Shown piece by piece: positions 1 through 64,000 of a stretch of DNA of 64,000 nucleotides. The stretch comes from Siphonodentalium dalli (lineage: Eukaryota; Mollusca; Scaphopoda; Gadilida; Siphonodentaliidae): NCBI GenBank assembly GCA_032622095.1, contig CP136068.1, positions 154,901,151 through 154,965,150 of the forward strand, in the 5' to 3' direction. Under the pieces are notes generated by a model that did no database searches, had not been told where the DNA came from, and saw only the letters and a program-made list of their open reading frames with translations. Both the position numbers and the translations under genes were made by a program. Each line of letters opens with the position of its first letter. Positions within the stretch are counted from its first letter, which is position 1.

Positions 1-519
1 AGTCTCCCATCGAATACACTGGCTTAAGACCTATGGGAGACTCACATAAATAAGAGAATGGGGGACCTTCGGAATAGCGGACCTTCGGAAAAACGGACAT
101 TTGGAATAGCGGAACTTCGGAATAGGAACTTCGGAATAACGGATTGTACTCGATGGTTATGATACATCTTTCCCCGAAACGTCAAACAATGAAATGAGCA
201 TAAATGATTATAGACCTCCCATGAAAAAAAATTCGAAGTCATTCTTAGTTTACACCAGCTTGACTTCACACAACAACACTGGTTAGTAACTGCATGCCAA
301 CAATGGTTTTATAAATGTAAAATAAAATGATCTGCGAACTATGGGAATTATGTCTTGGTGTCATTATAAATTTCATCATTGTAACATCTGAATCTAAATG
401 TAGCTCGATAAAAGTAGCAAGAATAGATGTTCAGTTTAAAAGTATCTATTACCTGCATGGGGAGAGAAAGCGATAATGCAAAACATAGATATTTGTGATA
501 AAACCTCACTTTCAAGTTT
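1..519. other. Noncoding sequence with a short degenerate tandem repeat
   Basis: No supportable gene. At 62-143 there are about five degenerate copies of a 16-18 bp motif (ggaccttcggaatagc and variants). The rest is AT-rich unique-looking sequence. Confidence 0.6.
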
Positions 520-1090
520 TATTTATTGCCCCCACCCCTGATATTTTCAAAGAACTATTATAATGAGCGGCATCCATTTCGTCCGCGCGCCCGTTCATCC
601 GTCCGTCCGATTCCTTGTCAGACTGTTAACTGCAGTTCAAAATTTCCGATCGAAACAACACTTCGTACGAGGAATGACCATTGCATAATGGGGTCAATTT
701 CAATTATGGTTCCAGTCCAATGATTTTTTTTCTCGGATTTATGACCCTTTTTTTTACAAAGAAATTGCTATGTTCATGTTGCCCGGATAATAACTCCGGT
801 GAATAATATCCGATCGGAACGAAACTTGCTATAAGTAATAAAGATTACATTATTGAGGTCGAGTGCCAATATCGTTCCGGTCAAATGAGTTTTATTAGCG
901 CTATGGTCCTTTTCCTATACCTAAACATTGCCAGGTTCGTGTTGTCCGGATAATTCCAGTTAATATCAACTAATCCCAACTAAACTTGACATCAGGAATA
1001 TCCATCACATTGTTAGAAGTTAAGTTTGAATATGGTTCAGATCTGACGTTTGTTGACGGAGCTATCGCCCTTTTTCGACTTTAAAAATAT
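520..1090 (-). mobile_element. Tandem-unit/ACGG element, minus strand (pearl/Helentron-like)
   Basis: Read on the minus strand there are about three diverged ~160-170 bp units. Each contains a gggtcataa-like start, a tract like gaccccatt or acttaacttc, and a ccggataat or ccgatcgga segment. They are followed by a short run of ggacggacgg (plus-strand ccgtccgtcc at about 599-610). Elements at 45.4-46.1, 57.5-58.2 and 61.6-62.4 kb have the same order: tandem units, then a tetranucleotide run. I infer a non-autonomous element of the type described in bivalves; no ends or target-site duplication could be fixed here. Short open frames inside it are not credible. Confidence 0.5.
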
Positions 1091-1628
1091 CAACGGATTC
1101 GACTAAATTTATTGAAAAAAGAAAACTATATTGTTTATTATTTGAGCAAATGTGTACCAAGAGGCTGTAAAGGTGCATATATTAGTAGGCCAGCATCTAT
1201 ACTGTGAAGGCAACAATTATACTTACATTGAAATATCAATTGAGAGGAGCCAAATATGTAACCCGTGCCTTAGAGCAATTACCACTGAAACAATTGACAA
1301 ATCCTTGCCTGACTTCGTTTAAAACAATCACATCATTGTAGCGAATAACTACCAGGGGACCTGATTACAAGTTAGTTCATCTAAAATATAGTCAGTCGTA
1401 TTTATCTCGTGTGTTGACCTTTATCGAGAGAAAAAACACAGTACGTGTCGATTTCTGGGCTACAAATTTGTTTCTTTCTGGAAGGCGACAGCGCAAATTC
1501 GCAAGACAGTAAATATATTGTGATTTGAAATTTGCCGTACATTATAGCTTATAGCATCTAACGTTTACAACTATGGTGACATCGGTTACTCATTCCCAGT
1601 TCCTTAATCCTCATTCGGAAACATTCAA
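1091..1628. other. Noncoding sequence, nothing recognised
   Basis: AT-rich DNA with no supportable gene, RNA or repeat. The open frame beginning at 1573 runs into the satellite array and is not convincing. Confidence 0.5.
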
Positions 1629-3635
1629 TCTTGACCAAATAAACGCTGCGGTAGGGTGGCGCACCCAAAAATATACTATAAAAACCGAAAACCGCATCCC
1701 TCTAGTCCGTGCGGTTGCCACAGGAGGTGGCCAAAATAGCAACCATAGCCGTTTTGGTATTTATGAACCGACTCTGACCGAATAAAAGGTGCGGTAGGGT
1801 GGCCCACCCCAAATTATCCTATAAAACAGAAAACCGCAAACCTCTATACCGTGCGGTTGCCACATGAGGTGGCCAAAATGGCAACCATAGCCGTTTTGGT
1901 AGTTATGAACCGATTTTGACCAAATAAAAGGTGCGGTATGGTGGCGCACTCAAATTATACTATAAAAACCGAAAACCGCACCCCTCTAGAGAGCCCGTGT
2001 GGTTGCCACAGGAGGTGGTCAAAATGGCAACCATGGCCGTTTTGGTATTTATCAACCGATTTTGACCGACTAACGAAGCGGTAGGGTGTCCCACCACACA
2101 TTATACTATAAAAGCAAAAAATACGCACCCCACTAGCCCGTGCGTTTGCCACAAGAGGTGACCAAAATAGCAACCAGAGCCGTTTTGGTATTTATAAACC
2201 GATTCTGACAAAACAAAAGGTGCGGTAGGGTGGCCCACCCAAATTATCCTTTAAAAACAGAAAACCGAACTGAATTCTAGCCCGTGCGGTTTCCACTTGA
2301 GGAGGTTAAAATGGCAACATAGCCTTTTTGGTATTCATGAAACGATTTTGAACAAATGAAGGAAGTGGTAAGGGTGGTCCACCACAAATTATACTATAAA
2401 AACAAAAAAACCGCACCCTTCTAGTCCGTGAGGTTGCCACAGAAGGTGGCCAATATGGCACCATAGCCGTTTTGATATTTATGAACCGATTTTGACCAAA
2501 TAACGAAGCGGTATTGTGCCCATCCAAAACTGTACTATAAAAACCGAAACAGCACCCAACGAGCCCGTGCGGTTGCCACAGGAGGTGGCCAAAATGTCAA
2601 CCATAACCGTTTTGGTTTTTATCAACCGATTTTGACCAAATAAACGAAGCGGTAGGATGGCCCACCCAAACTATTCTTAAAAACAGAAACCGCACCCCTC
2701 TAGCCCGTGCGGTTGTCACTTAAGGAGACCAAAATGGCAACCATAGCCGTTTTGGTATTTATGAAACGATTTTGACCAAATGTACGAAGCGGAATGGTGG
2801 CCCACCCCAAACTATACTATAAAAACCGAAACAGCGCACCTCGAGCCCGTGCGGTTGCCACAGTAGGTGGCCAAAATTTCAACCACAGCCGTTTTGGTAT
2901 TTATGAACCGATTTTGATCAAATAAACGAAGCGGTAAGGTGGCCCACCCCAAACTATACTATAAAAACTGAAAACCGCACCTCTCTAGCCCGTGCGGTTG
3001 CCACAGGAGGTGGCCAACATGGCAATCATAGCCGCTTTTGTATTTATGAACAACCGATTTTGACCAAATAAACGAAGCGGTAGGGTGGCCCACCCAAAAT
3101 TATACTATAAAAACAGAAATCGGCACCCTAGTTCGTACGGTTGCCGCATGAGGTGGCCCAAAAGGTAACCATAGTCGTTTTGGTATTTATCAACCGATTT
3201 TAACCAAATGAACGAAGCGGTAGGGTGTCCCACCCCAAATTATACTATTAAAACCGAAAACCGCAGCCTTTTATTCTGTGAGGTTGCCACATGAGGTGGC
3301 CAAAATGGCACCATAGTCGTTTTGGTATTTATGAACCAAATCTGGCCAGATAAAAGGTGCGGTAGGGTAAATCACCCCAAATTATACTTTAAAAGCCGAA
3401 AACGGCACACTCTAGCCCGTGTGGTTGCCACAGCAGTGGCAAAAATGTCAACCATAGCCGTTTTGGTGTCTATGAAGCGAATTTGACCAAATAAAGGTGC
3501 GATAGGGTGGGCCACCCCAAATTAAACTTGTAAATAACGCAAACTGCACCCCTCAATTCCGTGTGGATTCCACGCGAGGGGGCCAACATGGCAACCATAG
3601 CCGTTTTGATATTTATGAACCAATTTTGACAAACA
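1629..3635 (+). repeat. Satellite family A, forward arm (~143 bp units)
   Basis: About 14 head-to-tail units of 140-146 bp. Each unit runs through gaccaaataaacgaagcgg, tagggtggcccaccccaaa, ttatactataaaaaccgaaa, a gccacaggaggtggcc tract, ggcaaccatagccgttttgg and tatttatgaaccgatttt. Units differ by scattered substitutions and small indels, so the array is not freshly amplified. The arm starts abruptly at ttgaccaaataaacg near 1629. Open frames here change every few units and are repeat artefacts. Confidence 0.93.
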
Positions 3636-4911
3636 GCACGGGTTAATGGGTGCGGTTTTCGGTTTTGATTGTATATTTTGGGGTGGGCCACCCTACCACA
3701 TCGTTTATTTGGTCAAAATCAGTTCATAAATACAAAAACGGCTATGGTTGCCAATTGACAATCTCCTTTGGAAACCGCTCGGGCTAGAGGGGTGCAATGT
3801 TCGGTTTTTATAGTATAATATGCGGTAGGGTTGCCCAGGTTACCGCACCTTTGAATTGGTCAAAATAAGTTCATAAATACTAAAACGGCTATGGTTACCT
3901 CATGTGGCAATCGCACATTTTGTTTGGTCAAAATCGGTTCATAAATACCATAAAGGCTATGGTTGCCTGTTTTGCCACCTCCTGTGGCAAACGCGCGGGC
4001 TAGAGGGGTGGGGTTTTCGGCTGTTTTAGTATAATTTGGTGTGGGCCATCCTACCGTTTCGTTTAATTGGTCAAAACCGGTTGATAAATACCAAAACTGC
4101 TATGGTTGCCATTTTGGCCACCTCATGTGGCAACCGCACGGGCTGGAGGGTGCGTTTCCGATTTTTATAGTATAGTTTGGGGTGGGTAACCCTACCACTT
4201 CGCTTATTTGGTCAAAATCGGTTCATAAATACCAAAACTGCTATGGTTGCCATTTAGGCCACCTTCTGTGGCAACCGCAGGGGGTAGAGGGGTGTAGTTT
4301 CGGCTCTTTTATTATAATTTGGGGTGGGACACCCTACCGCTTCGTTTATTTCGTCAAAATCGGTTGACATATACCAAAAATGGTTGCCATTTTGGCCACC
4401 TCATGTGGCAACCGCACGGACTAGAGGGGTGTGGTTTTCGGGTTTTATAGTATAATTTAGGGTGGGCCACCCTACCGCTTCGTGTATTTGGTCAAAATCA
4501 GTTGATAAATACCAAAACGGCCATGGTTGCCATTTTGGCCACTTGCTGTGGCAACCACACGGGCTAGAGGAGTGAGGTTTCCGGTTTTTATAGTATAGTT
4601 TGGGTGGGCCACCTTACCGCTTCGTTTATTTGGTCAAAATCGGTTGATAAATACCAAAACGACTATAGGTGCCGTTTTGGCCACCTCCTGTGGCAACCGC
4701 AGGGGCTAGAGGTTGCAGTTTTCGGCTCTTGTAGTATAATTTGGGGTGGGCTACCGCTTCGTTTATGTGGTCAAAATCGGTTGATATATACCATAAATGG
4801 TTGCCATTTTGGCCACCTCCTGTGGCAAACGCGCGGAGTAGAGGGTGCGGTTTTCGTTTTTTATGGTATATTTTGGGTGGGCCACCCTACCGCACCGTTT
4901 ATTTAGTCGAC
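3636..4911 (-). repeat. Satellite family A, inverted arm
   Basis: About nine units of the same ~143 bp satellite in reverse orientation, for example ccaccctaccgcttcgttta followed by tttggtcaaaatcggttcat. The flip occurs within about 10 bp near 3633-3645 with no long spacer. The arm ends at gtttatttagtcga (4898-4911), the mirror image of the motif that starts the forward arm, so the whole 1629-4911 block behaves as one large imperfect palindrome. Confidence 0.9.
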
Positions 4912-5992
4912 ATTGCTTGGGGCTATAATTACACCGGCGTTGAGTAAAGTAAAGTTCAATAAAATTATAGTCAACGAGATTATCAATGCATTGTGTCCAC
5001 GGTATACTATACTGTTATAGCACGCGTGTGTACCGAAGATCACTGTGACGACGGTAATACAATATGTTATAGGCTGAATGCATATATATACATACTAACC
5101 TGGGATACATAGGAACATCACCTGGACCCCGGCAACCGACATCAACCCAAAAATGCGGACCCTGACCATGAAGATAGCCTTGAGAAGTCCTGCAATAGAT
5201 AACCTACATGTATACCAAATTTGGGGGGGGGGGTCCATGCTGACATAACTGGACGAAACGTAAGGTTTATAAATATGGCGAATATACGTGACTTTTAACT
5301 CACGTTATTTTAAATATGTAACATTTCTGTCCATCGAAATAATTGAGCTACATGTATGTTTTATCCAGATATATCTGAATATACTGTGACGAAAATATAA
5401 ATTTTTAACCCTACGATAGTGGTAATAAATTCCCCAACATTATTGATTTGACCCCATAATTAAGTAATTATTCACCCAATGACAGGTAAAAGAATCGCCC
5501 AACGCAGAAGGGAAATTAATATTAGTTAAATTGTTACCCTGCGTTGAGTAATAAAATTTCCCAACATTGGGTAGAATTGACCCAATTTGAGAAAAATAAT
5601 TTACCCAACAAAAAATTAAAAGTTACTGAACGTCCACGTGGTTTTAATATATGCACCATTGTGTTGGGTAAAAAAAAGTTGCCCAACACGATTTAGAGTG
5701 TAGAACGATTCATCGATGTATTTTTGTAGTTTTCAGGCAAATGTATCAAATAAATGAATAGTTTATGCTGTAGCATATGCATAATAGTCCCAGATGTACA
5801 GTAAATTAATTATATAGTCAGTGAGTAGCTTGCGTTCATGCTCCATATCAACATATTTTGTACACGATTTGTTCCACCACACGCATCGTGCTGTTGCTTT
5901 CCGTTAATTAATTTGGTTGCGTCAAGTAGATGGAAATACGTTACCTAATAAGGTAACATGTTAACGTTTACAAAGGACATCTTTGATTCCAA
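4912..5992. other. Noncoding spacer with G-run and TTGGGT/ACCCAA motifs
   Basis: No gene is supported. There is a run of 11 G at 5223-5233. From about 5430 to 5700 the motifs acccaac and gttgggt recur on both strands, including an inverted pair gtgttggg/cccaacac at 5661-5689. This suggests an old short inverted-repeat element, but no ends can be defined. The remainder is unique AT-rich DNA. Confidence 0.5.
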
Positions 5993-8900
5993 TTAATGAT
6001 TTCTATATATATTATGGATAACAGATCGTTGTTACTATTAATGATTTCTATATATATTATAGATAACAGATCGTTGTTACTATTAATGATTTCTATATAT
6101 ATTATGGATAACAGATCGTTGTTACTATTAATGATTTCTATATATATTATGGATAACAGATCGTTGTTACTATTAATGATTTCTATATATATTATGGATA
6201 ACAGATCGTTGTTACTATTAATGATTTCTATATATATTATGGATAACAGATCGTTGTTACTATTAATGATTTCTATATATATTATGGATAACAGATCGTT
6301 GTTACTATTAATGATTTCTATATATATTATGGATAACAGATCGTTGTTACTATTGATGATTTCTATATATATATTATGGATAACAGATCGTTGTTACTAA
6401 TGATTTCTATATATATTATGGATAACAGATCGTTGTTACTATTGATTAATGATTTCTATATATATTATGGATAACAGATCGTTGTTACTAATGATTTCTA
6501 TATATATTATGGATAACAGATCGTTGTTACTAATGATTTCTATATATATTATGGATAACAGATCGTTGTTACTAATGATTTCTATATATATTATGGATAA
6601 CAGATCGTTGTTACTAATGATTTCTATATATATTATGGATAACAGATCGTTGTTACTATTAATGATTTCTATATATATTATGGATAACAGATCGTTGTTA
6701 CTAATGATTTCTATATATATTATGGATAACAGATCGTTGTTACTAATGATTTCTATATATATTATGGATAACAGATCGTTGTTACTAATGATTTCTATAT
6801 ATATTATGGATAACAGATCGTTGTTACTATTAATGATTTCTATATATATTATGGATAACAGATCGTTGTTACTATTAATGATTTCTATATATATTATGGA
6901 TAACAGATCGTTGTTACTATTAATGATTTCTATATATATTATGGATAACAGATCGTTGTTACTATTGATGATTTCTATATATATTATGGATAACAGATCG
7001 TTGTTACTAATGATTTCTATATATATTATGGATAACAGATCGTTGTTACTATTGATTAATGATTTCTATATATATTATGGATAACAGATCGTTGTTACTA
7101 ATGATTTCTATATATATTATGGATAACAGATCGTTGTTACTAATGATTTCTATATATATTATGGATAACAGATCGTTGTTACTATTAATGATTTCTATAT
7201 ATATTATGGATAACAGATCGTTGTTACTAATGATTTCTATATATATTATGGATAACAGATCGTTGTTACTAATGATTTCTATATATATTATGGATAACAG
7301 ATCGTTGTTACTAATGATTTCTATATATATTATGGATAACAGATCGTTGTTACTAATGATTTCTATATATATTATGGATAACAGATCGTTGTTACTAATG
7401 ATTTCTATATATATTATGGATAACAGATCGTTGTTACTATTAATGATTTCTATATATATTATGGATAACAGATCGTTGTTACTATTGATTTCTATATATA
7501 TTATGGATAACAGATCGTTGTTATTATTGGTTTCTATATATATTATGGATAACAGATCGTTGTTACTATTAATGATTTCTATATATATTATGGATAACAG
7601 ATCGTTGTTACTAATGATTTCTATATATATTATGGATAACAGATCGTTGTTACTATTAATGATTTCTATATATATTATGGATAACAGATCGTTGTTACTA
7701 TTAATGATTTCTATATATATTATGGATAACAGATCGTTGTTACTATTAATGATTTCTATATATATTATGGATAACAGATCGTTGTTACTATTAATGATTT
7801 CTATATATATTATGGATAACAGATCGTTGTTACTATTAATGATTTCTATATATATTATGGATAACAGATCGTTGTTACTATTAATGATTTCTATATATAT
7901 TATGGATAACAGATCGTTGTTACTATTAATGATTTCTATATATATTATGGATAACAGATCGTTGTTACTAATGATTTCTATATATATTATGGATAACAGA
8001 TCGTTGTTACTAATGATTTCTATATATATTATGGATAACAGATCGTTGTTATTATTGGTTTCTATATATATTATGGATAACAGATCGTTGTTACTATTAA
8101 TGATTTCTATATATATTATGGATAACAGATCGTTGTTACTATTAATGATTTCTATATATATTATGGATAACAGATCGTTGTTACTATTAATGATTTCTAT
8201 ATATATTATGGATAACAGATCGTTGTTACTAATGATTTCTATATATATTATGGATAACAGATCGTTGTTACTAATGATTTCTATATATATTATGGACAAC
8301 AGATCGTTGTTATTATTGGTTTCTATATATATTATGGATAACAGATCGTTGTTACTATTAATGATTTCTATATATATTATCGATAACAGATCGTTGTTAC
8401 TATTGATTTCTATATATATTATGGATAACAGATCGTTGTTACTATTAATGATTTCTATATATATTATGGATAACAGATCGTTGTTACTAATGATTTCTAT
8501 ATATATTATGGATAACAGATCGTTGTTACTATTAATGATTTCTATATATATTATGGATAACAGATCGTTGTTACTATTAATGATTTCTATATATATTATG
8601 GATAACAGATCGTTGTTACTATTAATGATTTCTATATATATTATGGATAACAGATCGTTGTTACTATTAATGATTTCTATATATATTATGGATAACAGAT
8701 CGTTGTTACTATTAATGATTTCTATATATATTATGGATAACAGATCGTTGTTACTATTAATGATTTCTATATATATTATGGATAACAGATCGTTGTTACT
8801 ATTAATGATTTCTATATATATTATGGATAACAGATCGTTGTTACTAATGATTTCTATATATATTATGGATAACAGATCGTTGTTACTAATGATTTCTATA

Positions 8901-9850
8901 TATATTATGGATAACAGATCGTTGTTACTAATGATTTCTATATATATTATGGATAACAGATCGTTGTTACTATTAATGATTTCTATATATATTATCGATA
9001 ACAGATCGTTGTTACTATTGATTTCTATATATATTATGGATAACAGATCGTTGTTACTATTAATGATTTCTATATATATTATCGATAACAGATCGTTGTT
9101 ACTATTGATTTCTATATATATTGTGGATAACAGATCGTTGTTACTATTAATGATTTCTATATATATTATGGATAACAGATCGTTGTTACTAATGATTTCT
9201 ATATATATTATGGATAACAGATCGTTGTTACTATTAATGATTTCTATATATATTATGGATAACAGATCGTTGTTACTATTAATGATTTCTATATATATTA
9301 TGGATAACAGATCGTTGTTACTATTAATGATTTCTATATATATTATGGATAACAGATCGTTGTTACTATTAATGATTTCTATATATATTATCGATAACAG
9401 ATCGTTGTTACTATTGATTTCTATATATATTATGGATAACAGATCGTTGTTACTATTAATGATTTCTATATATATTATCGATAACAGATCGTTGTTACTA
9501 TTGATTTCTATATATATTATGGATAACAGATCGTTGTTACTATTAATGATTTCTATATATATTATGGATAACAGATCGTTGTTACTAATGATTTCTATAT
9601 ATATTATGGATAACAGATCGTTGTTACTATTAATAATTTCTATATATATTATGGATAACAGATCGTTGTTACTATTAATGATTTCTATATATATTATGGA
9701 TAACAGATCGTTGTTACTATTAATGATTTCTATATATATTATGGATAACAGATCGTTGTTACTATTAATGATTTCTATATATATTATGGATAACAGATCG
9801 TTGTTACTAATGATTTCTATATATATTATGGATAACAGATCGTTGTTACT
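5993..9850 (+). repeat. 42/45 bp minisatellite array (about 87 copies)
   Basis: Almost identical tandem units of aatgatttctatatatatta, tggataacagatcgttgtta and a ctatt or cta tail. Units are mainly 45 bp (with a 3 bp att in the junction) or 42 bp (without it). Because almost all lengths are multiples of three, both strands stay open for about 950-990 codons between 7049 and 10022. Rare units break the frame: an extra ta near 6368 and a four-base insertion in the junction near 6445 and 7055. Recurrent variants, such as tatcgataac followed by a short ttgattt junction near 8380, 8990, 9080, 9390 and 9480, show block amplification. No evidence that it is translated. Confidence 0.96.
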
Positions 9851-10599
9851 TTTGGGATTTGTAGCGTACAGTCTCCCTTTAACAAACGTCTTATTAATCA
9901 AATCGCTTCCGAATTACATTCATTATGTAGTGTTCACGCTCTGTGAGGTCAAAGGTCATATTTATTTTCGAAAATGTGCAAATCAAATTTATTGGCCGAA
10001 TATTTTTTGGCGAATGAAATAATTTGTCAACGAATTCCCATACGTGATAATGTCAGTTGATACATTAAAAGACTAGTAAATATTTCTGGGTGTGTGCAAT
10101 TTACCATTTGTATGTATCAAGTCATTGAGACAAATATGCCATGTCTTCTCCCTATAGCAAAGTTGTCGTGGTACTTTATGTTTGGGTTATTCCATAATAC
10201 GCACGTACATATATTCCCATTTGACTCGTTCTTGTCGCTGAAATAGCTCCATGCGATGAGTAAATCACGACAAAATGGATTTAATATATTTGTTGGAGTA
10301 TTTCCGAAAGTGCGTGCTGTCATAAAAAAAACGGGAGTCCTCGGCAACAGGGAGATCCGTTTGAGTAATCCAGTTCGAGTTCAATGACTCTAACCCAAGT
10401 TATTTTCATAGACGTTATACAGGTTCTTATATTTACCATTTTCAGACCATAATGTTGACACAAGAATTATCTTTTTATGCAGTCCCTATATATATTCGAA
10501 TTCGAAAAGATTTGTAAAGAAGTGATTCGAGTTGTTTAATTAGGCACCCCATTCGTGAAATTTAAAAAAACACCTGTTAACACCCACAATACGAGATTT
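9851..10599. other. Noncoding spacer between two satellite arrays
   Basis: No supportable gene; the minus-strand frame at 10117-10347 has no recognisable motif. A perfect direct repeat AGGTCA-A-AGGTCA lies at 9946-9958. This is the consensus of a DR1 nuclear-receptor site, but a functional role is unsupported. Confidence 0.5.
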
Positions 10600-11180
10600 A
10601 CGTTCTAATTATGTAAAACAAGAAAGAAGTGGTTTAAACAAAATAAAAACAACAATGTTCAAGGCTAGTCATTGGAAAGTTTGACAGGAAATATTCGTAA
10701 CAAACGCACTGATTTATCTAGTTTATGATCCCAATAGGTTATGTGCTCAGTAACAAACGCACTGAATTATCTACATGTAACTTATGGACTAAACTAGGGG
10801 ATGTGCTCAGTAACAAACGCACTGAATTATCTAACTTATAGACCAAACTATGGTAAGTGTTCAGTAAGAAACGCACTGAATTATCTACATGTAGCTTATG
10901 GACTAAACTAGGGTATGTGCTCAGTAACATACGCACTGAATTATCTAGCGTATAGACCAAACTAGGGTATGTGGTCATTAACAAACTCACTGAATTATCT
11001 ACATGTAGCTTATGGACCAAACAATGGTATGCGCGCAGTAACAAACGCACTGAATTATCTACAGGTAACCTATGGACTAAACTAGGATATGCGCTCAGTA
11101 ACAAACGCACCGAATGATCTACACGTAGCTTATGGACCAAACTAGGGTATGCGCTCAGTAACAAACGCACTGAATTATCT

Positions 11181-11330
11181 GAATTATACGTTCTAATTAT
11201 GTAAAACAAGAAAGAAGTGGTTTAAACAAAATAAAAACAACAATGTTCAAAGCTAGTCATTGGAGAGTTTGACAGGAAATATTCGTAATAAACGCACTGA
11301 TATATCTAGTTTATGATCTCAATAAGGTAT
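11181..11330 (+). repeat. Divergent higher-order spacer of satellite B (type copy; 18 copies)
   Basis: A ~150 bp AT-rich segment starting at acgttctaattatgtaaaac and ending at tgatctcaataagg. It includes a ggtttaaacaaaataaaaac tract and agtcattggagagtttgaca. Copies of the starting motif occur at 10600, 11188, 11956, 12728, 13910, 15751, 18168, 18941, 21357, 22130, 27070, 28899, 31033, 31680, 32453, 34060, 35828 and 36601. Two haplotypes exist, gaaagaagtgg and gaaagacgtgg. The spacer grades into monomer-like sequence at both ends (acgcactgatttatctag), so it is probably integral to the higher-order unit and not a separate insertion. Confidence 0.9.
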
Positions 11331-11955
11331 GTGCTCAGTAACAAACGCACTGAATTATCTACATGTAGCTTATGGACTAAACTAGGGTATGTGCTCAGTA
11401 ACCAACGCACTGAATTATCTACATGTAGCTTATGGACTAAACTAGGGTATGTGCTCAGTAACAAACACACTGAATTATCTAGCTTATGGTCCAAACTAGG
11501 GTATGTGCTCAGTAACAAACTCACTGAATTATCTACATGTAGCTTATGGACTAAACTAGGGTATGTGCTCAGTAACAAACGCACTGAATTATCTACATGC
11601 AGCTTATAGACCAAACTAGGGTATGTGCTCAGTAACAAACGCACTGAATTATCTACATGTAGCTTATGGACTAAACTAGGGTATGTGCTCAGTAACAAAC
11701 GCACTGAATTATCTAGCGTATAGACCAAACTAGGGTATGTGCTCATTAACAAACTCACTGAATTATCTACATGTAGCTTATGGACTAAACTAGGGTATGT
11801 GCTCAGTAACAAACGCACTGAATTATCTACAGGTAGCCTATGGACTAAACTAGGATATGCCCTCAGTAACAAACGAACCGAATGATCTACACGTAGCTTA
11901 TGGACCAAACTAGGGTATGCGCTCAGTAACAAACGCACTGAATTATCTGAATTAT

Positions 11956-12728
11956 ACGTTCTAATTATGTAAAACAAGAAAGACGTGGTTTAAACAAAAT
12001 AAAAACAACAATGTTCAAAGCTAGTCATTGGAGAGTTTGACAGGAAATATTCGTAATAGATGCACTGATTTATCTAGTTTGTGATCTCAATAAGGTATGT
12101 GCTCAGTAACAAACGCACTGAATTATCTACATGTAGCTTATGGACTAAACTAGGGTATGTGCTCAGTAACAAACGCACTGAATTATCTACATGTAGCTTA
12201 TGGACTAAACTACGGTATGTGCTCAGTAACAAACACACTGAATTATCTAGCTTATGGTCCAAACTAGGGTATGTGCTCAGTAACAAACTCACTGAATTAT
12301 CTACATGTAGCTTATGGACTAAACTAGGGTATGTGCTCAGTAACAAACGCACTGAATTATCTACATGCAGCTTATAGACCAAACTAGGGTATGTGCTCAG
12401 TAACAAACGCACTGAATTATCTACATGTAGATTATGGACTAAACTAGGGTATGTGCTCAGTAACAAACGCACTGACTTATCTACATGTAGCTTATAGACC
12501 AAACTAGAGAAGTGCTCAGTAACAAACGCACTGAATTATCTACATGTAGCTTATGGACTAAACTAGGGTATGCGCTCAGTAACAAACGCACTGAATTATC
12601 TACAGGTAGCCTATGGACTAAACTAGGATATGCGCTCAGTAACAAACGCACCGAATGATCTACACGTAGCTTATGGACCAAACTAGGGTATGCGCTCAGT
12701 AACACACGCACTGAATTATCTGAATTAT
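11956..12728 (+). repeat. ~773 bp higher-order block of satellite B (type copy)
   Basis: A block running from a gacg-type spacer to the next gaag-type spacer, with the same internal monomer order. It includes one 54 bp monomer, a tgcagctta monomer and a tgtagatta monomer. Equivalent blocks start at 18168, 21357, 31680 and 35828, each 772-773 bp long. A sixth copy starting at 28899 shares the first ~550 bp and then switches into a different monomer order near 29450. Confidence 0.8.
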
Positions 12729-15700
12729 ACGTTCTAATTATGTAAAACAAGAAAGAAGTGGTTTAAACAAAATAAAAACAACAATGTTCAAAGCTAGTCA
12801 TTGGAGAGTTTGACAGGAAATATTCGTAATAAACGCACTGATTTATCTAGTTTATGATCTCAATAAGGTATGTGCTCAGTAACAAACGCACTGAATTATC
12901 TACATGTAGCTTATGGACTAAACTAGGGTATGTGCTCAGTAACAAACGCACTGAATTATCTACATGTAGCTTATGGACTAAACTAGGGTATGTGCTCAGT
13001 AACAAACACACTGAATTATCTAGCTTATGGTCCAAACTAGGGTATGTGCTCAGTAACAAACTCACTGAATTATCTACATGTAGCTTATGGACTAAACTAG
13101 GGTATGTGCTCAGTAACAAACGCACTGAATTATCTAGCGTATAGACCAAACAAGGGTATGTGCTCAGTAACAAACTCACTGAATTATCTACATGTAGCTT
13201 ATGGACTAAACTAGGGTATGTGCTCAGTAAGAAACGCACTGAATTATCTACATGTAGCTTATGGACTAAACTAGGGTATGTGCTCAGTAACAAACGCACT
13301 GAATTATCTATTGTATAGACCAAACTAGGGTATGTGCTAAGTAACAAACGCACTGAATTATCTACATGTAGCTTATGGACTAAACTAGGGTATGTGCTCA
13401 GTAACAATCGCACTGAATTATCTACATGTAGCTTATGGACTAAACTAGGGTATGTGCTCAGTAGCAAACGCACTGAATTATCTACATGTAGCTTATAGAC
13501 CAAACTAGGGTATGTGCTCAGTAACAAACGCACTGAATTATCTACATGTAGCTTATGGACTAAACTAGGGTATGTGCTCAGTAACAAACGCACTGAATTA
13601 TCTACATGCAGCTTATAGACCAAACTAGGGTATGTGCTCTGTAACAAACGCACTGAATTATCTACATGTAGCTTATAGACCAAACTAGAGAAGTGCTCAG
13701 TAACAAACGCACTGAATTATCTACATGTAGCTTATGGACTAAACTAGGGTATGCGCTCAGTAACAAACGCACTGAATTATCTACAGGTAGCCTATGGACT
13801 AAACTAGGATATGCGCTCAGTAACAAACGCACCGAATGATCTACACGTAGCTTATGGACCAAACTAGGGTATGCGCTCAGTAACAAACGCACTGAATTAT
13901 CTGAATTATACGTTCTAATTATGTAAAACAAGAAAGAAGTGGTTTAAACAAAATAAAAACAACAATGTTCAAAGCTAGTCATTGGAGATTTTGACAGGAA
14001 ATATTCGTAATAAACGCACTGATTTATCTAGTTTATGATCTCAATAAGGAATGTGCTCAGTAACAAACGCACTGAATTATCTACATGTAGCTTATGGACT
14101 AAACTAGGGTATGTGCTCAGTAACAAACTCACTGAATTATATACATGTAGCTTATGGACTAAACTAGGGTATGTGCTCAGTAACAAACACACTGAATTAT
14201 CTAGCTTATGGTCCAAACTAGGGTATGTGCTCAGTAACAAACTCACTGAATTATCTACATGTAGCTTATGGACTAAACTAGGGTATGTGCTCAGTAACAA
14301 ACGCACTGAATTATCTAGCGTATAGACCAAACAAGGGTATGTGCTCAGTAACAAACTCACTGAATTATCTACATGTAGCTTATGGACTAAACTAGGGTAT
14401 GTGCTCAGTAAGAAACGCACTGAATTATCTACATGTAGCTTATGGACTAAACTAGGGTATGTGCTCAGTAACAAACGCACTGAATTATCTATTGTATATA
14501 CCAAACTAGGGTATGTGCTAAGTAACAAACGCACTGAATTATCTACATGTAGCTTATGGACTAAACTAGGGTATGTGCTCAGTAACAAACGCACTGAATT
14601 ATCTACATGTAGCTTATGGACTAAACTAGGGTATGTGCTCAGTAACAAACGCACTGAATTATCTACATGTAGCTTATAGACCAAACTAGGGTATGTGCTC
14701 AGTAACAAACGCACTGAATTATCTACATGTAGCTTATGGACTAAACTAGGGTATGTGCTCAGTAACAAACGCACTGAATTATCTACATGTAGCTTATAGA
14801 CCAAACTAGAGAAGTGCTCAGTAACAAACGCACTGAATTATCTACATGTAGCTTATGGACTAAACTAGGGTATGTACTCATTAAAAAACGCACTGAATTA
14901 TCTACGTGTAGCTTATGGGTTAAACTAGGGTATGTGCTCAGTGACAAACACACTGAATTATCTACATGTAGCTTATGGACCAAACTAGGGTATGTGCTCA
15001 GTAACAAACGCACTGAATTATCTACCTGTAGCTTATGGATTGAACTAGGGCGTGTGCTCAGTAACAAACGCACTGAATTATCTACATGTAGCTTATGGAC
15101 CAAACTAGGTTGTGTGCTCAGTAACAAATGCACTGAATTATCTACATGTAGCTTATGGACCAAACTAGGGTATGTGCTCAGTGACAAACGCTCTGAATTA
15201 TCAACATGTAGCTTATGGACTAAACCAGGGTGTGTGCTCAGTAACAAACGCACTGAATTATCTACATGTAGCTTATGGACCAAACTAGGGTATGTGCTCA
15301 GTAACAAACGCACTGGATTATCTACATGTAGCATATGGACCAAACTAGGGTATGTGCTCAGTAACAAACGCACTGAATTATCTACATGTAGCTTATGGAC
15401 CAAACAATAGTATGCGCTCAGTAACAAACGCACTGAATTATCTACATGTAGCTTATGGACCAAACTAGGATATGCGCTCAGTAACAAACGCACATAATTA
15501 TCCACATATAGCTTATGGACCAAACTAGGGTATGCGCTCAGTAACGAACGCACTGAATGATCTACATGTAGCTTATGGACCAAACTCTGGTATGCGCTCA
15601 GTAACAAACGCACTGAATTATCTACAGGTAGCCTATGGACTAAACTAGGATATGCGCTCAGTAACAAACGCACCGAATGATCTACACGTAGCTTATGGAC

Positions 15701-15769
15701 CAAACTAGGGTATGCGCTCAGTAACAAACGCACTGAATTATCTGAATTATACGTTCTAATTATGTAAAA

Positions 15770-18700
15770 CAAGAAAGAAGTGGTTTAAACAAAATAAAAA
15801 CAACAATGTTCAAAGCTACTCATTGGAGAGTTTGACAGGAAATATTCGTAATAAACGCACTGATTTATCTAGTTTATGATCTCAATAAGGTATGTGCTCA
15901 GTAACAAACGCACTGAATTATCTACATGTAGCTTATGGACTAAACTAGGGTATGTGCTCAGTAACAAACGCACTGAATTATCCACATGTGGCTTATGGAC
16001 TAAACTAGGGTATGTGCTCAGTAACAAACACACTGAATTATCTAGCTTATGGTCCAAACTAGGGTATGTGCTCAGTAACAAACTCACTGAATTATCTACA
16101 TGTAGCTTATGGACTAAACTAGGGTATGTGCTCAGTAACAAACGCACTGAATTATCTAGCGTATAGACCAAACAAGGGTATGTGCTCAGTAACAAACTCA
16201 CTGAATTATCTACATGTAGCTTATGGACTAAACTAGGGTATGTGCTCAGTAAGAAACGCACTGAATTATCTACATGTAGCTTATGGACTAAACTAGGGTA
16301 TGTGCTCAGTAACAAACGCACTGAATTATCTATTGTATATACCAAACTAGGGTATGTGCTAAGTAACAAACGCACTGAATTATCTACATGTAGCTTATGG
16401 ACTAAACTAGAGTATGTGCTCAGTAACAAACGCACTGAATTATCTACATGTAGCTTATAGACCAAACTAGGGTATGTGCTCAGTAACAAACGCACTGAAT
16501 TATCTACATGTAGCTTATAGACCAAACTAGGGTATGTGCTCAGTAACAAACGCACTGAATTATCTACATGTAGCTTATAGACCAAACTAGGGTATGTGCT
16601 CAGTAACAAACGCACTGAATTATCTACATGTAGCTTATGGACCAAACTAGGGTATGTGCCCAGTAACGAACGCACTGAATTATCTACATGTAGCTTATGG
16701 ATTGAACTAGGGCGTGTGCTCAGTAACAAACGCACTGAATTATCTACATGTAGCTTATGGACCAAAGTAGGTTGTGTGCTCAGTAACAAACGCACTGAAT
16801 TATCTACATGTAGCTTATGGACCAAACTAGGTTGTGTGCTCAGTAACAAACGCACTGAATTATCTACATGTAGCTTATGGACCAAACTATGTTGTGTGCT
16901 CAGTAACAAACGCACTGAATTATCTACATGTAGCTTATGGATTGAACTAGGGCGTGTGCTCAGTAACAAACGCACTGAATTATCTACATGTAGCTTATGG
17001 ACCAAACTAGGTTGTGTGCTCAGTAACAAACGCACTGAATTATCTACATGTAGCTTATGGACCAAACTAGGGTATGTGCTCAGTGACAAACGCACTGAAT
17101 TATCTACATATAGCTTATGGACTTAACTATGGTATGTGCTCAGTAACAAACACACTGAATTATCTAGCTTATGATCCAAACTAGAGTATGTGCTCAGTAA
17201 CAAACTCACTGAATTATCTACATGTAGCTTATGGACTAAACTAGGGTATGTGCTCAGTAAGAAACGCACTGAATTATCTATTGTATAGACCAAACTAGGG
17301 TATGTGCTAAGTAACAAACGCACTGAATTATCTACATGTAGCTTATGGACTAAACTAGGGTATGTGCTCAGTAACAAACGCACTGAATTATCTACATGTA
17401 GCTTATGGACTAAACTAGGGTATGTGCTCAGTAACAAACGCACTGCATTATCTACATGTAGCTTACAGACCAAACTAGGGTATGTGCTCAGTAACAAACG
17501 CACTGAATTATCTACATGTAGCTTATGGATTGAACTAGGGCGTGTGCTCAGTAACAAACGCACTGAATTATCTACATGTAGCTTATGGACCAAACTAGGT
17601 TGTGTGCTCAGTAACAAACGCACTGAATTATCTACATGTAGCTTATGGACCAAACTAGGGTATGTGCTCAGTGACAAACGCACTGAATTATCTACATGTA
17701 GCTTATGGACTAAACTAGGGTATGTGCTCAGTAACAAACGCACTGAATTATCTAGCGTATAGACCAAACTAGGGTATGTGCTCAGTGACAAACGCACTGA
17801 ATTATCTACTTGTAGCTTATGGACTAAACTATGGTATGTGCTCAGTAACAAACACACTGAATTATCTAGCTTATGGTCCAAACTAGGGTATGTGCTCAGT
17901 AACAAACGCACTGAATTATCTACATGTAGCATATGGACCAAACTAGAGAAGTGCTCAGTAACAAACTCACTGAATTATCTACATGTAGCTTATGGACTAA
18001 ACTAGGGTATGTGCTCAGTAACAAACGCACTGAATTATCTACAGGTAGCCTATGGACTAAACTAGGATATGCGCTCAGTAACAAACGAACCGAATGATCT
18101 ACACGTAGCTTATGGACCAAACTAGGGTATGCGCTCAGTAACAAACGCACTGAATTATCTGAATTATACGTACTAATTATGTAAAACAAGAAAGACGTGG
18201 TTTAAACAAAATAAAAACAACAATGTTCAAAGCTAGTCATTGGAGAGTTTGACAGGAAATATTCGTAATAGACGCACTGATTTATCTAGTTTATGATCTC
18301 AATAAGGTATGTGCTCAGTAACAAACGCACTGAATTATCTACATGTAGCTTATGGACTAAACTAGGGTATGTGCTCAGTAACAAACGCACTGAATTATCT
18401 ACATGTAGCTTATGGACTAAACTAGGGTATGTGCTCAGTAACAAACACACTGAATTATTTAGCTTATGGTCCAAACTAGGGTATGTGCTCAGTAACAAAC
18501 TCACTGAATTATCTACATGTAGCTTATGGACTAAACTAGGGTATGTGCTCAGTAACAAACGCACTGAATTATCTACATGCAGCTTATAGACCAAACTAGG
18601 GTATGTGCTCAGTAACAAACGCACTGAATTATCTACATGTAGATTATGGACTAAACTAGGGTATGTGCTCAGTAACAAACGCACTGACTTATCTACATGT

Positions 18701-18959
18701 AGCTTATAGACCAAACTAGAGAAGTGCTCAGTAACAAACGCACTGAATTATCTACATGTAGCTTATGGACTAAACTAGGGTATGCGCTCAGTAACAAACG
18801 CACTGAATTATCTACAGGTAGCCTATGGACTAAACTAGGATATGCGCTCAGTAACAAACGCACCGAATGATCTACACGTAGCTTATGGACCAAACTAGGG
18901 TATGCGCTCAGTAACACACGCACTGAATTATCTGAATTATACGTTCTAATTATGTAAAA
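15770..18959 (+). repeat. 3.19 kb segmental duplication in satellite B, copy 1
   Basis: This segment is repeated almost perfectly at 18960-22149, with an offset of 3190 falling to 3189. It spans spacer, monomers, gacg spacer and the 773 bp block. The second copy lacks one base near 20899 (cttatggataaact against cttatggactaaact near 17702). Monomer variants in between match position by position, so this is one recent event and not independent similarity. Confidence 0.85.
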
Positions 18960-21900
18960 CAAGAAAGAAGTGGTTTAAACAAAATAAAAACACCAATGTT
19001 CAAAGCTAGTCATTGGAGAGTTTGACAGGAAATATTCGTAATAAACGCACTGATTTATCTAGTTTATGATCTCAATAAGGTATGTGCTCAGTAACAAACG
19101 CACTGAATTATCTACATGTAGCTTATGGACTAAACTAGGGTATGTGCTCAGTAACAAACGCACTGAATTATCCACATGTGGCTTATGGACTAAACTAGGG
19201 TATGTGCTCAGTAACAAACACACTGAATTATCTAGCTTATGGTCCAAACTAGGGTATGTGCTCAGTAACAAACTCACTGAATTATCTACATGTAGCTTAT
19301 GGACTAAACTAGGGTATGTGCTCAGTAACAAACGCACTGAATTATCTAGCGTATAGACCAAACAAGGGTATGTGCTCAGTAACAAACTCACTGAATTATC
19401 TACATGTAGCTTATGGACTAAACTAGGGTATGTGCTCAGTAAGAAACGCACTGAATTATCTACATGTAGCTTATGGACTAAACTAGGGTATGTGCTCAGT
19501 AACAAACGCACTGAATTATCTATTGTATATACCAAACTAGGGTATGTGCTAAGTAACAAACGCACTGAATTATCTACATGTAGCTTATGGACTAAACTAG
19601 AGTATGTGCTCAGTAACAAACGCACTGAATTATCTACATGTAGCTTATAGACCAAACTAGGGTATGTGCTCAGTAACAAACGCACTGAATTATCTACATG
19701 TAGCTTATAGACCAAACTAGGGTATGTGCTCAGTAACAAACGCACTGAATTATCTACATGTAGCTTATAGACCAAACTAGGGTATGTGCTCAGTAACAAA
19801 CGCACTGAATTATCTACATGTAGCTTATGGACCAAACTAGGGTATGTGCCCAGTAACGAACGCACTGAATTATCTACATGTAGCTTATGGATTGAACTAG
19901 GGCGTGTGCTCAGTAACAAACGCACTGAATTATCTACATGTAGCTTATGGACCAAAGTAGGTTGTGTGCTCAGTAACAAACGCACTGAATTATCTACATG
20001 TAGCTTATGGACCAAACTAGGTTGTGTGCTCAGTAACAAACGCACTGAATTATCTACATGTAGCTTATGGACCAAACTATGTTGTGTGCTCAGTAACAAA
20101 CGCACTGAATTATCTACATGTAGCTTATGGATTGAACTAGGGCGTGTGCTCAGTAACAAACGCACTGAATTATCTACATGTAGCTTATGGACCAAACTAG
20201 GTTGTGTGCTCAGTAACAAACGCACTGAATTATCTACATGTAGCTTATGGACCAAACTAGGGTATGTGCTCAGTGACAAACGCACTGAATTATCTACATA
20301 TAGCTTATGGACTTAACTATGGTATGTGCTCAGTAACAAACACACTGAATTATCTAGCTTATGATCCAAACTAGAGTATGTGCTCAGTAACAAACTCACT
20401 GAATTATCTACATGTAGCTTATGGACTAAACTAGGGTATGTGCTCAGTAAGAAACGCACTGAATTATCTATTGTATAGACCAAACTAGGGTATGTGCTAA
20501 GTAACAAACGCACTGAATTATCTACATGTAGCTTATGGACTAAACTAGGGTATGTGCTCAGTAACAAACGCACTGAATTATCTACATGTAGCTTATGGAC
20601 TAAACTAGGGTATGTGCTCAGTAACAAACGCACTGCATTATCTACATGTAGCTTACAGACCAAACTAGGGTATGTGCTCAGTAACAAACGCACTGAATTA
20701 TCTACATGTAGCTTATGGATTGAACTAGGGCGTGTGCTCAGTAACAAACGCACTGAATTATCTACATGTAGCTTATGGACCAAACTAGGTTGTGTGCTCA
20801 GTAACAAACGCACTGAATTATCTACATGTAGCTTATGGACCAAACTAGGGTATGTGCTCAGTGACAAACGCACTGAATTATCTACATGTAGCTTATGGAT
20901 AAACTAGGGTATGTGCTCAGTAACAAACGCACTGAATTATCTAGCGTATAGACCAAACTAGGGTATGTGCTCAGTGACAAACGCACTGAATTATCTACTT
21001 GTAGCTTATGGACTAAACTATGGTATGTGCTCAGTAACAAACACACTGAATTATCTAGCTTATGGTCCAAACTAGGGTATGTGCTCAGTAACAAACGCAC
21101 TGAATTATCTACATGTAGCATATGGACCAAACTAGAGAAGTGCTCAGTAACAAACTCACTGAATTATCTACATGTAGCTTATGGACTAAACTAGGGTATG
21201 TGCTCAGTAACAAACGCACTGAATTATCTACAGGTAGCCTATGGACTAAACTAGGATATGCGCTCAGTAACAAACGAACCGAATGATCTACACGTAGCTT
21301 ATGGACCAAACTAGGGTATGCGCTCAGTAACAAACGCACTGAATTATCTGAATTATACGTACTAATTATGTAAAACAAGAAAGACGTGGTTTAAACAAAA
21401 TAAAAACAACAATGTTCAAACCTAGTCATTGGAGAGTTTGACAGGAAATATTCGTAATAGACGCACTGATTTATCTAGTTTATGATCTCAATAAGGTATG
21501 TGCTCAGTAACAAACGCACTGAATTATCTACATGTAGCTTATGGACTAAACTAGGGTATGTGCTCAGTAACAAACGCACTGAATTATCTACATGTAGCTT
21601 ATGGACTAAACTAGGGTATGTGCTCAGTAACAAACACACTGAATTATTTAGCTTATGGTCCAAACTAGGGTATGTGCTCAGTAACAAACTCACTGAATTA
21701 TCTACATGTAGCTTATGGACTAAACTAGGGTATGTGCTCAGTAACAAACGCACTGAATTATCTACATGCAGCTTATAGACCAAACTAGGGTATGTGCTCA
21801 GTAACAAACGCACTGAATTATCTACATGTAGATTATGGACTAAACTAGGGTATGTGCTCAGTAACAAACGCACTGACTTATCTACATGTAGCTTATAGAC

Positions 21901-22149
21901 CAAACTAGAGAAGTGCTCAGTAACAAACGCACTGAATTATCTACATGTAGCTTATGGACTAAACTAGGGTATGCGCTCAGTAACAAACGCACTGAATTAT
22001 CTACAGGTAGCCTATGGACTAAACTTGGATATGCGCTCAGTAACAAACGCACCGAATGATCTACACGTAGCTTATGGACCAAACTAGGGTATGCGCTCAG
22101 TAACACACGCACTGAATTATCTGAATTATACGTTCTAATTATGTAAAAC
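18960..22149 (+). repeat. 3.19 kb segmental duplication in satellite B, copy 2
   Basis: Direct tandem copy of the preceding 3.19 kb. The spacer starting at 18941 and the one starting at 22130 share the rare aacaccaatg variant, consistent with a breakpoint in the spacer. Similarity to the first copy stops soon after 22150: the tccacatgtgg variant at 15990 and 19170 is absent at 22350. Confidence 0.85.
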
Positions 22150-22639
22150 AAGAAAGAAGTGGTTTAAACAAAATAAAAACACCAATGTTCAAAGCTAGTC
22201 ATTGGAGAGTTTGACAGGAAATATTCGTAATAAACGCACTGATTTATCTAGTTTATGATCTCAATAAGGTATGTGCTCAGTAACAAACGCACTGAATTAT
22301 CTACATGTAGCTTATGGACTAAACTAGGGTATGTGCTCAGTAACAAACGCACTGAATTATCTACATGTAGCTTATGGACTAAACTAGGGTATGTGCTCAG
22401 TAAGTAACAAACACACTGAATTATCTACATGTAGCTTATGGACTAAACTAGGGTATGTGCTCAGTAACAAACGCACTGAATTATCTAGCGTATAGACCAA
22501 ACAAGGGTATGTGCTCAGTAACAAACTCACTGAATTATCTACATGTAGCTTATGGACTAAACTAGGGTATGTGCTCAGTAAGAAACGCACTGAATTATCT
22601 ACATGTAGCTTATGGACTAAACTAGGGTATGTGCTCAGT

Positions 22640-25607
22640 AACAAACGCACTGAATTATCTATTGTATAGACCAAACTAGGGTATGTGCTAAGTAACAAAC
22701 GAACTGAATTATCTACATGTAGCTTATGGACTAAACTAGGGTATGTGCTCAGTAACAAACGCACTGAATTATCTACATGTAGCTTATGGACTAAACTAGG
22801 GTATGTGCTCAGTAACAAACGCACTGAATTATCTACATGTAGCTTATAGACCAAACTAGGGTATGTGCTCAGTAAGAAACGCACTGAATTATCTATTGTA
22901 TAGACCAAACTAGGGTATGTGCTAAGTAACAAACGCACTGAATTATCTACATGTAGCTTATGAACTAAACTAGGGTATGTGGTCAGTAACAAACGCACTG
23001 AATTATCTACATGTAGCTTATGGACTAAACTAGGGTATGTGCTCAGTAACAAACGCACTGCATTATCTACATGTAGCTTACAGACCAAACTAGGGTATGT
23101 GCTCAGTAACAAACGCACTGAATTATCTACATGTAGCTTATGGACTAAACTAGGGTATGTGCTCAGTAACAAACGCACTGAATTATCTACATGTAGCTTA
23201 TAGACCAAACTAGGGTATGTGCTCAGTAACAAACGCACTGAATTATCTACATGTAGTTTATGGACTAAACTAGGGTATGTGCTCAGTAACAAACGCACTG
23301 AATTATCTACATGTAGCTTATAGACCAAACTAGAGAAGTGCTCAGTAACAAACGCACTGAATTATCTACATGTAGCTTATGGACTAAACTAGGGTATGTA
23401 CTCATTAAAAAACGCACTGAGTTATCTACGTGTAGCTTATGGGTTAAACTAGGGTATGTGCTCAGTAACAAACACACTGAATTATCTACATGTAGCTTAT
23501 GGACCAAACTAGGGTATGTGCTCAGTAACAAACGCACTGAATTATCTACCTGTAGCTTATGGATTGAACTAGGGCGTGTGCTCAGTTACAAACGCACTGA
23601 ATTATCTACATGTAGGTTATGGACCAAACTAGGTTGTGTGCTCAGTAACAAACGCACTGAATTATCTACATGTCGCTTATAGACCAAACTAGGGTATGTG
23701 CTCAGTAAAAAACGCACTGAATTATCTACATGTAGCTTATAGACCAAACTAGGGTATGTGCTCAGTAACAAACGCACTGAATTATCTACATGTAGCTTAT
23801 GGACCAAACTAGGGTATGTGCCCAGTAACGAACGCACTGAATTATCTACATGTAGCTTATGGATTGAACTAGGGCGTGTGCTCAGTAACAAACGCACTGA
23901 ATTATCTACATGTAGCTTATGGACCAAAGTAGGTTGTGTGCTCAGTAACAAACGCACTGAATTATCTACATGTAGCTTATGGACCAAACTAGGTTGTGTG
24001 CTCAGTAACAAACGCACTGAATTATCTACATGTAGCTTATGGACCAAACTAGGTTGTGTGCTCAGTAACAAACGCACTGAATTATCTACATGTAGCTTAT
24101 GGATTGAACTAGGGCGTGTGCTCAGTAACAAACGCACTGAATTATCTACATGTAGCTTATGGACTAAACTAGGGTATGTGCTCAGTAACAAACGCACTGA
24201 ATTATCTACATGTAGCTTATGGACTAAACTAGGGTATGTGCTCAGTAACAAACACACTGAATTATCTACATGTAGCTTATGGACTAAACTAGGGTATGTG
24301 CTCAGTAACAAACGCACTGAATTATCTAGCGTATAGACCAAACAAGGGTATGTGCTCAGTAACAAACTCACTGAATTATCTACATGTAGCTTATGGACTA
24401 AACTAGGGTATGTGCTCAGTAAGAAACGCACTGAATTATCTACATGTAGCTTATGGACTAAACTAGGGTATGTGCTCAGTAACAAACGCACTGAATTATC
24501 TATTGTATAGACCAAACTAGGGTATGTGCTAAGTAACAAACGAACTGAATTATCTACATGTAGCTTATGGACTAAACTAGGGTATGTGCTCAGTAACAAA
24601 CGCACTGAATTATCTACATGTAGCTTATGGACTAAACTAGGGTATGTGCTCAGTAACAAACGCACTGAATTATCTACATGTAGCTTATAGACCAAACTAG
24701 GGTATGTGCTCAGTAACAAACGCACTGAATTATCTACATGTAGTTTATGGACTAAACTAGGGTATGTGCTCAGTAACAAACGCACTGAATTATCTACATG
24801 TAGCTTATAGACCAAACTAGAGAAGTGCTCAGTAACAAACGCACTGAATTATCTACATGTAGCTTATGGACTAAACTAGGGTATGTACTCATTAAAAAAC
24901 GCACTGAGTTATCTACGTGTAGCTTATGGGTTAAACTAGGGTATGTGCTCAGTAACAAACACACTGAATTATCTACATGTAGCTTATGGACCAAACTAGG
25001 GTATGTGCTCAGTAACAAACGCACTGAATTATCTACCTGTAGCTTATGGATTGAACTAGGGCGTGTGCTCAGTAACAAACGCACTGAATTATCTACATGT
25101 AGGTTATGGACCAAACTAGGTTGTGTGCTCAGTAACAAACGCACTGAATTATCTACATGTCGCTTATAGACCAAACTAGGGTATGTGCTCAGTAACAAAC
25201 GCACTGAATTATCTACATGTAGCTTATAGACCAAACTAGGGTATGTGCTCAGTAACAAACGCACTGAATTATCTACATGTAGCTTATGGACCAAACTAGG
25301 GTATGTGCCCAGTAACGAACGCACTGAATTATCTACATGTAGCTTATGGATTGAACTAGGGCGTGTGCTCAGTAACAAACGCACTGAATTATCTACATGT
25401 AGCTTATGGACCAAAGTAGGTTGTGTGCTCAGTAACAAACGCACTGAATTATCTACATGTAGCTTATGGACCAAACTAGGTTGTGTGCTCAGTAACAAAC
25501 GCACTGAATAATCTACATGTAGCTTATGGACCAAACTAGGTTGTGTGCTCAGTAACAAACGCACTGAATTATCTACATGTAGCTTATGGATTGAACTAGG
25601 GCGTGTG
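22640..25607 (+). repeat. ~1.49 kb tandem duplication in satellite B
   Basis: Monomer variants at about 23250-24120 recur in the same order 1487 bp later at 24737-25607. These include the agagaag junction, the cattaaaaaacg monomer, the gggttaaact monomer, taggttatgg, tgtcgctta and the gattgaact/gttgtg series. The outer limits are approximate because flanking monomers are generic. Confidence 0.65.
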
Positions 25608-28600
25608 CTCAGTAACAAACGCACTGAATTATCTACATGTAGCTTATGGACCAAACTAGATTGTGTGCTCAGTAACAAACGCACTGAATTATCTACATGT
25701 AGCTTATGGACCAAACTAGGGTATGTGCTCAGTGACAAACGCACTGAATTATCTACATATAGCTTATGGACTTAACTATGGTATGTGCTCAGTAACAAAC
25801 ACACTGAATTATCTAGCTTATGATCCAAACTAGAGTATGTGCTCAGTAACAAACTCACTGAATTATCTACATGTAGCTTATGGACTAAACTAGGGTATGT
25901 GCTCAGTAAGAAACGCACTGAATTATCTATTGTATAGACCAAACTAGGGTATGTGCTAAGTAACAAACGCACTGAATTATCTACATGTAGCTTATGAACT
26001 AAACTAGGGTATGTGGTCAGTAACAAACGCACTGAATTATCTACATGTAGCTTATGGACTAAACTAGGGTATGTGCTCAGTAACAAACGCACTGCATTAT
26101 CTACATGTAGCTTACAGACCAAACTAGGGTATGTGCTCAGTAACAAACGCACTGAATTATCTACATGTAGCTTATGGATTGAACTAGGGCGTGTGCTCAG
26201 TAACAAACGCACTGAATTATCTACATGTAGCTTATGGACCAAACTAGGTTGTGTGCTCAGTAACAAACGCACTGAATTATCTACATGTAGCTTATGGACC
26301 AAACTAGGGTATGTGCTCAGTGACAAACGCTCTGAATTATCAACATGTAGCTTATGGACTGAACCAGGGTGTGTGCTCAGTAACAAACACACTGAATTAT
26401 CTACATGTAGCTTATGGACCAAACTAGGGTATGTGCTCAGTAACAAACGCACTGAATTATCTACCTGTAGCTTATGGATTGAACTAGGGCGTGTGCTCAG
26501 TAACAAACGCACTGAATTATCTACATGTAGCTTATGGACCAAACTAGGTTGTGTGCTCAGTAACAAACGCACTGAATTATCTACATGTCGCTTATGGAAC
26601 AAACTAGGGTATGTGCTCAGTGAAAAACGCTCTGAATTATCAACATGTAGCTTATGGACTGAACCAGGGTGTGTGCTCAGTAACAAACGCACTGGATTAT
26701 CTACATGTAGCATATGGACCAAACTAGGGTATGTGCTCAGTAACAAACGCACTGAATTATCTACATGTAGCTTATGGACCAAACAATAGTATGCGCTCAG
26801 TAACAAACGCACTGAATTATCTACATGTAGCTTATGGACCAAACTAGGATATGCGCTCAGTAACAAACGCACATAATTATCCATATATAGCTTATGGACC
26901 AAACTAGGGTATGCGCTCAGTAACGAACGCACTGAATGATCTACATGTAGCTTATGGACCAAACTCTGGTATGCGCTCAGTAACAAACGCACTGAATTAT
27001 CTACAGGTAGCCTATGGACTAAACTAGGATATGCGCTCAGTAACAAACGCACTGAATTATCTGAATTATACGTTCTAATTATGTAAAACAAGAAAGAAGT
27101 GGTTTAAACAAAATAAAAACAACAATGTTCAAAGCTAGTCATTGGAGAGTTTGACAGGAAATATTCGTAATAAACGCACTGATTTATCTAGTTTATGATC
27201 TCAATAAGGTATGTGCTCAGTAAAAAACGCACTGAATTATCTACATGTAGCTTATGGACTAAACTAGGGTATGTGCTCAGTAACAAACGCACTGAATTAT
27301 CTACATGTAGCTTATGGACTAAACTAGGGTATGCGCTCAGTAACAAACACACTGAATTATCTAGCTTATGGTCCAAACTAGGGTATGTGCTCAGTAACAA
27401 ACTCACTGAATTATCTACATGTAGCTTATGGACTAAACTAGGGTATGTGCTCAGTAACAAACGCACTGAATTATCTAGCGTATAGACCAAACAAGGGTAT
27501 GTGCTCAGTAACAAACTCACTGAATTATCTACATGTAGCTTATGGACTAAACTAGGGTATGTGCTCAGTAAGAAACGCACTGAATTATCTACATGTAGCT
27601 TATGGACTAAACTAGGGTATGTGCTCAGTAACAAACGCACTGAATTATCTATTGTATAGACCAAACTAGGGTATGTGCTAAGTAACAAACGCACTGAATT
27701 ATCTACATGTAGCTTATGGACTAAACTAGGGTATGTGCTCAGTAACAAACGCACTGAATTATCTACATGTATCTTATGGACTAAACTAGGGTATGTGCTC
27801 AGTAACAAACGCACTGAATTATCTACATGTAGCTTATAGACCAAACTAGGGTATGTGCTCAGTAACAAACGCACTGAATTATCTACATGTAGTTTATGGA
27901 CTAAACTAGGGTATGTGCTCAGTAACAAACGCACTGAATTATCTACATGTAGCTTATAGACCAAACTAGAGAAGTGCTCAGTAACAAACGCACTGAATTA
28001 TCTACATGTAGCTTATGGACTAAACTAGGGTATGTACTCATTAAAAAACGCACTGAGTTATCTACGTGTAGCTTATGGGTTAAACTAGGGTATGTGCTCA
28101 GTAACAAACACACTGAATTATCTACATGTAGCTTATGGACCAAACTAGGGTATGTGCTCAGTAACAAACGCACTGAATTATCTACATGTAGCTTATGGAT
28201 TGAACTAGGGCGTGTGCTCAGTAACAAACACACTGAATTATCTACATGTAGCTTATGGACCAAACTAGGTTGTGTGCTCAGTAACAAACGCAATGAATTA
28301 TCTACATGTAGCTTATGGACCAAACTAAGGTATGTGCTCAGTGACAAACGCACTGAATTATCTACATGTAGCTTATGGACTAAACTATGGTATGTGCTCA
28401 GTAACAAACACACTGAATTATCTAGCTTATGGTCCAAACTAGGGTATGTGCTCAGTAACAAACTCACTGAATTATCTACATGTAGCTTATGGACTAAACT
28501 AGGGTATGTGCTCAGTAACAAACGCACTGAATTATCTACATGCAGCTTATAGACCAAACTAGGGTATGTGCTCAGTAACAAACGCACTGAATTATCTACA

Positions 28601-29939
28601 TGTAGCTTATGGACTAAACTAGGGTATGTGCTCAGTAACAAACGCACTGAATTATCTAGCGTATAGACCAAACTAGGGTATGTGCTCATTAACAAACTCA
28701 CTGAATTATCTACATGTAGCTTATGGACTAAACTAGGGTATGTGCTCAGTAACAAACGCACTGAATTATCTACAGGTAGCCTATGGACTAAACTAGGATA
28801 TGCGCTCAGTAACAAACGAACCGAATGATCTACACGTAGCTTATGGACCAAACTAGGGTATGCGCTCAGTAACAAACGCACTGAATTATCTGAATTATAC
28901 GTTCTAATTATGTAAAACAAGAAAGACGTGGTTTAAACAAAATAAAAACAACAATGTCCAAAGCTAGTCATTGGAGAGTTTGACAGGAAATATTCGTAAT
29001 AGACGCACTGATTTATCTAGTTTATGATCTCAATAAGGTATGTGCTCAGTAACAAACGCACTGAATTATCTACATGTAGCTTATGGACTAAACTAGGGTA
29101 TGTGCTCAGTAACAAACGCACTGAATTATCTACATGTAGCTTATGGACTAAACTAGGGTATGTGCTCAGTAACAAACACACTGAATTATCTAGCTTATGG
29201 TCCAAACTAGGGTATGTGCTCAGTAACAAACTCACTGAATTATCTACATGTAGCTTATGGACTAAACTAGGGTATGTGCTCAGTAACAAACGCACTGAAT
29301 TATCTACATGCAGCTTATAGACCAAACTAGGGTATGTGCTCAGTAACAAACGCACTGAATTATCTACATGTAGATTATGGACTAAACTAGGGTATGTTCT
29401 CAGTAACAAACGCACTGACCTATCTACATGTAGCTTATAAACCAAACTAGAGAAGTGCTCAGTAACAAACGCACTGAATTATCTACATGTAGCTTATGGA
29501 CTAAACTAGGGTATGTGCTCAGTAACAAACGCACTGAATTATCTACATGTAGCTTATGGACTAAACTAGGGTATGTGCTCAGTAACAAACACACTGAATT
29601 ATCTAGCTTATGGTCCAAACTAGGGTATGTGCTCAGTAACAAACTCACTGAATTATCTACATGTAGCTTATGGACTAAACTAGGGTATGTGCTCAGTAAC
29701 AAACGCACTGAATTATCTAGCGTATAGACCAAACAAGGGTATGTGCTCAGTAACAAACTCACTGAATTATCTACATGTAGCTTATGGACTAAACTAGGGT
29801 ATGTGCTCAGTAAGAAACGCACTGAATTATCTACATGTAGCTTATGGACTAAACTAGGGTATGTGCTCAGTAACAAACGCACTGAATTATCTATTGTATA
29901 GACCAAACTAGGGTATGTGCTAAGTAACAAACGCACTGA

Positions 29940-32900
29940 ATTATCTACATGTAGCTTATGGACTAAACTAGGGTATGTGCTCAGTAACAAACGCACTGAA
30001 TTATCTACATGTAGCTTATGGACTAAACTAGGGTATGTGCTCAGTAACAAACGCACTGAATTATCTACATGTAGCTTATAGACTAAACTAGGGTATGTGC
30101 TCAGTAACAAACGCACTGAATTATCTACATGTAGCTTATAGACCAAACTAGAGAAGTGCTCAGTAACAAACGGACTGAATTATCTACATGTAGCTTATGG
30201 ACTAAACTAGGGTATGTACTCATTAAAAAACGCACTGAGTTATCTACGTGTAGCTTATGGGTTAAACTAGTGTATGTGCTCAGTAACAAACACACTGAAT
30301 TATCTACATGTAGCTTATGGACCAAACTAGGGTATGTGCTCAGTAACAAACGCACTGAATTATCTACCTGTAGCTTATGGATTGAACTAGGGCGTGTGCT
30401 CAGTAACACACGCACTGAATTATCTACATGTAGCTTATGGACCAAACTAGGTTGTGTGCTCAGTAACAAACGCACTGAATTATCTACATGTCGCTTATGG
30501 AACAAACTAGGGTATGTGCTCAGTGACAAACGCTCTGAATTATCAACATGTAGCTTATGGACTGAACCAGGGTGTGTGCTCAGTAACAAACGCACTGGAT
30601 TATCTACATGTAGCATATGGACCAAACTAGGGTATGTGCTCAGTAACAAACGCACTGAATTATCTACATGTAGCTTATGGACCAAACAATAGTATGCGCT
30701 CAGTAACAAACGCACTGAATTATCTACATGTAGCTTATGGACCAAACTAGGATATGCGCTCAGTAACAAACGCACATAATTATCCACATATAGCTTATGG
30801 ACCAAACTAGGGTATGCGCTCAGTAACGAACGCACTGAATGATCTACATGTAGCTTATGGACCAAACTCTGGTATGCGCTCAGTAACAAACGCACTGAAT
30901 TATCTACAGGTAGCCTATGGACTAAACTAGGATATGCGCTCAGTAACAAACGCACCGAATGATCTACACGTAGCTTATGGACCAAACTAGGGTATGCGCT
31001 CAGTAACAAACGCACTGAATTATCTGAATTATACGTTCTAATTATGTAAAACAAGAAAGAAGTGGTTTAAACAAAATAAAAACAACAATGTTCAAAGCTA
31101 GTCATTGGAGAGTTTGACAGGAAATATTCGTAATAAACGCACTGATTTATCTAGTTTATGATCTCAATAAGGTATGTGCTCAGTAACAAACGCACTGAAT
31201 TATCTACATGTAGCTTATGGACTAAACTAGGGTATGTGCTCAGTAACAAACGCACTGAATTATCTACATGTAGCTTATGGACTAAACTAGGGTATGTGCT
31301 CAGTAACAAACACACTGAATTATCTAGCTTATGGTCCAAACTAGGGTATGTGCTCAGTAAAAACTCACTGAATTATCTACATGTAGCTTATGGACTAAAC
31401 TAGGGTATGTGCTCAGTAACAAACGCACTGAATTATCTAGCGTATAGACCAAACAAGGGTATGTGCTCAGTAACAAACTCACTGAATTATCTACATGTAG
31501 CTTATGGACTAAACTAGGGTATGTGCTCAGTAACAAACGCACTGAATTATCTACAGGTAGCCTATGGACTAAACTAGGATATGCGCTCAGTAACAAACGA
31601 ACCGAATGATCTACACGTAGCTTATGGACCAAACTAGGGTATGCGCTCAGTAACAAACGCACTGAATTATCTGAATTATACGTTCTAATTATGTAAAACA
31701 AGAAAGACGTGGTTTAAACAAAATAAAAACAACAATGTTCAAAGCTAGTCATTGGAGAGTTTGACAGGAAATATTCGTAATAGACGCACTGATTTATCTA
31801 GTTTATGATCTCAATAAGGTATGTGCTCAGTAACAAACGCACTGAATTATCTACATGTAGATTATGGACTAAACTAGGGTATGTGCTCAGTAACAAACGC
31901 ACTGAATTATCTACATGTAGCTTATGGACTAAACTAGGGTATGTGCTCAGTAACAAACACACTGAATTATCTAGCTTATGGTCCAAACTAGGGTATGTGC
32001 TCAGTAACAAACTCACTGAATTATCTACATGTAGCTTATGGACTAAACTAGGGTATGTGCTCAGTAACAAACGCACTGAATTATCTACATGCAGCTTATA
32101 GACCAAACTAGGGTATGTGCTCAGTAACAAACGCACTGAATTATCTACATGTAGATTATGGACTAAACTAGGGTATGTTCTCAGTAACAAACGCACTGAC
32201 TTATCTACATGTAGCTTATAGACCAAACTAGAGAAGTGCTCAGTAACAAACGCACTGAATTATCTACATGTAGCTTATGGACTAAACTAGGGTATGCGCT
32301 CAGTAACAAACGCACTGAATTATCTACAGGTAGCCTATGGACTAAACTAGGATATGCGCTCAGTAACAAACGCACCGAATGATCTACACGTAGCTTATGG
32401 ACCAAACTAGGATATGCGCTCAGTAACACACGCACTGAATTATCTGAATTATACGTTCTAATTATGTAAAACAAGAAAGAAGTGGTTTAATCAAAATAAA
32501 AACAACAATGTTCAAAGCTAGTCATTGGAGAGTTTGACAGGAAATATTCGTAATAAACGCACTGATTTATCTAGTTTATGATCTCAATAAGGTATGTGCT
32601 CAGTAACAAACGCACTGAATTATCTACATGTAGCTTATGGACTAAACTAGGGTATGTGCTCAGTAACAAACGCACTGAATTATCTACATGTAGCTTATGG
32701 ACTAAACTAGGGTATGTGCTCAGTAACAAACACACTGAATTATCTAGCTTATGGTCCAAACAAGGGTATGTGCTCAGTAACAAACTCACTGAATTATCTA
32801 CATGTAGCTTATGGACTAAACTAGGGTATGTGCTCAGTAAGAAACGCACTGAATTATCTACATGTAGCTTATGGACTAAACTAGGGTATGTGCTCAGTAA

Positions 32901-34440
32901 CAAACGCACTGAATTATCTATTGTATAGACCAAACTAGGGTATGTGCTAAGTAACAAACGCACTGAATTATCTACATGTAGCTTATGGACTAAACTAGGG
33001 TATGTGCTCAGTAACAAACGCACTGAATTATCTACATGTAGCTTATGGACTAAACTAGGGTATGTGCTCAGTAACAAACGCACTGAATTATCTACATGTA
33101 GCTTATAGACTAAACTAGGGTATGTGCTCAGTAACAAACGCACTGAATTATCTACATGTAGCTTATAGACCAAACTAGAGAAGTGCTCAGTAACAAACGC
33201 ACTGAATTATCTACATGTAGCTTATGGACTAAACTAGGGTATGTACTCATTAAAAAACGCACTGAGTTATCTACGTGTAGCTTATGGGTTAAACTAGTGT
33301 ATGTGCTCAGTAACAAACACACTGAATTATCTACATGTAGCTTATGGACCAAACTAGGGTATGTGCTCAGTAACAAACGCACTGAATTATCTACCTGTAG
33401 CTTATGGATTGAACTAGGGCGTGTGCTCAGTAACACACGCACTGAATTATCTACATGTAGCTTATGGACCAAACTAGGTTGTGTGCTCAGTAACAAACGC
33501 ACTGAATTATCTACATGTCGCTTATGGAACAAACTAGGGTATGTGCTCAGTGACAAACGCTCTGAATTATCAACATGTAGCTTATGGACTGAACCAGGGT
33601 GTGTGCTCAGTAACAAACGCACTGGATTATCTACATGTAGCATATGGACCAAACTAGGGTATGTGCTCAGTAACAAACGCACTGAATTATCTACATGTAG
33701 CTTATGGACCAAACAATAGTATGCGCTCAGTAACAAACGCACTGAATTATCTACATGTAGCTTATGGACCAAACTAGGATATGCGCTCAGTAACAAACGC
33801 ACATAATTATCCACATATAGCTTATGGACCAAAGTAGGGTATGCGCTCAGTAACGAACGCACTGAATGATCTACATGTAGCTTATGGACCAAACTCTGGT
33901 ATGCGCTCAGTAACAAACGCACTGAATTATCTACAGGTAGCCTATGGACTAAACTAGGATATGCGCTCAGTAACAAACGCACCGAATGATCTACACGTAG
34001 CTTATGGACCAAACTAGGGTATGCGCTCAGTAACAAACGCACTGAATTATCTGAATTATACGTTCTAATTATGTAAAACAAGAAAGAAGTGGTTTAAACA
34101 AAATAAAAACAACAATGTTCAAAGCTAGTCATTGGAGAGTTTGACAGGAAATATTCGTAATGAACGCACTGATTTATCTAGTTTATGATCTCAATAAGGT
34201 ATGTGCTCAGTAACAAACGCACTGAATTATCTACATGTAGCTTATGGACTAAACTAGAGTATGTGCTCAGTAACAAACGCACTGAATTATCTACATGTAG
34301 CTTATGGACTAAACTAGGGTATGTGCTCAGTAACAAACACACTGAATTATCTAGCTTATGGTCCAAACTAGGGTATGTGCTCAGTAAAAACTCACTGAAT
34401 TATCTACATGTAGCTTATGGACTAAACTAGGGTATGTGCT
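29940..34440 (+). repeat. Pair of ~1.5 kb blocks in satellite B offset by 3027 bp
   Basis: The block at about 29940-31410 and the block at about 32967-34437 have the same monomer order and nearly the same sequence. Shared markers are the agagaag junction, aacacacgcactg, acataattatcc, and the same spacer followed by a monomer lacking a base group (cagtaaaaactcactg). Between them lies another gacg spacer block. This indicates a 3.03 kb higher-order period here. Confidence 0.7.
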
Positions 34441-37400
34441 CAGTAACAAACGCACTGAATTATCTAGCGTATAGACCAAACAAGGGTATGTGCTCAGTAA
34501 CAAACTCACTGAATTATCTACATGTAGCTTATGGACTAAACTAGGGTATGTGCTCAGTAAGAAACGCACTGAATTATCTACATGTAGCTTATGGACTAAA
34601 CTAGGGTATGTGCTCAGTAACAAACGCACTGAATTATCTATTGTATAGACCAAACTAGGGTATGTGCTAAGTAACAAACGCACTGAATTATCTACATGTA
34701 GCTTATGGACTAAACTAGGGTATGTGCTCAGTAACAAACGCACTGAATTATCTACATGTAGCTTATGGACTAAACTAGGGTATGTGCTCAGTAACAAACG
34801 CACTGAATTATCTACATGTAGCTTATAGACCAAACTAGGGTATGTGCTCAGTAACAAACGCACAGAATTATCTACATGTAGTTTATGGACTAAACTAGGG
34901 TATGTGCTCAGTAACAAACGCACTGAATTATCTACATGTAGCTTATAGACCAAACTAGAGAAGTGCTCAGTAACAAACGCACTGAATTATCTACATGTAG
35001 CTTATGGACTAAACTAGGGTATGTACTCATTAAAAAACGAACTGAGTTATATACGTGTAGCTTATGGGTTAAACTAGGGTATGTGCTCAGTAACAAACAC
35101 AATGAATTATCTACATGTAGCTTATGGACCAAACTAGGGTATGTGCTCAGTAACAAACGCACTGAATTATCTACATGTAGCTTATGGATTGAACTAGGGC
35201 GTGTGCTCAGTAACAAACGCACTGAATTATCTACATGTAGCTTATGGACCAAACTAGGTTGTGTGCTCAGTAACAAACGCAATGAATTATCTACATGTAG
35301 CTTATGGACCAAACTAGGGTATGTGCTCAGTGACAAACGCACTGAATTATCTACATGTAGCTTATGGACTAAACTATGGTATGTGCTCAGTAACAAACAC
35401 ACTGAATTATCTAGCTTATGGTCCAAACTAGGGTATGTGCTCAGTAACAAACTCACTGAATTATCTACATGTAGCTTATGGACTAAACTAGGGTATGTGC
35501 TCAGTAACAAACGCACTGAATTATCTACATGCAGCTTATAGACCAAACTAGGGTATGTGCTCAGTAACAAACGCACTGAATTATCTACATGTAGCTTATG
35601 GACTAAACTAGGGTATGTGCTCAGTAACAAACGCACTGAATTATCTAGCGTATAGACCAAACTAGGGTATGTGCTCAGTAACAAACGCACTGAATTATCT
35701 ACAGGTAGCCTATGGACTAAACTAGGATATACGCTCAGGAACAAACGAACCGAATGATCTACACGTAGCTTATGGACCAAACTAGGGTATGCGCTCAGTA
35801 ACAAACGCACTGAATTATCTGAATTATACGTTCTAATTATGTAAAACAAGAAAGACGTGGTTTAAACAAAATAAAAACAACAATGTTCAAAGCTAGTCAT
35901 TGGAGAGTTTGACAGGAAATATTCGTAATAGACGCACTGATTTATCTAGTTTATGATCTCAATAAGGTATGTGCTCAGTAACAAACGCACTGAATTATCT
36001 ACATGTAGCTTATGGACTAAACTAGGGTATGTGCTCAGTAACAAACGCACTGAATTATCTACATGTAGCTTATGGACTAAACTAGGGTATGTGCTCAGTA
36101 ACAAACACACTGAATTATCTAGCTTATGGTCCAAACTAGGGTATGTGCTCAGTAACAAACTCACTGAATTATCTACATGTAGCTTATGGACTAAACTAGG
36201 GTATGTGCTTAGTAACAAACGCACTGAATTATCTACATGCAGCTTATAGACCAAACTAGGGTATGTGCTCAGTAACAAACGCACTGAATTATCTACATGT
36301 AGATTATGGACTAAACTAGGGTATGTTCTCAGTAACAAACGCACTGACTTATCTACATGTAGCTTATAGACCAAACTAGAGAAGTGCTCAGTAACAAACG
36401 CACTGAATTATCTACATGTAGCTTATGGACTAAACTAGGGTATGCGCTCAGTAACAAACGCACTGAATTATCTACAGGTAGCCTATGGACTAAACTAGGA
36501 TATGCGCTCAGTAACAAACGCACCGAATGATCTACACGTAGCTTATGGACCAAAGTAGGGTATGCGCTCAGTAACACACGCACTGAATTATCTGAATTAT
36601 ACGTTCTAATTATGTAAAACAAGAAAGAAGTGGTTTAATCAAAATAAAAACAACAATGTTCAAAGCTAGTCATTGGAGAGTTTGACAGGAAATATTCGTA
36701 ATAAACGCACTGATTTATCTAGTTTATGATCTCAATAAGGTATGTGCTCAGTAACAAACGCACTGAATTATCTACATGTAACTTATGGACTAAACTAGGG
36801 TATGTGCTCAGTAACAAACGCACTGAATTATCTACATGTAGCTTATGGACTAAACTAGGGTATGTGCTCAGTAACAAACACACTGAATTATCTAGCTTAT
36901 GGTCCAAACTAGGGTATGTGCTCAGTAACAAACTCACTGAATTATCTACATGTAGCTTATGGACTAAACTAGGGTATGTGCTCAGTAACAAACGCACTGA
37001 ATTATCTAGCGTATAGACCAAACAAGGGTATGTGCTCAGTAACAAACTCACTGAATTATCTACATGTAGCTTATGGACTAAACTAGGGTATGTGCTCAGT
37101 AAGAAACGCACTGAATTATCTACATGTAGCTTATGGACTAAACTAGGGTATGTGCTCAGTAACAAACGCACTGAATTATCTATTGTATAGACCAAACTAG
37201 GGTATGTGCTAAGTAACAAACGCACTGAATTATCTACATGTAGCTTATGGACTAAACTAGGGTATGTGCTCAGTAACAAACGCACTGAATTATCTACATG
37301 TAGCTTATGGACTAAACTAGGGTATGTGCTCAGTAACAAACGCACTGAATTATCTACATGTAGCTTATAGACCAAACTAGAGAAGTGCTCAGTAACAAAC

Positions 37401-39758
37401 GCACTGAATTATCTACATGTAGCTTATGGACTAAACTAGGGTATGTACTCATTAAAAAACGCACTGAATTATCTACGTGTAGCTTATGGGTTAAACTAGG
37501 GTATGTGCTCAGTAACAAACACACTGAATTATCTACATGTAGCTTATGGACCAAACTAGGGTATGTGCTCAGTAACAAACGCACTGAATTATCTACCTGT
37601 AGCTTATGGATTGAACTAGGGCGTGTGCTCAGTAACAAACGCACTGAATTATCTACATGTAGCTTATGGACCAAACTAGGTTGTGTGCTCAGTAACAAAC
37701 GCACTGAATTATCTACATGTAGCTTATGGACCAAACTAGGGTATGTGCTCAGTGACAAACGCTCTGAATTATCAACATGTAGCTTATGGACTAAACCAGG
37801 GTGTGTGCTCAGTAACAAACGCACTGAATTATCTACATGTAGCTTATGGACCAAACTAGGGTATGTGCTCAGTAACAAACGCACTGGATTATCTACATGT
37901 AGCATATGGACCAAACTAGGGTATGTGCTCAGTAACAAACGCACTGAATTATCTACATGTAGCTTATGGACCAAACAATAGTATGCGCTCAGTAACAAAC
38001 GCACTGAATTATCTACATGTAGCTTATGGACCAAACTAGGATATGCGCTCAGTAACAAACGCACTGAATTATCCACATATAGCTTATGGACCAAACTAGG
38101 GTATGCGCTCAGTAACGAACGCACTGAATGATCTACATGTAGCTTATGGACCAAACTCTGGTATGCGCTCAGTAACAAACGCACTGAATTATCTACGTGT
38201 AGCTTATGGACTAAACTAGGGTATGTGCTCAGTAACCAACGCATTGAATTATCTACATGTAGCTTATGGACCAAACTAGGGTATGTGCTCAGTAATAAAC
38301 GCATTGAATTATCTATGTGTAGCTTATGGACCAAACTAGGGTGTGTGCTCAGTAACAAACGCATTGAATTATATACATGTAGATTATGGACCAAACTAGG
38401 GAATGCGCTCAGAAACAAACGCTCTGAATGATCTACATGTAGCTTATGGACCAAACTAGGGTATGCGCTCAGTAACAAACGCACTGAATTATCTACATGT
38501 AGCTTATGGTCCAAACTAGGGTATGCGCTCAGTAACAAACACTCTGAATTATCTACATGTAGCGTATAGACCAAACTAGGGTATGCGCTCTGTAACAAAC
38601 GCACTGAATTATCTAGCTTATGGAAATTTTTCATTACATACAATACAATCTGCTACTCAATCCAGATTACCAAAGATATTCGGGTCACGTCATTAATATT
38701 TTATTATTAAGCCGGGCGCACACGTCGCAACAATGTTGTGCAACATTGTTGTATGTGTCGTACAACATTGTTGTGAGCGTCCGCACACGCTACAACAAAA
38801 TGACACAACAAATGTTATACAACAATGTTGTGACTAACCGCACACGGCGAATTTGTTGTACAACAAGTCACGTGATAAAACGTCATCAAGTCACGTGTTT
38901 GCTGCATACTAATTTCGGCTCTGGGTTTTTCTCCAAGTTGATAGATGCGGAAAGCATACATCAGGCTCGATTTTGCCACGAATCTCTACCCTGGGCCTGG
39001 CTAACGCCCGTTATATATATACACTGAACCGATTTTGACCAATTTAGTACCTTTTTTATAGGATAGGTTATATGGAGTTATCATTAAACCTCCAGGCCAT
39101 ATATAATTTGGTTATTTTGTACCTCCTGTGTTATTGGGGAGGGGATATCAGGAGATATTATTATATCTCCTTTATTAAATTATATGGAGTTATCAGTAAA
39201 ACTCCATGGTGGGTGAGGGCATAATATAGGCCAAACATGGACCTTGTTGTTTTGTTTTATTTGGACAGACTTACTCTTACAAGTGTTTATAAATATATCT
39301 CATGTCCTTTCATTATTTATGGGAATTTTGGTAGGAGCGTGTAAGTCGTGGACCTTGATTTCGAACCTTTGTGCATATTAACTTTTTTTTTAATCGGCGC
39401 AGGCTTAGACCAATGATACATGACCGAGCGGAACAGGTTATTAGGTTCAAAATATGATGTAATTGTATTTACCAGCCGCTTGAGCGATAGCCAACTTCTG
39501 TGTTGAATATATTGTTTTTTTCACTTCTATGTCTTCAATAGTCTTGGTGAATTAATTTCCTATCCAAGGGAATGACACACCCACATCTTGAAACTTGTAC
39601 AGGTCTGGGTGAATCAACACTAAGCGGGATCACTGAGTCGTGGCGATATTGGATTCATCCAGCTCTGACCCATGGTTTCAGAGATTCATCCAACTACGCC
39701 GTCCGGTTGTGTGGCTCTATAGGGCTCAGGTCAACGTTCTTGAGCAGCATTTCCATAT

Positions 39759-39789
39759 GTGGAAGTCATGAATAATTCATGACTTCCAC
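39759..39789. other. Perfect 31 bp hairpin inside the Harbinger-like element
   Basis: gtggaagtcatgaat, one central a, then attcatgacttccac: 15 bp perfect arms. It lies near the middle of the 2.08 kb element. It may be a palindromic remnant or a binding site; function unknown. Confidence 0.8.
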
Positions 39790-40092
39790 AGAGAGAATAC
39801 CACTCCAGAACCCGCGACCTATAGTACCAAAACCACGGAACAGGTCATGGTGGTTACAATATGGACATGACTCGCATGAGTCAGAGACAGGGCATATTGA
39901 TCGACAATAGCCAGATCGGGTAATAATCGACTGATTGATCTTTCACAGCCATAACGGTTGCATAACAGATGTTTCGCTCTCTAAAATATTTGTTATTTCT
40001 CAATCGGTATAATTTAACTATAAATGTTCATGGTAAACATCCATCAATTCTAGGTGTAAATAGGAACCGGCATATAATTTATAGTCAAGTTT

Positions 40093-40165
40093 GGCTATTA
40101 TAGCTCAATGGCGGAATCGGTGCTGGTGCCAGTGGTGGTTCAAATTCAATCAGACAGAATTCAGA
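40093..40165 (+). pseudogene. Possible tRNA-derived (SINE-like) promoter relic
   Basis: tagctcaatgg at 40101-40111 resembles a tRNA gene A box (TRGCNNAGYGG), and ggttcaaattc at 40137-40147 resembles a B box (GGTTCRANNCC). They lie 25 bp apart, within the range for a short tRNA. The flanking acceptor stem does not pair clearly, so this is a tRNA pseudogene or SINE head at best. It lies inside the Harbinger-like element. Confidence 0.35.
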
Positions 40166-40793
40166 TTTACAGATTTAGTCAATTTTAATTTTCAGACCTG
40201 TACAGGCTGTAGACAGTGTAGTTTGTACAAATTACAATATTGTCAAGACATGGGAAGTGGAACAACAATGGATAGAAAATGTATTCACCAAGACCTACAT
40301 TATACACACCAGTACAGTACTGGAGAACTGAACTGAATTCTGAACCTATGATTCGCCGATTGTGAACAGGAAATTTTTTCTCAGAATGCCATGTGCTGGT
40401 AAATCAAATCAAATCACATTTCGAACCCAGGAACCACTCCGCTCGGTCATACTATATAATTTATCAATGTCTGCGCCTATTTTGTTTGAAAGTATGCTTC
40501 AGTTTTCAATGTTAGTTCAGAATATCAACTAATAAATATCGAAGTGGAAGCTGCCATTTTTCTCTTCACATTGAGTCATTTGATTTGACGCTGTACGTAA
40601 TAGACAAACAATAGAACGCTGTCCATCCATTGGCTACAACAAGCAACACAATCAAAATAATTTGATCACTGCCGACAATGTTGTGCAACAAAACATTGTT
40701 GCGTGCAACAAAAAATGGGGGCCCCGCACACGTCCCAACAATGCTGTACAACAATGTTGTACAACATTGTTGCGACGTGTGCGGCGGGCTTTA

Positions 40794-42299
40794 CACGAGA
40801 TCAATGCCATGTCAAATATAGGGGACCTGAAAATTATGAATGCTATTCAGACAAATTGTACTGTATAGTTGCTAACCGATTTGTGGCTTTTACAGTATAT
40901 TTTGGCTGTGACTGTATTTTTATGGTAAATAAAGAGTGTGTTGCTGACAGTACATGTTTACTGAATATTAAGTAGCGCAGATAGCGCTCAAACTCAAATA
41001 ATCAAAACTCAGAGATCAGGGAGGGTCCTTAGTCCATATCCATGCATTGCTAAACATGTCTCCTATCTTGTAAGTTCTGTGTATTTGTTTCAAATGATTC
41101 GGGGTCGAGGCTCCATGTAACTTGCAAAAGCTTCTGCCTCAATTTCAGTTGTATTTGTAGATATATTTTCCAGATACACTAAAATGTGATTAAAGTAAAG
41201 TTCAATGTCATTGCCTTTGAGACAAGTGTCGCTGACATCTAATGTATACATATGCATGAAGTGATAAAGTACGCGTTGCCAATATGGATATAATTTTTTT
41301 TTTAATAAGTACTTTATTCTATATTCCCATTAGATCACCTCATCGGGGTATTCCGTGTCAATTATAAACTAGGTTCATTTAAACAAATGCTATATTAGAA
41401 CGTTGCAAGAAATGTCTTATACAGTTATACTATAGATTTGCTTCACCACTAAAACTGGCAATGTCGTGATACCGCCTTAGTTGCTGAAAGCGACAATAAC
41501 CCCAATCAATCAATCGTATACTACTAATAATTCCTTTATTGTTTCATGACCAAGTAATTTAGAGGGCGTCGTGCGAAGAAACCAAACAATTATTACGCAG
41601 TTTACTTTGAGATCAGAAATTGCTAGCCGCTTTAAGTGTTCGTGGGAATCCACGGAGACAAACAAGTACATGTTCTACACTTACACTTACAAGCAACTGA
41701 ACACTCACCTTCGACCAATCCAGTTAGAATCTGTATGCACATGCCGACGAGAAGAGAGAAACACATCCTGATGCTATTTGCTTTCACGGCCATGTTTCAT
41801 TCGATATCGGTCTATCGGGAGAAATGAGCCGCACGGTTATGTTTTCCCCTATACCTACGTTTCAATGGCAATATCTCGTGAGATGATCGTACTTCAACCT
41901 ATCGAACATTGAGCTGTTGAAAGTGTCAACGCCCATGCATTGTTATTCTGAAAGGACTACACATTCAAGAATTCCCGTTTGAATTCTTACTGTTAGAAAT
42001 CAATTACAACAATGTGCTTTAAGATTACTATAGGGTGTTTGCACGACTTTACCACGGAGAATATCAACAACTACAGTCATGATAATTGGTTTGGACCGAA
42101 CTCATTCTTAAAATTAAAGATTCCAGATTTACAATATGAACTACCATTGGTAGGTTTTTTTCTATGACAGATACATAGTTGGGTCGTACCCATGATCGTA
42201 CCCATGATCCCCCATAAAAAACATTCTCAATTATTAGTTTTATAGTTGATTTTAAAGGGGGACTGTACCCTAGTAGGTCCGGCTGGAGTCATAAATAGA
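40794..42299. other. Noncoding sequence, nothing recognised
   Basis: AT-rich DNA with short unconvincing open frames only. A small direct duplication (acccatgatc) occurs near 42188-42210. Confidence 0.5.
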
Positions 42300-42441
42300 G
42301 AATCTCACATGAGTTTCTATTTTATACGGAATTTATCAACCGAGTTCACTAAATTCGATTTGAGCCGAGGTTTACCGAGGCTCAAATAGAATTTAGTGGA
42401 CGAGGTACATAAATTACGTATAAAATATCACGAGTTTGAGA
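42300..42441. mobile_element. ~140 bp imperfect hairpin element (MITE-like)
   Basis: The left arm passes through ttttatacggaatttat, actaaattcgatttgagcc. The right arm is its reverse complement with mismatches: ggctcaaatagaatttagt, then ataaattacgtataaaat. A 13 bp loop centres near 42372. No coding potential. The pairing suggests a foldback element, but no target duplication was identified. Confidence 0.6.
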
Positions 42442-42478
42442 TACCTTTTATCACATGATCAAATAAACGAGAAGCAAC

Positions 42479-43031
42479 CAGGGGGGGGGGGTCGGAAAAA
42501 AATTTCAGGCACGTATGGCATTTTTTCCCTTTCGATCATTTTTTGTACCCACCCACCCCCACCGCCAATTTTTTTTCCGTTTTCGGCAGTTTTTTCCGAC
42601 CATTTTTTGACACCCACCCCCCCTTTTAACACTAAAACAGAGATTTGCGGGGGGAAATTCACTGTAAACAGCTGTATATGAATTTCTGTGCATACTATTT
42701 ATCATGGATGTTAACATGGACATGTAAATAGGAATGAGTAATTTTGAGGTCATTCGGCCAAAAAAACATGGCTGCCAGCGGCCATCTTGGATTTCAAAAT
42801 TTGCAACAAAATACAACACGATAACTGCCTGCAGTCAGTTTACCAGTTAGAATTACATTATTTCTCTCATTCAAACTGATTCAAAGTGGTTTTGAAGCCC
42901 AACTCATTGCCAAAACACTAAAAACAAGCAGGAATTTTTGTTTTTAGTTGCGGAAAAAATTGCTTGTTGGTGGCTTTGACCACCCACCCACCCCGGCATA
43001 TGTGCCGGAAGAAATTTTTTCACCCCCCCCT
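42479..43031. mobile_element. ~550 bp hAT-like non-autonomous element
   Basis: The left end reads cagggggggggggtcgg and the right end cacccccccctg. Internally tcggaaaaaaatttc and ggcacgtatgg on the left oppose ggcatatgtgccggaagaaa and tttttt on the right. The 7-8 bp direct repeat (g)aagcaac lies immediately outside both ends (42471-42478 and 43032-43039). CAGGG termini and 8 bp target duplications are typical of the hAT superfamily; the exact junction is ambiguous by one base. The interior has C-rich tracts and a catggctgcca...gccatcttggattt motif, but no transposase. Confidence 0.6.
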
Positions 43032-43045
43032 GAAGCAACGCGAAA

Positions 43046-44136
43046 TATTCATCGAAAACAACAATTATAAACTTCAGCAATCGCAAGTCATTTAAATAAT
43101 GGCGTGACGTCATCGCACGCGCTAATATTACACGTGTGTCTTACCACTAATTATGAAGTTGGTTTTGTGGGTTAATTATGTGATAAATTCATTTTCATTA
43201 TAATTACCATGTTGTTTGCATCGTTCATAGACCACACGATTCTATTTTGCACTGAACCATGGCTCAAATTCATTCATTTGTTGCATATATTCGGTTCAGT
43301 ATAAAAGGAGACGGTCCCATAAATGGCCGGATTTAGTATACAGTACTCCCGTATACAGGAATTTTGAATCTTCACGGTGTATGTGAGTCTGTCATAACAC
43401 TCTTGCCGATTTCAAGTATTATCCTTGCCTGAAAGTTGAACAGTGACTAAGGAAATTTTGACAAAGTTCGATTCAAGTCAGACCGTGCATCTTTTATTGA
43501 CAGTTGGTGACACCTTTTTCTCTTGATTGGCTGTGCTTGCGTAATCATTTTGGATATGTCTTTGTTATGTAACTACCAGCCTGCTGATAGGAACTGACTG
43601 TAAAACAGCCACCTTTAATAATGATTTGCTGATATATAAACGGTATGAGAATGTGCCTGTACATGTTTGTGACCTGGCCTACCACCTCAATGACCACTTC
43701 CCATCGGTTTTCAAAATTCGAAATCAAAATAACATGGAAGATATCACATTTCACATTGTGGGTAACTCAAGGAATTCGTATATCAGTGTGAATATATATA
43801 ACGTAAGGTATTAATGGAGAATGTTTTAATATTTGGTAGATCTTAGCCATATTGATTGTGAAGGACAACCCAATCGTGCTGTTCGCCAGATTTAGTTCGT
43901 CGGTGGGTTTAGACAAACTGGATCATCTTCTACGCCGGAAACTCTCAGTGCAAATATTCGTTGTTGCAAGATGCACAAAGTAAAGGGATTAAGCCATAAG
44001 TTGTTCAACTCAGAGAAGGTCTCGCTCACCACAACATTAACATAAAATAAAAAGTACACACAATGAAAATGTATAAGTATAACGTTACATAAATTATGTG
44101 AAATAATCTTAGATATTCACCAGCGGTTTTAAAACC
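43046..44136. other. Noncoding sequence, nothing recognised
   Basis: No gene, RNA or clear repeat supported. Confidence 0.45.
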
Positions 44137-44497
44137 GTGTGTCATTTCTACACAATTTTGTTTAAGATCATAATTAAATCATATTGTGCAGAATGTATAA
44201 ACACTTGTTCTAAGAGTGTAAGCGCTGTTGTGCATAAGTGACATTTTAGCGCCATCGCGACTCAATTGGAAAAATCCTAAACGTGTGTGCCTGTATGAGT
44301 CTGTATTGTTGATTTCGAATATTATATTATTGACACTGAGAATGGTCGTTTCTGTACTGGGGACCTTTTCAGTATTGGAGAATTGCGAATGAAACTTCGA
44401 CGTTTGCTTTGTTATTGCTTCGATAGTTATATAAAACTGTAACGGCCAAACATGGAAACCTACGGCGGCCTGGAACCGCCACCTCCTCTTCAGTTAG

Positions 44498-44796
44498 TAT
44501 CCTGATATATCAGGTTACGTATCCTGATATATCAGGTTAGTATCCTGATATATCAGGTTTAGTATCCTGATATATCAGGTTGCGTATCCTGATATATCAG
44601 GTTATGAACCTGATATATCAGGTTACGTATCCTGATATATCAGGTTACGTATCCTGATATATCAGGTTATTATCCTGATATATCAGGTTACGTATCCTGA
44701 TATATCAGGTTATTATCCTGATATATCAGGTTACGTATCCTGATATATCAGGTTATTATCCTGATATATCAGGTTATTATCCTGATATATCAGGTT
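44498..44796. repeat. Palindrome minisatellite, left arm of element C (14 copies)
   Basis: Fourteen copies of cctgatatatcagg spaced about 21 bp apart, mostly within the 18 bp perfect palindrome aacctgatatatcaggtt or its tatcctg form, separated by acg, tat or ag. Every unit is self-complementary, so the array could extrude multiple short cruciforms. Confidence 0.95.
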
Positions 44797-44859
44797 GTCT
44801 CGACCAATCCAGAATGTCGTCTCTCATTGGCGGAGGCTTGTGGTTGGTTCCATATTAAG

Positions 44860-45380
44860 TTTGGTGACGAGGAGGATGAGTGATGTGGCATGTACATGTA
44901 GGCGATTAACCACACACCCCTCACCAAACTTCATATGGATCTTCAGGGTGACCTCTAGATGGGAGCCATCTATTTTCCCCGAAATTCGTTAGAAAACATG
45001 GCCGCCATCAGCCATCTTGGATTTCAAATTTGGATCCATTGGCACACCCAGCAGAACAAATATCGGAACAAATATTTTAAAACTTTATACAGGCGTGTTT
45101 TGGGTTACCTCTGGGGATATCAAATGTTTCCGAATTTCGTTGAAAGCATTTCCGCCATTTTGGATTTTAAACTTTGTATGACTAAATGATTTGGCACACA
45201 ATACAGACCACATCTTTTATATAGTCCTTACTGAACTTCATATGGATCTTGTGGGAGATGGGAGCCACCAAAAATGTCATTGAAAAACATGGAGGTATCC
45301 AATTATTACGCAATTCATGAAAAGAAAACATGGCCGCCAGCAGGATTTCATTCGCACACCATGCATCCCTCATTTATTAG
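44860..45380. repeat. Degenerate tandem units with an ATGGCCGCCA / CCATCTTGGATTT motif
   Basis: Three to four weak ~150-180 bp units carry aacatggccgcca...gccatcttggatttc (44992-45027), a diverged form at 45148-45171, and another aacatggccgccagcagg near 45327. Each is preceded by gaaattcgtt- or catatggatctt-like tracts. The same motif occurs in the hAT-like element at 42771-42800, so it is dispersed. Apparent open frames are not credible. Confidence 0.5.
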
Positions 45381-45398
45381 TGAAATGTTTTAAATGCA

Positions 45399-46110
45399 AA
45401 CAAGAGTTGGACTGTCGTCCGATGCATACCCCCTTGTGGATTACCGCCTAGTGTGGGCATATCTATAACTTATGACTGCTATACTCAGACAGATTGGACC
45501 CAAAAAATCAGCATTTTCATATAAACAAAGATGAATAACCTTAGAACAAAAAACAAAACAAAACAGTTGAATGTGCCATTATATGTCCTCATAGTGGTGA
45601 ACATCCATACAAAATTTCATTGAGATCCAAGTATTACTGTTCAAGTTATGACCTGAACAGACATCGGATGGACCAAACAACCAACATTTCCAGATAAACA
45701 AAGATGAATAACTCTAGAATGGAAAAGCGGAACAGAACAATGGAACCCTCTATTGAATGTCCTCATACTAGTGAACATCCATACCAAATTTCATTGAGAT
45801 CCCAGCACAACTGTTGAAGTTACGACATGAACAGACACCAGACGGACCAAAAATCCAACATTTCCAGATAAACAAAGATGAATAACTCTAGAATGGAAAA
45901 TCCGAACAAAACGATTGAAACCTGTATTTAATGTCCTCATAGTAGTGAACATCCATACCTAATTTCATTGAGATCTGAGCACTACTGTTAAAGTTATGAC
46001 ATGAACAGACATCGGACGGACGTACTGACGGACGCACACACAGACCCACGGACGGACGGACAGGTGCAAAACAGTATACCCCCTTTTGTTTTTAAAAGGG
46101 GGTATACTAA
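45399..46110 (+). mobile_element. Tandem-unit/ACGG element nested in element C
   Basis: A 5' end near caaacaagagttgg is followed by gatgcatacccccttg. Three ~174 bp units each contain gataaacaaagatgaataac, cctcatagtggtgaacatcc, atttcattgagatc and a gaacagacatcgg tail (starts near 45521, 45694, 45868). Then comes a ggacggac run (46013-46063) and a perfect hairpin gtatacccccttt...aaagggggtatac (46074-46107). The acccccttt motif near the 5' end matches the 3' hairpin arm. The architecture resembles pearl/Helentron-like elements of bivalves. No helicase or Rep coding sequence is present. Confidence 0.65.
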
Positions 46111-46425
46111 TATCATCTACAGAATACAAGCCCATTGCGTACATTATTGTAACTTTTTGACTTTCCTTCTTCTATAGGAGTCCTTTATCATTCTATTGAC
46201 AGCTCAGCATGAAATTAACACCTCCCAACGTTGAGCTACAGTGTCATTGACACTTTCATTTGAACTTATTATCTAATCATTTCCGAAGGGAACTACTCGT
46301 CAATGATTATTTAGTATAGAAAGGGTTAATAATGGACTGGTCATCGCTCAGTTGATGGTTCGGTTCTTGCTAACACTTCCATGACTGGGGCTCCTTCAAA
46401 TTTTGCAAAAACCTGTGCCAATTAA

Positions 46426-46474
46426 CTCTTTTATATATGCGAGTCTCCTACTGGTAGCCTCGCATATATAAGAG
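46426..46474. other. Hairpin in the interior of element C
   Basis: ctcttttatatatgcgag (46426-46443) opposes ctcgcatatataagag (46459-46474) with a 15 bp loop. The two arms differ by a 2 bp indel. No function is assigned. Confidence 0.7.
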
Positions 46475-46561
46475 CATACATTGGCCTAACAATATTGACC
46501 AAGAATCCAACCAACCACAAGCCTCCGCCAATGAGACGACACTCTGGATTGGTCGAGACAT

Positions 46562-46884
46562 AACCTGATATATCAGGATACTAACCTGATATATCAGGAT
46601 ACGTAACCTGATATATCAGGATAATAACCTGATATATCAGGATACGTAACCCGATATATCAGGATAATAACCTGATATATCAGGAAACGTAACCCGATAT
46701 ATCAGGATAATAACCTGATATATCAGGATACGCAACCTGATTTATCAGGATACTAACCTGATATATCAGGATACGTAACCTGATATATCAGGATAATAAC
46801 CTGATATATCAGGATACGTAACCTGATATATCAGGATACTAACCTGATATATCAGGATAGGTAACCTGATATATCAGGATACTA
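46562..46884. repeat. Palindrome minisatellite, right arm of element C (15 copies)
   Basis: Fifteen copies of cctgatatatcagg or near variants (ccgatatatcagg, cctgatttatcagg), separated mainly by atacgta, ataata or atacta, mirroring the left-arm array. Slightly more unit variation than on the left. Confidence 0.95.
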
Positions 46885-47060
46885 ACTGAAGAGGAGGTGG
46901 CGGTTCCAGGCCGCCGTACGTTTCACTACAATTGAGTCGCGACGGCGATAAAATTTGACTTATGCACAACATCGCTTACACTCTTAGAACAAGTGTTTAT
47001 ACATTCTACACAATATGATTTAATTTTGATCTTAAACAAAATTCTGTAGAAATGACACAT

Positions 47061-47445
47061 GACATATGCGTCAGTGGAATTTCTTCAACATTGAATAAGA
47101 GTGAATATGTGAGTGCATCATATATAATAGTTATTAGATGAAATGTGTTCTATTTGAGATACAAAACTCGTAAAGGTTGCCAAAGATAAAACAAATGGCA
47201 TGTTGTAACTTTGTTATAAAATGTGTTTAGTGTCAAAACTGAACTGCACATAATTGTGTAGCACAAAGTTTTAAAGCTGCTGCCAGATTTATAATATTAT
47301 CGCTACTGCGAGGTGTGTGTCTCAAATAGAACATTTCTCGTCTACTAACTATACTTTTAGTGTTTCAATGTTTTATTATGCCTTAGCCATAAATCAATAT
47401 GTAACATAAGCGCATTAGTAAGTTAACAAAATAGTATTAGTTACA
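47061..47445. other. Noncoding flank with a relic related to the 55.9 kb retrotransposon fragment
   Basis: 47055-47125 (gacatatgcgtcagtggaat, then agtgaatatgtgag) resembles the reverse complement of 55875-55945, where the same tract runs into a retrotransposon reading frame. Here the frame is lost soon after gtgagtgcatc. The remainder to 47445 is unassigned. Confidence 0.5.
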
Positions 47446-47527
47446 TCATGATGATGGTGATGGTGATGATGATGATGCATGATGATGTAGATGATGAAGA
47501 TTATGATAATGATGATGAAGATGATAT
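47446..47527 (+). repeat. (GAT)n microsatellite, imperfect
   Basis: About 80 bp of atgatgatggtgatggtgat type sequence with interruptions. The short Asp/Met-rich frames it creates are artefacts. Confidence 0.9.
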
Positions 47528-47916
47528 ATTTGTGGTTATGGTGGTATATACACTTATTTACATTGTTGGACCCCCGGTATGCCATCTATCTTCTAATTCA
47601 TACATGTGTTTACTCGTGTACATATGCTTCGCAAATTATTGCATCGCATAAATCTGATAACATTTCACTGAACATTTTAGTACTTTTAAATTAGCATCTA
47701 TAATTTCTCGTGTCTAAATAGCGCAGACTACTTCCCCATTGAACGACTTCAGTCTATCTGCCAGTTCATCAATCAGAATCACGATGATCGCGGTTGGTTG
47801 CCTTTGATTGACTCTGTTTGATTGGGCAGAGCACTTGGCTACTACAATAGAAGGTCTTGTTCTCTCACACGCAAGTTTTGTCTTGGTCTTCAGACATGTA
47901 TCTACCTGTAAATCCA
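47528..47916. other. Noncoding sequence, nothing recognised
   Basis: No supportable gene or repeat between the microsatellite and element D. Confidence 0.45.
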
Positions 47917-47984
47917 CATGTGCACAGACATGACAATTGGAACTTATTCCCTATTCCTTATTCCATATTTTCAAAAATGTCGTT

Positions 47985-49812
47985 TTCGACCGATTTGACG
48001 GCATGGTTGGGTGGCCCGCCCCAAATACCGCCTAGAAACACCCCGACCCCCCCACCCATCAACCCCGGGGGGTGCCACCCCGAGGGGGTTAAAATGGGGT
48101 ATGGACCATTTTCGAGAACGGTAAGGATTTCGACCGATTTGACGGCATGGGTGGGTGGCCCGCCCCAAATACCACCTAGAAACACCCCACCCCCACCCAT
48201 CACCCCAGGAGGGTGCCACCCGAGGGGGTGAAAATCGGGTATGGACCATTTTCGAGAACGGTTAGGATTTCGACCGATTTGTCGGCATGGGTGGGTGGCC
48301 CGCCCCAAATACCACCTAGAAACACCCCCACCCCACCCATCACCCCCGGAGGGTGCCACCCCGAGTGGGTGAAAATGGGGTATGGACCATTTTCGAGAAC
48401 GGTAAGGATTTCGACCGATTTGACGGCATGGTGGGTGGCCCACCCCAATTACCACCTAGAAACACCCCACCCCCACCCATCACCCCCGGAGGGTGCCACC
48501 CCGAGGGGGTGAAAATGGGGTATGGACCATTTTCGAGAACGGTAAGGATTTCGACCGATTTTAAGGCATGGGTGGGTGGCCCGCCCCAAATACCACCTAG
48601 AAACACCCCACCCCCCCCACCCATCACCCCCGGAGGGTGCCACACCGAGGGGTTGAAAATGGGGTATGGACCATTTTCGAGAAAGGTAAGGATTTCGACC
48701 GATTTGACGGCATGGGTGGGTGGCCCGCCCCAAATACCACCTAGAAACACCCCCACCCCCACCCATCACCCCCGGAGGGTGCCACCCCGAGGAGTGAAAA
48801 TGGGGTATGGACCATTTTCGAGAACGGTAAGGATTTCGACCGATTTGACGGCATGGGTGGGTGGCCCGCCCCAAATACCACCTAGAAACATCCCCACCCC
48901 CCCCCCCACCCATCACCCCCGGAGGGTGCCACCCCGAGGGGGTGAACATGGGGTATGGACCATTTTCGAGTACGGTAAGGATTTCGACCGATTTGACGCC
49001 ATGGTTGGGTGGCCCGCCCCAAATATCGCCTAGAAACACCCCGACCCCCACCCATCACCCCCGGGGGGTACCACCCCGAGGGGGTGAAAATGGGGTATGA
49101 ACCATTTACGAGAACGGTAAGGATTTCGACCGATTTGACGGCATGGGTGGGTGGCCCGCCCCAAATACAACCTAGAAACACCCCACCCCCACCCATCACC
49201 CCCGGGGGTGCCACCCCGAGGGGTGAAAATGGGGTATGGACCATTTTCGAGAACGGTAAGGATTTCGACCGATTTGACGGCATGGGTGGGTGGCCCGCCC
49301 CAAATATCACCTAGAAACACCACCCATCCATCACCCCCGGAGGGTGCCACCCCGAGGGGGTGAAAATGGGGTATGGACCATTTTCGAGAACGGTAAATAT
49401 TTCGACCGATTTGACGGCATGGGTGGGTGGCCCGCCCAAAATACCACCTAGAAACATCCACCCCCACCCATCACCCGCGGGGGTGCCACCCCGAGGGGGT
49501 GAAAATGGGGTATGGACAATTTTCGAGAACGGTAAATATTTCGACCGATTTGACGGCATGGTTGGGTGGCCCGCCCCAAATACCGCCTAGAAACACCCCG
49601 ACCCCCAACCCATCACCCCCGGGGGGTGCCACCCCGAGGGGGTGAAAATGGGGTATGGACAATTTTCGAGAACGGTAAATATTTCGACCGATTTGACGGC
49701 ATGAGTGGGTGGCCCGCCCAAAATACCACCTAGAAACATCCACCCCCACCCATCACCCCCGGAGGGTGCCACCCCGACGGGTTGAAAATGGGGTATGGAC
49801 CATTTTCGAGCA
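47985..49812 (+). repeat. Element D forward arm (~141 bp units, about 13 copies)
   Basis: Each unit runs ttcgaccgatttgacggcat, gggtgggtggcccgccccaa, ataccacctagaaacacccc, a C-rich tract, ggagggtgccaccccgaggg, tgaaaatggggtatggacc and attttcgagaacggtaagg. Length varies mostly in the C-run. Three units carry ggtaaatatttcg in place of ggtaaggatttcg (49395-49690), a local subfamily. Overlapping Pro/Gly-rich frames on both strands are repeat artefacts. Confidence 0.95.
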
Positions 49813-50087
49813 AGGAAATAAATGCATGGACTTCCCACACACGAGAACAAAGCCACGTCCCACGTCCCTGGTCACGACAAAATACTCCCTAATCTCAGTC
49901 AGACACGGAGTCATCAAGTACATTTCTATTCACAAGAATTACGTCGATCGTTGAAATTGATACATTGTCTGTGAACGTTGCAATGACGTCAAATACAAGA
50001 ATCTATTTCTGCTACATCAAAGGACACCGGCCGCCCTTTGATCAGAACTTGATACCGGCTGCATCAGAATGCATGACCCCAGTGGAT
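49813..50087. other. Central spacer of element D
   Basis: About 275 bp of non-satellite sequence (ggaaataaatgcatggactt to gcatgaccccagtggatg) lies between the opposed arms. No gene is recognised. It forms the loop of the 7.6 kb palindrome. The first reverse unit beyond it is internally deleted (50088-50135). Confidence 0.75.
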
Positions 50088-53000
50088 GTGGGGTGGTGGG
50101 GGTGGGGGTGTTTCTATGTGGTATTTGGGGCGTTCTCGAAAATGGTCCATACCCCATTTTCACCCCCTCGGGGTGGCACCCCCCGGGGGTGATGGGTGGG
50201 GGGTCGGGGTGTTTCTAGGTAGTATTTGGGGCGGGCCACCCACCCATGCCGTCAAATCGGTCGAAATCCTTACCGTTCTCGAAAATGGTCCATACCCCAT
50301 TTTCACACCCTCGGGGTGGCACCTCCCGGGGGTGATGGGTGGGGGTCGGGGTGTTTCTAGGTGGTATTTGGGCGGGCCACCCACCCATGCCGTCAAATCG
50401 GTCGAAATCCTTACCGTTCTCGAAAATGGTCCATACCCCATTTTCACCCCCTCGGTGTGGCACCCTCCGGGGGTGATGGTGGGGGGTGGGGTGTTTCTAG
50501 GTGGTATTTGGGGCGGGCCACCCACCCATGCCGTCAAATTGGTCGAAATCCTTACCGTTCTCGAAAATGGTCCATACCCCATTTTCACCCCACGGGGTGG
50601 CACCCTCCGGGAGTGATGGGTGGGGGTGGGGGTGTTTCTAGGTGGTATTTGGGACGGGCCACCCACCATGCCGTCAAATCGGTCGAAATCCTTACCGTTC
50701 TCGAAAATGGTCCATACCCCATTTTCACCCCCTCGGGGTGGCACCCTCCGGGGGTGATGGGTGGGTGTGGGGTGTTTCTAGGTGGTATTTGGGGCGGGCC
50801 ACCCACCCATGCCGTCAAATCGGTCGAAATCCTTACCGTACTCGAAAATGGTCCATACCCCATTTTCACCCCCTCGGGGTGGCACCCTCCGGGGGTGATG
50901 GGTGGGGGGTGGGTGTGTTTCTAGGTGGTATTTGGGGCGGACCACCCACCCATGCCGTCAAATCGGTCGAAATCCTTACCGTTCTCGAAAATGGTCCATA
51001 CCCCATTTTCACCCCCTCGGGGTGGCACCCCCGGGGGTGATGGGTGGGGGGGTCCGGGTGTTTCTAGGTGGTATTTGGGGCGGGCCACCCACCCATGCCG
51101 TCAAATCGGTCGAAATCCTTACCGTTCTCGAAAATGGTCCATACCCCATTTTCACCCCCTCGGAGTGGCACCCCCCGGGGGTGATGGGTGGGGGGATGGG
51201 GTGTTTCTAGGTGGTATTTGGGGCGGGCCACACACCCATGCCGTCAAATCGGTCGAAATCCTTACCGTTCTCGAAAATGGTCCATACCCCATTTTCACCC
51301 GCTCGGGGTGGCACCCTCCGGGGGTGATGGGTGGGGGGTGGGGTGTTTCTAGGTGGTATTTGGGGCGGGCCACCCACCCATGCCGTCAAATCGGTCGAAA
51401 TCCTTACCGTTCTCGAAAATGGTCCATACCCCATTTTCACCCCCTCGGGGTGGCACCCCCGGGGGTGATGGGTAGGGGGTCCGGGTGTTTCTAGGTGGTA
51501 TTTTGGGCGGGCCACCCACCCATGCCGTCAAATCGTTCGAAATCCTTACCGTTCTCGAAAATGGTCCATACCCCATTTTCACCCCCTCTGGGTGGCACCC
51601 TCCGGGGGTGATGGGTGGGGTTGGGGTGTTTCTAGGTGGTATTTGGGGCGGACCACCCACCCATGCCGTCAAATCGGTCGAAATCCTTACCGTTCTCGAA
51701 AATGGTCCATACCACATTTTCACCCCCTCGGGGTGGCACCCTCCGGGGGTGATGGGTTGGGGGGTGGGGTGTTTCTAGCTGGTATTTGGGGCGGGCCACA
51801 CACCCATGCCGTCAAATCGGTCGAAATCCTTACCGTTCTCGAAAATGGTCCATACCCCATTTTCACCCCCTCGGGGTGGCACCCTCCGGGGGTGATGTGT
51901 GGGCGGTGGGGTGTTTCTAGGTGGTATTTGGGGCGGGCCACCCACCCATGCCATCAAATCGGTCGAAATCTTTACCGTTCTCGAAAATGGTCCATACCCC
52001 ATTTTCACCCCCTCGGGGTGGCACCCTCCGGGGGTGATGGGTGGGGGATGGGGGTGTTTCTATGTGGTATTTTGGGCGGGCCACCCACACATGCCGTCAA
52101 ATCGGTCGAAATCCTTACCGTTCTCGAAAATGGTCCATACCCCATTTTCACCCCCTCGGGGTGGCACCCCCCGGGGGTGATGGGTGGGGGTCGGGGTGTT
52201 TCTATGTGGTATTTGGGGCGGGCCACCCACCCATGCCGTCAAATCGGTCGAAATCCTTACCGATCTCGAAAATGGTCCATACCCCATTTTCACCCCCTCG
52301 GGGTGGCACCCTCCGGGGGTGATGGGTGGGGGTGGGGGTGTTTCTAGGTGGTATTTGGGGCGGGCCACCCACCCATGCCGTCAAATCGGTCGAAATCCTT
52401 ACCGTTCTCAAAAATGGTCCATACCCCATTTTCACCCCCTCGGGGTGGCACCCCCCGGGGGTGATGTGTGGGGCTCGGGTGTTTCTAGGTAGTATTTGGG
52501 CGGGCCACCCACCCATGCCGTCAAATCGGTCGAAATCCTTACCGTTCTCGAAAATGGTCCATACCCCATTTTCACCCCCTCGGGGTGGCACCCCCCGGGG
52601 GTGATGGGTGGGGGTCGGGGTGTTTCTAGGTGGTATTTGGGGCGGGCCACCCAACCATGCCGTCAAATCGGTCGAAATCCTTACCGTTCTCGAAAATGGT
52701 CCATACCCCATTTTCACCCCCTCGGGTGGCACCCTCCGGGGGTGATGGGTGGGGGTGGGGTGTTTCTAGGTGGTATTTGGGGCGGACCACCCACCCATGC
52801 CGTCAAATCGGTCGAAATCCTTACCGTTCTCGAAAATGGTCCATACCCCATTTTCACCCCCTCGGGATGGCACCCTCCGGGGGTAATGGGTGGGGTGGGG
52901 TGTTTCTAGGTGGTATTTGGGGCGGGCCACCCACCCATGCCGTCAAATCGGTCGAAATCCTTACCGTTCTCGAAAATGGTCCATACCCCATTTTCACCCC

Positions 53001-55464
53001 CTCGGGGTGGCACCCTCCGGGGGTGATGTGTCGGGGTGGGGATGTTTCTAGGTGGTATCTGGGCGGGCCACCCACCCATGCCGTCAAATCGGTCGAAATC
53101 CTTACCGTTCTCGAAAATGGTCCATACCCCATTTTCACCCCCTCGGGGTGGCACCCTCCGGGGTGATGGGTGGGGGTGGGGTGTTTCTATGTGGTATTTG
53201 GGGCGGGCCACCCACCCATGCCGTCATATCGGTCGAAATCCTTACCGTTCTCGAAAATGGTCCATACCCCCATTTTCACCCCCTCGGGGTGGCACCCTCC
53301 GGGGGTGATGGGTGGGGGACGGGGGTGTTTCTAGGTGGTATTTGGGGCGGGCCACCCACCCATGCCGTCAAATCGGTCGAAATCCTTACCGTTCTCGAAA
53401 ATGGTCCATACCCCATTTTCACCCCCTCGGGGTGGCACCCCCCGGGGGTGATGGGTGGGGGGTGGAGTGTTTCTAGGTGGTATCTGGGGCGGGCCACCCA
53501 GCCATGCCGTCAAATCGGTCAAAATCCTTACCGTTCTCGAAAATGGTCCATACCCCATTTTCACCCCCTCGGGGTGGCACCCTCCGGGGGTGATGGGTGG
53601 GGGAAGGGGGTGTTTCTAGGTGGTATTTGGGGCGGGCCACCCACCCATGCCGTCAAATCGGTCGAAATCCTTACCGTTCTCGAAAATGGTCCATACCCCG
53701 TTTTCACCCCCTCGGGTGGCACCCCCCGGGGGTGATGGGTGGGGGTGGGGTGTTTCTAGGTGGTATTTGGGGCGGGCCACCCACCCATGCCGTCAAATCG
53801 GTCGAAATCCTTACCGTTCTCGAAAATGGTCCATACCCCATTTTCACCCCCTCGGGGTGGCACCCTCCGGGGGTGATGGGTGGGGATGGGGTGTTTCTAG
53901 GTGGTATTTGGGGCGGGCCACCCACCCATGCCGTCAAATCGGTCGAAATTCTTACCGTTCTCGAAAATGGTCCATACCCCATTTTCACCCCCTCGGGGTG
54001 GCACCCTCCGGGGTGATGGGTTGGGGGTGGGGTGTTTCTAGGTGGTATTTGGGGAGGGCCACCCTCCCATGCCGTCAAATCGGTCGAAATCCTTACCGTT
54101 CTCGAAAATGGTCCATACCCCATTTTCACCCCCTCGGGGTGGCACCCCCGGCGGTGATGGGGTGTTTCTAGGTGGTATTTGGGGCGGGCCACCCATCCAT
54201 GCCGTCAAATTGGTCGAAATCCTTACCGTTCTCGAAAATGGTCCATACCCCATTTTCACCCCCTCGGGGTGGCACCCCCCGGGGTGATGGGTGGGGGGTG
54301 GAGTGTTTCTAGGTGGTATTTGGGGCGGGCCACCCACCCATGCCGTCAAATCGGTCAAAATCCTTACCGTTCTCGAAAATGGTCCATACCCCATTTTCAC
54401 CCCCTCGGGGTGGCACCCTCCGGGGTGATGGGTGGGGGAAGGGGGTGTTTCTAGGTGGTATTTGGGGCGGGCCACCCACCCATGCCGTCAAATCGGTCGA
54501 AATCCTTACCGTTCTCGAAAATGGTCCATACCCCGTTTTCACCCCCTCGGGTGGCACCCCCCGGGGGTGATGGGTGGGGGTGGGGTGTTTCTAGGTGGTA
54601 TTTGGGGCGGGCCACCCACCCATGCCGTCAAATCGGTCGAAATCCTTACCGTTCTCGAAAATGGTCCATACCCCATTTTCACCCCCTCGGGGTGGCACCC
54701 TCCGGGGGTGATGGGTGGGGATGGGGTGTTTCTAGGTGGTATTTGGGGCGGGCCACCCACCCATGCCGTCAAATCGGTCGAAATTCTTACCGTTCTCGAA
54801 AATGGTCCATACCCCATTTTCACCCCCTCGGGGTGGCACCCTCCGGGGTGATGGGTTGGGGGTGGGGGTGTTTCTAGGTGGTATTTGGGGAGGGCCACCC
54901 TCCCATGCCGTCAAATCGGTCGAAATCCTTACCGTTCTCGAAAATGGTCCATACCCCATTTTCACCCCCTCGGGGTGGCACCCCCGGCGGTGATGGGGTG
55001 TTTCTAGGTGGTATTTGGGGCGGGCCACCCATCCATGCCGTCAAATTGGTCGAAATCCTTACCGTTCTCGAAAATGGTCCATACCCCATTTTCACCCCCT
55101 CGGGGTGGCACCCCCGGGAGTGATGGGTGGGGGTGGGGGTGTTTCTAGGTGGTATTTGGGGCGGGCCACCCACCCATGCCGTCAAATCGGTCGAAATCCT
55201 TACCGTTCTCGAAAATGGTCCATACCCCATTTTCACCCCCTCGGGGTGGCACCCTCCGGGGGTGATGGGTGGGGGTGTTTCTAGGTGGTATTTGGGGCGG
55301 GCCACCCACCCATGCCGTCAAATCGGTCGAAATCCTTACCGTTCTCAAAAATGGTCCATACCCCATTTTCACCCCCGGGGGTGATGGGTGGGGGGTCGGG
55401 GTGTTTCTAGTCGGTATTTGGGGCGGGCCACCCAACCATGGCGTCAAATCGGTCGAAAGCGACA
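50088..55464 (-). repeat. Element D inverted arm (~141 bp units, about 38 copies)
   Basis: The forward-arm unit in reverse complement: gtttctaggtggtatttggg, gcgggccacccacccatgcc, gtcaaatcggtcgaaatcc, ttaccgttctcgaaaatggt, ccataccccattttcacccc. It is more homogeneous than the forward arm. Variation is concentrated in the G-rich tract around gatgggtggggg. Confidence 0.95.
53500..55115 (-). repeat. ~835 bp (six-unit) duplication inside the inverted arm of D
   Basis: Six consecutive units at about 53500-54280 recur in the same order at about 54335-55115. Shared private variants are the gggggaagggggtg unit, the cataccccgttttc unit, gggatggggtg, aaattcttaccg, ggggagggccaccctccc and the short cccccggcggtgatgggg unit. 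The copies differ by a base or two in G-runs. Confidence 0.85.
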
Positions 55465-55612
55465 TTTTTGAAAATAAGGAATAAGGAATAGGGAATAAGT
55501 TCCAATTGTCATGTCTGTCATGTGCGTGTTATCACGACAGGCAAGTAAATTTGTATAATGTCAGTCTATAATTATATCATGTATATCTACGAATAATATA
55601 ATGTCAGGTATA

Positions 55613-55940
55613 TTACTTGTTGTATATGTATAATTGGTCACTTGTATATTTGCGAATACTGAGTGTATCTATTTCCAATATTCCCTTAAAGATAGCTTCA
55701 GGTACACACACACGCGTTTTAAGACGCCCAAATTTTCCAATGCTATAAGTCCATAAAATTTGCTCAGATTTGGAAATTCCCAGTAATAAGCGGGAATATA
55801 TTTCTCTCGTAAATCCTGAATTTTTTTGCATTCAATGACGTGGTGATATTCATCACCCACCCCATTACCACATGCAGAGCAAATACTCACATATTCACTC
55901 GTAATCAATTTTGAGAAAATTCCACCGACACATATGTGCC
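55613..55940 (-). pseudogene. Non-LTR retrotransposon ORF2 3' fragment (reverse transcriptase C-terminal region)
   Basis: On the minus strand an ~85-residue frame (through 55669-55908, open a little further upstream) carries the cysteine/histidine cluster C-x2-C-x8-H-x4-C (CSACG...DEYHHVIEC). It is followed by a KIQDLREKYIPAYYW stretch and an FPNLSKFYGLIALEN stretch. This arrangement is typical of the region after the reverse transcriptase domain in invertebrate LINE-type elements. Residues continuing the family pattern run on in a second frame to 55613, suggesting a frameshift near the end. The polymerase domain is absent, so this is a truncated relic. Confidence 0.55.
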
Positions 55941-55985
55941 ATGTGTCATTTCTTCACAATTTCGTTTAAGATCAAAATTAAAACA
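55938..55985. repeat. Third copy of the element C terminal motif
   Basis: atgtgtcatttcttcacaat, tcgtttaagatcaaaatt matches the outer end of element C on the left (44137-44185, same orientation) and right (47015-47060, opposite orientation). It is contiguous with the retrotransposon relic, as is the right-hand copy near 47061-47125. Confidence 0.7.
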
Positions 55986-55989
55986 TTTT

Positions 55990-57002
55990 CAACTCATTGG
56001 GAGTAATTTCCAAAAATATCTAAATTATAATTTTAGCATGAAATAAAATCTTACATTTGTGGGGTACGTTCTAAATATTTTCAATATTCCATTAAACCGC
56101 CCAGGATACAGATTCCACCTAAATATATATGTCATTAAAATGAGGAGCAATTTGTCTCCGAAAAATTGGGACCTTGGTCATCAGTATATTTAGCATCGAA
56201 CCTTCTTTAATATGCCTAGCAGAGATCCGTCCCTTTCTTTTGACATCCATACATTTATGTATACCGCCTTCATTATGTGGGGAAATAAATAAATGATGGA
56301 TATGTTGTAAGCCATTAATACTTTCACTAGACTTATGTTGACAAACGGAAAGGCCTTATGGTAGGTGTAATTTTCGTTGACCCGGACAGATGTGTCACCT
56401 TGTCAGGCAACCACTTAACTGTATTGGTTAACCTATAACAGAATATGGATGCATATTCTGGCACCATATATGATTTTCTCAGAATAACTGCCTGCAAAAT
56501 ATATCATGCTGACGACGTACGTCTTAGTCGATAACCATACTGACATTTCTTTCAACATTGTCAACTTTACAATAGCCGCATCGCGACACCATAACAATGA
56601 GATCGTTGAATTTAATGACGCACGAAAACTGAAGACACGCTTCAATTTTACTTATAAAACAATTGCCGCCTCGGAGAGAGAGAGAATACGGCGGGATAAG
56701 TATCTATCGATAACAAAAGGCAGATGCGCAGCTGGGTATTAAATTGACTTCAGTTCAAAGTCAAGTCTTCTCGACTAGTACTGCGTGTGTCATGCTCTCG
56801 TTGGAGAGCTTTAAACTTTGAATGTTCTGGTCAGGTCAATATATTTGCACAAATTGGAAGTGTTATTTTGCCCTGCCCACCTCTTTCTTTTTCTCTCCCG
56901 GGTATTCATTGCAGTGAATGGTTGTCTTTGTGTTTGTTTAGCTCTCCGATATATTGTTTAATGATTGATCCGCTGCGATCGGTTGTGTCGCACTATAATC
57001 TG
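55990..57002. other. Noncoding sequence, nothing recognised
   Basis: Several short open frames exist (for example 56506-56742), but none has recognisable motifs. No RNA gene or repeat was identified. Confidence 0.45.
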
Positions 57003-57078
57003 TTGATTGTGAACCAGGTCTGGATCACATTAGTATTATGTCGATTGTGAACCAGGTCTGGATCACATTAGTATTATG
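57003..57078 (+). repeat. 38 bp tandem duplication (two copies)
   Basis: gattgtgaaccaggtctgga, tcacattagtattatg occurs twice head to tail with a 38 bp period and one substitution in the joining bases. Confidence 0.9.
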
Positions 57079-57461
57079 TTGACACCATAGACTTTTCTGT
57101 TTAGTGTTTAGTGCATGTACTGAACTACCGACGCGGTGCGTGTTCCAAGATAATCTAGTAAGTTTTCAGGATAGATTCTATCTTCCTAAATACGTTTTAT
57201 ATAGTTTCTGTGGTACAAAATAATTAATATGAGTCACAAACACATGTCCTGAACCGCTACTGTGAATTAATATTGATTTTTATATCGATAGTTTACTATT
57301 TTAGAATAGACTAGGTAGAGATAGACTTCTGCCCTTGCTACGGTCCAAACATTTCCACGAACCGTGAACTGTCTGAAATTGACCCTTACCAAAAACTGCT
57401 AACCTAAAACCACATTAGATCTAAGCGGATTTCTAATCTGATTGCCAACGTAGAACTAATG

Positions 57462-58225
57462 TAGAATAAAAGGCCGCTCGGCCACAGTGTCCCCCGAACC
57501 GGTGGCTTCATTTGGAGCGGAGGCTTTGTAGAAGTATAATATGGATAAGACACTTGTGCATTGTCTCATCACTGACATGCATACAAATAACCAAATCTTA
57601 AAAAAAACTCTTAAAGTCAAAATATAACCTCAAATTGGCACAAAATGAAGAAAATTACAAGAAAAATTGAATTTTCGAAGTCGAAAAGCCCATAACTCTG
57701 AGAAAAATCATCGGATCAAACTCAAATTCGAACTTGACCTGTATCTTGATATGACTGATCCACATAAAAGCGGTATTTGCAATTAAAGGATCCATACTTG
57801 AGATATCATCCGGAAACCGAAAAAGTGAGAACTTTTCTAAGTCAAAACAGTCGAAAAAGGGCCACAACTCTCGCAAAAATTCGAACTTGACCTGCACATA
57901 GGGCTGATAAACTCACATACCAAATTTGGTTCAGATATGATCACACAAACTGAAGTTATCATCCGGAAACCAGAAAATTATCAGTTTCTAAGTAAAAAAA
58001 AAGGGCCATAACTCTCGCAAAAATGGGCGGAGCAAACCCATATTCGAACTTGACCTGTATTTTGGTCTGATAATCTCACTTATGAAATTTGCTTTTGATC
58101 TAATAACCGAAACTAAAGTTATCATCCCGAAACCATTTCCGGACGGACGGATCGACGGACACACGGATGGACACCGGCTATTTTAATAATCCCCCGAAAT
58201 CTTTTTTTCGGGGGACAACTAATGT
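57462..58225 (+). mobile_element. Tandem-unit/ACGG element with cccccgaaa hairpin
   Basis: The 5' region aaaaggccgctcggccac, agtgtcccccgaaccgg is followed by about three diverged ~150-170 bp units. Each has a gggccataactct-like start, ttcgaacttgacctgtat, and agttatcatccggaaacc. Then come a ggacggacgg run (58141-58170) and the hairpin cccccgaaa...tttcggggg (58191-58214). The gtcccccgaa motif near the 5' end is the inverse of ttcgggggac at the 3' end. The layout matches the copy at 45.4-46.1 kb although the hairpin sequence differs. I infer a pearl/Helentron-like non-autonomous element. Confidence 0.65.
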
Positions 58226-58333
58226 TGTAATTTAACTGTCAAAAGTGAGATGGGCGGAGCTTAAAAACTAACATATTGCACATGTGGTCAGGTTAGCGGA
58301 TATGCACAGTAGTTATACGTTGGAAAATTCCCA

Positions 58334-58487
58334 ACCAAATTTCTAACGTAGAACTAACGTGCAAATTTGCTAACATAAAGCATATGTGCAATTTTATAGC
58401 TCTTAAGAGCTATAAAATTGCACATATGCTTTAATATGTTAGCAAATTAGCATGTTAGTTCTATGTTAGTAAATTCCACATCAGGAA
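58334..58487. mobile_element. ~150 bp palindromic element with 58 bp perfect core
   Basis: A perfect 29 bp per arm palindrome at 58376-58433 centres on gagctctt/aagagctc-like sequence (tagctcttaagagcta). Weaker pairing extends outward through ttgctaaca/tgttagcaa and ctaacgtagaactaacgt/ acatagaactaacatg-like tracts. It probably is a MITE or snapback. A related fragment (ccaacgtagaactaatgtag) lies at about 57445-57465. Confidence 0.75.
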
Positions 58488-59500
58488 TGTATAAAAATGC
58501 CACATGTGCAGGCAGGTTATCAAATTAACTTTAAAGTAATTATACATACGTCCAGCTGGGTAACAATTTGTAAAAAAAAAAAAAAAACACACAAACACAA
58601 ACAATATATCAGACGGTATTGCTTTTAAAAACTATATAAATACATAAAATATACATCACATACACTGCATTAAAATGTTCATGTTAACTGCTCTTCATGG
58701 AATATTCCAAATAACTGTAAAAATCACTTCGATGAAACAATGAAAACTGCCATAAATTGTTTATTTCCTACAATTCATTCATTTTGTAAATAGATTCGCA
58801 CATTTTTTCTGTCTAATTACTAACTAGAATCAATAAACAATAGCATAATTTAGTTTATTTGATGTGATGGTCCATCATTATTTATTCTAGAAATATGATT
58901 GATAATATTTGAAAATAAAATTTAAATCAACTTTAATATACATGTAGTCTACCTGGTTGATAAATTAGATATTATAACCCGCAGTAAAGGCACACAAGAG
59001 ACCACATGCCCTTAAAACTTGCCATGGTGTGCGAATGAGATATGAAAACTGACAAATTATTCTATATATTATACATGAATGAATAACTGAATAACTATAA
59101 ATTAACCCTTAATTTAAATGTAACAAGACAGTCAATGACTGTGGGGTCGCTCACCAGACTGCAAAGACTGATAAGACTGGGACTCTGGAGACCAAAACAG
59201 TGAGCACTTTTCATAATCACTTTAAAAGAAGTAGATTTAAACAGGATATGTGGCTAAAGAGACTTCAAGTATGTAGCTTGGTAAAAAACCACCTTGAAAT
59301 TGCCAACTGTACACTACTGATCACCCCCCTCCTCCAGCTCAACAAGTCCCCTCCCGACCGGGATTCAGACTCCCAAGTCTTAGGTTGGAATTTCACAACC
59401 GACACCTCAAACTTTCTCAATTGTTGGAAATTTCCAATCTCACAAGCGCCTTTTTCTAAAACCATTTAAACATGTTTGAAGCCCAATTATCCATGGACCC
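58488..59500. other. AT-rich noncoding sequence
   Basis: Contains an A-run at about 58571-58586 followed by cacacaaacacaaac, otherwise no supportable feature. The frame at 59200-59469 is unconvincing. Confidence 0.45.
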
Positions 59501-60110
59501 AAAACACAATACATGTATGTCAGACCAATCAGTCAGGTGGTTCCAAGGTAGATGTTTTAATGAATTTGGTATTTCTATGATTTTATTGGACACAAAAGTG
59601 TTAACTCCCCATAGACTGCCATTTCTTGACAGGTTGACCTCATTTTAACAAATCTGTATCTCAGTCACTAAAGGATCTTCCTGATTCCTCCATACTATAT
59701 GTAAGCTAAATAGTCCAAAATCCCTTGAGAAGACATTTTAAGAATTACTATAGAGACATATAGTTATGTCCCTGGTCCCACCCTTTTAACCTGGTGACCC
59801 CATCTGACTAAATTTGAATCCCAGACACCAAAGAACCCTTCATACATATCATAAATATCAGTCAAATAGACCTGATGGTCCTTGTGAAGGAAGCATATTA
59901 AGAGGGAAACTGTCCTTCGCTTGGCCCCTATTTGACCAGGTGACCCCATTAACAAAATCTGAATTGCAGTCAAGGAAGAACATTCCATTCTATATAAGCC
60001 AACTAGTTCTTGCAAACATATTTTAAGAATTACTATGTAGTGAAATAGTTAAGTCTCTTGCTCTGCCCTTATTTGACTTTGTGATCACATTTTCACAAAT
60101 CTGATAAGGA
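59500..60110 (+). repeat. Old diverged copies of the 'gttatggccctgg' tandem unit
   Basis: Two to three ~150 bp units resemble the array at 61.6-62.3 kb: tagttatgtccctggtcc, ggtgaccccatctgac, atttgaatcccag; then ttggcccctatttgaccagg and ctctgcccttatttgac. More decayed and without a tetranucleotide run. Confidence 0.55.
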
Positions 60111-61225
60111 TACAAATTAAGTTTCCCAGTTGAAGTTGGTGATATTCACCCATTGGGCACCTCATTTATGAATTTTATCTTCTGCAAATTAGGGGATATA
60201 GAAACTTCCTAGAAGGGAAATTTAACTAACAACAATGTATATTTGATACTATAGATACTTCCCAGAAGATGAGGCCTAAGCAGAATGAGGTCGTCAGAGG
60301 GTGAATTTGGTGATGCTAGCCTGCTGTGCCGGATAGCATCACAAAAAGCGTGTCTGTTCCTACATTGCGTATGCCTGGCCTCAAGCAACACAATGTATTA
60401 TACAACAAGCCTTGAAATAGTGTGATAGTGTGTCTGTCATTTGCAGAGTGAGGTCCCCATAGGGTGAATTTAGTGACGCTAAATTCACCCTCTGTGGACC
60501 TCATTCTGATAAAGTCCTCAACTGCTATGGAAGACCTAGAATAAAATTGAATTTCCCCAGTTGAAGTTGGTGATGTTCACCCATTGGGCCCCTCAATTAT
60601 GAATTTTATCTTCTGCAAATTAGGGGATATAGAAACTTCCTAGAGGGGAAATTTAACTAACAACAATGTTAATTTGATACTATAGATACTTCCCAGAAGA
60701 TGAGGCCTAAGCAGAATGAGGTCCCCAAATGGTGAATTTGGTGATGCTAGCCTTGAATCAAGCTTTGAAATAGTCTGTCTGTTATTTGCAGAATGAGGTA
60801 CCCAGAGGGTGAATTTAGTGAGGCTATCCTGCACAGCGGGCTAGTATCACTAAATTCACCCTCTGGGGACCTCATTCTGATAAGGCCCTCAACTGCTATG
60901 GAAGACCTAGAATAAGATTGAAGTTCCCCAGTTGAAATTGGTGATGTTCACCCATTGGGCACCTCAATCATGAATTTTATCTTCTGCAAATTAAGGGATA
61001 CAGAAACTTCCTAGAAGGGAAATTTAACTAACAACAATGTAAATTTGATACTATAGATACTTCCCAGAAGATGAGGCCTAAGCAGAATGAGATCTTGAGA
61101 CTCTAGATACTTCCCAGAAGATGAGGCCTAAGCGGAATAAGGTTCTCAGAGGGTGTATTTGGGTATGCTAGCCTGCTGTGTAGGATAGCGTCACTAAATT
61201 CACCCTCTGTGAACCTCATTCTACA
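60111..61225 (+). repeat. Three-unit tandem repeat (~370-430 bp) containing hairpins
   Basis: Units start at about 60111, 60541 and 60911 with a cccagttgaagttggtgat-like tract. Each has attgggcacctca, ttttatcttctgcaaatta, gggatatagaaacttcctag, ttaactaacaacaatgt and gatacttcccagaagatgag. Each then carries a cagaatgaggt/agggtgaatttagtg segment folding against cactaaattcaccct/acctcattctg. Frames inside are not credible. Confidence 0.8.
60444..60508. other. Hairpin in tandem unit 1 (65 bp)
   Basis: gaggtccccatagggtgaat, ttag pairs with ctaa, attcaccctctgtggacctc around a short loop. Longer homologous hairpins with an extra gctagcctgctgtg/ggatagc insert lie at 60789-60879 and 61133-61223. Confidence 0.8.
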
Positions 61226-61594
61226 AATGCCAGGCACTCTTTGAGAAAATGAAATTAATCTGATTTTAATGACCACTGAGTGATAATATAAACAACAAGG
61301 GTGCTTCATTGATAACACCATTAATCTCATTTAAATTATGGATGACATGAATACACTCCCTGGGGAAGCTCTCTTTATCTCTCTATCTGCCTTGCCATGT
61401 GTCATGTCTATCAGTTCATAGGAAAGTTGCCTTGTAATGGGAATTTAAATAAATATACATTATTTACCTGTGAGTTAGGATATGAGATAGGGTGGAATGC
61501 TGTTGGTTGGGGTGGGGTTCTGGGTCATGTGGGCGGGGTGATATTTTTTGTTTGTATGTTAAATTGATCAAGGAGTTCCTGAATTTTTTGGGGA

Positions 61595-62372
61595 ATTATG
61601 GCCCTGGCTCCACCACTATTTGACCCAGTGACCCCATTTGAACAAATCTGAACCCCAGTCATTCAATGACCCCACATACCAAATATAAACTAAATCGGCT
61701 TAATGGTTATTGACAAGAAGTCGTTATAAGAATTACCAAGGAGGAATATAGTTATGGCCCTGGTTTCGCAACTGTTTGACACAGTGACCTCATTTGAACA
61801 AATATTAATGACAGTCACCTAGGGAACATCCACCCCAAATATGATCAAAATGCAAAAATGTAATGGTTTGGTTTTTAGAGTTATGTCCCTGGCTCTGCCC
61901 CTAATTGACCCAGTGGCCCAATTTGAACAAATCTGATTCCCAGTCACCCAATGTCCCTCAGTACCAAATATAAGCTTATTCGGCCCAATATTTTTGTAGA
62001 AGAAGTCATTGTAAGAATTACTATGAGTTATGGCCCTGGTTTCTCAACTAATTGACCGGGTGACCTCATTTGAACAAATCTGAACACCAGTCACCCAAGG
62101 ACCCTCCATACCAAATATTAGCTAAATCGGCACAATGGTTATGGACAAGAAGTTGTTGTAAGAATTACTGTGGAGGAATAGAATTATGGCCCTGGTTTCG
62201 CAACTATTTGACCCAGTGACCTCATTTGAACAAATCTGAATGAGAGTCACCTAGGGAACATCCACACCAAATATGAACCAATTTGGTATGATGGTTTCAG
62301 AGGAGAAGATGTTTAAAAAAAAAGTTGACGGACAGACAGACAGACGGACAGACGGACGGACGTACCTACATT
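61595..62372 (+). mobile_element. Five-unit ~150 bp tandem array ending in ACGG/ACAG run
   Basis: Units begin with gttatggccctggtttcgca or similar at about 61595, 61750, 61880, 62027 and 62183. They contain tttgacccagtgacc, catttgaacaaatctgaa, cagtcacc, a ccaaatat tract and gtaagaattact. The array ends in gacagacagacagacggaca, ggacggacgt (62328-62363). Same architecture as the elements at 45.4 and 57.5 kb, but no terminal hairpin is evident. It directly abuts the ttgggta repeats downstream. Confidence 0.6.
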
Positions 62373-62379
62373 TGAACAT

Positions 62380-62645
62380 TTGTTGGGTAGTCCAAAAAAA
62401 CCCTTGTTGGTTACTTACTGTTGGGTACTTAAAAACAGTTCTTACGAAAGGTCAGTTATTGGGTATGTGTCCGTCCGGGTTTTATTGGGTATTAGTCCAT
62501 TTGAATTTCTTACAAGAGCACACTTGATGGGTTGTTGTCCGGACAACATACGATTGTGCATTTATTGGGTAGTCCAAAAAAACCCTTGTTGGTTACTTAC
62601 CGTTTGGTATTGGGATGTGTCCAAGAAACTTTGTTGGGTAATCTG
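62380..62645 (+). repeat. TTGGGTA-rich region with a ~42 bp duplication
   Basis: ttgggtagtccaaaaaaacc, cttgttggttacttac is present at about 62382-62420 and again at about 62565-62603 with few differences. ttgggta-like motifs recur several times in between. It recalls the ttgggta/acccaa motif region at 5.4-5.7 kb. Confidence 0.7.
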
Positions 62646-62749
62646 ATCATTGTTGTGTACTGAACCACCTTCCATGGACAGATTTGTAACATTTTCTATG
62701 GACAATCTATTGCATGATATATTTAAAGGATGCCAGCTGTGCTTCAGTG

Positions 62750-62812
62750 TTCATCAGATCAACCTGACATTAAGCAACATTGAGAGTGGTTAGTACTTGT
62801 TTGGGTGACCCA
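62750..62812 (+). pseudogene. 5S rRNA-like fragment (pseudogene or 5S-derived SINE head)
   Basis: ttcatcagatcaacctgaca, ttaagcaacattgagagtgg, ttagtacttgtttgggtgac, c aligns with the central to 3' part of animal 5S rRNA. The shared part covers the internal promoter region: GATCACCGAAGTTAAGC, then AACATTGGGCGCGGTTAGTA, then CTTGGATGGGTGACC. About 80% of positions agree. The 5' third and the last ~25 bases of 5S are not recognisable. Downstream cactactagcagcc does not continue 5S. Probably a decayed pseudogene or the head of a 5S-derived SINE. Confidence 0.65.
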
Positions 62813-63349
62813 CTACTAGCAGCCAATAACTGATCAGCAAGCTGATTAGAATCCTTGGATAATATTCTAAGTCCGCACTTATCTCATCGCACACAAACGA
62901 AAATGTGACTTGGTTGGTTGAGTGGAAAATGAAGCATTGATCATGACTGTTATATAATAAAGTTTGATGGGAACCAGTTTATTGAAACCGGGGCGATCCC
63001 GTAAACAATAAACAATAACAAACCATACAACTGGTCATCGGCAGACAAATGTAATTACCTAAATTGTGATCGACATGTGTTTACATATATACATTATCTG
63101 ATTTGCATCATTCAACGCTTTGTAGTCAAATATTTACTCAAACATGCATTCGCGTTGTGGAACATGAATGCAGGACGTTGGTTGGTTGAAATTACGTCAT
63201 ATGACGTCGGGCGCTGACCCCAACTTGCATCCATTTTAGTGTAGACGCAACTTGCTCCGAGCCACGATAATAACATTGGAAATGGACGCTTAAAACTTAT
63301 TAATCTGCCAGTTGACTCAGTTGAGTGTAAATATAAGTAATGAATGTTC
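62813..63349. other. Noncoding sequence downstream of the 5S-like fragment
   Basis: No gene is supported. The first ~140 bp could be the body of a SINE if the 5S-like fragment is its head, but nothing in this window confirms it. Confidence 0.4.
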
Positions 63350-63474
63350 ATTTTGTTGCGTTCCATAAAGTATGGATGCAAGTTGGTATGACATTTTCAT
63401 GTGTGGAACGCTTTCGCGTTCCACACAAAATCTCAGACCAGCTTGCATTCATACTCTATGGAACGCAACAAAAT
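63350..63474. mobile_element. 125 bp hairpin element (MITE-like)
   Basis: attttgttgcgttccata opens the left arm and tatggaacgcaacaaaat closes the right. Inner pairing includes gatgcaagttggt against a gcttgcattc-like tract and gtgtggaacgc/gcgttccacac around a tttc loop (63412-63415). The small frame crossing it is an artefact. Confidence 0.8.
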
Positions 63475-64000
63475 CAACATCCATTTCTTAAATGGATCTT
63501 ATTCAAAAACATGCCAGATCCATTGTCGGATTTATTTTTTCTAAATGGAGGCATCCAAATGTGAAGCCATATGGACCAAGAACAAAGAAACAACACACAG
63601 CCACTGATGATACAAGTTTATTAATAAATGACAGTAGTGATGACAGTCATAAATAAACAATGACAAAGATAATCAAATTCAATGATTCAATATTAAACAA
63701 TTCTATGTTTATTTTCATGCGTATTTTTGAATGTACATTAGGCCATACACACAAAATAATTCGTTTCTCAGGGATCGGCGCGTCCCAAAAATCAATGCGG
63801 CTCCCACATATTTATTGGCAGCTGTAAATAATAAATATATAACAGGGCCGGGAACCTCGAACCTCTAAACCAAAGCGTTTTGTGTTTAAAATTGGATTGA
63901 AACAGAAATAAGCGACTGTCTGAGAGAAGAAACTTGTTCATGAGCTGTAGAAAATCACAGTGCACAAGCAGATATCAATATTTTATTGAAACTAACTTTT
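63475..64000. other. Noncoding sequence, nothing recognised
   Basis: No supportable gene, RNA or repeat up to the window end. Confidence 0.45.

Follow-up and report, generated by a model that had tools for sequence, protein, structure and literature searches.

Satellite arrays A and D of the scaphopod Siphonodentalium dalli as arms of two related foldback-type DNA transposon families

The locus

The window, that is, the whole stretch of 64,000 nucleotides analyzed here, lies at C8:154901151-154965150 in the genome of the scaphopod Siphonodentalium dalli (2.23 Gb, 9 contigs; a single assembly was used throughout). It contains two loci, A and D, at which a sequence-only reading had described two opposed tandem arms, and both pairs of arms are indeed present (A, 1631-4908; D, 47984-55458). 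The features of the two loci are collected in Table 1. The A copy is old and its right end is gone; no right terminal inverted repeat (TIR) was found in the window beyond 4908. D is a younger insertion. Both copies are non-autonomous.

Table 1. Features of the A and D loci, in positions of the window
Feature	Position	Strand	Remark
A left TIR	1570..1630	+	differs from young A TIRs at 5 of 56 bases (old copy)
A left arm	1631..3630	+	~14 tandem units of 142-143 bp
A right arm, inverted	3632..4908	-	irregular to ~3918; ~7 units, best resolved at 3919-4908
D target-site duplication, left copy	47917..47923		7 bp; empty sites
D left TIR	47924..47983	+	40 scored genome matches
D left arm	47984..49810	+	~13 units of 140-141 bp
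D core remnant	49811..50130		among the matches listed, 119 bp correspond to the L004 D core at 97%
D right arm, inverted	50131..55458	-	~38 units
D right TIR	55459..55518	-	inverted partner of 47924-47983
D target-site duplication, right copy	55519..55525		7 bp; empty sites

The window has further repeats of its own. Between 44138 and 47059 lies another inverted element, in which a palindromic minisatellite of 21-22 bp forms opposed arms (44493-44796 and 46561-46886), with a 131-nt inverted repeat (94%) on their outer side; of 40 genome matches scored for the end of this element, most begin a few bases from 44138. There are also two long direct arrays, one of 45-bp units (5992-9850, ~88 copies) and one of 60-bp units (10735-38615, ~470 copies), and neither has an inverted partner in the tandem-repeat table.

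Homology of the A and D units

For each satellite a consensus of 143 bp was built, using 120 monomers sampled from 172 at 7 loci for A and 120 sampled from 164 in 9 records from 6 loci for D. The monomers used for both came from copies elsewhere in the genome. The two consensuses agree in 86 of 148 alignment columns, and the global score of 30 exceeds everything obtained from 1000 dinucleotide shuffles (mean -30.2, SD 10.6, maximum 14), as does the local score of 47 (mean 19.8, SD 3.0, maximum 34). The earlier claim that the A and D units align along their length is thereby confirmed, and the matching blocks that had been quoted for it are present: ggtggcccaccccaaat of the A unit and ggtggcccgccccaaat of the D unit differ at 1 of 17 positions. 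A conserved block within the units is GGGTGGCCCRCCC. The apparent conservation at the start of the unit is inflated, because the monomers were chosen with an anchor at that end. As DNA, the hairpins of the units are unremarkable (z -1.6 for A and -0.5 for D).

To judge from this alignment, the units of A and D are homologous. The two are sister families, which have diverged in sequence and base composition and have kept the same plan.

Short terminal inverted repeats outside the arrays

Where do the elements end? The sequence-only reading had let both arrays begin and end at ttgacc and ttcgacc, within the unit. The elements do not end there, since in both A and D elements a short unique TIR of ~60 bp flanks the arrays on the outside. 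The arms form the inner portion of long TIRs, and it is at the short unique TIR that the element ends. This TIR begins ACAGACATGACAATTGG in D (47924-47983 and 55459-55518) and ACTACGGTGACATCGG in young copies of A. The two are related, with a local score of 52 compared with a maximum of 28 in 500 shuffles, and have in common the stretch ACTTATTCCC..TTCCTTATTCCTTATT; a C or G precedes ACTTATTCCC in TIRs at 4 sites only.

The A TIR pattern occurs at 251 genome sites when up to 2 mismatches in 26 bases are allowed, and the reversed-pattern control at 0. For the D TIR, the 39 scored matches besides the window's own begin at query positions 2-5 and so share one end to within three bases. The TIR was also considered as the source of the unit, an idea that was dropped: TIR and unit matched no better than shuffles in three of four comparisons, and the fourth, of the D TIR with the reversed D unit, gave a weak score of 21 (shuffle mean 14.3, maximum 22).

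Target-site duplications and empty sites

Insertions of A are accompanied by 8-bp duplications. Among 18 TIR pairs, the two flanking copies agree at 8/8 positions in 14, at 7/8 in two, at 6/8 in one and at 3/8 in one; at a single site, 7/8 or better is expected by chance with a probability of 0.0004. The 18 pairs are made up of 13 picked from the TIR pattern list and 5 array loci, and the right TIRs of L010 and L011, which are altered, were read by eye. L014-L019 and L021 stand outside the count, the stretches fetched for them having no complete TIR pair. The pair that matches at 3/8 (C2:98864542) may consist of the TIRs of two different copies. For D, seven pairs including that of the window gave exact duplications of 9, 9, 8, 8 and 7 bp and one of 9 bp with an extra base; the seventh pair (L001) has no exact duplication.

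The joined flanks of 18 insertions were then searched in one query, with the best 40 candidates scored. Uninterrupted paralogous empty sites appeared for 4 of the 18, namely 26 for insertion A1, 10 for the window D, 3 for D2 and 1 for D1; for the other 14, a full empty site was not found among the best 40 candidates scored. Of the A1 sites, 14 of 26 are at 100% over 150 bases and 3 of 26 are 152 bases long, and the 10 sites of the window D are at 97-99%. With its empty sites and its 7-bp duplication, the window D is therefore an insertion into repeated sequence. At L027, an A copy of only ~0.27 kb has a perfect 8-bp duplication, which means that long arms are unnecessary for movement.

TIRs, target-site duplications and paralogous empty sites together demonstrate transposition. 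They support what had been suggested from the window, a mobile element family whose body is an inverted tandem array.

Two loci illustrate the surroundings of such insertions. At C5:128478041-128487883 a D copy has inserted beside a copy of the polyprotein gene described below, and its empty site is a stretch beside a second copy of that gene, ~9 kb off. On C9, one A insertion is found twice, with an identical flank and in opposite directions, ~110 kb apart (L020, C9:213063300; L021, C9:213173700); its twofold, opposed occurrence indicates that the locus was duplicated and inverted.

Orientation, phase and drift of the arms

Another question concerns the arrangement of the arms across the genome. 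Within 20 kb, adjacent A TIRs (100 of the 251 sites were listed) form 16 convergent pairs, 0 divergent ones and 3 on the same strand, and adjacent D TIRs (41 sites, being the 40 scored matches and the window's right end) form 8, 0 and 3. Opposite-facing neighbors among the listed sites of both families are thus convergent in 24 cases and divergent in 0. These convergent pairs take in 32 of the 100 listed A sites and 16 of the 41 D sites. Pairing does not extend to the whole of either list: a convergent partner within 20 kb is lacking for 68 of the 100 A sites and for 25 of the 41 of D; the missing partners may be lost, changed or unlisted. Among the 12 A array loci retrieved, six are two-armed and six one-armed within the stretch taken (L015-L019 and L021), and L016 has two TIR-plus-array blocks in the same direction.

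Phase was tested at 11 loci (8 A and 3 D, with the two window copies among them); the outer ends of both arms always lie at most 3 bases from unit phase 1. That the outer boundary falls at the same phase of the unit had been noticed at the two window loci, and neither random boundary phase nor an absence of inverted pairing was encountered at the loci tested. The inner ends of the A arms vary in phase among the 8 loci, with the right arm beginning at phase 79 in three, and the arms meet within 13 bases in six of the 8. The inner ends in D were left unplaced by the script because D units match both strands.

The outer phase is fixed because unit 1 is joined to the TIR; consequently, it is no evidence for recombination. 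The simplest reading is that unit 1 travels with the TIR to which it is fixed, and that cores are lost by internal deletion. When the first 8 units or fewer of each arm are compared, the likeness among left-arm monomers is 92% in the window D and 93-98% in other copies, and monomers of different loci are 94% alike. A mirror order of the monomers in the two arms is weakly supported, with p<0.05 at 5 of 14 loci (L001 was left out, having too few monomers).

Cores of the elements

The full layout is that of a TIR of ~60 bp, arms, and a core of 0 to ~7 kb. D cores of 4-7 kb are common to the copies, and in the matches listed their identity is mostly 91-98%, falling to 87% in one stretch. No gene was recognized among the ORFs listed for L003, L004, L006 and L008; two of these ORFs (one from L006, one from L008) gave nothing over the cut-off against Pfam, and tblastn found no match to the polyprotein in these four cores or in L044. 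Short stretches are common to A and D cores, for example 73 bp at 84% and 78 bp at 77%.

Among A cores at least two kinds can be told apart. In the first (L026:900-8390 and L024:5340-7440), amplified 84-bp repeats read as degenerate C2H2 zinc fingers; against PF13465 they reach E 3e-9 and 37 bits, below the cut-off of 40. The second kind contains a broken polyprotein gene (L022/L023, L042 and L043), of which remnants are seen in L014, L017, L018 and L048. At L048, a 362/714-bp tandem array (5389-9001) directly follows a compact A-type element that has two units and the polyprotein gene only. No recognized transposase was found inside the A or D family.

A helicase-containing polyprotein gene

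The first part of the polyprotein (P0001) has 149 genome matches, which were condensed by hand to 101 loci. The gene lies within 20 kb of A TIRs at 20 of the 100 sites listed (16 loci), in all cases on the inner side and in none outside. Within 10 kb inside A TIRs, 18 occurrences were seen and 0.05 expected by chance, and for 10 sites the match is placed 1.1-2.1 kb in from the TIR and points inward. The two hits "inside" D TIRs are the gene copies that flank one D insertion. The order of the gene is a Rho_N-like part, an uncharacterized middle, Walker A, a Walker B region and a C-terminal part; the polyprotein also has a CxxC region. The reading frames of all copies seen in A elements are broken by stops or frameshifts.

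A relative of this gene, L056 (C1:168699500-168707500), was chosen by eye; it is on the P0001 list and among the AAA_30 matches of the genome (57 matches; 58 of 280 candidates scored). Its open segment of 313 residues scores 42.9 bits for AAA_30 (cut-off 27) and 36.4 for AAA_19 (cut-off 25.1), and among the PHROGs it matches 'exonuclease V' (E 1.4e-9) and 'Dda-like helicase' (E 1.6e-7). On account of these Pfam and PHROG matches, it is regarded as an SF1 RecD/Dda-like helicase. Nothing significant came from solved structures, the best being the conjugation protein TraI (E 0.23) and RecD (E 0.34), and no satellite arms were seen in the 8 kb of L056. The helicase segments of A copies are homologous to L056 via shared queries, and taken alone they fall below the Pfam cut-off.

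No nuclease, integrase or polymerase domain was found in the polyprotein, and no viral relatives of it in IMG/VR. Polymerase-B-like motifs picked out by eye in its middle part were dropped, as Pfam, PHROGs, PDB and a genome-wide search with PF03175 gave no support. That search (69 of 1596 candidates scored) returned 149 matches, condensed by hand to 69 loci, with 0 inside listed A or D TIRs, 0 within 20 kb of polyprotein loci, and one outside an A TIR. The DNA_pol_B_2 matches at these 69 loci, among those scored, have long open frames, often of ~950 or 1310-1330 residues, which suggests numerous well-preserved Polinton-like elements in the genome.

A third family with 364-bp units

The same gene also occurs between arms of another kind. 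At L045 it is flanked by 364-bp units in inverted arrays, at 294-1511 and 5398-6158. Convergent arms of this unit are present at C5:156336439-156338559 and C9:167668640-167672680, the latter with an inverted repeat of ~400 bp or more outside the array, and the unit is found as well in single-direction arrays, e.g., C9:38526490-38535148. This is a third family, with the same layout as A and D. No satellite arms were seen in the stretches fetched for the polyprotein loci L046, L047, L049, L050 and L051; in L047 part of the gene is present a second time in inverted orientation, and L051 has a 52-bp inverted repeat.

Discussion

A and D are almost certainly two related families of foldback-type DNA transposons, built as TIR, direct arm, core, inverted arm and TIR. 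A transposase supplied in trans would bind the TIR and move the whole element, and the repeated sites in the units perhaps help it to bind. Afterward, arm length would drift by unequal exchange or slippage, and incomplete repair may delete cores and join the arms at varied phases.

The two families are filed here as foldback-type TIR transposons, with the superfamily left unassigned. They have the opposed tandem repeats in long inverted repeats, the duplication and the empty sites (4 of 18) by which the foldback class is known. They have both the TIRs and the duplications that Helitrons and Helentrons lack. Polintons (Mavericks) make 6-bp duplications, and those of A and D are of 7-9 bp. With regard to the 8-11 bp of Mutator, A has 8 bp and D 7-9 bp, one D copy being below the range; such a size is not diagnostic, and it is common to other superfamilies. 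Transposons with satellite-armed foldback structure are a known but uncommon kind. A and D are counted as a variant because relatives of A carry a helicase-containing gene, and the presence of such a gene is not usual for this kind.

Several known systems are close to A and D. Foldback elements derive from several superfamilies (PMC3169594, PMC4079207). Tetris, from Drosophila virilis, has long TIRs with an outer unique domain and inner variable tandem repeats, 8-10 bp duplications, a non-coding core and a link to satellite DNA, and no autonomous copy of it is known (PMC4079207). Compared on layout only, it resembles A and D in its outer unique TIR and inner tandem repeats; its unit is ~220 bp, whereas theirs is 141-143 bp (PMC4079207). 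Unlike in Tetris as described there, two related families are found here, together with a helicase-type gene in A cores.

Tm1, a Mutator/foldback element of root-knot nematodes, has composite TIRs of variable length with internal repeats, and duplications of 8-10 bp, mostly 9 (PMC3169594). The composite, repeat-containing TIRs and the duplication size are like those of A and D, but the repeat motif is ~14 bp instead of 141-143 bp, and Tm1-A encodes a Phantom-type MULE transposase, whereas no scored MULE match lies near the listed A and D TIRs (PMC3169594 for Tm1). In Galileo, of the P superfamily, the TIRs are foldback-like and internal tandem repeats hold extra binding sites for the transposase, which is of the P-type THAP kind (PMC3688188); by analogy, the A and D units may have that role. 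Rehavkus, related to MULEs, resembles A and D in duplication size (9 bp) and in a tandem repeat near a TIR, but its minisatellite stands only before the 3' TIR, and its MULE-related transposase has a PHD finger (PMC6446971). The Cg_HINE Helentrons of the oyster, for which a joined-flank empty-site test was also used, share with A and D the spread of satellite-like arrays by a mobile element; they differ in having a central array between two modules with subterminal inverted repeats, and no target-site duplication was found for them (PMC7492417).

Given these likenesses, are A and D themselves Mutator foldback elements, driven by a MULE transposase like Tm1 or FARE? This is a lesser possibility, to be entertained tentatively. 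Duplications of 7-9 bp, long composite TIRs and foldback structure recall Tetris and Tm1, and MULE-domain matches are many in the genome (150 scored); however, none of the 150 scored PF10551 matches (813 candidates) comes within 20 kb of any A TIR listed (100 of 251), of the 40 of D or of the 101 loci of the polyprotein.

With about the same likelihood, the polyprotein may be the elements' own gene for replication or transposition, which would make A a helicase-coding TIR class apart from Mutator. Its strictly inner position at 20 of the 100 listed A TIR sites, its inward course from 1.1-2.1 kb inside the TIR at 10 of them, the helicase domain over the cut-off in L056 and the gene between the 364-bp arms of L045 all argue for this. 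On the other hand, every A copy seen is interrupted by stops or frameshifts, no nuclease or integrase domain was recognized, six polyprotein loci (L046, L047, L049, L050, L051 and L056) lack satellite arms in the stretch fetched, and 0 of the 5 D cores examined (L003, L004, L006, L008 and L044) match the polyprotein. In the literature, at the level of titles and the beginnings of abstracts, no helicase-coding foldback class was recognized.

Rather unlikely is a third possibility, in which an ancestral A element took up the gene a single time as cargo. Some copies of the gene do lack arms in the stretch fetched for them, and the degenerate zinc-finger-like repeats in the A cores of L026 and L024 imply that A elements take up foreign coding sequence; against a single capture by A stands the polyprotein within an element with different, 364-bp arms. 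Finally, that ordinary satellites expanded and became inverted in place, without transposition, is scarcely credible and is ruled out for the loci with duplications and empty sites: six of the 12 fetched A array loci are one-armed and many listed TIR sites have no listed partner, but several one-armed stretches ended within the array or short of the other end, and the TIRs with duplications, the empty paralogous sites and the 24 convergent pairs versus 0 divergent speak against it.

A and D are thus best seen as foldback-type families, and a wider reading of them can be put forward, albeit a doubtful one. A, D and the 364-bp family might form an undescribed class of TIR transposons in this animal lineage, whose autonomous members would encode one long protein (Rho_N-like start, uncharacterized middle and SF1 RecD/Dda-like helicase) and whose ends would expand to opposed satellite arms, serving as multiple sites for binding or replication.

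These families offer many datable copies, in which the steps from TIR to satellite can be read from the TIRs, the duplications and the phases of the junctions. That the same plan is found in two families diverged in sequence and composition suggests a function for the repeated unit. Should the helicase gene indeed belong to them, foldback structure would reach beyond the relatives of Mutator and P, to a class of replication type.
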